Origin: Tribonema minus
Lineage: Eukaryota > Sar > Xanthophyceae > Tribonematales > Tribonemataceae
Reading direction: 5' to 3'
DNA length: 64,000 bases
Assembly (NCBI GenBank): GCA_017506865.1
Contig: JAFCMP010000446.1
Coordinates: 682,001 to 746,000 of the forward strand
Shown: positions 1-64,000 of the stretch, piece by piece
Numbering within the stretch: position 1 is the first letter of the stretch
Layout: each line of letters starts with the position of its first letter
Program-made: the position numbers and the translations under genes
The notes under the pieces: model-generated
Told to the model about the DNA's origin: nothing
Database searches by the model: none
What the model saw: only the letters and a program-made list of their open reading frames with translations

Positions 1-3000
1 CGCAGCGGCGGCGGCAGCGGCGACGGCCGCGGCGGCGGTGGCGGCGGCAGTGGCGGAGTCCTGATGGGGACGGGCAGGGCGGCGGCGGTGGTTCAGCCCT
101 ACAGTGACATCACACACGGCAGACGCAGCGCTCAGCGGATCAGCTCGCCCCGAGAACGAGACGTGAACTTTTTCACCGTGAAGATGAGCAGTCGTGCGTG
201 TTCGACTGGCACGGCGGCGCTGATGGCGGGCGGCGCTGCGTGCGCCACCGTCGCGTGCAGCCAGCTACGCGCACAACACAGGCAATGCAGCAGGGGCTGC
301 CAGGGCATTGAGATGGCGTTGAGGCTGAAGCCGAGAACGAGCCCGAGTGGCAGAGAGCGACCTTACGGATGGCAGCGATGCCCGGAAGGCTGCAAGATAA
401 TGCGGAGTCCGCCAACATCGCTCACAGCAGTGAAACATGGCAAAAAGCCTGTGAGCGTCTCAGCAGGCATTATTGGCTGGATGCCTGCAACTCTAGCACA
501 GCATCATATGGCGCTTTTCGTGCATACCTGTGACTGGCGTCTTTCTGCCACTTTGCTGCGCAGCGCTGTGGCCGCGGAACTGACGCCCTGCGCCAAAGAG
601 ACCAACGAGGCAGCAAATCAGCGGGCGAAGCATACAAACGTGAGCATACTTCAAAGAGGTAGTAGTTGGGGAACCGTCGTCCAACACTTGAGTGTGTTTC
701 TGTGCACGGTGCAGATGACCTAGGGGGCAGAATCAGCGAGTGAGGCATCACCTTGCAATGCTACACAGGCGTGTCAAGACTAATGCACAGGTATACAAGT
801 GCCCTACACGGAATCCCACTGGTGCACATGTCAAGCAGCAGCATGACCAGCAACACGCCGTGCAGGCACGGTGCGCAGAGGAGTGAGTGGTGCAGCGCGC
901 CTAGCTGGCACAGTCCTTGCCTTTGCGCCACTTCTAAGGCTGTTGGTGCTGTGAACAGCACGATCGCACTACAGAACACATACTCCGCCTGCAACCGCAA
1001 ACCCAACTACCGCTATGAGTCATGCAGCGGCGGCAGCACGCAGCACGCAGCTGTCACCAGCAGCTAACCCGAATCCAGCTGTTTGTCATGCAGCTGAAGC
1101 AGCAGCAGCAGCAACAGCCCAAGCGCTGCATCCAGAAGCCAAACTACCACTAACAGGCGTCCAACGGCGGCAGCAGCAGCAGCGCCAGCAGCAGCCACCC
1201 AAGCGCTGCATCCGGAAGCCCAACGACCACTAAAAGGCTCGCAGCAGCAGCAGCAGCAGCCGCAGCAGCAGCAGCCATCCAGGTTCTGCATCTGGAAGCC
1301 CGAACACCACTAATAGCAGCCCTCACCTGAGCGCTGCGGATGGCGGCAAGCGTGCGCAGCACACCCATCAGGTGCATTTGGAAGCGCGAACACCACTCTT
1401 TGGAGTCTGGAATTTAGAATTTGCTTTTGAAGCCAAACACCACTAATAGCGGCGCAGCGGCGCTTACCTGGGCGCTGCGGATGGCGGCAGCGTCTGCAGC
1501 ACGCCCAGCAGGTGCATTTGGAAGCCCGAACACCACTTTCTGAAGTTTGAAGTTTGGAATTTGAAATTCGCTTTTATAAGCCCGAACACAACTAATAATC
1601 GCGCAGCAGCCCTCACCTGAGCGCTGAGGATGGCGGCGAGCGTCCGTAGCACGCCCAGCAGGTGCATTTGGCAGCCCGAACGCCACTATTTGGAGTTTGG
1701 AATTTGGTTGAAGCCCAAATGCCCTTAATACTCACGCAGCAGCGCTCACCTGTGCGCTGCGAATGGCGGCGAGCGTCCGCAGCACGCCGAGCAGGTGCGG
1801 CGCGAGCCATAGGAGGTCGTGCCACGCGGTGGCGCTCTGCGCGACGGCCTCCGGCAGGCGCAGCCACGGCATGACGGCGCGCACCATGCGCTGCAGGTCC
1901 GCCATGACCCAGCGCCGCAGCGCCGCGACGCCGACCATGTGCGCGCGGATCATTGCCTGCCGGTGGCGACGTTGCCGCATGCATGTTATGGCAAGTAGTT
2001 AATGCAGGTGGACATGAAGTGTACGGTCTTTTAGTATCAGTTTAAGAGTATGTATCGGTGAAGCGCATGCATATCGCTGCAGGTCCGCCATCGCCCAGAG
2101 GCGCAGCGCCGCGACGCCGGCCATGTGCGCACGGATCATCGCCTGCGGGTGGCGACGTTGCTGCAATAGATTATAAAGTGACTTGAAGTATGCAGAGTGT
2201 ATGGTTCAAAAGTGCGTATAGGTGAAGCACATCACAATCACTGCAGGTCCGCCATGGCCCAGCGGCGCAGCGCCGCGACGCCGACCATGTACGCGCGGAT
2301 CATCGCCTGCCGGTGGGGGCAATGCCGCATCAAAGTGATTACGGACGTGCGCATGTAGTGTACCTACGATGCACCTGTTGAAGGCATACAGCTTGGTTGA
2401 TGTGTAAGGTTGCATCTTTCGAAGGTATACAGATTGGTAAAGTGTAGGGTTGCAAAGCGGCCTGTGGCACGCAATGGCCTGCCACAAGAGGGGACGTAGC
2501 GCATCGCACTTCATGTGCGCATACCCACGCTCAAGCGCATACCTACATACCTTCTGCTCCTTGTGCGCGAGCGCCAAGTGGTGCACCAGCAACGCCGTGG
2601 CCTCCGCGCCCGCGCCGCCGCTGCCGTCGCTGTCGCCGCCGCTGCCACTTGCACTCAGCGCAGCGGCGGCAGCGGCGGCGGCAGCGTCGTCATCGCTGGC
2701 GCCGTCGCCGCTGGCGCAGCGCCGCTGCACGAGCGCGTAGTGTTCCGCCATCTTCTCGTGCAGCTCGCGGCGGTGCGAGTGGCTCAGCTTCTCGTAGACC
2801 ACCTGAGGGCACACGCAGGCGGGGGCGCGGGCACGGCCGTTGAGCGCTGTCGCGTGTCGATCGCTGGTGTGTGTGCGTGTGTATATGTGGAGCAGCCGAG
2901 CACTGCGGCGGCGGTGCGAGTGGCTCAGCTTCTCGTAGACGACCTGGGGGGGCACAGCGGCTGAGCGCTGTCACACATCGTCTTGACAGGGTCTGTATAT

Positions 3001-6000
3001 GGGGCGGTGGAGCAGTGTAGCGAGCACTCCGGGCGTAATGAGCAGCGTGGTCGCTCGTGGTCGCGGCGCGCAGCTCGTGCTGCTGCGCATGGCATATATT
3101 TTTGTGGATGTCGCATGAGCAGTCGAGCCCTCTCGCCCCCTTCCCCACGGGCATGCACGCATCTTTTGTTGCATGCTCGCGCTATGTTGGGCAACACATG
3201 CAAGGCAAACGTGTACACCACGTGAAGACAGCCCCTCCCATACACATGACACTTCTTCCGCCCAATGGATCCCGGCCCATCCCGTCAACACCTGCCAGCG
3301 CACGCACCTGATGCAGCAGCAGGTCACAATGCCTAGCTGGAGTGAGCTCCCCTCCCCCCCCCCCGTACGCATCTTTTGTTGCATGGTCACATGAATTGGG
3401 CGGAATATGCAGGGCAAACATAGTGTATGCACGTTGCAGCTCACATATGATGGGCAAAGTATGCAAGGCAGCAAGGCAAACACGTGCGCCATGCGAAGCT
3501 GCCCTGCACACACCTGATGCAGCAGGAGGTCGCGGAACGACACCAGGGTGTCCCCATCCCCGCGCCCCCCGCCCCCGCCGCCGCTGCGCCGCGAGCGCAG
3601 CGTGCGGTGCGCGCAGAGGAGCGTCACGTCCGCCGCCAGGGGGGTTGAAGTTACCGGCAGGGGGTAGATCTCGTGCAGCAGCGCCACGCTGATGTCGTAC
3701 GTGCCCATGACGCTCAGGACCTGGCGATGGGCGCCGTGCACGCGGCGCTGCTTGTTAGCAGTGACGTAACCCTAACCCTAGGTGAGCGCAAAGAGCGTTG
3801 ACCCTGCTCATCCCAGCCCTGATTCTTGTTCTCATTCACGCTTGTGGAAGCTGCTACGGGCGGCTCGAGTGCCGCGTGTGAAGAGCGACCTACTCCCACA
3901 AGCCCTAAAAGCAACCGTTTTGTGCTACCCTTAATTCGACTTAGGTTGTGCCGCAAGTCGTGCGCAGCTGGCAGCTCTGGAATTGTGAAGGCCACACACA
4001 ACGAGCACCCGAAAGTGATGCCTTCATTGCACCGAGTCGCTGAACATTCAGCCTGAAATACCATCAGGGGGCACGGCTAACCCTAACCCTAAGAAAGCAC
4101 GGCTTGCACATAACCGTAACAGGAGCCTAACCCTACCTGAAGTTACGTGGTGATGGCCAGCCCTCACGCCGACCCTAGCCCTGCCTCCAGCTCTACCCGC
4201 AAGTAACGCTACGACGCGGAATTAGGGTTAGGGTCAGGTTTTCTGAGCATCACTGCCTCGTGAGGCGCGCTTCCGGTGTGACCAAAGCAGTTGCTGAACT
4301 TCAAGTATTGTCTCAGCCAGGCCCCAACTCTAGCCCTACTGGCCCTGACCCCGTCTCGAGAATGAACAGCCGCTGCAGGGCACCCCATGCCCTAACCCCA
4401 CCTCAAACCGATCTTAACCGCAACATTGAAGTGTGTGTTTGATAGTACCTTGAGGATGTAGAGCTGTTGCGAGGTGAGACATCCCAGGTATCATCAATTC
4501 TTGTTTAGGGCGCAACACAGCCCAGATCGTAAACGTCCAGCTTCAAGTTGTTGCCATAATCTGCATGTCTTGTGAAGAAACAGTGCTACTGGTAATACCT
4601 TGAGGATGTAGAGCTGTTGCGAGGTGAGACATCCCAGGTACTGGAGCACTCGGGCCTCCACCGCTGGCGGCACGTGTCCCTGCCCCGGTAGAACGGCAGA
4701 GAGACATATGCAGAGAGCGTTGGTGAATGAGCGCTGTGAGCCAGCATGTCCTACACATACACATACATGTGTGTGTGTCGTGGTGAACGACCACAGCTAC
4801 GCCCAATCCTAACCTAAGCCAACCCTGACAGCGCAAATGCGTGTGAACCACAGCTACTGGCGGCACGTGTCCCTGCCCAGGAGGAATGGCAGAGAGGCAT
4901 ATGCAGAGATCGTTTGATGCATGAGCGCTGTGAGTCGGTGTGTCCTTCCCATATGCATGTGTGTGTGTGTCGTGGTGAACAACTGCAGCTGGGTTGGACC
5001 TAACCCTAACTGGAACCCCAACCCAACCCTTGCCCTGCAAATGCAAGCTCACGGCGCATGTGAAACACGGGTTGGACGCTCTAATCTAGTCTACTTGACT
5101 CTTCTACACTGCGCTGCACTCCTGTAATCTCACCGCACTACTCTTCTCTACTCTGCACTGCTGTACTGCACTACTCGGCGCTGCTCTGTACTGCTCTGCA
5201 CTGTACACTACAGCCCTGTGCCGCACTGCACTGCACTGCATGTACTCACTTCGCTGCTCAGCTTTGACTCTACACCGCTCTACTCTGCGCTGCGGCGACA
5301 CACGATGTCTTGCAACGCAACACTTCCGCTGCCACACGCACTGCTGATCGGTTGGCAGGTACCAGCTCATTAGATAAGGGACAGGTTACGGTTTAAGGGT
5401 AGGTTTAATGCCAGCGCGCCCACTGAACAATGCTGCTGAGCTCTGCCACTCTGCAGGTACACACACGCACCTGCAGCACGCGGCACAAATTCCGCGCGTC
5501 GACCGCCACCGCCACATCCCCCCCTGCCGCCGCCCCCGCCCCCGCCCCCTCGCCGCAACTAGGGTTACCACCAGGGCTCGGCAGCATCTGAGCATCATCG
5601 CCGCCCACCAGCGCCCCCCCCATCCCCGCCTCCGCCGCCATGCGCGCGCTCTCCAGCAGGTACAGCGGCACGCCCTGAGAGCGCAGCGCGAGCGCGAGCG
5701 CCGCGTGCGCGCTGATCAGCGCGCCGCCGAGCGCTGCCCCCGCCAGCGCGCGGCAGTGCTCAAACCCCAGCGGCCCCAGCGGCAGCAGCGCGCAGCGCCC
5801 CTGCGCCGCGAGCGTGCGCGCCGCCGCCGCGACGCCGGCGCCGCCCGGCGGCAGCTGCTGCTGCTGCGGGGGCGCGGGGGCGGCGGCGGCGGCGGTGGCG
5901 GCGGCGGCGGGGGCGGGCGCGGCGTGGTGCATGAAGGCGGCGACGCAGAGGCGCAGTTTGTTGAGCTTGCTGGCGGCCTGAGGGGCGGCAGCAAGCGGGC

Positions 6001-9000
6001 AGCACGGACGCGTGTGATGACGCGTGAGCGCGCTAGACATGGAATGCCTGAGCGCGCTGACTACGTGTTGCGGAGGACGCGTGCTGTGTTGCGGAGGACG
6101 CGTGCTGTGGGCCAGCAACGTTACAGCGCTCAATCGCAGGCCTGCGCCGAGGTGGCACGCGTGATGTGTGCGCAGCGCCGCGCGTGCGCATAACGCTGAC
6201 ACTGACCCTCACGCTGACATCAGCGTGCATGCGCGCACGCGCACCTTGATCACAGTGCTTTCGAGCGCGGGGCGGGTGTTGAGCGCTGCAGTCATGAAGG
6301 CGCGCACATCCGCGCGTGTGTCGCTCCATGCAGACTGCATGGCGGCGGCGCGGCATGGTGCGCTGCAAGCTTCGTAGTGCTAGGGTTAGGGCTGGGGTTA
6401 GCGTGCGTGTTCAAGCTCTGGCTGGGCACGGCAGCAGCAAAAACTGCATCAGTTCTCAGGCTCGGAGTACATACAGGCGCGACTGAGGATCAGGTCTACA
6501 TAGGCCAGGTCCGCTGCCATGTCTTTCAAAATATACTCCTACTTCTGTTGGAAGCACCTCGTCGTCTGGGTCCTGTTGGCCGTCGACGCTGGGCGCGGCG
6601 ACCTGAGCGCTGCTGCTGCCGCTGCTGCCGCCGCTGCTGCTGCCGCCGCTGCTGCCAGCAGTGACGCTCCACTCCTCAGCATCGCTCAGCTCGTCGTTGG
6701 ACTCTGCGTCCTCATCATGTGACGCGTCCGCCGCGGTCACCGCGCGCGCCGTCTGCAGCGCTCAACACGTCAGAATGCTGCTCTTAGTAACCAATGAACT
6801 TGGTTACTTAGTTGTTGGATGGCATGCCATGCACCAACGTATGCGTGCGCAGTGGCGGTGAGCCGGCGGCGGCGACAGCGGCGGCAGCGGCGGCGGCGGC
6901 GGCAGCAGCAGCGGCGGATGCGGCAGACTTAGGGTGTCGGCAAGCGGTGGCAGTGGCTAATGTGGGCAGCAGAAGTAGGTAAAGGTGCAGCGCTCGCAGC
7001 AACAGAGTCGGTAGCAATGGCAGCCGCGGAGGCGGCAGCAGTCATGGTCATCCAGTGCCGTCTGCAGCGCTCAGCGGGACCAGGCATTGAATAGGTACCT
7101 TGTTGCAAGCCCCTGGGGAGAGCCAGCAGTGTGCCAAATCACACCTCGTGCTGACAGGCAGCCAACCAGTGTAAGGCACACAGTAGAAGCAACAGCCAGT
7201 AGGCACATTCGAAAGCGAAAACGTACGTACGCATGCGCAGCGGCGAGGAGCCGGCGGCGGTGGCAACAACAGCGGCAGTGGCAACAACGGCGGCGGCGGC
7301 AGCGGCGGAGGCGGCAGTCACCTTCTTGAGGCCGCCAATGGCGCGCGCATCGTGGTCAGCGGCGGCGGCAGCGGGCGCCGCGCTCTGCGGCAGCGCGTCC
7401 GTCGCAGCAACGATCAGCACGCCGTACGGCAGGCGCCGCACGAGGGCCTCCACCAGCGCGCAGCTCTGCAAGGGGAGGACGGGCAGCGCAGCGGTGCACG
7501 CGTTGTGGCAGTGCTCAGTAATGTTCACGTGTGCGATTCGCAGCAATGGTAGTCGAGTATGCCAGGAGTACAAGCGGCACACGTGCATGGGTTGTGGCAG
7601 TGTTCAGCGATACTAAGCCGCACAAGGGCCTCCACCAGCGCGCAGCTCTGCAAGGGGAGGACGCGCGGCGCAGCGGTAAACTTATTGCGGCGATATTTAG
7701 CTGTACTTCTATGATGCGCCTTTACGCTTGCTGTCACTCTTTTTTGGACTTGGTGCACGCAACATGGTGCAAGAACTGTGCTTCAAGGTTTCTGATCAGG
7801 ACGGTGGATCTCCCTGCATACGCGCTATGCCTGCAGCAGCACTCAGGCATGTGTCAGCGCTCGCCGCCACGCGTCGTGCATCGGCCAGGCAGATGACGGC
7901 GATGCGCTGCGCCGCAGCCGAGCGCTGATGTGATTGACGTAACGCTGAGCGATGGCAGCGCAGCGCGCGGCGGCACTGGCAGTGTTGGGGACAGGTGTAG
8001 CATCAGGTCATCAAACTGTCCACTTGGTGGGCTGCACACGTCACCGCGCACCCCCGCACACCGCGACCGCTGTGCACTGAGAATCGCTGCAACTCTCTCT
8101 CGTGCCAGCAGCGCACTTGCCTCCTTGTCCATGTGCTGAGCGTCATCGATCACCACGACCAGCGGCACGCTGCCGGCCATCGCCGCCGCCGCGCGCAGCA
8201 CGGTCGCCAGGACGTCCACTCTCTCGCCGCCGCCGCCGCCGCCGCTGCTGAGCTGCACTGCGCGTGCGCCCTCGGCGGCGGTGGCAGCGGCGGCGCAGGG
8301 GCGGCGCGCCATGAGAAGTTCGCACAGGACCTGCGCACGCCGGCAGCATACACGACAGCGTGAGCCTCACATGCAGTAACTTTTACTTTGACGTTTTCAA
8401 GAGTGGTGATGATGCTCAGCTGGAACGCTTAGGCCCGGCGGCGGCCGCGGCGGCGGCAGTGGAGGCGGCGGCAGCGGCGGTGGCGGTGGCAACGGCGGTG
8501 CTGGGCTGGCTTGTCGCTGCAGAGTACTTTGCGGAACGCAGATCTACGCTGAATGCAGAACGAGATGCATCACTGAACGGTGGTGGCGCCGCGCAGCACC
8601 TGGCTTTTGCTGCCGTGGGCACACGTCAGCAGCTCCTCAATTTACTTCATCCGATTCTGCTTGACGGGCACAACAAGGCACAAAAATCTACAAGTACAGA
8701 GCACATTTACGATCTATACAGAACAACAAGCATCGCTGAAAGTGATGGCACGCTTCAGCACCGCGCTCGCGCGCCCGTGGTCCCTCCCATATAATGTACA
8801 CAGCGCACGTACATGCGTGTACGCTCCAAGTAGAACACACGGCATCGCTCAACAGTGGTGGCACGCCTCAGCACCTCGCTCAAGCGCCCGTGGTCCCTCG
8901 GCAGCAGCTCATATAGATACGCAGTGCATATACACACTGTACATGTACGCTCTAGGTAGAACAACACTCATTGCTGAACAGTGGTGGCAACGCTCAGCAC

Positions 9001-9952
9001 CTCGCTCGCGCGCCCATGGTCGCGTGGCAGCAGCTCCCTGCAGACGTGCTGCAAGCACTCGGCGCGCGCCTCAGGGGAATCCACCAGCGCACCCTGGGAA
9101 GGGGGCCCGCCGCTCCCCCCCGCAGGGGGGCCCTGAAACGCGCCGGCCCACCATGGTAGAGCCGCGGAGCACACGACAACTTCAACAGTTGGCCTGAGCG
9201 CTGCTGCTGCTGCGGGGGTGACGAGCGCTGCTGCTACTGCTGGGGGGGCGTTGCTGCGGTGGGGGGGTGGGGGGGGGGAGGGGGGAGCAAGGGGGGCGGA
9301 GGTTGGCGTGAGTGAGCACTGCTGCAGAGAGCGGGCACGTGGTACGCGGCGGCAATGCACTGATGGTGTGTGGTGGAGAAACGCAATGTGCAGAGGCTCC
9401 AGCTGAGGTGTCTGTGAGATGCAACATATATAAGCAAATCAGTGATGCGAGGGACGGCATTCACTCTGACCCTCGTCCACTCCAACCCTTAACGCCCAGG
9501 CGCCATGTGCACATTTATGCCGTGAAGCAATACTGAACTTTTGATGGGAGCTGGGGGACTCTTGCGGGCATCAGGCAGGTATCTACGCGCATGTCTGTGA
9601 ATAGCACGAGCATTCACTGGATGCCGTGCTGTACCTGGCAAGTGTGTTTGCGCATCCATGAAGCACTCCTAAGTTTAGGAATCACTGGGCGACTCGCGCA
9701 GGCCGCACTGCTGCCATCAGGGCTAGTACGTGTGCGCATTTACATATCGTAACAGTCTCTGGGTGACGCCGCACCGTACACACATACTTCAAGTATATAA
9801 CTTCATGAAGAATGGTTTACATGCATACCTGGTGGCACCCGCGAGCACCAGCAAAGAAGCACACTACAAGCTAGAAGCATAATTCAGCATTTATGAGAGT
9901 CACTGGGTGACGCCCGCAGGCCGTTATGTACACATGTACAGAGAAGTATATA

Positions 9953-9998
<46 letters not shown>

Positions 9999-12900
9999 CT
10001 TTAAGAATTATACGACACATTTCACAGAAGTATATATAACATATATTACGCTAAAAGCTTGCACACAGAAGTCTTTTTGACTGGTGGATACGGTGGTACT
10101 GTTTGACTCGTGGCCAATTGCTGCAGCAGCGGCGACCACGGTTATTGGTGGAAGGCACTTGCGGCTAACCACCTTTGTCACCTAGAGCTCAACGATCTTT
10201 TGATTCGTTTTTCGTACATACAAGTGGAAGGCACTTGCGGCCAACCATCCCTTGTCACCTAGAGCTCCACATTTTTTTAATTCCTTTCCATACATATACT
10301 CGTACATAGAAATATAACATACATACCCGGTGGAGCCCGCCAGCACCAGCGGCAGCACCTGCAGCACCAGGCCCTGCATCACGCTGCGCCACGCGCCGCA
10401 CGGCGCGCTCGCCGCCGCCGCCGCCGCATCCGTCGCTGCGCAGAGGGGTGTGTGCGGTAGAGGCGCGCAGGTGAGCGCTGTTGAGCACTGGGCACATTAT
10501 CAGAGCTGCAACATGGGAATCGTTCTAGATCGGACCCTAGGTGCGGCACGCGGCAGTGCGCCATGCCGCCACCGCCGCGTCAGCCGCTGCGCAGAGGGGT
10601 GGCCGGGGGACGCGTCAAAGGGGTGCGGGTGAGCGCTGCTTCTCTAGCACGCACGGAGGTCTGCAACCTGAAGATCATCAAGCGATCCCAACCCTGCTAG
10701 GTGGAACCCTGTGTGCGGCGCGCGGCAGTGCACCGCTGCGCTGCGCAGGGGGGTGGCAGGGGGGAGAGAGGGGGGGGTGCGGCGGAGGCGCGCAGGCGAG
10801 CGTCTCTGAGCACTGGGCACATTCTCAGAGCTGCGGCAGGAAAAATTGCATCGGGCGATCGTATCGCTGCCAGAAACGAACTTTAGGTGCGGCGCACGGC
10901 AGTACGCCATGCCGCGTCACGTGACAGGGCGCGCTGCCGCTTGCTCTGGCGCGCAGGGCGCGGGGAGCGCAGACAGTAAGAGCGAGGGTGAGCCCAGGGG
11001 CTTCATGGCAGCTCGATCAGGGTCGGGGGCAAGGTCGCAACCTCACGATAACCCTAGCCCTACCTCGAGCAGTGCCGCGGACTGCACCTCATTCTGACCC
11101 CATCAGCCCTAGCCCTAAACTGTGGGCGGGGGCCCCTTTGCCCCTTAGGGTAGCGTTAGCGTTAGGGTTAGGGTTAGGTTTATCACAATGCGCTGCAGGT
11201 CAGCACCACTTCCGCACTGCAAACGGGTGCGCTCACGGCATCGCCGCTGCCGCCACTGCCGCCGCTACCTCCTCTGCGGTGCTCGAACGGAGCGGGGCGG
11301 GGGCTTCACCGACTTAACTTAAAGCTACCCTCAAACTGGGTATGGCCCCGTCAGCGTGTGATGTGCTGCAGGCAAGCCGCTGTTGACGAAAAACAAGCAA
11401 GCGCGCACTCTGTCGCCACCACTGGCCTCCTTGGCAAGCGCCTGAATAGCGGGGGGGACATAGGGGCACATGCAGAGCACCGCCACTATTGCGCCTGCGC
11501 CGTAACCCTAATCTTACGTACTTTCATACTGTGCGCAGGCTTGCTCTGTGATATGCTGTCGAGCACACACGGACGGGCCTGCGCTCACCGACGCTGCTGC
11601 CGCTGCCGTTGGCCTCCTTGGCGAGCGCGGCGGCGGCGGGGGGGACAAAGGGGTACGCGCCAAGCCCCGCCGCCTTTGAAGCTGCACCCTAATCCTAACC
11701 CTACGCACCTCCAACACTGCACGCGCTTTCGCTTTGTGGTATGCTGCCATGCAAACGTAACCGGGCCTGCACTCACTGGCGCCACTGCCGCGGCCGCTGA
11801 ACTCTTCCGCAAGCGTGGCGGCAGCGGGGGGGACAAAGGGGTACGCACTGCCACCTTCGTGCCTGCACCCCAACCATAACCCTGCCCCTACCTCCACACT
11901 GCGTGCGCGCTCACTCTGTGATGTGCTACCGTGTCAAAGCAGACGGGCCTGCACTCACCAGCACCGCTGCTGCCGCTGCCGCTGGCCTCTTTTGGGAGTG
12001 GGGCGGCGACGGGGGGGACAAAGGGGTACGCGTCTAGCACCGCCACCTTTGCGCCTGCACCCTACCCCCACCCCATAACCCTACCTCCTCACTGTGTGCG
12101 GGCTGACTGCGTGATACGCTGCGGTGCGAACGCAAACGGGCCTGCACTCACCGGCGCCACTGCCGCTGCCGCCGCCACTGGCCTCTTTGGCGAGCGCGGC
12201 AGCGGCGGGGGGAACGAAGGGGTACGCGCCGAGCACTGCCACCTTTGCGCCCAGCTTGTCCTGCCACTCGCGCACGCAGGCGCGCAGCAGGGCCGTCTTG
12301 CCCATGCCGGGGGCGCCGCGGAGGATGACCAGACCCCCTCTTTCCCCCTGCACGCGGACACAAAGCAGTGTCCGGCAAGGTTGGCGCTTTTGGGGGGGGG
12401 GCACGGGTTCGTGGGTAAATCTGTGGGAACGTGATACCATATCTAGGATGCACCCCCCCCCCTCCTCCCCCCCTGCACGCGAAAACACAGCAGCACTCAG
12501 CCAGGTTGACCTTGGGAGGGGGGAGCGGGGGGGGGAAGTCAACGTTCATGCCGTGGGCGCTGTGGAGAACGACGAGCCCCCCCTTTCTTACCCTGCTTGC
12601 GGACACAAAGCAGCGATCAGTAGGCGTGTGCACAAAGGACGACGCCCCCCCTTCCCCCCCCCCTGCTTTTGTGAGTGAAATGGCGATTGCAGGGGTGCAT
12701 AGGGCTGCACAGAGGGGCTTGCGGAGGTAGGAGTAAGGAGCAGTCACGTCCGGCATCGCAGCAGCGAGTTGTTGCGCATGCGCTGCGGGCGGTGACGTTC
12801 TTGTCCCTCCGCGCGCTGTGTCGCCGCAGTGTTGGAGGCATGCAAGACACGAAGCAGCCATTGACGTGCTTGGCATGGTTGGTAGGGTGAGTTCGCGACA

Positions 12901-15900
12901 AGACGACTGCTCAATGCAAGTGTCATAGCAGCAGCAGCTGCGCCAACAGCACTATCGCATGTGACAAAACTGCATTCCTTTGTTGAAGAAGAGCAGCGGT
13001 GGGCGACGCACCTGTGACAGCTGCTCAACGCGTTTGAGCAGCCGCCTGCGCCTGCCCACCATACTTCAACACATTGTTGAACTTGCACAGCGGTGACGCA
13101 CCTGCGACAGCTGCTCGACGCGTTTGAGCAGCCGCCTGCGCAGCCCCGTATGGCCCACCAGGTGCAGGCTTTGCTCAGTTGTGAACGCCAACGCCTGCGG
13201 GAGCCACGTGGCACGAGTGAGCGGTGTGAGACAAGAATGGAGCGAATGCTGAGCGTCGGCATACTATGTCATCACATCACGTAACCAACAGCAGACCACA
13301 TTGCCACAGCAGTGCTCGACAGGGGTGTCGCTCACCTCCCATAGCAGCACACTACCGGGCATCGCACTTCCTGCTGCTTCAACAACTTTGGTGCCTACAT
13401 GTAGCCGGCGGCGTACAGCAACAGGCCGCTGAGCCACAGTCGAACTGCCATAGCAGTGCTCAGCACACTGACCACTGAGCCGGATGCATGAGCCCAAAAG
13501 GCGCCTCAAAGCACAACTGGTAGTGTGTACTCTGTTGCTTCAGCCCTTCTAAAGCTAACCTCTGGCGGCGTACAGAAACTCGCACTTGAGCAACAGCTCA
13601 CCACAGCAGTGCTCAACTGGGGCCGCTCACTGCTCGTCGCGCGTTGTGCTCACGGAGGCTACCTTGATGCCCACATACCGCTGGCGGTGTACAGCAGCAG
13701 CCCGTTGAGCAACAGCTCACCACGCTGCCACAGCAGTACTCACCACGCTGCCACAGCAGTACTCACCACGCTGCCACAGCAGTACTCAACAGGGTCCGCT
13801 CACCTCCGCCGCCTCTCTCTAGTAGCAGCACACAGCTGATGTCGGACTTTCTGCCGCTTCAGCCACCTTGGGGCCTACAAACAGCTGCCTACATGCAGCA
13901 ACAGGCTGGCGATCAACAGCCCCTGACACAGCAGCGCTCAACAGGCATGTCCCTCACCTCGGCCCTGCAGCGCAGCATTGCCACATCAGTGCTCAGCGGG
14001 GGCGCCGCTCACCTCGGCCCTGCAGCGCAGCGTTGCCACATCAGTGCTCAGCGAGTTGTCTCAGCAGTGCTCGACCGCTCACCTCCGCCCTGCAGCGCAG
14101 CGTTGCCACATCAGTGCTCAACAAGTTGCACAGCAGTGCTCAACCGCTCACCTCAGCCCTGCAGCGCAGCGGCAGGTACACGTCCATCCTGCCACAGCAG
14201 TACTCAGCTGTCACAGCAGTGCTCAGCAATTTACCACAGCAGCGCTCGACCGCTCACCTCGGCCCTGCAGCGCAGCGGCAGGTACACGTCCATCCTGGCG
14301 GCCTTGCCCTTGACGGCGATGCTGCCGCCGCTGGCAAACTCCACCCACGCCTGCGCGGCGCTGCGCAGTGCGCAGAGCGGAAGTGAAAATTTGTTGAGTC
14401 ATGCATGTCGTGTAAGCAGCTGCGGATGTAGTGTACTGAGGATGTACTTTGAAGTATGGCAAATGTGAATGTCGCTGGCAAACTGCACCCACGCCTGCGC
14501 GGCGCTGTGCCGCATGCGGAGCGGAACTGCGCGCAAATGTTGAGTCATGCAGTCATGTGCGCAGCTGCTATGTAGTAGTACATCGCTGATATACTTTTGT
14601 AAGTGTACTGTAGCAAATATATAGTGGACGTCGCTGGCAAACTCCACCCACGCCTGCGCGGCGCTGCGCAGCATGCGCAGCAGGCGTCATACGAGCAGCG
14701 CCAGCAAAGCGCGAGTCGTGAATGTCATGTACGCAGCTGCGAATGTAGTTTACTGAGGGTGTACTTTGAAGCATGGCGAATTTATGTGAATGTCGCTTGT
14801 TCACCCATGCGTGCGCCGTGCTGCACAGCATGCGGCGCAGGCGGTGATGCGCACAACGGCGATGAAGCGCGCAAGGGAGAGCTGCATCGCGATGATGATG
14901 GACGCAGCTGAATATACTTCAACAATCGTTATCTGATGACATCATTGCGAAGCCACGTGCCACCCACCCGCCGCCACACGCACCAAGGTAACCATCAGTC
15001 CCATAACCACATACCACCACGACCTGATTAAAGTTAGGTTGGGGTTAGATCACTCTAACCCTAACCTTAGCCATCAGTCCCATACCGACGTACCACTGCG
15101 ATGCTAGTGTCCTCACCTGTGCACACCGGCATCCACCACGATCACGCCGCCGCCGCCGCCGCCGCCGCCGCTGCCACTGCCGTTGCTGCTGCCGCCGTGA
15201 CAACCGCCCCCTCCATTGAGGTGCGCAGCCCCCTCAGCCTCCGCCGGCTGCTGCGCTGCTGCTGCCGCCGCCGCTGCCGCCGCCGCCGCCGCACCGCCAT
15301 TGAGCAGCGCAGCGCCCTCCGCCTCCGCCTGCTGCTGCTGCGCCGCCGTTGCTGCCGCCGCCGCCGCCGCTGCCGCTGCTGCCAGCGACGCGTCTTTCTT
15401 GCCGGCGCCCATGAGGCGCGCAGCCGTGTTGACGACGTCTCCAAACATGCCGAATTCACGGCGCGCGCCGCCGATGCTCGCGGTGAACACCTGCCAGGCG
15501 CGGTGGCGGCGCGCGCGTGCGAGATTGGCTTGGGCGAGAGTGTGCGGCATGCCGCGAGGTGTGGAGTACATTGATTTTGAGTGGACCAAACACGCGCGCG
15601 CCGCCGATGCTCGCGGCGAACACCTGCCGTCGCGGCAGTCTGAGGTGCACTTAGGGTTAGAATTAGCGTTTTACGGCCCTGGGCGAGGGCGTCCGTCTGC
15701 AAATTTGACAGTCCTTGCCATGCGCAGTCCATGCGCGTCGCTGACGGTGCGGCGTTCAGCATCCGCGCACGCTCGCGGGTGCTGCGGCCCGTGCACCTAC
15801 GGTTACATGCCTGGTCGATAAAGCGCTGCAGAAGGCAATGCTACCTGCATGACCCCTCTTGACGGCGCACAAATAGGGTCGCAGAACGCGCAGCTGATCC

Positions 15901-18900
15901 CGACCCTAACAAGGCAGCTGTTACCTGTCCCAATCTGATGCCTATGAAGGCGCGCTCGCTCGTGCCCTGGAGCTCGCGTGCCATCTGCAACGCCCATATC
16001 TGCATACATACAGGGAGACGCGTTCCCCTACGTGCGTGGTCGCCTTTGATGGCACTGATGGTTCCGCTGAATGGTTGGCTGCACTCTAGCCCTGATCCTG
16101 ACCCTTACCCTGACCCTTCCAACCCCAACCCTACCCCGCACCTGCCCCATGCTGATGCCGATGTAGGCGCGCGCGCTCGTGCATACCAGCGTACCTAGCG
16201 CCACACTAGGCGATTCTGCCTGCACGATTCCTCGTGATGGCACAGGAATCGGGTTGTCGACGTATGGTCCTTGTTGCCGCATACAACGTACAACTACTAT
16301 CAGGGTCGCCGGACGACGCAGCTGATCCCAATCCCAACAAGGCAGCCATACCTGCCCCATGCTGATGCCGATGTAGGCGCGCCCGCTCGTGCCCTGCAGC
16401 TCGTGCGCCATCTGCAGCGCCGCCGCGCACGCGCGCGCCGCGCGGTGCGGCCCCGCCGCCTCCTGCAGCCCAACGGCGCCCACCATGACGATGCCCTAAT
16501 GATAGGGTAGGAATATGTCGGGAGAGGAAGGGGTGGGGGGGGGCTTATTCAATTTCTTCCTGTTGCTGAGCTGCCTCTTGCAGGCCAACGGCGCCCACCA
16601 TGACTATGCCCTGGTGATAGGGTAGCGGTATAATCGAGGATTTGGGGGGGGAGGGGGCTGGGGTGTCAGAAGCAGCGGTGCGCTTATTGTGTGTTCTGTT
16701 GGTAAACTTCCTACTTGAGCCCAACAGCGCCCACCATGACTATGCCCTAAAGATACGGTAGGAATATGTCGGGAGAGGAAGGGGGGGGGGGGGGGGGGGC
16801 TTATTCAATTTCTTTCTGTTGCTGAGCTGCCTCTTGCAGCCCAACGGCGCCCACCATGACAATGCCCTAAATATACTGGAGTGATTTGCGGGGGGGGTCG
16901 GAGGGGTGAAGGGGAGGGTAGAAGCAGCGGTTCGCTGATGTCTTTTCTGTTGGTAAGCTGCCTCCTACAGGCCGATATCGCCGACCATAACTATGCCCAA
17001 GTGATAGGGGTATGGATATTTGTGGGAGGGGGAGGAGGGGGTGAGAGTGCACTTATTCGTTTCTGCTGAAAAGCTGCCTCCTGCAGGCCGACGGCGTTTG
17101 CGGGAGGGGGGGGGGGGGGGGGGAGGAAGGGGGGAGGGGTCATGTCTGCATACATACCTGCATGCAGACATGCGTTTCATGCACTGTTTCCCTACCGATC
17201 GCCTGATGCTGATAGAGTATTGCCCACGTTTGCCTGGTCGTTAGCACACGTACACCTGCATGCAGACATACATACTGTATCTGCACGCAAACCTACCCAC
17301 ACGCATGCACGCGCACGTACCTATATGCAAACGTAGTACATACATGAGTACACACCTGGTCGTCCTGGCTGAACTCCTTCAAAATGCCGTCACACCCATG
17401 CATGCCCTACCTACATGCATGTACGCGTACATACCCACCTGCAAACACAATACATACATACGCACCTTGTTGTCCTGGCTGAATTCCTTAACAATAATGC
17501 CGCCACACCCGTGCATGCCTGCCTACATGCATGCACGCTTACATCGCCATCGGCAAACGCATATACATACATGCGCACCTTGTCGTCCTGGCTGAATTCC
17601 TTGATGACGCCGCCGCACCCGTGCATGGCGCGCTGCAGGATGGCTGCGCAACGAAGGCAAGACGCGCACGAAATGCGAGCAATCACAATTTAGCTGTCTC
17701 AATAGACGGATGCGCAACGAAGGCGAAACGCACACGCAACGAGAATGATCACCTTCGAGCTGCCCGAACAGACACTTGCGCAACGAAGGCAAGGCGCACA
17801 CGCAACGGGACCGATCATTTTATAGCTAACTAAAAACACGTACATATCCGCGGTTGTTTAGAGCTGTAGCAACGCCGGACTGTGTGTATTGAAGTATAGC
17901 GTTGTGTCGCATTCATATCGAATGCACTCGGCGTGCATGGCGCGCTGCAGGACGGCTGCGCAATCACGGCGAAGCGCGCACGCCACGCAAGCAATCACCA
18001 TTTCAGACGTCTCTCATTAGGAGGTTAGGCCACGACGTAGGTCCACGGTGACTCAGAGATGCAGAAAGTGCACTACATGGGTATATGCCGGCAGCGCGGC
18101 GTACATACGGCATGTACAACAGCGCGCTGTACAGAAGGTGGCTCACGCTCACATCGGACGCTGCCTGCGTAGCGGAAACGAGCCAGCGATGGAGTGGCGC
18201 GGGACAGGGATCGCACGTGCGACGAGTGCGGGTGAGCAGTCGCCATAATCTTTTGAGCACTGATGCAGCTGCTGCCGCTATCCAGTGCAGAGCACGCAGC
18301 GCGCGCTCTGTTGCACGCAATTGGGCCACAATCAGGTCGATACGACAAATTGTCACCTGGCCTAGTTGAGAACGCCAGACAAACACCTGGACGTAGTCTT
18401 CTACAAGAGATCGGGTGCCCGGTACACTCCAGTTACTGGAACGGTCGGCCGAAGCACATACAATGAACTATACTTGCAGACAACTATTGAGGGTCGTTTT
18501 CGCGATGTCACTGCCAGCTTCACAGAGAGCGCGCAGCGCACGCTCACGCTCACCAAAGGTGCCTTGCAGTGTGGCGAGGTCCGGCGCGCAGTCCAAAACA
18601 ATGTTGACAAAGATGATTGCCACGCGATGAAGCTCCGCAAACCTGCACATTGAAGTTGAAGCGCGCACGGAGCAGGCGTCGCAGACACTTGAAAACTGTG
18701 ATGATGCAGGGCTGCGTTGAGCAGGGTGCCTGCTTCAATTGCGCCTGGTACAGCAACATGAATATGTGCACTGGTGCGGCTCTGCGGACCTGCGCGTTGA
18801 AGTTGGAGCGCGCACACGGCAGTATCGCAGCGTTGCACACATTTGGGGACTGTGCTGCATCGGGCAGCGAGCCTGCTTTGGTTGCGTTTGGTACAGCAAC

Positions 18901-21900
18901 AGTAGTCGCATGCAACGGCGCCACTCTGCAGACATGCACATGCGGCATCGGCGGCAGCATTGCAGACACATTTTTGGGGGGTGGGAGCGCAGCGATGCGG
19001 TTGATGTGCTAGTGCGTACTTCTTCGGCACCGTTAGACTCAGCGGCTTGATTGCACGCGATGGCAGTCACATGCTCGGCGGTGAACACTGCCGCAAGTGT
19101 GGATGGTGTTTGACGTGCTCAGCGCATGGTTTCATTTCGCTGGCAGTCGAGTCATCGTGCCTACTGCTGTAAATGCATGTACCTAGTAATTGCAGCAGCC
19201 GATGGCACGGCGGTTTTGCTGCGGCAGCGCTGCTCACCGGCCAGACGCCTCTGCTGCGCACGCTGCGCACGCGTGCACCACCGGCGGGATGCGGTCGAAG
19301 CTGCTCAGCACCTTTTCTTGTGAGTCACGGCAAGCATCGTGTGCCTCAAAGCTTGCTCCGAAACTGTGCAGCTATCAGTATGTGTATTCGTGCGCTGCGG
19401 CAGCGCTGCTCACCAGCCGGACGCCTCCGCCGCGCGACGCGTGCAGGACCGGCGGGATGCCATTGAAATTGCTCACTCGAGCAGCTCAACATATCAGTTT
19501 GTACATTTGAAGCAGGAGCAAGGGACTGCAGCAAGTACCGACGGCAGCACATTGCTCAGCACCTACTGTGGCGAGTCACGGAACGCGCCTCAAAGCTAAC
19601 TGCAAAAAAGCTACTGCTGTCAACTCGTGCATGCCTCCGCTGCGGCAGCGCTGCGTACCAGCCGGACGCCTCCGCCGCGCACGCGTGCAGCACCGGCGGG
19701 ATGCCGTTGAAGTTGCCCACTTGAGCAGCTCACTGTATCCGTTTGTGCATCTGAAGCAGGAGCAAGCAAATGCAGCATGCCGCCACTCATCAGCCGGACG
19801 CCTCTGCCGCGCACGCGTGCAGCACCGCAGGACGCTGTCAGAGTTGCTCAGCACCTACTGTGGTGAGCCACGGCATGCGACACGCGCCTCAGAGCTTGCT
19901 TCAAAGCAACTGGCAAAGTTCTACAGCTATGAGTACGTGTATTCCGCTTTCTGCAGCAGCGCTGCTCACCAGCCGGACGCCTCCGCCGCGCATGCGTGCA
20001 GCACCGGCGGCAGCACGAACGAGCGGACGACGCCCTCGAGCCACTCGGCGCGCGCCACGACTGCCTCCACGGCCGCGGCGGACACGTTGGCAAAGTCAGG
20101 GCCGCCGCCGGCGAGCGCACGCGCGGCGTCGCTCGCGAGTGCCACCTGCCGCAAACAGGGAGAAATGAGGCATGTCTGATAACTTGGCGTATGTATGTGT
20201 ATAATTTGGCGTATGTATGTATCATAGGTAAAGTCGAGGCCGGCGGCGGCGAGCGCGCGCGCGGCGTCGCTCGCGAGTGCTGCCTGTTGCAAATAGTGAG
20301 AAACGAGCCCGTGTGAGGCGACGTCGGTGTATCATGAGCTTAGCGTATGTATGTATAGTAGGTCAAGCCGGCGGCGAGGGCGCAAGCGGCGTCGCTTGCG
20401 AGCGCCGCCTGGTGCAAATGGAAAGACACCAGGCCATGCTGCGGCGCCATCGGTGTATGATAGCTTAGCGTATGTATGTATTGAAGGTAAGTTTGGGGCC
20501 GGCGGCGGCGCGTAACAACACTCGCGAGTGCCACCTGCCGCGAACGAGGTCATGGTTTGAGGTGCGGCGGCGCCGCTGCCGCGGATGCCGCAAGCGTATA
20601 TGCATGTATACGTGCATTCCATTCAAGAGACGCGTGCGAAGTGGGCGTTGCGCATCGCCGGCGCGCCGCCATGGCCCAGTCCTAACCCTAGTCCTACCTT
20701 TACAACGATGTGATAGCCAGGTTCCTACGTGCATCGCCGTACAAGAAACACACCATCGGACTTCAAAGAAATCATCAAAATGTGGTCTTACCTTGATGTC
20801 CTTTGCCGCCAGCGTGCACTGCAGCTTTGTAGTGCCCCTCGTGATGCAAGAAACACACCATCATCGGATTTCACAGAAATCATCAAAGTGCGGTCTTACC
20901 TTGATGTCATTTGCTGCCAGCGTGCACCGCAGCTTTGTGTTGCCGCTCGCGACACAAAAAGCACATCATCGGAATTGACAAAAATCATCAAGATGTGGTC
21001 TTACCTTGATGTCATTTGCCGCCAGCGTGCACTGCAGCTTCGTGTTGCCGCTCGCGAGGCGCGTCGCGGCCCACTCCGCGGCTGCGCCCTCCGCGGGGGT
21101 TTGGGGGGCGGCGGCGTTGTTGAGCAGCGCTGCAGCAAAGGCAGCGCTCACCTGCACAGCGCAGCCGCACCGGCACAGCAGTCACAGCGCGACAGTTTCA
21201 ACAGAGTTTACACCAAGCCCCTGTACATTCAGACGCATAAGTTGCGGACGCGTTTCAAGCACATGACAGGCCCCCTTGCTGGCAGCACGCAACACGCCTT
21301 CAGATGAGCGCTCACCTGCGCAGCGCAGGCGCACCGGCACAGCAGTCACAGTATCAACCGCCCAGCGCAGTGTGTAGTACACATTGTGTTGTGTACCCAC
21401 CGCTTGTTGACTCCATCTTGATCCCATTGCACAGATAAATCACGCCACAAGACAAAGCAGCAGCGCATATTTCCATGACGTCTGTGGCGCCGTTTTCCTG
21501 CGCAGTGATGTGGCTGTTGAAGGTGACGCACCCACTGCTCGCCCTGCAACTGCAATTCTGCCAGTATGATTTGATGAGCGCTGCCATCACAAAGCAGCAG
21601 CGCTCACCGCCTTGTCGCCCGTGCCGCCACCATCCTGGCTGTTCGCCTACCACTTGCCTTGAAGTATCAGCCCTGTCGCAACCTCAAAGCACAGGTGTGC
21701 AGTGCCACCACACAGCAGCCGCACTCACCACCATATCGCCCGGCACACCGTCGTCCAGCGCCATGGCGAGGCTGTTGAAGGTGATGCACGTACCGCTGCG
21801 ACTGCACCTCTGCCACTACCATTTGTAAATCAATAATAACACTGCCCTCATGTACCAAACAGCAGCGCTCACCACCGCGTCGCCCGCCACACCGTCGTCC

Positions 21901-24900
21901 AGCGTCGTGTCGCAGCGGTTGAAGGTGACGCACCTGCCGCTGTGACTGCAACTCTGCCACTACCAATAGGTACAATTGATGAGCGCTGCCATATCCATTA
22001 CATACATACAAAGCAGCAGCGCTGACCACCATATCGCCCGCGACGCCATCGTCCAACGCCGAGACAAGGCTGTTGAAGGTGACGCACATACCGCTTGCCC
22101 TCAACTTCAACTCTGTCCATACCGTCGCGGCTTCACGCGCGTTTCCATTATGTACACAGTAGCAGCGCTCACCACCATATCGCCCGCCACACCGTCGTCC
22201 AGCGTCGCGTCGAGGGTGTTGAAGGTGACGCACCTACCGCTCCCCCTGCAACTGCAACTCTGCCACTACCATAGAGCACAATAAACGAGCGCTGCCATAT
22301 CATGTACATACAAAGCAGCAGCGCTCACCACCATATCACCCGCGACGCCGTCGTCCAGCGCCGTGTCGAGGCTGTTGAACGGCTCGCCCACCGCTGTGTA
22401 GTGCCACCCGTACTGCCGATCGCCCAGTGTGTACCTGACGAGACATGGGGCGTGCAGACAGCAGCGCTCAGTAGGTCAGGGGTAGGGGTAGGGTTAGCAG
22501 AGTGCAGTGCTTTCTAGGGTTTGCCGTGTAGTGCCACTCGTACTGCTTGTCGCCGAGCGTGTATCTGACCAAGGTCAAATACACAAAGCAAAACACAATT
22601 CTAGAGTCAAAGAAATAAATGAATGAAGGCACTTGCAGCTAACCACTCCTTGTCACATTGTGCTCTACAATCTTTTGATTCGTCTTCAATAAAAAGGATG
22701 GGAAAAAATAACAAACACTTACTTGACATTTGCAACAGCCACATGAGCCAAATAAGCATAGACAAGGGGCCCGTCCCGCTGAAACACTGTTGAATTCAAA
22801 CGAGCGCACCCCACTTAACTCGACGTTCAGCCAAACGGAGCACAGCACAACAGGACGCTTCCAGAAATAAGTGGCCATTGGCGACCCAGTAACTTCAACT
22901 TCAACTCACAGGTCGACAGGGCCAATGCCCAGCGCCGCGCGCAGGTGCAGCTCCAGCACCAACAGTGGTCCTTGCGAGGTCAGACGGTGTTGAATTCAGA
23001 CAAGGGTACCTCTTTAAACTTGACGTACCGGACGGAGCATGAAACAAGACGAGGCTTTCAGAAACGATGGCCATGAGGACCAAGTAACTTCAACTTACAA
23101 ATCGACGGGGCCAACGCCCAGCGCCGCGCGCAGGTGCAGCTCCAGCCCCTGCACCCTGCGCCCGTTGAGACGCTGCAGCGCGAGCGCGGACGCGAGCGCA
23201 GCACGCCTCAGCAGCGCCACATCCGCGCCTCCTGCTTGCGCAGCGCAGCATCGTGCAAGTGGTGAGGTCAGTATGTACCCCCTGATTGTGCAGCGCAGCA
23301 TCGTGCAAGTGGCGAGGTTGGCATGTACACTGCCGAGCACTGGCGCAGCAGCGCGGCAGATCTCAGCAGCGCCACGTCCACGCCTCCTGATTGCGCAGTG
23401 CAGCACGCCGTACACGAGGTGAGGCGAGGGCATTCGGGGCGTGTTGAGCACTGATGCGCAGCGCAGCACGTCTCTGCAGCGCCACGTCCACGCCGCCTGC
23501 TCGTGCAGCGCAGCATCGTACGAGCGGCAAGATGGAAGGTGTTGAGCACTGATGCAGCAGCGCGGCACGCCTCAGCAGCGCCGCGCGTTTATGCTGCCTG
23601 CTGCGCTGCGGGGAGGGCACGCGGGACGTGTTGAGCGCTGATGCGAATGACGCAGCACGCCTCAGCAGCGCCACGTCTGCGCTGGCTGATTGCGCAGCGC
23701 GGCATCGTACAAGCGGTGAGGTTAGAACACTCAAATGTTCTGGAGCACAGGCGCAGCAGAGCGACATGCTTCGAGGCAGATGACGTCACCGCCGGGCTCG
23801 CGCCGGTTGTGAAACAGCGCGATGATCGCGTCGTCGGCGAGGCGGATCACATTGCCGCCATGAATGCGGGCCACTGCTGCAGGCTTTCAGGTCAAAGTGT
23901 TGGCGCGCGCCGTAAGCTACTACGCGTACAGCACTGGTCCGCCAGATGATGCTCACCGTCGCCGCCAGCGCCAGGCTCGTGTCTGTTGTGAAACAGCGCA
24001 ATGAGCGCGTCTCCGGCGAGGCGAATGACGTCGCCGCCGTGCTCCGTGAGCGCCTCCATGAGCTCCTGGAAGAGCGCCTTCAGCAGGTCCTGCAGCTTCT
24101 CCGCGCCATAGCCCGCCTGCACCGCGCAGCGCGGCTCACACGATCAATCGTACGCAGCGCGGCGTCGTACATAATATGCGCGGGCGCACACGCGCGAATC
24201 AGCGCGCAGCTGCGGCGGCAGCGGGCGTCTGGCCTTTGACAAGAATGGCAATCACCAAGAACGGTTTTGGCTTGTGTATCATAGCAGCGTCTCAGCGCCG
24301 CAGTCGGCCTGAGTCGCGGGGAGCGCGCGCGGCGCGCATGCTAGCGTACGCAACGCAGCGTCAGACTCGCGAGCGTGCATGTGGAGGCGTTGAGCGCTGT
24401 TATGCTTGACCTTAACCCTAAATCCAACCCTGACCTCAATCTTTTAAATCTCAACATCAGCGTCGTAGCCTGCCTCAGGTGTGTCGCGGGGGGAGCGCGG
24501 TTCGCGTGCAACATCCCTTCGCGCGCGCCATCGCTGCAACCTCTGCGCCGCCGACAAGCCGGCCGCCGCCGCTGCACACGCCACGCTGCCGTATCTCCGG
24601 TGGCCAGTGCAGCCCTCACACGTACATCCGCATCTTATAGGATGTCGTGTACTTGTGCTGAGGCCTGGCACGACAGTCGCCACGCTACTGCAGCACTGCC
24701 ACACGCTACACTCGCAGTGGCAGCGCCGCCATGCGCTGCCGCCTCCGCGCCAACCGCCGCCGCTGCGCGCCGCGCCGCTGCGCGCCGCGCCGCTGCGCGC
24801 CGCGCCGCAGCGTCACGGCCGCTGAGGCATGCTCAGTCAGTACTTCAAGTGCCAGAAGCGACGCACCTGCGCCTCCTCAGTGCTCTGCAGCCTGAGCAGG

Positions 24901-25572
24901 CTCGCGGACAGCAGCGTTGACGCATAGCTGCTCCCGATGCCGCCGTCGCCGCCGCCGCCACTGCAGGCCGTCGCAGACATTCGCCCTCCGGCTTCCGCCC
25001 CCGCGTCTTGCAGCGATATTGAGCCTCTTCGCAGCCCCTCTGTGAGGTCCAAATAGGGGCAGGTTCGGGCACCAGGTTACTTCTACTTTAATTGCGATCA
25101 TGCGCCGCAGGACAAGATGCACGTCTGGACGTCGTTCCTGATTTCGATTAACAGCGATGACGCGCCCCTGGCAGCCGGTGACTGACACATGAAATGCACG
25201 AAGCAAGACCAATCATCAACAAACATGACTGCAAACTTCAACACCCATGAATATGAATCGAGCCGTACCTGCCAGCTTGGTGAACGAGCACAGGTCGAAG
25301 AGCACCACCACCGCCCCTTCCATGCGTCTGCATGCTGGTTCCATGTTTGCCGCCTGTGCTGGAGTTAGAATCGCTATATCCTCCAGCACCGCTCTCGGCA
25401 GGAAGCTCGCCAGCACCTGCAGCTGCTGCCTCTTGGCATGGTCGCTCAGGGTTAATGAGGCTCGTCTGTGCGCCACAGCGGCCTTGACTTTGGTGCGCCA
25501 CTTGGCGCTGTACCTCCTTCCTCCTTCATGTTGTATCGGCTCTGCGCTCGCCGGCAGAAGGCCCGATGCCAT
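1..25572 (-). CDS. Soluble adenylyl cyclase-like protein (two cyclase domains + NTPase), 3' end beyond window
   Basis: Expected to make cAMP from ATP in the cytosol, like ADCY10. I assembled exons by protein similarity, splice sites and phase. Exons (high to low coordinate, minus strand): 25572-25269, 25039-24867, 24116-23957, 23231-23099, 22434-22329, 21151-21005, 20145-19970, 18642-18554, an unresolved exon or two, about 17634-17579, 16495-16352, 15490-15117, 14360-14258, 13194-13102, 12347-12152, 10432-10327, about 9180-9010, 8330 to about 8130, 7465-7322, one acidic exon near 6740-6560, 5977-5471, 4679-4599, 3720-3514, 2802-2551, 1956-1750, and an alanine-rich start of another exon at 60-1. 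Phases agree from 25572 to 18554 and from 16495 to 10327. Domain order (cyclase, cyclase, P-loop NTPase, helical repeats) is that of ADCY10. The start ATG at 25572-25570 is my choice; an in-frame upstream extension to 25842 is open. Most of the 25 kb is intron filled with exon-edge copies. Confidence 0.85.
1060..1700. repeat. Tandem copies downstream of adenylyl cyclase exon 1956-1750
   Basis: At least three blocks (about 1310-1430, 1450-1560, 1590-1700) each contain a copy of the exon's 3' end with its GTGAG donor, followed by a shared tail seen on the plus strand as ggtgcatttggaagcccgaa. Further out (1060-1300) the tail alone repeats about every 60 bp, mixed with CAG/GCA runs. Copies decay with distance from the real exon. 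Confidence 0.75.
1750..4679 (-). CDS. Post-NTPase helical exons of the adenylyl cyclase-like gene
   Basis: Exon 4679-4599 encodes PPAVEARVLQYLGCL and joins in phase to exon 3720-3514 (LSVMGTYDISVALLHEIYP), together giving the L..LK..SV.G..F..LLxxI pattern found after the NTPase in ADCY10. Exon 2802-2551 has VVYEKLSHSHRRELHEKMAE (the YExLpxxxRxxLHxxxA helix) and, after an Asp/Ala/Ser-rich insert, TALLVHHLALAHKEQK. Exon 1956-1750 is a helical, Trp-rich segment (MIRAHMVGVAALRRWVM...). Each of these four exons is a multiple of three long. Confidence 0.75.
2080..2335. repeat. Two copies of the 5' edge of adenylyl cyclase exon 1956-1750
   Basis: Blocks at about 2085-2150 and 2245-2320 repeat about 70 bp of the exon start (plus-strand text ctgcaggtccgccat... 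through cggatcatcgcctgc), including the AG acceptor. They sit upstream of the real exon in the minus-strand gene. Confidence 0.8.
4440..4980. repeat. Edge copies around adenylyl cyclase exon 4679-4599
   Basis: 4445-4490 repeats the exon's 3' end and donor (taccttgaggatgtagagc) almost exactly. About 4850-4970 repeats 4660-4780, including the exon start, its acceptor and the following intron with its TG-rich stretch. Both edges of this exon are therefore duplicated, one copy on each side. Confidence 0.8.
5471..8330 (-). CDS. NTPase core exons (Walker B and following) of the adenylyl cyclase-like gene
   Basis: The exon starting at 8330 begins VLCELLMARR, runs through a glycine tract and carries VPLVVVIDDAQHMDKEASAL, a clear Walker B (four hydrophobics then DD) aligned with IIFIIDEAQFVD in ADCY10. 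Its 3' splice point near 8130 is not certain. Exon 7465-7322 (ALVEALVRRLPYGVLIVAAT) is the next strand (sensor 1). An acidic Ser-rich stretch near 6740-6560 is probably coding. Exon 5977-5471 (507 bp) is Ala/Pro/Gln-rich, then gives LPLGPLGFEHCRALAG and the S-x-G-x-P-L-Y-L-L-E box typical of STAND winged-helix entry. Confidence 0.75.
7622..7665. repeat. Near-identical copy of the start of adenylyl cyclase exon 7465-7322
   Basis: The block reading aagggcctccaccagcgcgc and on to gggaggacg is repeated at about 7441-7480, where it is the true exon start with acceptor. The copy encodes the same residues ALVEAL next to an intact AG. Confidence 0.8.
8585..9020. repeat. Copies of the 3' edge of the adenylyl cyclase exon near 9180-9010
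   Basis: Blocks at about 8590-8640, 8755-8790 and 8855-8915 resemble about 8985-9040 (plus-strand gcctcagcacctcgctc... through cccgtggtc...cagcagctc), giving minus-strand ELLPRDHGR-like text. Because the copies are similar, which one is the functional exon end is not fully certain. Confidence 0.6.
9948..10001. repeat. (TA)n microsatellite
   Basis: Two runs of alternating TA separated by a short catata break, inside an adenylyl cyclase intron (10327 to 9180). The stretch stands out in an otherwise GC-rich region. Confidence 0.95.
10098..10287 (+). mobile_element. Dispersed intronic repeat, copies 1 (full) and 2 (partial)
   Basis: 10098-10212 is one of the two longest copies of a dispersed element, running from actgtttgactcgtggccaa through ttattggtggaaggcactt and cacctagagctc to cttttgattcgttttt. 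A second, 3'-only copy follows directly at 10221-10287. Related copies lie at 22623-22687 (+), 42306-42382 (-), 62044-62161 (-) and 62625-62709 (+). No coding capacity. It ends in a T run after gattcg, which would suit a Pol III-made SINE, but I see no clear A/B boxes; a MITE is equally possible. The class is unknown. Confidence 0.7.
10540..10930. repeat. Copies of the 5' edge of adenylyl cyclase exon 10432-10327
   Basis: Three blocks (about 10550-10610, 10720-10800, 10890-10960), spaced about 170 bp, repeat the exon's start, the ctgcgcag acceptor and a following GC-rich piece. All lie upstream of the exon in gene direction. Confidence 0.75.
11395..12045. repeat. Four copies of the 3' edge of the Walker A exon
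   Basis: Blocks beginning at about 11402, 11578, 11766 and 11948 repeat 80-100 bp of the exon end at 12152 (plus-strand cctgcactcaccggcgcc..., then ggcctctttggcgagcg..., then ggggacaaaggggtacgc). Spacing is 176-193 bp. Each copy keeps the exon end and a GTGAG-type donor or a decayed version, with CCCTAA-like text between copies. Confidence 0.9.
12152..13194 (-). CDS. NTPase entry exons (linker + Walker A) of the adenylyl cyclase-like gene
   Basis: Exon 13194-13102 encodes LHLVGHTGLRRRLLKRVEQL, the usual lead-in (LVGR...L...L) to STAND-type NTPases. Exon 12347-12152 follows in phase with GLVILRGAPGMGKTALLRA; GAPGMGKT is a canonical Walker A motif. The exon closes in an Ala/Gly/Ser-rich stretch and ends in phase 1 at 12152, which fits exon 10432-10327 (SAPCGAWRSVMQGLVLQ, the PxGxWRxxL helix common in this NTPase class). 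Confidence 0.85.
13010..13075. repeat. Copy of the 3' edge of adenylyl cyclase exon 13194-13102
   Basis: The block repeats gacgcacctg.gacagctgct through gcagccgcctgcg with few changes, including the donor. It lies about 90 bp downstream of the real exon end. Confidence 0.85.
13715..13792. repeat. Short tandem repeat, about 25 bp unit, three copies
   Basis: The unit caccacgctgccacagcagt plus actca recurs three times head to tail with almost no change, inside an adenylyl cyclase intron. Confidence 0.9.
13950..14200. repeat. Copies of the 3' edge of adenylyl cyclase exon 14360-14258
   Basis: The plus-strand text ctcacctcggccctgcagcg (donor plus exon end) recurs at about 13955, 14010, 14085 and 14150 before the real junction at 14258. 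The nearest copy also keeps the following ggcaggtacacgtccatcct. Confidence 0.9.
14258..18642 (-). CDS. Cyclase domain C2 exons of the adenylyl cyclase-like gene
   Basis: The second cyclase domain opens in exon 18642-18554 with FAELHRVAIIFVNI, equivalent to the ELRPVTIVFVNL strand of ADCY10 C2. Then come an exon around 17634-17579 with GCGGVIKEFSQDDK, exon 16495-16352 with GIVMVGAVG and a helix ending YIGISMGQ (IGVASG-like strand), and exon 15490-15117 with SIGGARREFGMFGDVVNTAA, the conserved GxxxRxEYTVIGxxVNLAAR block. Exon 15117-15490 then carries long Ala, Gln and Gly tracts before VIVVDAGVH. Exon 14360-14258 (SIAVKGKAARMDVYLPL) matches the KGV segment that closes C2. Between 18554 and about 17634 one linking exon could not be placed. 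Confidence 0.8.
14470..14850. repeat. Copies of the 5' edge of adenylyl cyclase exon 14360-14258
   Basis: Blocks at about 14475-14525, 14630-14690 and 14800-14850 repeat the exon start and acceptor (plus-strand ctggcaaactccacccacgc, then ctgcgcggcgctgcgcag). Spacing is about 165 bp. Confidence 0.85.
15590..15635. repeat. Copy of the 5' edge of adenylyl cyclase exon 15490-15117
   Basis: The text gcgcgccgccgatgctcgcg plus gcgaacacctgcc is repeated about 130 bp upstream (in gene direction) of the true exon start at 15490. The AG acceptor is retained. Confidence 0.85.
15925..16185. repeat. Copies of the 3' edge of adenylyl cyclase exon 16495-16352
   Basis: Blocks at about 15925-15990 and 16139-16185 repeat the donor and exon end (plus-strand cacctgccccatgctgatgc and onward through aggcgcgc.cgctcgtg). 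The 15925 copy extends furthest into the exon. Confidence 0.85.
16560..17130. repeat. Copies of the 5' edge of adenylyl cyclase exon 16495-16352, with poly-G runs
   Basis: At about 16582, 16720, 16840, 16968 and 17085 the exon start (plus-strand caacggcgcccaccatgac plus atgccc) recurs. Copies are separated by poly-G tracts of up to about 20 bases and a shared ttctgttgctgagctgcctc piece. The period is about 125 bp. The last copies are strongly decayed. Confidence 0.85.
17360..17515. repeat. Copies of the 3' edge of the adenylyl cyclase exon ending at 17579
   Basis: Blocks at about 17356-17405 and 17461-17515 repeat the exon text (plus-strand cctggtcgtcctggctgaac or cttgttgtcctggctgaatt, then cacacccatgcatg), including the donor complement. 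They alternate with tgcatgcatacata-type simple sequence. Confidence 0.85.
17640..18005. repeat. Tandem copies around the acceptor of the exon near 17634
   Basis: About 17640-17830 holds three units of about 65 bp sharing tgcgcaacgaaggcaagacg and gcaatcac-like text. A further copy at 17935-18005 restores gcatggcgcgctgcaggacg, the true exon start and acceptor. Confidence 0.8.
18655..18990. repeat. Copies of the 5' edge of adenylyl cyclase exon 18642-18554
   Basis: Two further blocks (about 18770-18850 and 18905-18975) repeat the acceptor region and first codons (plus-strand gcgcctggtacagcaacatg, tctgcggacctgcgcgttga). The period is about 130 bp. Confidence 0.75.
19200..19860. repeat. Copies of the 3' edge of adenylyl cyclase exon 20145-19970
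   Basis: Four copies (about 19228, 19408, 19655, 19793) of the donor and exon end (plus-strand caccagccggacgcctccgc then gcgcacgcgtgcagcacc). Spacing is irregular, 140-250 bp. Each is followed by a shared piece with actgtgg.gagtcacgg and cgcctcaaagct. Confidence 0.9.
20170..20580. repeat. Copies of the 5' edge of adenylyl cyclase exon 20145-19970
   Basis: Three copies (about 20220-20290, 20352-20415, 20485-20545) of the exon start, with its acceptor and a ttagcgtatgtatgtat spacer. The period is about 130 bp. Confidence 0.85.
20760..20960. repeat. Two copies of the 3' edge of adenylyl cyclase exon 21151-21005
   Basis: The plus-strand text cttaccttgatgtc.tttgc plus cgccagcgtgcactgcagct is found at about 20787 and 20897 as well as at the real junction (21005). 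An acaccatcggacttcaaaga-like spacer is shared by all. Confidence 0.92.
21005..25572 (-). CDS. Cyclase domain C1 exons of the adenylyl cyclase-like gene
   Basis: Six exons encode the first cyclase domain. The first ends with GAVVVLFDLCSFTKLA, carrying the first metal-binding Asp in the position of the ADCY10 DISGF motif. The second (25039-24867) is a Gly/Ser-rich insert before the helix. The third (24116-23957) reads GAEKLQDLL then GGDVIRLAGDALIALF, with the second metal Asp in the AGDAL motif, as in ADCY10. The fourth (23231-23099) ends LRAALGVGPVDL, matching the IGLAAG strand. The fifth (22434-22329) has VGEPFNSL, and the sixth (21151-21005) runs from VSAAFAAALL to LAANDIK. Both catalytic Asp residues are present, so C1 looks catalytically competent. 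The linker exon 20145-19970 follows and ends in a hydrophobic helix, FVLPPVLHAC. Confidence 0.85.
21345..22240. repeat. Six copies of the 3' edge of adenylyl cyclase exon 22434-22329
   Basis: Copies near 21470-21545, 21600-21650, 21715-21790, 21862-21930, 22015-22085 and 22165-22230 repeat the donor and exon end (plus-strand cagcagcgctcaccaccata, tcgcccgc.acaccgtcgtcc). The period is about 130-155 bp. Most keep a perfect GTGAGCGCTG donor and a frame encoding DDGVAGDMV. Confidence 0.92.
22623..22687 (+). mobile_element. Dispersed intronic repeat, copy 3 (partial)
   Basis: Shares gaaggcacttgcagctaacc, tgtcac and atcttttgattcgt with the element at 10098. The 5' half is missing. It lies in an intron of the adenylyl cyclase-like gene. 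Confidence 0.7.
22910..23700. repeat. Copies of adenylyl cyclase exon 23231-23099 on both sides
   Basis: A copy of the exon's 3' part with its own donor lies at about 22905-22975. Copies of its 5' part (plus-strand cagcgccacgtccacgcctc then ctgattgcgcagcgcagcat) lie at about 23280-23330, 23370-23425, 23470-23530, 23565-23600 and 23665-23720. A partial copy of exon 24116-23957 lies at about 23790-23865. Confidence 0.85.
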
Positions 25573-26580
25573 GATATTGTGTGATTGTGTCAACTGCAAT
25601 TCACCGTCAACACCTGCAGTGACACGGGCACCACAGAGCAATATGCTCAGCCGATGGTCGCAGACACTGGCACTAATGTACAGCTTCTGCTGCGCCGAAG
25701 CAGCTCGGTGTCTTGAGGCCCGGGCAGCGTTGGGAAAATCCGCGGCGGGAGAGAAAAATCCCGTGCGCTTTTTGATTCTAAATAGCGGCGGCTTCGGCGG
25801 CGGCAGCGCTGCTCCTTCCCAGCCCCCGCGGACGCTGCGCATGACGCGCGCGACCTGCTGCAGCAGCTAGTGCACTCGCGCGCCGTGGCCATGGGCCGAC
25901 GCCGGCACAGGCCGCGCATCGGCGACAGGCACGCGCAGCGGCGGCGGCGGCGGCGGTGGCAGCAGCGGCGGCAGCGGCGGCTCCGGCGGTGGCAGCAGCG
26001 CTGGCGGACGAGCGCTGGCTCTTCCCCGCACCTGCGGACGCTGCCCATGACGCGCTGTTGCAGCAGCCCGTGCACTCGCGCGCCGTCACCATGGACGCGC
26101 TGCTGCCGCCGTTGGCACAGGCCGCGCATGGGCGACAGGCACGTGCAGCGGCTGCGGCAGCGGCGGCGGCGGCGGCGCCAGTACAACAAAGCAGCAGCAG
26201 CACAAAAAGGAAAAAAACTCAAAAGTAAAAAACTCTGTCAACCTCACCAGGAACAAAAACCTCAAAAGTTCAACTCTGTCAACCTCACCGGAGAGCAAAG
26301 GCGAAGAACGAAGGGGATCAGGCAAGTCAACTCCTCCACACGCGTTTTTCGTAGTCGTTATGTTACATGCTGCCTCACTCGGAAGGAACATGAGGGGGTC
26401 GCATCGACGCGGACCAGAACTAAGAGTTAGAATAAATTAGTTGAAACAAGATCCGCTGACCGCGTCTTCCCAAGCCCCGTCGTTGTGGGTGCAAGGCTGC
26501 TTTCGTCAAGTCACATCTGTGTGTATAACAAGCCGGCCGCCGCTTCTTCTGACGTTCCGTTGGCTTTGTGCTGATTGCAG
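25573..26580. other. Region upstream of the adenylyl cyclase-like gene
   Basis: No gene is assigned with confidence. 25800-25935 and 26020-26165 are a divergent duplication (shared gcggacgctg.ccatgacgcg and gtgcactcgcgcgccgt). On the plus strand the second unit can be read as an Ala-rich ORF (25956-26228) and the minus strand has open frames too, so coding status is open. 26225-26295 holds the direct repeat ctctgtcaacctcacc. Promoter elements were not identifiable. Confidence 0.4.
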
Positions 26581-26940
26581 GCTCGCGGCCTTGACCTATA
26601 CATCCGAATGATGGAGCGCGCCTTTCGCAGGCCTGCCAAGGTGAGTGCCGCTATATCGTGATCCACTCTATGAGATGTAGATGATTAGCCCCCGCACCCT
26701 GTGCACTTGCTGGTCTGAGTCGCTATGCGTTCATCAGGCTGGCTTAATGGGGGGCTTTCTTTCACCGCCCACTCTGCGGGCCAGGCAGCCTCACTGTGTC
26801 CCTACTTCATGTTCCTCTGTTGGCTAATGACTGCTGTGGGCTAGGCAACCATTTCGCTTATTTGCTTCGCTGCGCCTGTCGTACTGCAATTCTCTCACCA
26901 CCCTCAGGCCCTTGTGCGTCACGGGTGCCGCAAGGTCTCG
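26581..26940 (+). CDS. Possible short 5' exons of the following plus-strand gene
   Basis: Two short stretches have good splice borders and join in phase: 26581-26640 (basic peptide containing MMERAFRRPAK, bounded by gattgcag and gtgagt) and about 26909-26940 (ALVRHGCRKVSQ, bounded by cctcag and gtgagc). They could be the basic N-terminus (for example a targeting leader) of the gene at 27217, but I found no in-frame acceptor that joins them, so this is tentative. Confidence 0.3.
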
Positions 26941-27216
26941 CAAGGTGAGCTTGAGGTTGGTGGCCATCGTTCACGCACAAAGCGGGCACCATACCAGTGT
27001 TCACAATGTATGAATGTACACTGCATGCAGCATGGTGCACTTGTGAGTGCTGCCAGAGTTGACAATACTTCTCGTAGCGACTTGTCCATAACCCCACCAT
27101 GGTGAATGCAAGCCCTGGAATAGCCTGTACATGGTGATGGCGACACGTAGATTTAATGTGTTGCTGCATTGTCTCATGCTGAAAGAAATATTCCATAGCG
27201 AGCTTGACGATGTCGT

Positions 27217-27576
27217 ATGCTTGTGTGCACTGGCATTGCTGCGTATGTCGCTGCACGCGACGAAGACCCGAAGGCCGCGTACGACCGCATTCGGCGCGAG
27301 AATCCGTATTTCGCTGCAGATGAGCTGGCGCGTCTCGAGGGCACAGTCGACGCTGGGTTCAAGGACCTGAAAGACGGCCTCAAGGGCTTGAGAGACGACA
27401 TTGCCAAGCTCAACACCAAGCTCGACATCAAGGTCACCAAGCTCGACGACGGAGTCTATGACCTGAACACTAGGGTCAGCTGGGGAACTGCCGCAGTCCT
27501 GGGGGTTGGAGTGACTTTTCTGGCGTATTCAATGAGACGGCAGGCCGCCCTGGGAAAGGACGACGCCAAGCAGTAG
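27217..27576 (+). CDS. Small coiled-coil protein with C-terminal membrane segment
   Basis: An open frame of 119 aa. Residues about 45-88 form a charged heptad-like coiled coil (KDLKDGLKGLRDDIAKL...), and residues about 90-108 (TAAVLGVGVTFLAYSM) are one hydrophobic segment followed by RR and a short polar, lysine-containing tail. That layout suggests a tail-anchored or single-pass organelle membrane protein. No family recognised. The ATG at 27217 is the first in-frame start after a stop at 27205. Unlike its neighbours this exon is not flanked by obvious edge copies. Intact frame, even codon use and a sharp hydrophobic segment argue it is real. Confidence 0.6.
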   Translation: MLVCTGIAAYVAARDEDPKAAYDRIRRENPYFAADELARLEGTVDAGFKDLKDGLKGLRDDIAKLNTKLDIKVTKLDDGVYDLNTRVSWGTAAVLGVGVTFLAYSMRRQAALGKDDAKQ

Positions 27577-28710
27577 CGGTACATAGGAAGAATATCGGTG
27601 CTCGCATTTGCGCGGGCGAGTGCTGAAGTGACGACGCCTCACAAGCTTTTGGGTGGTGGGCTGCGCCGCCCAGATGACATTGGAAGTCAGACACCGGATA
27701 CATACATATACGTACAAGACGATATGGCTTGCAGACGTCACCCACAGTAGTAGGAGCTCCGGCGGATGCCAACAATTTGATTGTTGTCAGTGTACATGTG
27801 CCTTTGCGTATCAGAGCGGACACGCCGTCGGTTACGTCCGCTCAGCGTCGGCAGTTGAGGGCGATCCCACAAGTCATGCAAGTGCTCACTGCTTCATCGG
27901 AGTCCCCTTGGCGCCAAAAATCGTTGTCGGTGCGGCATAGCAGCGCATAGTGGAGTGCTTCTTCTGCCAGCAGTGCTGTGCGCGCCCCGCGGCCAGTGCA
28001 GCGCCAGGAACCTCAAGCCCCTGCATTTGTGTTGAACGCAAGAAAGTGCGACAAAGGCGCGGGCGGACACTCTAGGCAGCAGCACCTTGGGTGCTTTCTC
28101 AGTAGCTCACCTGTCCTTGCCTTTGTGGTGCGGCGCACAAGCACACGCGTTGCACACGCTCCTTATAATTCACGCATGTACCTGGACAGATTCTGCGCAT
28201 ATCTTGTCTCCCCGCATGCCCAGCTTTGCACTGTTTGCCGCATGCGGAGGCTTCATTTAAAGGGCCAGTGTGCTTCCGCTGCCTGAGCCGGTGATGTGCG
28301 CGTCTTCGAGCACTGATGCTACCTTTTCAGCGTGTGTTGCATACATGCCCACCATGGTCACACTCGCAGCAGTCCACTGGCTGTGCCCCATGGTTTTGAT
28401 ACTTGACGGCAATGGCGACAGTGCTGAGGCATGCATGTTTGTAGAAGAGCCCAAGGCGATTTTATTGTGCACAGCGACAGCGGTGGTCATATGATGCGCG
28501 TGCGCAGCAGCACCTGCCATGGGCAATTGCTCAGTAGTGGCTAGTGCCAGTGTGAACCCGGGAGGTTAATGTGTACAGTATAAGTCACAAAGCAATAGCC
28601 TCTGCAGTAGCAGAATGACACGTGCATTCTCAAATGAAGTGATAGTCAACGCGAGCCATCGCATCAGACTCAGAGTGACACCCGTCACATGTTTGACACT
28701 ACACAATGCT
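27577..28710. other. Intergenic region, no gene recognised
   Basis: Lies between the 3' ends of the converging coiled-coil gene (plus) and ankyrin gene (minus). Short open frames occur on both strands, none with recognisable motifs. No clear repeat array was seen. Confidence 0.5.
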
Positions 28711-30091
28711 TCATTTCCAGTGTATACCCGCCACAGGGGCACAATAGCGCCACACCACTCCATAATCTCTGGCAAAGCTTCTCTGATTGCGCAGCTGCTC
28801 TACTACAGGCTGCACAGGTGGCGCTTGACAGCCTAAGCACCGCTTCCAGCCCTCCCAGCAGAGCCCCCCTCCGCCGCCGCTGCCGCCTCCCGTGCCACCC
28901 GTTCTCGCAGGTGCTGGCAATACGGCATAGTCTCTTCGTCACACGGACACCCATCGGCGAGCACCCACTCGACGCACGCCAGTATCCGATCCACTGGACC
29001 GCGGAAGCCGTTGACAGACGGCTGCACGGCGCTGCTGATGTCCCGAGTTCCCCAAGGGCAGTCATGGGCGCATGCCCAGTGGAGCAGATCTAGCTGACCG
29101 CCCCTAAGCGCCGCCTGGCAGAGCGTTGTCGCGGGCCAGGGGGCGCCGTTGTCGCGCAGCCACAGGAGCGCCTGCAGCGCAGCGCACCAGCGAGGCGACG
29201 GCCGTTTAATACGGTATGATAAGAAACGTCAGAAGGGCAACTTCCGCACTATTCACTTGAAGTTCAGGGCATTGCGCCGCGAGGGTCGACTTGCACTGCC
29301 ATATCCTCCTCGGCGACTGAACCGACCCATTGCGCATAGCTTTTGCTGCACGGGCTGCACAAGACGGGGGCTTGACAGACAGTGAATGGATGCCGACCCA
29401 TTGCGCATAGCTTTTGCTGCACGGGCTGCACAAGACGGGGGCTTGACAGACAGTGAATGGATGGTTGGCGGAGACACCGCTGCCGCCGCGTTTGAACGGA
29501 TGCCCCTCTCACTACAATCACTGGGGGCGAGTGCTGTACGCAGGGCGCGACGTGACACGCACTGATTATGCGACTTTGTTGCCTCATGCCGCTGCACGCG
29601 GATGCCACCGCACCTTCAACTGGCCGTGGTGAGCCGCTCGCCAGCACGTCCACTCATCCACGGAGCGCCCTGGCTGCGCGCCCATTCGAGCACCTCAACG
29701 CGGCCGTGCTGCGCGGCGGCGCTGCACGTCTCGGTCGCGCGCCAGGCGGCGCCCCACGGGTAGTCCATGCCCCACGGCACGTCACTCTCGTGGGCAAACT
29801 TCAAGACCGCCAGGTCGCCGCGTGCAGCAGCGCTCCACAGGATGACGCTATTCCTAGGGCAGCCGTTGTCAAAGGCCCATGCCAGCAGCGGCACGGACGA
29901 CGCCATGTGCTTTATGGAGGTGACGAGGTGCAGGTTCTGCGGGTGGCCGCGGAGGGTGCAGCACGGCAGCAGCGGCAGGCGGCTACGGAAAGCCCTGTGG
30001 ACTGTGGCGTAGAGCGCGCGCCAGCCGCGGCTCACGAGCGCCGCGTTGAGGTAGTGGAACCCGACGTATCTGAAGATGGGAAGCCACAGGC
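28711..30091 (-). CDS. F-box-like, ankyrin-type repeat protein (possibly frameshifted)
   Basis: Two coding blocks. The 5' block starts after an acceptor at 30092-30093 and reads LPIFRYVGFHYLNAALVSRG, which resembles the F-box-like N-terminus common in algal and oomycete ankyrin proteins. It then runs through repeats such as LLAWAFDNGCP, AAARGDLAVLKFAHESDVPW and AAQHGRVEVLEWARSQGAPW. The 3' block (about 29210-28711) continues ALQALLWLRDNGAPWPATTL, ALRGGQLDLLHWACAHDCPW and CVEWVLADGCPCDEETMPYC. Near 29655-29660 the frame after GAPW shifts: the next repeat (DEWTCWRAAHHGQLKV) is one frame off, as if one base were lost, so it may be a recent pseudogene, or an intron or read error intervenes. The first exon was not found. 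Partners and function are unknown. Confidence 0.6.
29322..29463. repeat. Perfect 71-bp tandem duplication
   Basis: Units 29322-29392 and 29393-29463 are identical (ccgacccattgcgcatagct ... gacagtgaatggatg). The repeat lies between the two coding blocks of the ankyrin gene. Perfect identity implies a recent event. Confidence 0.97.
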
Positions 30092-30563
30092 CTGCAAGGA
30101 GAGCAGATACCACATACAAGATGAGTGAGCACCTGCGTGCGCGTGCAAGTAGTAAATCGCGGTCCTGACCTGAAGACACTTACGTGCAAACGCAGCAATA
30201 ACCATGCGCCTTGTTCCTCTAGTGCGCAAAATCGATTCGAAATGCATGCTATAGCTGTAGCTACCCAGGATGATACATTTCTTGAGATCGTCACTCGCTG
30301 GCGCAATAAAAACAGATCGCCGCACGAATAAAACAACACTCGGCACATCTGAACCATGAACCGCAGAGCACTCAGTAGTTTGATTACCGCCATGGGAGCC
30401 CGCTTCGGCCAGCACGCCCCATCGTTCACGCCTCCCACTAACTTGGTACCTCCATGTGTGTGCGGTTTGCATGGGTCACACGTGACGCGTCCACTTCAAG
30501 TTGAACTTGTTGCGAGTTCAGAACTGAGTGTGCTGCAGAGCGTGCTCTCCTTCGGTGCTAGCC
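30092..30563. promoter_or_regulatory. Divergent intergenic interval between ankyrin and PsbP-domain genes
   Basis: The ankyrin gene (minus) and the PsbP-domain gene (plus) are transcribed away from each other. The interval must hold the ankyrin first exon and both promoters. No TATA box or other element could be named from the sequence. Confidence 0.35.
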
Positions 30564-33500
30564 ATGTTGCCCACCAGAAGATCCACGGCGCTTTGCGCTG
30601 TCCTCCCGTTCCTGTGCACGCAGCCAGCCCAATCATATATCTTTGGCACAACACCTGCAGCATCATCGCGAAGACGCACATGGATGCGCATGGCCGACAA
30701 GAAATCGGGAGACAGCGGCCAATCCGTTAAGATAGGCAAACTCGACCCTGAGGAGATGCGGGAGATGAGCAAAGCGGCCATCGAAGCTGTGACAAAGGCT
30801 GGTGTAAACGCAGAAGAGGTGAGAGAGCTGTCCTTGGTTCCACTCACCCTGCAGCACTGAGCTCTCACTAACATCACTGTTGTTGTCGTTGCCGTGTGAT
30901 GGACGCTGCAGGCCGCCAGAGACATCGCAGTGAAGATCGGAGAGGCAGGGCTAGGTGAGAATCGGGACGACAATTGGTTCAATGCTGTTCAGAGCGTGTT
31001 GCATGCCGCTGACATCGACCTTATGCCCTGCTGTTTGTTGCATTGGCAGATGTTGCAACTGGCAACCTAGGCAAGAACCAGCCAAGCCTCGATGACGAGA
31101 GCTTCAGCGTCACAACATACTTCTTCGGCAAGGACAACGAGGTGATAGTGCCCTGGTGCCCCTATACGCTGCGTGCCGTTTGTGTGCCGCTTTTGAAGGT
31201 TCGCCTCTGTAGTAGTGATGCATGCATTTGGTATGCAGCGCCCGTATCGTGCTGCCATCTTGCTGCGCGCAGGCTTTCACACAACTACGTGTTGCGTGCC
31301 AAGCAACAAGCAGGTCGGGCAGTCCGCTTCTTTCAAACTCTGTCGGCATCTGCCGTCACGTGTACAATGGCAGAACTGTTGCAAGAGACGCTGCTCGTTC
31401 TCTGCTCGCCAAAAGCGCAGACTGAAAACAGGCGCCACTCCTATTGTGCTGACCCTCGCCTCCTCGCTGACGCACGCAAACGAAATCAGTTCTGGGAGGA
31501 CATGCAGCGAAACGGCGTACAGCCGAGGCGCTTCTTCCTCTACACCGGCCTCAGCGCGGCGGTGGCGGTGGGCGGCAATCTGTTCGGCGTCACGTCGGCG
31601 CTGCTAGGCGCAGCTCCGAAGTTGGCGGAGCGCTCCCAGCTGGACGTGCTGTACCCGGTGAAGGGCTTCAAGCGCTGCGTCAACAAAGGCGAGTCTGAAT
31701 CCGAGTCTGTGAGTCTAAGCCTGAGCGATGCGGCGGCACGCGTCAGTGCGCAGCACGGAGTCGATGCGCCACCGGCAGAGTGTTTCATCGCTCACCGCGT
31801 GCGCCCGCCGGGTGCAGCGCCAGTGCTGATGATGACACGACGCAGTGCCAGCGACAGTGCGTCACCAAGATAGTGGGTTTCATTGTGTACCAATGGGGGT
31901 TGCCCTAACCCTAACCCCAACCTTAAGGGCTGCGCCCGCCTGCGTCTTGAGATTCATGGGGTAGTGCAACCCCTGCCCTTGTGGAAGCAATCTTAAGCAG
32001 CAGTGCTCAACCCCTGTCGTCCCCCGGCTGCGTGCCTGTCCCCTGCACAGAGCACGGCTTTGAGTTTGTGTACCCCCACGAGTGGCTGGCGGACCAGGCG
32101 GTGGCACAGCAGCGCTCAGCTCGCCTCATAAGGCTGCTTTCTGGATGCTTCAGCCCCTGCCCCTCTCAACCACATTACCTCGCAACGGTCAACGCCCGTG
32201 GTTTTCTTGGCCCCTTGACCCTCATCACACATGTGCAGTGCTCAACTCTCAAACCCTCCCCGCGCTCGTCCCCTGCAGAGCACGGCTTTGAGTTTGTGTA
32301 CCCCCAGGAATGGCTGGCGGACCAGGCGGTGGCGCTGGCGGAACAGGCGGAGAGGGTGCGGCAGCTGGACCCCCCCAGGTGAGGCTTCAACCCTAACCCT
32401 AATCCTAACCCTATGGTATCCCCAACACTGCGCAGGTGAACAACACTACGCAACTGAGGGTGTTCTTCAACCTCCAGTTCAGTCCCAAGCCCAACTGTAG
32501 CTTCAGTCCTAGCCCTGGGTGAACGCACGCTGTCGTGGCCTCTCTCGGTGAGGGCGCTCGCGAAGCAGGCTGAGAGGGTATGGCAGCTAGACCCCAGGCG
32601 ACAGTTACTTTTGTGCAATGTAGAGAGCTGCTGCTCACAAGCCGGTGTTGCTCCACACCGACAGAGGTAGACATCAAGTTGGCCAATGCAACGGAAAACG
32701 GACGCCAGAGTCATGTACTGCTCGAAGTGAATGTATTGTGGCCTGTCTACTGGGAGATGTAACTGCCATAACCGTCAAGCGTGCCAACGGCAATGAGCAT
32801 GTAACTGCCATATGCTCCGTCGAATTCAACCTCCAAGACCTGACTGAAGCTTCATCCCTAGCCCTAGGTGAGCGCACAGTGCCGTGACCTGTCTCTGCAA
32901 GTACCAACCAGTCCTATGCGTAACCCTAGTTCCAACCTTACCTCCAGGGAGCGCCCGCTGCTGTGACCTTTGCTCGGCCAAACCTTGATGCATTTGCGAC
33001 TTTAAGCCCACCAGGTAGGTGGGGGTTAGGGTTACGGCCAAACCTAGTGACTGTCCAGGAAAGCCGATTGCAAGCGCAGTCTGGGCCAGATGACATGAAG
33101 GTCTCCTCTCGTACTCCAAACCTGTCCCAAACCCCAGTGGCCATTGCGTGGAACCTGCGACGGCGCGCACATCATTCGCCTCTGAAGTATACCACTTCCT
33201 CACAATGCGCGTCGCACCGTGGGCGACGCGGTGCGGCGGCGCTGAGGCATTGCGCGGCAGCAGGCGACGCAGCCGTGAGTTGCACTGCATAGAAGTACAA
33301 CATATCAGCGGCAGCCCCTCGGCAGCACGCCACCGCATAGACCCTGTGTGCCACCACTTATCTCATTGAGTACATGTTGTCGCCGCGCATGCGCAGCGTG
33401 GAGGACGCGGTGCGGTGCCGCCGCTCAAATCCAGTAGCAATACGCCATCTCATAAAGCCCATGCCGGCACGTATTACTCCCCTCTGAAGTCCAACACTCC

Positions 33501-36148
33501 ATCGCATTGCGCATCTGCAGCGTGGAGGACGCAGTGCGGCGGCGCCAGAGGCAAGTGCGCGGCGGCAAGCGACAGGACCGTCAGTCGCAGTGCGCATATC
33601 ACAGGAGTAGCAGCCCGCTGGCGGCACGCCGCCGTATAAACCCCGCGCTAACCCGTATCTCATCCACGACACCCCATCGCCGTGCATGCGCAGCGTGCAG
33701 GACGCGGTGCGGCGCCGCCGCTCAAATCCAGTAGCAGTACGCCATCTCATAGAGCCTATGCCAGCACGTATCACTCCCCTCTGAAGCTCAACACTTCTTC
33801 GCAACGTGCATCGCAACGTGGACAACGCGGTGCGGCGGCGCCGCAGGGACAGTCAGTTGCAGTGCGTACATCATATTGGCAGCAGCCCCCCTGGCAGTAC
33901 GCCGCCGCATAGACCCCGCGCTAGCCCGCATCTGATCCACGACACCCCATCGCCGCGCATGCGCAGCGTGGAGGACACAGTGCGGCGCCGCCGCTCAAAT
34001 CCAGTAGCAGTACGCCATCTCATAGAGCCTAGGCCAGCACGTATCACTCCTTTCTGAAGCCCAACACTTCTTCGCAACGTGTATCGCAACGTGGACAACG
34101 TGGTGCGGCGGCGCCGCAGGGACAGTCAGTTGCACTGCGTACATCATATCGGCAGCAGCCCCCCTGGCAGTACGCCACCGCATAGACCCCGCGCCACTAC
34201 TCATCTCATCGAATACACGTTATTGCCACGCATGCGCAGCGTGGAGGACGCGGTGCGGCGCCGCCGCGGCCGCGCGCTCGTCCCGCTCGCCGCCTTCGGC
34301 CCGCCGGGCGCGAGCGGCGCCGGCGCTGCACGCGAGAACGTCAGTGTCGTGCGCAGCGCGCTCGAGCGCGGCTTCAGCCTTCGCGGCACGCTCGGCGCGC
34401 CTGAGGCGGCGGCGCGGCGGCTGCTTGACGAGGCGATAGCGCCGGAGGGGTCGGGGCGCGAGGCGGAGCTGCTGAGCGCTGTTGCGGAGGCGCGCGCGGG
34501 GGGCGTGCCTGAGGTGTACGTGTTCGAGTACACGATCAAGGTGCGTGGGGGTATGGCGCGATCATGTATTGATTGATGTGTATGACCTGCTGATGAAGTT
34601 GAGGCGGAGCTGCTGAGCGCTGTGGCGGAGGCGCGCGCAGGGGGCGCGCCTGAGGTGTACGTGTTTGAGTACACGATCAAGGTGCGCGGGGGTGTGTGTG
34701 TATGCGCGGGCCTAGGCGCGCACGTGTGTTTGACTGCGCGTGCGCGTGTTGTGACTGTGTGTTGTACGCTATGGCGACGCGAATGTACTTCAAGACTGAC
34801 CTATTTATGAGGTGGAGCTGCTGAGCGCTGTGGCGGAGGCGCGCGCGGGCGGCGCGCCTGAGGTGTACGCATCTGAATACACCATCAAGGTGCGTGGGGG
34901 CGCCGCGGGTGTCAGCCTCTGTGTGTGCGTGTTGGTGTGGACGTCTTGACTGTTGGTACGCAGTGGCAGTGAGTCGAGGCATTAATGTATGACCTACTGA
35001 TGAATTTGAGGCGGAGCTGTTGAGCACTGTGGCGGAGCCGCGCGCGGGCGGCGCGCGCGCGAGGTGTACGTGTTTGAGTACTGGTCAAGGTGCGCGCGGT
35101 GTGCGCAGTGTGAGTGAGTGTGTGTGTGTGTATGTGTTGCGTCGGTTGGCGCGCAGTGGCAGCAGGACGGATCTGGCGTGAACGCATGGCGTGCTGATGT
35201 GACAAATCAAGAGTTGGACTGGACGAGGCTGCGTCGCCTCAAGTGCTGTGTTGCGGAGCGCTGCTGCGGAGGCGTGCGAGAGGCGCACGCTAGAGGCTTG
35301 CTGGTTTCTTTACAAACTCAGCTTAATCTCATGGGCGTTGTCACCATCGCGCAGTTCAGTACGCCTACAGGACGGCAGCCTTTTGAGATAATGAAGATGT
35401 GCATTCAATTCTCGTCACCGCTCCTGAGGGTTCAGGTTAGCATAATAACGCCCGCACAATCGCACCTCACCCCCTGCCACTTCCCCCGCAGTCGAGCCGG
35501 CTGTTTCCGCACAACGTTATCGTCATCGCGGCACGCGGCGATGACCGCTTTACGTTCGACCGCGGTTCACACTGCAGAAGCCTCCCCAAGTGCTCAAACG
35601 CTCAACAATCAACTGCGACGTATCTTCAGTCATTCCCGTAGACAAGCAGGTTGTTCCTACGCGACGTCTTCGTCATCACAGCCCACTGCGCCCCTCCTGA
35701 CGACCTGTTCTGTGCCGACTGCCTAACCTCAACTGTGCGACCAACCTCAAGTGTGTGACGTGCTCCCTGCAGACGAGCAGGCTCTTCCTGCACACCATGT
35801 GCGTCATCGCGGCTTGCTGTGTCCCTCCTGAAAACCTGTCCTGTGCCGACTTTTCAACCTCAACTATGTGATGTGTCCCTTGTCATCCCCGCAGACGAGC
35901 AGACTCTTCCTGCACAACATCTGCGTCATCGCGGCTCGCTGTGTTCCTCCCACTTGCTCTTGTGCTCAACCTCAACTGTGTGACGTGCTCCCCTGCAGAC
36001 TAGCAGGTTGTTCCTGCACAACATCTGCGTCATCGCGGCGCGCGGCGACGAGCTCTTCACGCTCACCGCGGTCGCGCCGCAGGAGCAGTGGGAGCGCAAG
36101 CGCGCGCAGGCGCGGAGGATCGCCGACAGCTTCCGGCTCACGCAGTGA
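30564..36148 (+). CDS. PsbP-domain protein, plastid-targeted, 7 exons, 379 aa
   Basis: Exons 30564-30818, 30912-30954, 31050-31141, 31490-31688, 32279-32378, 34240-34540 and 35999-36148 (stop TGA) total 1140 bp with matching phases. Residues 1-24 are a signal peptide (ALCAVLPFLC core, PAQS end); the following SYIFGTTPAASSRRR looks like a transit peptide, together a bipartite leader for a complex plastid. Residues 131-185 include one hydrophobic segment (LYTGLSAAVAVGGNLFGV). From about 185 comes the PsbP fold: FKRCVNKEHGFEFVYPQEW, an AFGP-like segment, then NVSVVRSAL, VYVFEYTIK, LHNICVIAARGDELFTLTA and a C-terminal helix. PsbP-like proteins act in the thylakoid lumen or membrane in photosystem assembly. 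Intron 4 starts with GC, not GT. Introns 4, 5 and 6 hold copies of exon edges. Confidence 0.9.
32049..32600. repeat. Copies of PsbP-domain exon 5
   Basis: 32051-32112 repeats the exon start with its acceptor (gcacggctttgagtttgtgt) almost exactly, with CAC replacing CAG near its end. 32552-32600 is a decayed copy of the exon's 3' end (gaagcaggctgagagggt.tg). The true exon is 32279-32378 because only it continues in frame to a donor that fits exon 6. Confidence 0.9.
33200..34230. repeat. Higher-order array carrying copies of the start of PsbP-domain exon 6
   Basis: The exon start and acceptor (catgcgcagcgtggaggacg plus cggtgcgg) recur near 33388, 33513, 33685 and 33958, with variant copies (gcaacgtggacaacg.ggtg) near 33808 and 34090. 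The array has a higher order: about 33685-33950 and 33955-34225 are 270-bp units that match along their length, and 33388-33660 is a more diverged third. Confidence 0.92.
34590..35290. repeat. Copies of the 3' end of PsbP-domain exon 6
   Basis: Copies at 34604-34681, 34813-34890, about 35011-35085 and a weak one near 35255-35290. The first is 78 bp, opens after an AG, reads ELLSAVAEARAGGAPEVYVF and on to TIK, and ends at a GTGCGC donor, so it has the form of a complete phase-0 cassette exon. The second is also open; the third is decayed. Confidence 0.92.
35490..35950. repeat. Copies of the start of PsbP-domain exon 7
   Basis: Four copies (about 35492-35555, 35641-35685, 35773-35815, 35893-35940) of the acceptor and first codons (cagacgagcaggctcttcct plus gcac...tgcgtcatcgcgg). 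The period is about 105-145 bp. The real exon starts at 35999. Confidence 0.92.
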
Positions 36149-37262
36149 ATAGCCCGAGGCGGCAGCACTCAGCAGCGGCAGCGGCAGCAGCAGCAGCCGC
36201 AGCAAGTTTCAGCTGAGTTCAGCACCGCTCAGGAGCGCTCGATCGCGGGCGGCGACGCTCCGCTGCCAATTTAAGCGGCGCACTGAGCGGAGGGCAGCGG
36301 CGCTTGTGCGCGTGGCGTAGCACAGCAGTGCTCAGCAGAGGGCAGCAGCGCTCAGGCGAGGACGGCGGCGCGGCGACGCAGCCCCATCGCACCTGCGCAT
36401 TGAGTGCGTACATACTGCCGCCCAACTTCATGTTCGGGAGCGCGCGTCTCTCGTTTGGGGGATGCGCTGATCGATGCTGCAGTTGCCATTACGCTTGGCG
36501 GCGCGCAGCAGGGCGGCGGCACGTGCGATGCAGCGAGGTCTTGTGGTCTTGTGAGGTCTTGCGGTCTTGTGGACGACAGTGGCCTCGAGAAGTGGCTCAT
36601 CAAAGACCTAGAATGCGGGCGATAGCGACTCGCAGAACAGGCATGCCCATATGACGTCGCTCTCGCGCATGTGCGCCTTGCGCTGCTGGACTAGTCTAGT
36701 ATACTTGCTCCCTAAAGTGGTAGAAGTTCCTTCAGTATGTGGGGAGTTTGTGCTTGTGCTGATGCTGTTGTCAGTGTGTACAGTACGGTACAACCCAACA
36801 GTACTTGAGGCCTACGCAGCGGTAGACATGGACCATATGACAACAAGTGCCAATGAAAAAATCATGTGGCTTCTGCTCAAACGTGTTGCTGCACATAGCT
36901 GGCAAGTTTCATTCCCTCTGCTTGCTTTGCCAGTGCTGTTTTGCTGCTCATGCCTTGAGCATGTGCACCTGTAGGCACCTGAAATCTTAGCAGAAGATGA
37001 ATGGGATGCTGCATGTTTCGTGTGTGATTTTCTGCAGATGATGCATGATGCGATCTGCACCTACATGCACATACTCAGCGTGACCCTCACAAAAGCTCCC
37101 GTTACGTCTGAAACTTCAAATTTCGAAACAGTTGAAGTTCAAGGCCTGAAAAAAAGAGCGTGGTGTGCAGGGAGCCTAGGCAGCACGTTGAGATGGCCAT
37201 GTCGCTGCTGAGACTGTCAGGGATTTAATCGCGCAGAAAGTGCCTGATGCGCGGTCGGAGCC
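36149..37262. other. Intergenic region between PsbP-domain and PIG-B genes
   Basis: Just after the PsbP stop there is a CAG/CGG-rich stretch with repeated gcagcagcgctcag text (36165-36365). The rest is ordinary sequence with no recognisable gene. It should contain the PsbP 3' UTR and the PIG-B promoter; no specific element was recognised. Confidence 0.5.
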
Positions 37263-40200
37263 ATGGCGGAGCGCAGGATCAACTACAAGCTCCTGGCGTG
37301 CCTGATAGCTTACAGGCTGGTGAATGCACTCATAGTGCGCACCCACTTCACTCCCGATGAGTTCTGGCAGGGGCCAGAGGTAGCGCACTGGCTGGCGTTC
37401 GGGCAAGGACACCTGTAAGTCTTCACAACAGTCTCACGTTAAAACACCAGGCTTTACATACGCCGACATGTGTGCCTTGCCGATCGGATGCCTCCGGTAC
37501 ACCGCAGTTGGTCTGAGCTTGCAAAGTCATGCAGTCTCGTGATGCAGTGCCTTACACACCTAGCAATATCCGCTAATGCATTTCAAAAGAGCCTTGGCAA
37601 ACAGCGAGTCTTGGCGAGCAGCGCAGCCGAGTTCTACTCCCACCTTGGCAACAGGACCCTCGTGGCACTTGCAAGTGACCATTGAAGTGCGGTCTGAGCA
37701 TTTTCGACCCCTACTCAGAACAATGCGGCCAACAGGCTCAGCTGCTGATACTGTGGCTGTGCGTCTGCGAGCTTGCTTTTATAGTGAGTAGTTTACCGAG
37801 AACCGTCTCAAGAGCATGATGCCATATTGCAGTGCCAAGTGACCAATGAGGGCAGCACCCAGGCAGGTCTCGTCGTTCTGAAGGCAGAGCTCTCAACAGC
37901 ACATGCGCTGCAGCCTTTGCTGATGCCCTAATTACATGTGCCATACTCTGCAGCGCCTGCTTTCATGATGCTGCTGCGAGTCACAGCGTGACGCACTCTG
38001 GCACACAGCGCTAGCACTGATGCCATTGCATGGGGACAGCCGCAACCGCTCTGCGTGACCTAAGCGGTGCTCCTGCAATCACTTGGCCAGTCGCCGCTTG
38101 AGGTTGCACTGGCCGCTTGCAGTAATCTACCGCTGCTCGCCACTTTACCTGGCACTGCTTTCATACGCCCTTCCCGCCATGAATCTGCGCCTCGAGCGCG
38201 ATGGCGGGTGGTATCGGCAATGAGAGTGGCAGGAAGAGAAGGGATTGCATTATTGGGGGAATGAGAGGTTCTTCATTGTCTGCGCTGTCTGGCTGCTGGC
38301 AAAGCCAAGCGCTGAGGTGGCGCGGCAGCCACCGTCGCACCACCGCTTTTTCCTCAACTTCAACTTCAAATGACCCCGCCCACACACTGTTCACTGAGCC
38401 AGTCCGTCATCTCTAAACTTCACCTTCAACTTCAGCCACCCCCACAACTCCACGCGACAGAACCCAATCCGCCATCTCTAACTCACTTCACGCAACCCAC
38501 GTTGCGTCCGCGCGACAGAACGTGGGAGTGGCAGGAGGGCTCTAAAGTTCACCTTCAACTTGGGCTACTCCACATCCCACGCGACAGAAGCGACAGAACG
38601 CAATCTATCATGTCTAAACTTCACTTTCAAGTTCAACTAACCCACACTTCACTTCCGTCATCGACAGAACGTGGGAGTGGCAGGAGGGCGCGAGAATACG
38701 CGGCTTCCTGCACCCGCTGCTCTTCGCGGCGCTGTATCGGCTGCTGGCGCTGCTGAGCATCGACACGGCGTGGGCGGTGGCGCACGGCCCCAAGCTCCTG
38801 CAGGCGGTCGCCGCCGGCGCGTGCGACTACTTCACGCATGGACTTGCCGCGAAGTTGTTCGGCACGGGGGCGGCGGCGTGGGCGCTGCTGCTGCAGGTGC
38901 ACGTAGGGCTGGACTTCATGTTTGAAGTTGATAATAACTTTGTAGACGGGATCTGAGCGAGAGCGGGTGTGTGCGACTACTTCACGCATGCATTGGCCGC
39001 AAAGTGATTCCGCATGGGGGTGGCGGCGTGGGCGCTGCTGCTGCAGGTGCGTGTGTCAATGTAGCATCCCTGCTGCAGAGCTTCATTGTTGAAGTTCGAT
39101 GCACGTGCGACCACCTCACACACGCGCTTGCCGCGAAGCTGTTCGGCACGGGGGCGGCGGCATGGGCGCTGCTGCTGCAGTGCGCAAGGGCAGAACTTCA
39201 TGTTTGAGGTTGGAAATAACTTCGTTTGGGGGGGGGGCTGAGCAAGAGCGGGCGGACGTGACTTCATGCTCGCCGCAAAGTTACTAGTTGTCAAGTTATT
39301 TGTCACGGGGGCGGCGGCGCGGGCGCGGCTGCTGCTGCAGGTGAGCGTGCGCTGTGTGTGCTCTATGCGCTTGCGCTGAACTTTTTGGCTGAAGTTCAAG
39401 AGCTGGCACCGCCGCCCTTTGGTGTTCGGCATCGGGCAGCGGCGCGGGCGCTGCTGCAGCAACTGCTACAGGCACGCTTGAAGTGAAAACTAACATTACC
39501 ATAGAGCGAGATTTTGAGTGCGGGTGCATGCGTGTGACTTCGTTACGCACGCACTGGTTGCCTTGCTGTTCGGCACGGGAGCCGCAGTGTGGGCGCTGCG
39601 GCATCGTGCTCATGGCCTCTGCGTAAGTGACAGCCATGTTTACAGACCTTCATTGGTGAAGTTCAGTGCTCAGGTGCGTGTGCCTTGCTAGCATACCCTT
39701 CTGGAGGTGTGAGAACATGCCATTTGTGTTTTGTCTTGCTCCAGCTTGCATCTGCCCGACGCCATACTTATTTGTGCCTTTGTGGCAAGCTGTTGCCCAC
39801 CAGCCAGCCGCTGTTCACTGCCAGAGGTACACGCTAAGGCGACTAAAGCAGCAGAAGAACGGCGCCAATCATGCTGCAGTGTCTGCCTACCGGCAACCGT
39901 AACTGACAAGCTTTATTACGTGACTCCTACATGCAATAAGAATGAGCATGTAACGGCTGCACCTGCCATCAAGATCCAGCATTGGTCGGGAGCTGGTTCA
40001 ACGTCAACCGCATGTGCCAGCCGTACTTCAACAGTACATTTGTACACCCATCAAAATCGGACTGCGCGTTGCTCCATGCGATGCGCGCAGGTGGTGAGCT
40101 GGTTCAACTGCTGCGCCCCCCGCTGCCCGTACTTTATCGGACGTGCACGCTGTTGTCAGTGAATGCCAACATACCCCGACAGTGTGCTCACACCCTAATG

Positions 40201-43200
40201 CGCGTGCGCGCTGCGCTGTGCGACGCGCACGCCGCAAGCTACTTCACAACTTCTACGGCCTAGGCCGGCCGTACTTCAACAGTTTCAGCTGTACTTCACC
40301 AGTGTACTGATTGGACCGTACGTTGCTCCGTGCAATGCGCGCAGGTGGTGAGCTGGTTCAACTTCTACTGCCTGTGCCGGCCGTACTCCAACAGCCTCGA
40401 GGCAGCACTCACCATTGCGGCGCTGTACTTTTGGACGCCGCCGCGGTACGTAAAGCAGGTAAGTCCCACACTCAACCTCACCCTTCTTTTAACTACGACC
40501 CCAATGCCAACAATAACCCTACATACAAGCAGGTGCACGCCACTCTAACCCTAACCCTACTTCTAACTACAACCCAATGCCAACACTACCCCTTCAGGCA
40601 GGTGCGCGTGCCATGCTAACCCTAACTCTACGCATGACTACAACCCCAATGCCATCACTAAGCCCTACAAGCAGGTGGGCGCCGCGCTCACCCTAGCCCT
40701 ACTTCTAACTACGGCGCCAATGCCAACACTACCTCTACAAGCAGGTGCGCGCGCCGTGCTACCCGTAACCCTACTTCTAGCTACTACACCCAATGCCAAC
40801 ACTAACCCTACAAGCAGGTGGGCGCTGTGCTAATCCTGACCCTACGTTTAACTATGAACCTAATGCCACCACTAACCCTACAAGCAGTTGCGCGCCGCGC
40901 TAGCCCTAACTCTTACTTCTAACCCCGACTTCAATACCACCCTTGAACTCAATGCTAACCCAACCCCCTGTTTGCGTTCAGCAAGGAGCTGAGTTGCCAA
41001 CCAGGTGTGCGCCGTGCGGACTTCAACCCTAGTTCCAATTTCCAATCCTCTTGCGGACCCTATGTTACACCTTACCCTTTAAGCCTGACGCTTGCTCTGA
41101 GCGCCTGGCCTGACTTGGTGTTCTGAGCAATTGCTGGCGCGCCCTGCGCCACGATGACGTTTTCACGCTACAAACTTCAACTGCTGCGCCATCAACCGTC
41201 ACCCACTGACGAACCCCACTCCTGCTGAACCCTATGCGCCTGCTGCACTCTCCTCCTGCCAGAGCACCGCCGATGCCGACGCAAACCCCGCTTTCGGTGA
41301 CCAGCAGCTCGGCAGCAGCAGCGGCAGTGAGCAAGCCGGCAACAGCAGCAGCACTGACCACAAGCCTGGCAGCATTGTCGACCAGCCCTACAACGGCAGC
41401 GGCAGCGGCAGTGACCCACCTGACACCACCACCACGACCACCACCACCACCACCAGCAGCAGCAGCGGCAGCAGCAGCATTGCTCAGCCCGGCGAGCGCC
41501 TCGCACTGCTGCTGGCGGCGCTGTGCGTGGCGGCGCGGCCGACGAGCGCCGCGCTGTGGGCGGCGGCGGGCGCGCGCCGCCTCGCGGCGCTGCCGCGCGC
41601 CGCGCTGCTGCCGCGCTACGCCGCGCGCACGGCGGCGCCGGTCGTGGGCGGCGTGCTGCTCGCGAGCGCGGCGCTCGACAGGCTGCTGTACGGGCGCTGG
41701 GTGTGCGTCGCGTGGGAGTTCTTGAAGTTCAACGTGCTCAGCGGCGGCAGCGCGGCGTTCGGCGTGCAGGTGCGCGCGGCTGTGTAGCAAACTTCAACTT
41801 GAGGTTATCTGCGCGCTCATGATGGCGGCGGCTTGTCTTCTTGCGACGTGCGCGCGGCGGCAGCACGTGTTCACGTGGCTGTCGGTGCGTATTTCACGCC
41901 TACCTTTCTTGTCACTCAACCTGCAATCTGCAGCATCGGCTCCTATCGATCAACTAAAGTCACCGCCACCGCTGCCCCTCCTCCGCCGCTGCAGCCATGG
42001 CACTGGCTCTTCTCCCAAGGCCTGCCCGCCGTCCTAGGCGCGACGCTGCCGCTATTCCTGCTGGGCGCCTACAACAGCTTCTCTGGCAGCGGCGGCGGCG
42101 GCGGCGGCGGCGGCGCAGCGTGGGTGCCGGCGCTGGTGCTGTGGCACACGGCAGTGCACAGCGTGAGCGCGCACAAGGAGTTCCGGTTCCTGCTGCCGGT
42201 GCTGCCGCTGGCGCACGTGTGCGCGGGGCGCGCGCTGCAGCTGCTGGTGCTGCGCCGCGGGCGCCACGACGGCGAGGTAAGCATATATCTGTATTTGTCT
42301 TCTAATGGAAAACACATCAGAAGATCGTAGAGCTCTAGGTGACAAGGGATGGTTGGCAGCAAGTGCCTTCCACCAATAATAATGTTCATAGCGGAGGCCG
42401 AGAAAGAGTTGTGGAATGATGTGTTGTTGAGGTAGCCATTGATCTTCTGTCTGGAAAATAGAGGCGCTGCAGCTGCTGGTGCTGCGGCGCGGGCGCCACG
42501 ATGGCGAGGTATGTATGTATTGGTGTCGAATTAATCCAAGTTTCAAATTTCAATGTACCTACCAGAGAGTGTGATGACGGGTTGTGATTCAATGTGTTGA
42601 TTTGGTAGTTGCTGATCATGTGCTGGTGAAGTACAGACGCTGCAGCTGCTGGTGCTGCGCCGTGGGCGCCACGACGGCGAGGTATTCATGTACATTGTTT
42701 TCCTTTCAAAACACTGTACCTACCAGAGAAGTGTTGTGGCGAGTCGTGGTTCATGAACACTTTGTTTTTTGATGGAGCTGGTCATTCGTTGCTGCAGTAT
42801 GTGATTGTGTTCATTATACCTATCAGAGAGTGGTGACCGGGTTGCTGGTCAGGCTATCCACTGTAGATATATAGCGCGCTGCAGCTGCTGATGCTGCGGC
42901 GCGGGCGCCACGACCGCGAGGTACGCATGTGTTGTTACCAAGTATACCTGCCAGAGAGTGTGATGACTTGTGACATTCACAGCTGCTGGTGCTGCGCCGC
43001 TGGCTCCATGACGGCGAGGTATGTATGTACACGTATCAGTAGAAGTATATGTACCAGAAGGTGTGATGACCAGTCATAGAAGAATGTGTCGTTCCAGTAG
43101 CTGTCGTTGTTGTTTTGTCATCTGCTACATAAAAGTGCACAGCACGCTGCGGCTGCTGGTGCTGCGCCACGGGCGCCATTACGGCGAGGTACATGTAGTT

Positions 43201-44215
43201 GTAGCACATGTCGCACCGGTGACGCTGGTACGGTGGTGCGGGGGGAAATAACGCCGTTGGCAGTGAACGTCAGCGCGTGGAACATGCAGTTATCAACTCC
43301 AATATTCCCTGCGGGTTGTGACCGTGCGCAATGTGAGCCGGGCTTCATGTGATGATCAAGAGCGACTGGGTGCTGCCATGCAAATCGCCACGGAAACCTT
43401 CGCAACGCATCATCCAACTTCGCTAGCACTCCACATTGCTAACTCCCCTCCCCCCAATTCCCCCCCCCCCCCCCCTGCCCCGGCAGCGCACGCAGCTGCA
43501 GCGGCGCGCGCGCCTTACGGCGGCAGCGCTCATCCTCGCGCACCTGCCGCTGGCGCTGTACCTCTCCACCGTGCACCAGCGCGGCCCGCTCGCCATCATG
43601 GAGGTGCTGCAGGCGGAGTTGTCGGCAGACGATGCCGCCGCCGCCGCAGCAGCAGCATCATCGCTCGACAACGCAGCAGCAGCAGCAGCAGCAGCGCCGC
43701 CAGTGTCCGTCCTCTTCCTCATGCCGTGCCACACGACGCCGCTGCACAGCCACCTGCACGCGCACGCGCCGGCGCCGCCGCGCGCGCTGCGCTTCCTAGA
43801 CTGCTCCCCGCGTGCGCCGCGCCCTACGGAGAGCGACCGCCTCGAGTCCGACACAGAGGGCCTGCTGCGCGACCTGTACAGCGGCGGCGGCGGCGGCGGC
43901 GGCGGGGGCGGCGGCGGCAGCGGCAGCGGCAACGGGGGCGGCGGCGGCAGTGGCAGCGGCGGCGGTGGCGGCGGCGCGAGGCGGCGGCGCCAGCTGCCGC
44001 GGTACGTGGTGACATTCCCCGCGCACGCGGCGGCGGCGCGCGCGTGGCTGGAGCGGCGCGGCTACGTGGAGCGCGCGCGCGTCTTCAACACGCACGTCAG
44101 CGGCGACGCGGACGCGCCCGCCGCGCACGCGCACGTGCTGCTGCTGAAGCGACACGCGCCGTTCGCGGTGGAGGACGCGGCGGCAGACGGCGGCGGCGGC
44201 GGCGACGCGCACGCC

Positions 44216-44246
<31 letters not shown>

Positions 44247-44428
44247 GCGGCGCTGCGGTGGCGGCGGCGGCCGCGAAGCACGGGGCGGCGGCGGCGGTGC
44301 ACGGCGCCACGGCGGCGGCGCACGGCGCGGCGGCGGCGGCGGCGGGGGCGCGAGAGTGGGCGGGGGGTGTGTGGGAGGCGGTGGCGGCGGGCGGGGGGGG
44401 GTTCCGGCGGCGGGGGGAGGCGGCGTGA
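37263..44428 (+). CDS. PIGB: GPI mannosyltransferase 3 (PIG-B/GPI10), 6 exons, 741 aa
   Basis: Adds the third mannose to the GPI anchor core from dolichol-phosphate-mannose in the ER membrane (GT22 family). Exons 37263-37414, 38668-38896, 40345-40458, 41263-41769, 41995-42276, 43487-44428 (stop TGA) total 2226 bp with consistent phases. Residues 29-36 FTPDEFWQ hold the acidic pair of the first luminal loop used by GT22 enzymes; then LTWEWQEG, WFNFYCLCRPYSNSLEAALT, FLKFNVL, PWHWLFSQGLP and HKEFRFLLPVLP, each matching human PIG-B blocks; then YLSTVHQRGPL, FLMPCHTTPLHSH and FNTHVSGD. Unlike animal or yeast homologues it has a Ser/Thr-rich insert at the start of exon 4 and long Gly and Ala tracts in the last exon (about residues 560-735), which may be disordered. 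The start of exon 4 at 41263 is chosen by phase; a shorter exon from 41488 is possible. Confidence 0.93.
38505..38600. repeat. Copy of the start of PIG-B exon 2
   Basis: 38511-38548 repeats gcgacagaacgtgggagtgg plus caggagggc, the acceptor and first codons of exon 2 (38668). A weaker gcgacagaacgcaatct follows at about 38591. The spacer between copies is rich in cttcaacttcaa-like text. Confidence 0.9.
38960..39620. repeat. Copies of the 3' end of PIG-B exon 2
   Basis: Copies at about 38965-39047, 39105-39180, 39292-39341, 39425-39470 and 39535-39605 repeat gacta.ttcacgcatg, ttcggcacgggggcggcgg and gggcgctgctgctgcag. The first keeps a GTGCGTG donor but has an in-frame TGA; later copies lose the donor. 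The period is about 110-190 bp. Confidence 0.9.
39980..40290. repeat. Copies of the start of PIG-B exon 3
   Basis: About 39985-40042 and 40083-40140 repeat gcgcaggtggtgagctggtt plus caac, and a fragment at 40264-40283 repeats ggccgtacttcaacag. The real exon begins at 40345. Confidence 0.9.
40459..40975. repeat. Minisatellite of about 65-70 bp unit carrying the PIG-B exon 3 donor
   Basis: About seven units follow exon 3 directly. Each starts with the exon end and donor (aagcaggtgcgcg or aagcaggtgggcg) and continues taaccctaaccctacttcta, then caaccccaatgccaacacta. The exon end and CCCTAA-type telomere-like text share one repeat unit. Confidence 0.93.
42306..42382 (-). mobile_element. Dispersed intronic repeat, copy 4 (partial)
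   Basis: Reverse-complement copy of the element at 10098 (agatcgtagagctctaggtg, then gcaagtgccttccaccaata). It lies just after PIG-B exon 5, between the real donor and its first copy. Confidence 0.75.
42460..43195. repeat. Five copies of the 3' end of PIG-B exon 5
   Basis: Copies ending at about 42509, 42681, 42921, 43019 and 43189 repeat gctgcagctgctggtgctgc plus gcgggcgcca.gacggcgag, each followed by a GTATGT/GTACG-type donor. The shared spacer has accta.cagagagtgtgatga. Confidence 0.95.
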
Positions 44429-46788
44429 TGCGCGTGTGCTGCTACCGACGGCAGTGGTCGTGTGCTGTGATTGTCGAGTGCATTTATTGTGATGTTGATT
44501 GTGTGTGTGAGGGGGGGGGTGCGGTTTTAGCAAAAGAGGCGGAAGCTGCAGGGGAGGACGCGCGGGCTATGGCCCTGACGGGGTTTCCCGCGTCAGCGCG
44601 TGCAAATTTTGACGCGCACCGTGTACGTACAACGTGCGATAACCGCTGATGAACCACAGAATGATGCGCGCGCACGCCTGTTGCACGCAGTTGCTCGTCT
44701 ATGCGTGCTCTTGCTGCGCATGCGTGCGGTTGTTGCGGTGCTGCAGACTGCATCTGGTAGTGTCGACTGTGGGGGCGTTTGAGCCGCCACTGCACCAATG
44801 GGTGCTACCGTGGACGTCGCCAACCGAACAGGGGCCTTGGGTTTTGACGGGCACACGCTCTGAGCCCTGCCTACAGCATGCATGGTTCAGCAGCCATTGC
44901 TACATGTCATCACAATCGCACGCAAACCAACGTGATAGGGAAAGGGCTTTGCCTCGTCTATGTAGTATGATTCGTCATTGGCAAACGTCGCTTGCATTCA
45001 TCAGTATGTGATTGCTTGCAGGCTGCGGACAGCAGACTCTGTCTGGACGCTCAAACAGAAACAAGCCCCTTTTTTACGTGTATACATTTGGGGTTGGACT
45101 GCTGCGCATGATCTCAAGATCATTGTCAAGTACACTCATGCACAGTACGAGTGAAGTGTGATTTAGAAAAGTCGACGTGCACGTATTGTGCATGTTGGCA
45201 ATCGTTGGTTTGGGGTCCTGAGGTTTCGGGTACGGAACGAACCCCAACCCTCTTGCTTGCATGCATCATTCATGAGATCTGAGCTGGACGGCTGCAAAAA
45301 AGCAACTCACTCACAATTTCAAGTGTGCTACGTGCTACGTCCAATGTCCAATGCGATGCCAGTCAGAGCACAACACTTTTACTGATCTGAACAGGGCGCA
45401 TCTGAGGCATCACAACACAGAGCAAACGGCATAGAGAGAAAGGGCGTTTGCCGATTCATGTATGGCATGCGGGCACACTCTGTATTGTCTACAATAACTT
45501 GATCACTTCCACACACGAGGCTCCGAGATACAAACAGCCAGTGGCAGTTGCCGCAGTGGCGCGCGTCGTCACACCGCGCGGGGGGGAGGGGGATACTTCA
45601 ACTTCAAGTCAGGGAAGAGGGGACGGAACCCCCATTGATCGAGCATTGCGCATACATGCTGTTGTACAAGTCCCCCATGGCATTCTGCGATGTGGAGCAC
45701 TGTCAACCAGGCGTCCGCATCCATAGTGCACGTACGCACAGAGCACTTTCGCTGACAGCGCCGCTGCCGCTGCCCACAAGTGGCACACACATAATCAGAT
45801 AAACCTACTCGCGGCGGCTGTGCTGCAGCTGCCGTGCGCTCCCGCCGCCCCCGATCCGCCACGCCTTCTGCCGCATTTCGCCGCACCGGCGCTGCGCCCA
45901 GGGCAAAGCCGCAACGCACGAGTCAAATGTAAGCGACCCCCGCCCTAGTGTACCTCCTCGGCTGCCGGCCGTGAGCTGGTCAACAAACTGCGCATGCGGT
46001 GCTGCTGCTGGCAGCACCGCCGCCGCTGCCGCTGCCGCCGCCGCTGCACGCATGCCGCAGCGGCGCTCCCGCTGCCGTGTCACCGTAAGACACGATCTGA
46101 TTTGCGCTGCGTGCTGGACTGGGGAGCGTACGCCCCAACACCGCCATCTTCCGCCGCCGCCGCCGTTGCCGCCGCCGCTGCCGCCGCCGCTGCCGCCGCC
46201 GCGGGCACTAGTTGCCTCGTACCGCTATTGACACACGCGCACGCAGGCGCACTGCCGCGCGCGCGTGGCAGCGCCCGCTGCAGGCGCGCCGAGAAAGAGC
46301 TAGTCATCCTAAAGTTATGCGCCGTGCGCAAGAGCGCTTGCATCCCCCCTCCCCCCCCCCCCCCTTCTCTCCCTCCTAGCCCTGACCCTATGCACATGTG
46401 GCGCAGGGGGCTGTCGCGCGGGAGCGCTCGCTTTGCGCACGCACGCACACGACTTGAGCGCCGCTGCGGACGTTGCGAGCTTGCCCAGCGCTCAGCACAC
46501 GCACAGCCGCACCCTCAGCCCCTCCCCCTCGCGCGCAGTGCCGGCCGCGCTGCGCCCTCCTTTCGCGTCGCCGCGCGCACTCGCCGCCTGACCCTCCATG
46601 CCAGCGCCTTCCGCCGCCGCGCAGCGCTGCGGCGCCCGCACCACGCAGCTGCCGCCTAGCCGCTACGCTGCGCCGCCGCTGCGCTGCCGCTGCGCCACCG
46701 CGGCGCCGCCGCCCCGCTGCCGCCGCACTCACATCAGCGCGCGGTTGCCGCATAGCCACAGCGCCGCGCCGCTGCGCCGCCGCAGCGC
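44429..46788. other. Intergenic region between the converging PIG-B and Rab genes
   Basis: No gene is assigned. Minus-strand open frames at 45569-45919 and 45805-46083 (the latter Ala-rich, then an RRCGEMRQKAWRI tail before a stop) could be the end of an unknown gene, with very low confidence. 46010-46210 is a CCG/GCC-rich tract. 46600-46788 holds decayed copies of the Rab last exon's end. Confidence 0.4.
46600..46788. repeat. Decayed tandem copies of the Rab gene's coding end
   Basis: The stop-proximal text of the last Rab exon (plus-strand acatcaccgcgcagttgccg) reappears as acatcagcgcgcggttgccg at about 46733 and as gcagctgccgcctagc-like text near 46650, about 60 bp apart. One copy would still end in ALM plus a stop. 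Here the edge copies lie past a stop codon, not in an intron. Confidence 0.6.
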
Positions 46789-51491
<4,703 letters not shown>

Positions 51492-51977
51492 CGTGGTGCT
51501 CTCGGTAGATTCCCTTCCCGCAGCTCAGCTTGCGCGTGGCTATGGTCCCACAGCTGACCTGCTGAGAGTGTAAATTGCCGATGTTGGAATCGTGGTTTGA
51601 GCGGAGCCAGGTCTGCTTGTGGCCTGATCAGCTGCTAGGTCCGCGAGGCTGCTGCGCACCCTGTCTTCTGGAGCCACTGCTGCCAGTCACTTTTGCTTCT
51701 CCTCGTGTGTTTTGACCAGGAACAGACCTTCTTTTACCGACACACATTGGATTTTTCGGTCAAGAGCCGTTTCCTGACCCGCCTGGCAAAAATGCCAGTT
51801 GAACATTTTGGATGAACTGAAACCTGAGCTGAACACGGTGCTGGTGGATACAGGCAGAAAAGAGGCCTGCTCGCTCGTGCTCGTTCTCGTGCAGCTTTTC
51901 GCAGCCTGCCACACGCAACGCGCATCGGAAGGGCCCGCAGAACACCTGGTTGGCACTGAACAGCAGTGAGCAGCCAG
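51492..51977. promoter_or_regulatory. Short divergent promoter region (Rab / TPX2-like)
   Basis: The Rab start codon (51491, minus) and the TPX2-like start (51978, plus) are 486 bp apart and face away from each other, so one interval must serve both. No TATA box or known element was recognised, and no repeat array lies in it. Confidence 0.5.
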
Positions 51978-53863
51978 ATGGCGACGAAAAGAAGACGTAC
52001 ATCCGGCCCCGAACAAGACACCAGCAGCGTTCTCCTTGACACAGACTTCGAGTTTGATGCCCCGTGCTGGTACGTAGATTTGCCCAAGCTGTTATCCGGC
52101 GACCTGCAATGCGACGACGACGACGACTCTTGGTTCGAGGTATACCATCCTTCTCACTTCGTGCACCGTCAATCACTGGGGGGGAGGTCAGGGCAGCAAA
52201 GCGACGCCAGCAAAGGCGACTCACGCGACGAAGGTAGGCGCAAAGCAGCCGTCGCCGCGAGGGATGAGAATGCAGAGGCGCAAGCCAACATGAGCGGCTG
52301 CCACAGCAACCAAAACAGCATGCGAGCCAGGCTGGAGGACTTCCGGACCTCCAAGTCCCAGAAGCAGAGCCAGTCCCACCTCACGCAGCCCACGCAGGCC
52401 TCCAAGGCCAAAGCGACAGCCAAAGCGGCGGCACCGGCGACTGCGCCAGCGCGTGTAGCCGGCCAGGTGCGACCGAGCGCTAGCAACAGCCGCACGCGGC
52501 CTAAGGCACCAGGCACCGCCACGGCCGCGGCTGCCATGCCTAGTACAGTGCGAGTCGGCCCCCGGTCAGGGGCAGCAAAAGCTGCAGCGGCGGCGGCGGC
52601 GGCAGCGCCGGAAGCAGCGCCAGCTACGACGACTGCCGCCATCGGCGCCGCAGCTGCACGCAGACCGCGTGCAGTGAAACAGGTGGATATGCGAGGCCTG
52701 GAGCCCATAGGCGACATTGCCAACTGCACGGCGGTCGTCAAGACTGCCAAGAGGGCGGCGGCGGCGCCAGCGCAGGCGGGCGGAGGCAGTAATGCTCAGG
52801 CGGTGGCGGCGGCAGCACAGCGGCGCAGCAGCGGCTTCGCGGCCAAGCACGCCGGCGCGGCGCGGGCGGGCGGCGATGGCGAGGAGATGTGTGACCTCGA
52901 GGCGGTGAGTGCAGCACTCTGCAATTGTGATAGAGCCACAAGCGGAAGGGCGCTCGCGTTGTGTGACCAAGGTGCAGGGATCAGGATAGGATCGGGCCTG
53001 TGGTAAATCGCCCATCCAGCGGTGCCGGCATCAAGAATGTGTTTTCTTTTGGGCCTTACAGGCCCAGCACGTTTCCCGCACCACTCGTGAAGTCAAGCAA
53101 GCGGGTAGTTCTTGCCTTATCATACCGTCTTGTCCGATATCATGGACCGGGTCCAATGTTTGCGACAGCAGGACCCAAATTATAGGTCACCCATTTTACT
53201 GGTGATCGCAAGTGTTGGACAGGTAGTTTCAACCCGGCACTCTGTGGGCCTGTGCCTGCACTGTGCAGCTAATTCACATTGCTGGTGGGCTCCCCACATA
53301 ACATGACTATCTGAGAGCTTGCAGAGTGCATTTTGAGTTCGTTCATAAATGCCAGTAGCCCTTTCTTTAACCGGCCATTCCAACGTTGTGCCCCCCCCCA
53401 CTCTCGTACCGTGTTTGACGGACCCGGTCCATGCTATTTGACAAGACGGTCGTGAGAAGACAATACTACTAAGTAGAGAGAGCTGTTTGACTGTCCTGTT
53501 CTGCGCGCTCAACACCAGTGATAATTCATCAAAAGCATGTTGAAACCATGGCAGAACACATTCACAAAGTGCCACAGCGCGTGCAGCCTCGCTGAGTACA
53601 GCCTCGCTGATAGCAACTCTCTGTCACCTGTAATTTTGGAATTGAAACGCGCTACGCAGCTGATCAGCAAGCACAACAAGAGCGTCATGAAGGGCAAGGC
53701 CACGTACGAGCCGTCCCGACACACGCTCAAGGACTACAAGGCATGGGAAACCAAGACGGGAAAGCGCTATCATGAGCTGAGCGTCGACCAGCGCGCGGAG
53801 GCGAACACGGCGATAGACGATATGAAGCGGCAGGCGGCCGCGGCTGCTGCTAGCAAGCAGTGA
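51978..53863 (+). CDS. TPX2-like N-terminal motif protein, 2 exons, 376 aa
   Basis: Exons 51978-52904 and 53660-53863 (stop TGA), phase 0 at the junction, 1131 bp in all. Residues 24-29 FEFDAP, then WYVDL, an acidic run and DSWFE at 50-54, parallel the start of TPX2 (YSYDAP ... DSWFE), the Aurora A-binding segment. The middle is Ala/Lys/Arg-rich and low in complexity, as expected of a basic microtubule-binding region. The second exon encodes HNKSVMKGKATYEPSRHTLK plus a helix rich in charged residues (KAWETKTGKRYHELSVDQ), with an alanine-rich end. I infer a spindle or microtubule factor bound by Aurora-type kinase; similarity beyond the first 55 residues is weak. A possible donor after DSWFE (gtatac) means the first exon could be split. 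The single intron (53-53.66 kb) shows no clear edge copies. Confidence 0.55.
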
Positions 53864-54550
53864 CAGCATGGCTGAAGGCAGCGCACGCACAACATACCCT
53901 TTATTTGATCATGCCTACATATGACTGGTGAATGGGTGGATCATGCTGAAGTACATAGCACTGGTGGCTTGTGATTCTCAGGGTGCTGCTGCATGCACAT
54001 GTGGTTGCATGTGCAGGATCGTGCGGCGCAATGCCTGCTGTATTGCAGTGTGCGTGTTGGTATTTACTGGGTGCAGCTTCACAATGACGATAATGATGAG
54101 TGAACTGCCAAGTGCTTGTCACATTGAAGAGGTCATGGACCAACTCAACTGAATGAATGCCAAGCCTGAATTAATCGTCAGCATCAGGTGAAGAAGGGAG
54201 AGTCATGAGCATTGCAATATCCTGAGCAAAGAATGCGCGCACACATAAGTCGCATGATTTTCTGCAGAGTTCACAATCCACTGGGTGTCAAAAGAACACA
54301 ATCTCCGAGATAGTGACCCCGTCATCAACCTGGAGTTCAATGTTCAAGTGCAACAGGTGACTCGCAAACACTTGCTGGTGTGTATGCTGCTGCTTCATGC
54401 TATGATAAGGTATGCCGCAACATCAAGCACGGCTGATTGCCGATCGCCGACATGCAACGTGACACATCTGCCTGCAGCAAACATGACTCTTGCGACCAGA
54501 GCCGAAGGCGAGAGGAGGCAGGCCGTCCGCCACCTTAACTGCTGAGCAGG
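53864..54550. other. Intergenic region
   Basis: Between two plus-strand genes. Nothing recognisable apart from unremarkable short open frames. A 5' exon or UTR of the next gene may lie in 54280-54550. Confidence 0.45.
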
Positions 54551-56878
54551 ATGTTGGTACTGGAGCTGGTGAACAGCCTCGGTGCGTCCTTCGTCGCATC
54601 GGAGCTGTACTCACGTGGCCTACACAGTGGCGTCAGGCGCCGACAAGTGCAGGTCGCGGGAGCGGCTGTAGTGCTAGCAAATGGGGCCTTGTCCCCACAC
54701 GTGGCAGAAGCAGCAGCACAGCTGTCGGGCCCTGCTGCAGCCTGCCTACGTGCACTTCAAGCGCTGTTTCGCTCGGCGTCTGGAGCGCCCTTACCGCACC
54801 TGCTGGGTACCTCCAGCCTCATCACTCTGTGGTTGGCCACGTGGGTTGGCGTGATTGCTGTGGGCCAGGGCGCATGCGACAGGGAGGGCTCAAGGCCGTA
54901 TGCGCTGAAGCGGGGCATGTGGGCCTGCGCGGGTGTGCTGGTTGTGTTCGGAGTGCTCAAGCTGCTGAAGGTGAGACTTTTGCCGGCGCAAGCCGACAAC
55001 ACGCTGCAGCTTCTGCCTTGTCGCCACGCCATTGCGCTCTTTCAAGTCCCTCTCTGCAGCGCAGGTTTGTTGCAACCTCTCACATGCGGCATCAGCAGGA
55101 GAGTGTGCATTCTGTCTGTGAAACACGTCAAATCTGCTGCTGTTCTGGATCGTCTTGTCAAAGCAACGCATCTCCCCATAAGAGCAGCACTCACAAGTCA
55201 TCGGTGCAATGCAGCATGCTACTGTGATCTCGGCTCGCCGTTCATCTGTCCCGTGCGTAGCCGGCAGCTCTTTCATGGCGTCCTGACCGCATCGCAGGCA
55301 ATTGTAATTACGCCATGAAGCAGCTTAAGTGTTCGAACTGCTCAACGCGCATGGCGTGCTGCGTCTGCAACTGTGGTCTGGACAGTAGCAATCGATGATC
55401 ATTCAATGGCATCAGTCAATGCGTCAACACCGTCATTATCATTGACATGCCTTTAACGACATGTGCCTGCTGACTGTGCGCCTCCGCACCTATCCCGACA
55501 GGTGGACAACGCCGGCGGCAGCGGCAGCGGCAACAGCGGCGGCGGCGGCGGTGGCGCCGCGGCGCACGCGGAGGCGGCGCGCGCTCTCGCCGCGACGTGG
55601 GCCTTCCTTGCCTTCTGCTACGCGGACGTGCGGCGCCTGCGCCCCGCGGCGCGCCCCGCATCGCCGGCCGCGTACTGCGCGCTGGTGGCGGAGGCGGCCG
55701 CGCGCGTGCTGCCGCTGCTGCCGTGCATCGCGGTCGGCTGGTCAGCGCTGCTGTTCGTGGCGACGAGCGTCGCGCGGCGCGCGCGCGCGCCGGCCGCGGC
55801 GCTGCGCGCGGTGCTGCACTACGGTGAGACGCGCCGCCGCTGCTGCCCTAAAGTTCTCTGTGCCGTTGCACTGGCGAGGGAGCGTGTATGCGTTCTTGAT
55901 GCTCGAGTACGAGAGTGCAGCGCTGTCAGAGACTACGCCAAGGGCTGTCGGCCGATGTCACCGCGTTTGGTGGCACCATTGCACTTTTGTTGGGTTTTGT
56001 AGGTAGCAATGCACAGATGCAACAAGTCTGCCTTCTGTAGCTCTGTGCCAAAGGCTGAGTGTTTCCCACACAGGTGCGCCGCCCTTACAAGGGAGTGATG
56101 CCACCAGCGTTGCTTGGCAGGCCTCCTGCGCCAGGTCTCCACATCTCTGCATCATGCGCATGCTTGCTTCACATGGTGTAGATTGTGTTGAGCGCTGCTG
56201 CCCAGGGTGAGGCGCGCGCAGACCTATCTGCCGCCGCAGAGCTCAAGCCCCGCGTTGATGTCTTGTGACCTTGACGACTCAGGCCTCACCACCCCTTAGC
56301 GTGGTGCAAGGACAGCAAGGTGCCCCCATTTGCGTCATCTGCAAGGGCATGTTTGTCATTGTGAAAAGCTAGCTGGCGCCAGCGACAAGCTCCTCTCCTG
56401 CTCGCACGCCCTACGGGCCGTACATGACACAACATGCCATGTGTACACGTACTTCATACTTTGAGGTAGCATGTAAGGGAGTAACACTCGTCTACTTCCA
56501 CGCATAGTTTCAGCAAACTAGCGTCACAGGCTATGTACCTCAAAGCATATTGTAAGCAAGCTGACGTCGATGGCGCTCCTGTCCCGCAGGCACGCTCTAC
56601 GGGCCGTACATGGCGCAACATGCCATGTATACGTACTTCATACTTTGAGGTAGTATGTAACGGGGAAAAGCTTGTCTACTTTAATGCAATGTCAGCAAAC
56701 TAACGTCACGGATCATCTGCTTCAAAGCATTCTGTCAGCAAGCTGACGTCGATGACGCTCCACTCCCGCAGGCACGCTCTACGGGCCGTACATGACGCTG
56801 CATGCGACCATCAAGCGCAGGAGCCTGGCGTGGCTGCCGACGCTGAGCACTGGCGACGTTCCTGCGCGTAGGCTTTAG
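54551..56878 (+). CDS. Unknown multi-pass membrane protein, 3 exons, 282 aa
   Basis: Exons 54551-54970, 55502-55823 and 56772-56878 (stop TAG) total 849 bp with phases 0 and 1 that match. Hydrophobic segments are visible at about residues 27-45 (VAGAAVVLANGALS region, moderate), 86-104 (LITLWLATWVGVIAV), 122-138 (WACAGVLVVFGVLKLL), about 165-185 (AATWAFLAFCYADV) and 205-235 (VLPLLPCIAVGWSALLFVAT). A Gly/Ser run opens exon 2. The family is not recognised and function cannot be stated. The ATG at 54551 directly follows an AG, so an upstream exon is possible. Intron 2 holds two copies of the exon 3 start. Confidence 0.7.
56380..56756. repeat. Two copies of the start of the membrane-protein exon 3
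   Basis: The exon start (cacgctctacgggccgtaca plus tg) occurs at about 56404, 56591 and, in the true exon, 56773: periods of 187 and 182 bp. The whole unit is repeated, including tacttcatactttgaggtag and agcaagctgacgtcgatg. Confidence 0.95.
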
Positions 56879-57564
56879 CAGCGGCAGTCACGCACTCGCT
56901 GCGGTGCCATAATGATACAAAGACAACACGATGGATGGCGAGTTGTGACGCTTTTGGTGGCCTCATGTGCTGCGGTCGAGGTTTTGCAGCTGGTTCTGCG
57001 TTGATGAAAGTGTGCCTGTGGCACAGATCTGGTGATCACGTGGTCGTGCAGGCTATATTACGTCGGCTTGGCCGCTTTTGCATGCGTCCAGCATTTGTGC
57101 TTCAGTTCCTGTGTTGCAGACAAGCACACCTGCGCACCCGAGCCCCTTCAGGGCGAGCGATTCTCAATCAAGAAAGGTGCAAGCTTTTTCGCGGCGATGA
57201 CTCTCCAGCGCGGTTGGCATTGCTGCACAGACTGCGTAAACCGCTTCAGCGTAACTGAGCTTGGCAAGTACTTTTTCTAATGCACTGCAGCTTTACAATA
57301 GACTTCGCTACCACTGTGCCAGACGCTGCCGGACCACTTGGTGTGATCCTTAGCAGCTGCTCTCTGTGTCACGCACAGTGCAATGCATTTGAATCGCGCA
57401 CCAGTGTGCATGCACTGCATACCATGCAGATTCACCCGTTTCGCGGCCAGAAACTGTTGAAATTGCCGTGGAACAGGCCGTAGACAAATCTTTGCCGAGT
57501 TGAGGTTCGATCACGAGCATAGAGACCAGGACAGCATCGCAGTATTGTGAAGCAGCACAGCAGC
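56879..57564. other. Intergenic region before glutathione reductase
   Basis: Both flanking genes are on the plus strand. An open frame at 56935-57258 has no recognisable motif and is not called as a gene. Nothing else is seen. It should hold the glutathione reductase promoter. Confidence 0.45.
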
Positions 57565-60500
57565 ATGGCGACCAATGGAGAGACGCACTTTGTGAGTGAG
57601 CCGTAGTGTCGCTGTCAACCATACTGCGCATCTTGTCGGCTTGTGAATCCAGCCTCACCCTGTTGCACTTGTTTCTTGCAACTTTTACTCAGGATCTCAT
57701 TGTTATAGGCGGTGGCTCTGGTGGCATGGCCTGCGCCCGCAGAGCTGCGCAGTACGGCTGCAAGGCCGCCATCATTGAGGCAACAAGCAAGCTGGTGAGT
57801 CTCAACTTCAATTTCTTCGTTGAGGAGGGTTTTGTGTGCCCTCGATACATTCCAACGGGCTTCCTGCGACTTGAAAGCTCGATTTCTGAGGATTTTTTCA
57901 CGCAGCCAATGTGCAAATTTGCGCATGTTTCAAGGCAACAGGCACGTTGATGACACGGAGATGCAAGTGTTTTTGCAGCACTTGCCCTGTGCCGTTTGCA
58001 GTGCTTTGTACATGCACTACTGCACTCCCTGCCAGCATGCAACAATCATCACAGTGCCTGGCTGTTTTCAGGCCATACATACATACCTTTGTCATCAGCA
58101 CATTCGCAACGCGCCGCCCTTGCGCGCGACCGGCTGCAGGGAGGGACGTGCGTCAACGTGGGCTGCGTCCCAAAGAAGATCATGTTCAACACGGCTGCGT
58201 TCAACGAGGTGAGATGGCGGCAGGCAGCGCTCAGCAGGAATTCTTGAGCACTGCCCCATGCGTCGCCGGCGGAGACACGAGCGCCGCTTCAGGCACTTGG
58301 GTGGCAGAGTCATGAGAATCCAAATAGAAGTAATCTCTTTGTACAACCAAGGTCACGGGGTTTCAAAATTCGCAGGAACACGCGCAATGATTTGCGCAAT
58401 GATTTCATCATTCTTCACACATCAAGGAATCACGCATGTGTTGGATGGATTGTCAGCATTTTGGAATGATGGAGATATCACAAGTTCACACATACATAAA
58501 TAACCTTTTCATGTAGCGATTACTGCCGCGCCCCCGGTTGAACGCGATGCATGAGTGGTTTGTGGCACGCGACGGTACAAAAGCCTTGATTGAGTTAAAA
58601 TATCAGCAATTACTGAACGTGAAAACGCTTTCTGTTTGCAAAGATCTATTTTGATTTTTTTTCCAAAAAAGTACTGCGTAGCCAGCAGCTGCGCACATCT
58701 TGTCATACTGCCGCGGCGCCCGCGGCGCTATCACAACTACATACACAGCTCAAACCTTCACATTTAAGTGCTGCACTCACCTGGCTCAGCCTGGCTGTGC
58801 GCTGATGAATGCAGCTAGAAGTCCACTGCTGCCTTCCTTTGCAATGACTTTGTAGAGCACTCCTACTGGTAGCAACGTGTATAACGCGGCTGCATTGTGG
58901 CGGCAACAAGCGGCCTCAGAGCCCTTGCGCAATTCTGACTTTGACTGTCCTCATAATCAGGATGTCACCATCACAATATGAACTCAATTGCGTGCCGGAT
59001 GCGCGCAGCACTTCTGCCAATGGCACAAGAGTCTCCCAGTGCCTGGCATTAGCGTCAGTCAACCCTTGCCCCAACCCTACATACATACCCCCCAACGCTG
59101 AACCTGACCCTGACTGCGCATGTGCCGCACGGCGGGCGCCACTACGGCTACGACGTGCGCGACTACAGCTGTGACTGCGGGAAGATCAAGGCTATGCGCG
59201 ATGCGTACATACGGTCTCAGCATCAGTCAAGCTTGACCCCAATTTAAACTGTACATGCATACCCCCCAACGCTAAACCTGACCCTAAATGCGCAGATGCT
59301 GCACGGCGGGCGCCACTACGGCTATGACGTGCGCGACTACAGTGTCAGTGTCGCGAAAGGAACTCCATCGTGTGCACGCCGTTCGCAGCACGTATGCCAA
59401 TGGCACAGGAGTCTCCCAGTGCCTGGTCTCAGCGGCAGTCAACCCTTGCCCCAAACCCTACGTACGTACCCCCTAGCTCTGAACCTGACCCTAATTAAAT
59501 TCTTTTGAACTGGCCGCCGAGCGCTGCTGCGCAGATGCTGCACGGCGCGCGCCACTACGGCTACGACGTGCGCGACTACAGCCGTGACTGGGGGAAGATC
59601 AAGGCCATGCGCGACGCGTACATGCGGTATCAGCGTCAGTCAACCTTAACCCCAAAGCAAACCCTGCATACATACCCGCAACGCTGAACGTTGGCCCTGA
59701 CTGCGCAGATGCTGCACGTTGGGCGCCACTACGGCTACGACGTGCGCGACTACAGTGTCAATGTCGCGAAATGAACTCCATCGTGTGCACGCGGTTCGCA
59801 GCACGAATGCCAATGGCACAGGAGTCAGTCAACCCTGAGCCCAACCCTACATACATACTCCCCAAACGCTGAACCTGACCCTAATTTACTTCTTTTGAAT
59901 CGGCCGCCGCGCAGATGCTGCACGGCGGGCGCCACTACGGCTACGACGTGCGCGACTACAGCTTCGACTGGGGGAAGATCAAGACCATGCGCGACGCGTA
60001 CATCCGCAAGCTCAACGGCATCTACATGAGCAACGTGGAGAGGGCGGGGATCGCGTTCATATCGGGCTTCGCGGCGTTCGTGGGGCCCAAAACGCTGCAG
60101 GTGAGTGATTTTTTTTTAATGCTGCGCTGCCCTTATGGGCAGCACTGCTCAGTGGTCGGCTGCGAGCCGCGTGCGATGGCGCGACGCGCGGACCGACTTA
60201 CGAGTTCACAACGCCTTGTTCATATCGGGCTTGGGGGCGTTCGTAGGGCCCAAAACGCTGCCCTGGGTTAGGGCAGCAGTGCTGGGCGTGCGACGGCAGG
60301 ACACGCTGACGGGCTTGGGAGTTCACAAGGCCTTGTTGATATCGGGCTTGGCGGCGTTCGTAGGGCCCGAGACGCTGCAGGCGAGTGAGGATTGTTGTTG
60401 GTGCTGTGCGGCCCTGGGGTTAGGGGTGGAGGGTCCGTGCTGCACAGAAGCGCAGCTGCGCAGCACCGCGAAGAATGCGAGGAGCCTTGCTAGGTCAGCA

Positions 60501-63500
60501 GTGTGCAAGGCCTTGAACGTTGTATACAGTGTGCCCTGCACTGCAGTAGAGTAGGTGCTGCGGCCGCCATTCTTTTGGGACCTATGAGCATTCGACTGCC
60601 TTTGTCGGTTTCGCGTGGTGCTCGTTTCACTGTCATGTTCATCGATCAGGAAGGGCTTCGCACTCTGCTGCGCCAGAATGACAGCGGCGCAGCGCACGGT
60701 AGCTGCACTGATGGGCGATTGCGGGGACGGCGGGGAGACTCCGCGCGAGCCAGTCCTGCTGGGCTTTGCGATCAGCGCTAACGGGCCCTGGCCTGAGGTA
60801 CTGCGCACCCGCTGAGCATCATCCGCCAAGCGGCTGTGCGCGCATCCTGAGCACTGCCATCGAACCTTCTCGAGTACCACTTTGAAGCTGTGTGAGCACC
60901 GCTGCAGTCCCGCTGAGCGTCGCCCTATACACATGCTGACCATATCACACCACAGAAACGTGCTGAGCATCGCTGCAGACCGGAATCTCTGCTGAGCATC
61001 ACTGCAGCCCGCCCGTGCACTGCTGCGCTTCAGGGTTATGCTGAGCGTTGCTGCGCACCCGCTGAGCACTGCCACACACTTGCCGAGCACCACTGCAGAC
61101 AGCCTGCTGAGCACCGGCCCCGTGCGCTGCCCGCTGCTGCGCGCACACGCCCAGTGGACGACGTCCAGTATTCACATGCTGAGCATCGCTGCAGACAGCT
61201 GAGCATTGCCCCCTCGCACTGCTCGCTGCTGCGCGCACACGCCCAGGTGGACGACGTCCAGTCACTCACCCCGCTAAGCATCACTGCAGATTTGCTGAGC
61301 ATCGCCCCGTTGCGCTGTTCGATGCTGCGCGTGCGCCCAGGTGGACGGCGTCCAGTACACGGCGCTGCTCACCTGCTGAGCACTGCCACAAACCTGCTGA
61401 GCATCACTGCCTGCTGAGCATCCCCCCTGCGCTGCTCGCTGCTGCGCGCGCGCCCAGGTGGACGACGTCCAGTCACTCACCTGCTGAGCATCACTGCAGA
61501 ACAGCCTGTTGAGCATCGCCGCCGTGCGCTGCTCGCTGCTGCCCAGGTGGACGACGTCCAGTACACGGCGGAGCACATCGTTATCGCAGTCGGCGGGCAG
61601 CCGACGATGCCGGACATCCCCGGCGCGGAGCTGTGCATTGACTCCAACGGCTTCTTTGCCATGGAGACACAGCCGGAGCGGTGCGTTTGCGCATACATAC
61701 ATACCTCATACCTCGGAGTATCAGCTGTGCAAGCTTTGGCAACGGTGGCAGTGGTATGTAGCCCGAAATGACACAACATTTTAAAAATTGAACGAGGTCC
61801 AATTCTGGCAAGCACAACATTGGTTAGGAGGGTCCAGACGCTGCCGCCGCTAAACCCCGCTATACCTTGAAGCCTGTCGTCCGTGCGATGTTCAGCGCAA
61901 GCTTGTCAGAAACCCCTGCCTGACCCTGGTCGTCTGCCTGAAATCGCCATCGCTTCACCTGCCTCGACCGCTGCGTGAGCTCTGACCTAAGACTTGACCT
62001 ACTTCCCCCACTCTTGAACATCTTCCTCGCGCTACGCATCATGAAAACGAATCAATAGATCGTAGAGCTCTAGGTGACAAGGAATGGTTAGCCGCAAGTG
62101 CATTCCACCAATAACCGTAGTCGCCGCTGCTGCAGCAATTGGCCGCGAGTCAAACAGTACTATTATATTGGCTGTACGAGCATTGGTGATTGCGCTGAAG
62201 CTGGCGGGCATCTTCGAAGCGCTGCGCACCAGCATTCACCGTTGTCAGGATCTTCACATGTTCATTCCTGTGCCTTGTCCACATGCGCAGCACAGCATCG
62301 ATCTCTCCACATGGTTATTTGTATGTGCCCCTCAAGTACATTGCCATTATCCTGTAACATTCCTCATTCAAACAGCATAGCGGTGGTGGGCGCCGGCTGC
62401 GGTTGAGCTGGTAGACAACTTCAATGCGCTAACTTCAATGTCACCAGTCCGTCTCACTGTCACAATCTCCACATCATACGTACTGTGTCATGACTTTGAA
62501 ATATGTTGATCATCGCGTCCACAATGTATTGCAACGCACAACGTAGCCGTGGTGGGCGCCGGCTACAGCTGGTGCACACCTTCAACGCTCTGCGAGCTAG
62601 CAGTCGCCATTTGTCATATCAGTGCGGCAACCACAGTTATTGGTGGAAGGCATATGCGGCTAACCACACCTGGTCACCTAGAGCTCTTCGATCTTTTGAT
62701 GCGTTTCCATCAATGATGATAATGTGCGTGGTAGTTGATGTACTTTGAAGTACACGAACTTCTCTAGGCCTACTGCTGCTCATACTTCTACACTCATCGT
62801 TCGACGCGCGCGCAGCATAGCCGTGGTGGGCGCCGGCTACATTGCGGTGGAGCTCGCGGGCATCTTCAACGCGCTAACTTCAATGCGCTAACTTCAATGG
62901 CACCAGTCCGCCTCAAAGTTCACAATCTCCACGTCATACCACCGTGTCCCTCCTTTCAAGTATCGCGTCCACATTGTATCTCACACGCGCAGCATGGCGG
63001 TGGTGGGCGCCGGCCACGTCGCGGCGGAGCTTGCGGGCACAAATTTTCTCTCGTTCTGGTGTCATCATCAAAAATACTCAAATGACTTATTGTCTGCATG
63101 CACGCAGCATAGCGGTGGTGGGCGCCGGCTACATTGCGGTGGAGCTTGCGGGCATCTTCAACGCACTGGGCACCAACACGCACCTCTTTGTGCGCCACGA
63201 CCGGCCGCTGCGCACGTTCGACCCCACCATCACCTCCGCTCTGCTGACTGAGGTGTGTCGTGAAACCAAAACCATGTATATCTATCAAAAACAAATCACA
63301 AGATCGTACAGCTTTATTTTATTGACTTGGAACCTAGTATGGCTCTGTAAGACATAGGTTATTATATTAGCCTATGTTAATATTGTGGCATGCTTTGTGC
63401 GCCACGACCGGCCACTGCGCACGTTTGACCCCACCATCACCTCTGCTCTGCTGACTGAGGTCTGTGGTAAAGCCAAAACCATATATATTTATCAGAAACG

Positions 63501-64000
63501 AATCGAAAGATTGTACTTCTAGAGCTCTATTTTATTCTAATAATAAACTTGGGACCTAGTACAGCTTTGTAAGACATGGGCTATTATATGAGTGTACTTC
63601 TAGAGCTCTATTTTATTCTAATAATAAACTTGGGACCTAGTACAGCTTTGTAAGACATGGGCTATTATATGAGCCTATGTTAATATTGTGGCATGCTTTG
63701 TGCGCCACGACCGGCCGCTGCGCACGTTTGACCCCACCATCACCTCTGCTCTGGCCGAGGTTCGTGGCAAAACTGAAACTCCAGTTTTCGGCTATACTCT
63801 GGGACCTTAGGAGTACAGCTCTGTGAGACATCGGCTATCTGCCTATGTTAGTGTTGTGGCATGCTTTATGGGGTGACATCGGCCGCTGCGCATATCTGAC
63901 CCCACCATCACCTCTGCTCTGCTGACTGAGGTCCGTGTTCAAACAAAACTTCGTTTTCTTATTGTTGATGTGGGACCTAGTATGGCTCTGTGAGACATCG
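57565..64000 (+). CDS. Glutathione reductase, 5' two thirds, runs off the window
   Basis: Reduces glutathione disulfide with NADPH; FAD flavoenzyme. Exons 57565-57591, 57693-57794, 58140-58208, 59915-60100, 61547-61680 and 63108-63252, all in matching phase, give about 221 residues. Seen in order: [11 protein letters not shown] (FAD site, from residue 10), [13 protein letters not shown] (redox-active Cys47 and Cys52), [32 protein letters not shown], then the second Rossmann motif [14 protein letters not shown] and [12 protein letters not shown], whose two arginines match those that select NADPH in human GR. These features fit GR rather than trypanothione or thioredoxin reductase. No targeting leader is seen before the FAD motif, so this start gives a cytosolic form. 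The interface domain lies beyond 64000. Introns 3-6 are dominated by copies of exon edges. Confidence 0.93.
59115..59765. repeat. Four copies of the start of glutathione reductase exon 4
   Basis: Copies at about 59120-59215, 59295-59345, 59535-59632 and 59709-59757 repeat gcagatgctgcacggcgggc plus gccactacggctacgacgtg (exon at 59915). The first and third extend about 95 bp into the exon. Spacers share accctacatacatacccccc and caatggcacaggagtctccc. Confidence 0.95.
60215..60382. repeat. Two copies of the end of glutathione reductase exon 4
   Basis: About 60219-60262 and 60336-60380 repeat catatcgggcttggcggcgt plus tcg.agggcccaaaacgctgc. The second is followed by gcgagt, a GC-type donor. Exon 4 is therefore duplicated at both edges: start copies before it, end copies after it. 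Confidence 0.93.
60810..61480. repeat. Array of TGAGCA motifs and copies of the start of glutathione reductase exon 5
   Basis: The exon start (cgcccaggtggacgacgtcc plus ag) occurs at about 61150, 61247, 61341 and 61458 before the true start at 61547, with periods of about 90-117 bp. Between and upstream, ctgctgagcatc.ctgcag-type text recurs some twenty times in 60810-61500. Confidence 0.93.
62044..62161 (-). mobile_element. Dispersed intronic repeat, copy 5 (full length)
   Basis: A reverse-complement copy that matches 10098-10212 along its whole length, including the gagtcaaacagtac end and the tgctgcagcaattggccgcg block. The two copies fix the element at about 115-118 bp. Confidence 0.85.
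62376..63040. repeat. Four copies of the start of glutathione reductase exon 6
   Basis: At about 62376, 62541, 62816 and 62993 the text cagcatagcggtggtgggcg plus ccggcta recurs before the real exon (63108). The 62816 and 62993 copies extend through gcggtggagct.gcgggcat. The three other true copies share a tail gctaacttcaatg or a reduced form. Confidence 0.95.
62625..62709 (+). mobile_element. Dispersed intronic repeat, copy 6
   Basis: Matches the element at 10098 from gcgaccacggttattggtgg (here gcggcaaccacagttattgg) through cacctagagctc to cttttgatgcgttt. Sense orientation with respect to glutathione reductase. Confidence 0.85.
63276..63935. repeat. Array with copies of the end of glutathione reductase exon 6
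   Basis: Copies at about 63388-63461, 63699-63760 and 63870-63931 repeat ttgtgcgccacgaccggccg through accccaccatcacctctgct with a gaggt.cgtg donor. The spacer holds atatttatcagaaacgaatc (related to the 3' end of the dispersed element) and gacctagta.agctttgtaag. Confidence 0.93.
63512..63673. repeat. Perfect 81-bp tandem duplication
   Basis: 63512-63592 and 63593-63673 are identical (tgtacttctagagctctatt ... gggctattatatgag). It lies inside the array after glutathione reductase exon 6 and is probably recent. Confidence 0.97.

Follow-up and report, generated by a model that had tools for sequence, protein, structure and literature searches.

The window, the whole stretch of 64,000 nucleotides analysed here, comes from the yellow-green alga Tribonema minus and carries a Rab-family gene on the minus strand, a glutathione reductase (GR) gene on the plus strand, and exons of PIG-B-like, PsbP-domain and AAA/NACHT-like genes. 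A tRNA scan of the window found none. The exon borders of the Rab and GR genes were obtained by mapping annotated T. minus proteins onto the genome, with zero mismatching codons when intron-split codons are left out of the scoring. For the PIG-B-like, PsbP-domain and AAA/NACHT-like exons, the coordinates give the extent of the Pfam match only.

Rab-family gene and copies of its exon 3 start
51390..51491, minus strand: exon 1 (P0241 mapped, 34/34 codons)
49931..50044, minus strand: exon 2 (38/38 codons)
49729..49770, minus strand: exon 3 start copy 4, with AG (83% identical)
49602..49654, minus strand: exon 3 start copy 3, with AG (85%)
49442..49538, minus strand: exon 3 start copy 2, with AG (94%)
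49267..49364, minus strand: exon 3 start copy 1, with AG (90%)
48887..49159, minus strand: real exon 3, intron end at 49160 (91/91 codons; Ras family, E 4e-31)
47842..48063, minus strand: exon 4 (74/74 codons)

Glutathione reductase gene and its exon-edge copies
57565..57591, plus strand: exon 1 (P0242, 9/9 codons)
57693..57794, plus strand: exon 2 (34/34 codons)
58140..58208, plus strand: exon 3 (23/23 codons)
59116..59755, plus strand: four copies of the exon 4 start, 5' of the real exon (59116-59213, 59290-59342, 59479-59626, 59703-59755)
59915..60100, plus strand: exon 4 (62/62 codons)
60218..60415, plus strand: two copies of the exon 4 end, 3' of the real exon (60218-60261, 60335-60415)
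61099..61473, plus strand: four copies of the intron end plus exon 5 start (61099-61170, 61192-61262, 61293-61364, 61406-61473)
61547..61680, plus strand: exon 5 (44/44 codons)
62189..63039, plus strand: five copies of the exon 6 start, the AG lying outside two (62189-62240, 62365-62430, 62544-62567, 62808-62875, 62988-63039)
63108..63252, plus strand: exon 6, the gene running beyond the window (49/49 codons)
63393..63949, plus strand: first three of seven copies of the exon 6 end, the others lying past the window (63393-63504, 63696-63753, 63880-63949)

Other window genes
41992..42258, plus strand: PIG-B-like exon (PF03901 Alg9-like mannosyltransferase, E 2e-14)
42464..43168, plus strand: four copies of the PIG-B-like exon end, 3' of the exon (42464-42490, 42638-42662, 42874-42902, 43142-43168)
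34328..34549, plus strand: PsbP-domain exon (PF01789, E 2e-8)
34601..35094, plus strand: three copies of the PsbP exon end, 3' of the exon (34601-34690, 34809-34898, 35008-35094)
12547..12613, minus strand: one copy of the AAA/NACHT-like exon start, before the exon
12189..12368, minus strand: AAA/NACHT-like P-loop exon (PF13191, E 1e-5, weaker than the curated cut-off)
11449..12055, minus strand: four copies of the AAA/NACHT-like exon end, after the exon (11449-11495, 11620-11678, 11809-11863, 11996-12055)

The first-pass annotation had drawn attention to introns that contain tandem copies of the edge of the neighbouring exon, and its Rab, GR, PIG-B and PsbP examples are all borne out: the start of exon 3, with its AG, recurs four times inside Rab intron 2, copies of exon starts and exon ends lie within GR introns 3-6, and four and three copies of the exon end lie downstream of the PIG-B-like and PsbP exons, respectively. 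Its label of adenylyl cyclase found no backing in Pfam, as the four pieces searched gave no match, and the single candidate open reading frame for its unknown membrane protein likewise had no Pfam match. An ankyrin-like exon of the window, searched on both sides, has no edge copies. Arrays repeating in tandem, with periods of 66-273 bp, are common in the window, in keeping with the periods of about 65-270 bp first proposed, and two perfect tandem pairs occur (29322-29463 and 63512-63673). Comparison of the window with itself yielded 162 direct-repeat alignments, their starts lying less than 3 kb apart in 154 and farther apart in eight. Such perfect pairs are what might be seen if one region had been placed several times during assembly, but copies differ from one another by a mean of 13% over the exon part, have their own spacers, and occur on eleven contigs, making an assembly artefact extremely improbable.

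Five T. minus proteins, two from window genes and three from elsewhere, were mapped to the genome and define 37 introns, a count that omits the spurious first exons of CCT-theta (one) and CCT-alpha (two), which lie outside the fetched stretch. A strong copy of the adjoining exon edge is present in 17 of the 37. The controls for this count were empty, with 0/2,104 cross-gene, no antisense and 0/64 wrong-side matches in the exact gene models, so the frequency of edge-copy introns exceeds chance. Minimum edge-alignment scores were 36 for this count and for the analysis of intron length, 40 for the list of copies and their identities, and 44 for 34 further exons that were searched on both sides. 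Copies accompany 16 of these 34 exons, and all 46 copies follow the placement described at first, whereby exon starts with AG recur upstream and exon ends with GT recur downstream. This side rule is a natural outcome of any tandem duplication straddling one junction, since copies placed otherwise would break the gene. In total, the DNA tests show edge copies in 12 genes, comprising 4/5 mapped genes, 5/7 further chaperonin loci (one of the five resting on a single threshold-level copy) and 3/4 further window genes. The chaperonin loci are paralogues, and cross-locus matches among them number 4/1,481; two C51 rows from the chaperonin search were handled as copies rather than exons. Tandem copies of exon edges and their splice sites are present in about half of the T. 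minus introns checked.

The trait is uneven. CCT-alpha, for which alone the protein derives from a transcript, lacks strong copies in all eight of its introns and shows a single 21-bp match. Local repeats make up 32% of the bases in the window, and nine of ten random stretches on other contigs, which may differ from it in gene content, have lower shares (0-31%). One stretch on another contig (L015) is a satellite-like block. Family searches read by eye gave four repeated partial matches among 56 rows for CCT and three clear ones among 134 rows for kinesin, with smaller overlaps left uncounted; the 80 rows for HSP70 included no clear separate repeated partial match, although two overlaps, spanning 21 and 30 profile positions, were seen (C548 and C190).

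In the exact gene models, a search of the adjoining intron recovered 68 copies, of which 58 cover the splice site. The GT or AG is intact in 54 of these (GT 25/27, AG 29/31), in agreement with their earlier designation as candidate decoy splice sites. Introns with copies contain between one and eight near-duplicates of their 5' or 3' site, yet in all five gene models the outermost site is used and the sites of the copies are not. The intact decoys could be taken to mean that the copies are functional, serving as spare or regulatory splice sites for alternative splicing or transcript-level control. This is very improbable, given that the five gene models use no copy, that use of a decoy would keep the frame open in only 3/53 cases, and that the copies diverge, with 87% identity between them. 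Over the exon part, copies are 91.5% identical to the real exon and 87.0% identical to each other, values that fit a constrained exon accompanied by freely decaying copies. The decay with distance claimed at first stands as a tendency and not as a strict rule: of 71 pair comparisons, 48 show higher similarity for the nearer copy, 21 show lower similarity for it, and two are tied.

Many copies of one array share their exon-side end, and the arrays that were printed out show head-to-tail repetition. Inspected by eye, they contain repeats of the intron flank as well, with indels in the C/T-rich tract, while the numerical comparison of spacers places real identity (0.764-0.784) close to the shuffled baseline (0.762). 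An exact cut of the copies at the splice site was considered and rejected, the flank in the printed arrays appearing by eye to be repeated and scrambled by indels. Several local alignments do end no more than a few bases from the splice site, which is what would be expected of a splice-site-delimited copy placed in an intron by a mobile element or through RNA, in the manner of introners. Such an origin is very improbable, as no copy was found at another gene (0/2,104), distant repeats account for only 8/162 alignments in the window, and the flank appears by eye to be copied too, even if the numerical flank test returned similar values for shuffled and real sequence.

Transposons or neutral insertion are the usual explanations for the length of introns. 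Across the five mapped genes, all local repeats together amount to 10,413 of 31,886 intron bp; at 33%, the detectable repeats fall short of the first-pass suggestion that they account for most intron length. Still, local duplication, for the most part over splice junctions, accounts for this visible share of intron DNA. Introns with copies have a median length of 1,003 bp (n=18) compared with 515 bp in those without (n=19; p 0.0005), the former group following a separate count, also above a score of 36, which gives 18 introns where the first gave 17.

Whether duplication is directed to junctions can be judged from 31 repeat families in gene spans, ten of which span a 5' junction and twelve a 3' junction, with nine confined to introns. 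None lies inside an exon and none touches both kinds of junction; tandem duplication of whole exons was accordingly rejected, the copies being edge pieces. The junction-spanning share is therefore 22/31 (0.71). Position-blind simulations with a purifying-selection filter gave edge shares of at most 0.62 (114 replicates over 23 settings, each averaging at least 15 edge families), and a 4-fold weight on junctions gave 0.67. Two blind settings of the burst type did exceed the observed share, with mean values of 0.80 and 0.85, although their edge families were few (2.2 and 7.3 on average) and coverage was 4-6%. By variation of the indel rates, the visibility of arrays deprived of their exon parts was brought into the simulated range, and no setting matched both real values (15/23 arrays overall, 3/10 single-copy arrays). 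Detection favours edge copies over intron-only ones, as masking of exon-derived parts hides 8/23 arrays. The paucity of intron-only families is not accounted for by low-complexity filtering, which removes just 2.7% of real intron sequence from view.

The same pattern might arise if short duplications occurred at a high rate and blind to position and selection purged exonic events, leaving intronic and one-junction duplications to survive and the conserved exon to keep the latter visible for longer. The absence of exon-internal families (0/31) is in accord with this, as are the density of intron-only families, which is similar within introns (nine in 31.9 kb) and outside gene spans (four in 13.35 kb), and the median best identities of 90.9% for edge and 82.5% for intron-only families, as one- and two-sided decay predict. 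Repeat coverage also shows no junction peak (0.28-0.32 over the 10 exon bases next to a junction versus 0.35 deep in the intron); with exons masked, coverage is lowest beside the junctions, where masking itself trims alignments at the border. Against this, blind simulations with 15-33 mean edge families predict 16-43 intron-only families where nine are observed, the addition of homology-driven expansion gives simulated shares of 0.27-0.36, and the nominal binomial P for 22/31 is 0.003 at an expected share of 0.45 and 0.025 at 0.52. Position-blind duplication is accordingly a possible, if on the whole unlikely, explanation. Some junction bias is likely, albeit model-dependent, and the earlier notion of anchoring at junctions is moderately supported: the share of 22/31 exceeds the blind maximum of 0.62, but coverage has no peak and the size of the excess varies with how the simulation is set up.

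The reading that we favour, with somewhat better than even confidence, is that T. minus introns grow by recurrent tandem duplication straddling their junctions, with unequal exchange, retention of the outermost sites and an over-representation of junction events. It starts from the observed copies, their placement, their intact decoy sites, their divergence and their presence in 12 genes. Short tandem duplications, with a unit of about 80-200 bp, would recur across an exon-intron junction. Where a 5' splice site is duplicated, the upstream copy would remain the real exon end and the second copy, with its GT, would become intronic; where a 3' splice site is duplicated, the downstream copy would remain the real exon start and the other, with its AG, would become intronic. 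The protein would be unaffected provided that the spliceosome goes on choosing the outermost pair, probably through the role of these sites in defining the exon, and this continued use of the outermost site would allow junction duplications to be tolerated. Unequal exchange may then multiply the copies and move older ones deeper into the intron, where they would decay. Junction-spanning events would further be over-represented relative to wholly intronic duplications, a roughly 4-fold weight coming near the data in simulation; this bias, like its cause and the duplication event itself, we infer. More tentatively, T. minus could represent a lineage with splice-junction-targeted duplication, in which a mutational process tied to exon borders keeps duplicating the edge, drives directional intron growth and fills introns with intact decoys that splicing has to bypass for the outermost pair. 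The arrays offer a natural experiment on splice-site choice, with near-copies in their native place and only the outermost used in the gene models. They also provide material from which new introns and alternative exons could arise, with each array open to dating.

Introner elements are dispersed mobile copies that are lineage-specific and shape intron content in many genes. The arrays of T. minus similarly reflect a lineage-specific process acting on the introns of many genes, but their copies stay local to their own exon (0/2,104 cross-gene; 8/162 distant). Other likenesses can be drawn from excerpts of three published accounts. In Drosophila, novel intron positions have arisen in a few cases by partial exon duplication with one copy turned intronic (PMC2891723), as is proposed for T. 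minus; the Drosophila cases are defined by new intron positions, and the excerpt describes no edge-copy arrays. The tandem genomic duplication model holds that a short coding sequence is duplicated in tandem and that splice signals leave the mRNA unchanged, producing a new intron inside an exon (PMC3443670). Head-to-tail duplication of exon-containing sequence is common to both, whereas the T. minus unit spans an existing junction and has no need of a new intron; the in-exon AGGT splice-site pair of the model has no counterpart among the 31 families, none being within an exon. Older T. minus introns may nevertheless be of this origin. The closest precedent is a potato RdRp gene, in which a tandem duplication crosses an intron-exon boundary and includes a putative branch site, pyrimidine tract and 3' splice site (PMC4974935). 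The T. minus unit likewise crosses the exon-intron junction together with its splice site (22 families; 54/58 sites kept). The potato duplication is a single event that created a new intron via a newly activated 5' site (PMC4974935), whereas in T. minus many events in many genes have lengthened existing introns, and the duplicated sites are passed over in the gene models.

Tribonema minus is a yellow-green alga whose 158 Mb assembly is divided among 554 contigs, with the window situated on a contig of 899,524 bases. Exon borders were defined by placing five own-species proteins on the genome with a purpose-written spliced protein-to-DNA aligner. The Rab, glutathione reductase (GR), CCT-gamma and CCT-theta proteins are public (predicted) gene models, while that of CCT-alpha is the translation of a Trinity-assembled transcript from EukProt (P0001). 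The mapped genes are as follows:

Rab: 4 exons mapped, in the window, on the 899,524-base contig
GR: 13 exons mapped, on the same contig, gene extending beyond the window
CCT-gamma: 9 exons mapped, outside the window, contig C5 (559,003 bases)
CCT-theta: 7 exons kept, outside the window, contig C135 (1,271,169 bases)
CCT-alpha: 9 exons kept, outside the window

Leaving aside codons split by introns, the only mismatching codons were one at the CCT-alpha end and those in the first kept exon, which is truncated, of CCT-theta and of CCT-alpha. Together these genes provide 37 introns totaling 31,886 bp. Phase 0 is found in 31 of the 37 (window and fetched stretches L005, L006, L018, L020 and L021). 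Additionally, AG ends 28/37 upstream exons and GT begins 15/37 downstream exons, a strong AG|GT proto-splice pattern.

Strong copies of an adjoining exon's edge, taken as its first or final 50 nt, are present in 17 of the 37 introns (9 ends, 12 starts). The same 50-nt test returned nothing in the cross-gene (0/1,052 ends, 0/1,052 starts), antisense-strand (0/37, 0/37) or wrong-side-of-exon (0/32, 0/32) controls, and the tandem exon-edge copies reported in the first-pass annotation are thus established beyond chance. A longer-edge search of the mapped genes found 34 copies at each kind of junction, 5' and 3'; the splice site is covered in 58 of these 68. Where covered, the site is typically kept (GT in 25/27, AG in 29/31). 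Use of the decoy would preserve an open frame in only 1/25 GT and 2/28 AG cases. In the CCT genes, Pfam profile positions continue from each real exon into the next, with the copies merely repeating positions, which argues independently that the copies are not exons.

At seven further chaperonin loci, with exons defined by Pfam match extents only, 13 of 30 exons have copies, compared with 4/1,481 in the cross-gene control; two loci, L019 and L023, lack edge copies. The expected placement, exon starts copied upstream of the exon and exon ends downstream, holds for all 34 copies at these loci (16 start pieces, 18 end pieces, none reversed) and for all 12 copies at three of four Pfam-supported window exons. 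The fourth, an ankyrin-like exon, yielded no edge copies. The ankyrin-like ORFs lie here:

28836-30179, minus strand: two ORFs, one with a weak Ank_4 match

The trait is widespread yet uneven. Kinesin genes at three other places display the same pattern at the protein level, whereas CCT-alpha introns are nearly free of edge copies and the HSP70 genes offered no clear case. At C548:486356-487936 and C190:755980-757113, adjacent exon matches in HSP70 genes share 21 and 30 profile positions, an overlap that may come from additional edge copies joined to the exon by read-through. Local repeats occupy 32% of window bases and 0-31% in nine of 10 stretches of unknown gene content from other contigs; only the tenth, satellite-like L015 (C250:20001-30000, 98% covered), exceeds the window. 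Other repeats in the window include:

9947-9998: (TA)26 microsatellite, 96% matches
40476-40923: degenerate telomere-like CCCTAA repeats, an array of 71-bp period
47464-47556: degenerate telomere-like CCCTAA repeats
29322-29463: perfect tandem duplication (71 bp, 100% matches)
63512-63673: perfect tandem duplication (81 bp, 100% matches), within GR intron 6, away from the junction

The last two look young.

Within the alignments, copies share 80-100% identity with the real edge (mean 91.5% over the exon part) and 87.0% with one another, and in multi-copy arrays the real edge is the closest relative of 31/46 copies. The proposed decay with distance stands as a tendency and not as a rule for every pair, the nearer copy being better preserved in 48 pairs and worse in 21, with 2 ties. 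In arrays inspected by eye the intron flank also appears repeated, with its pyrimidine-rich part scrambled. Many copies of one array share an exon-side end (Rab +92 and +39, GR intron 6 at -67, CCT-gamma intron 5 at -59), a pattern that points to a small number of founding events with later unequal exchange.

Edge families contribute 8,965 bp, or 28% of intron sequence, and all detectable local repeats 10,413 of 31,886 bp (33%), which does not support the first-pass proposal that copies account for most intron length. Introns with copies have a median length of 1,003 bp (n=18) vs 515 bp without (n=19; p 0.0005), but causation is not proved by this difference because longer introns give copies more room.

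The placement of copies does not by itself demonstrate that duplication is anchored at junctions, as first proposed, instead of merely tolerated there, because any tandem duplication across one junction can survive if the outermost sites are used. The 31 repeat families identified within gene spans comprise 22 that cross a junction, nine that are intron-only and none that is exon-internal, an edge share of 0.71. Position-blind duplication followed by a selection filter was simulated, with detection identical to that for the real data. Constant-rate blind settings gave mean shares of 0.28-0.50; in 23 blind settings averaging at least 15 edge families (114 replicates) no replicate exceeded 0.62, and one further such setting averaged 0.42. 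Simulated homology-driven expansion averaged 0.27-0.36, with single replicates up to 0.60. Two burst settings averaged above the observed share, with very few surviving repeats, and a 4-fold weight on junction-spanning events produced 0.67. Against anchoring, repeat coverage is flat or lower near junctions, without a peak, and masking exon-derived parts abolished 8 of 23 arrays, so edge copies remain visible for longer. On balance, a few-fold junction bias is probably present.

In each array the five gene models take the outermost sites, the 5' site farthest upstream and the 3' site farthest downstream. This 3' choice would oppose simple scanning for the first AG past the branch point. Splice sites can be defined across the exon, and such definition would favor the pair bounding the intact exon; aberrant use of a decoy may take place and be eliminated. 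Long C runs occur near 3' splice sites at 50060-50180 and in a 372-bp CCT-theta intron (L021), there also beside a copy.

Among the open-access matches listed, with subscription journals mostly outside, neither genome-wide arrays of splice-junction duplications nor Tribonema introns of this kind are described, which is weak evidence for the novelty of such arrays. The closest case found is a potato gene in which one duplication crosses an intron-exon boundary (PMC4974935). More generally, tandem genomic duplication is a model of intron gain (PMC3443670; PMC2891723).
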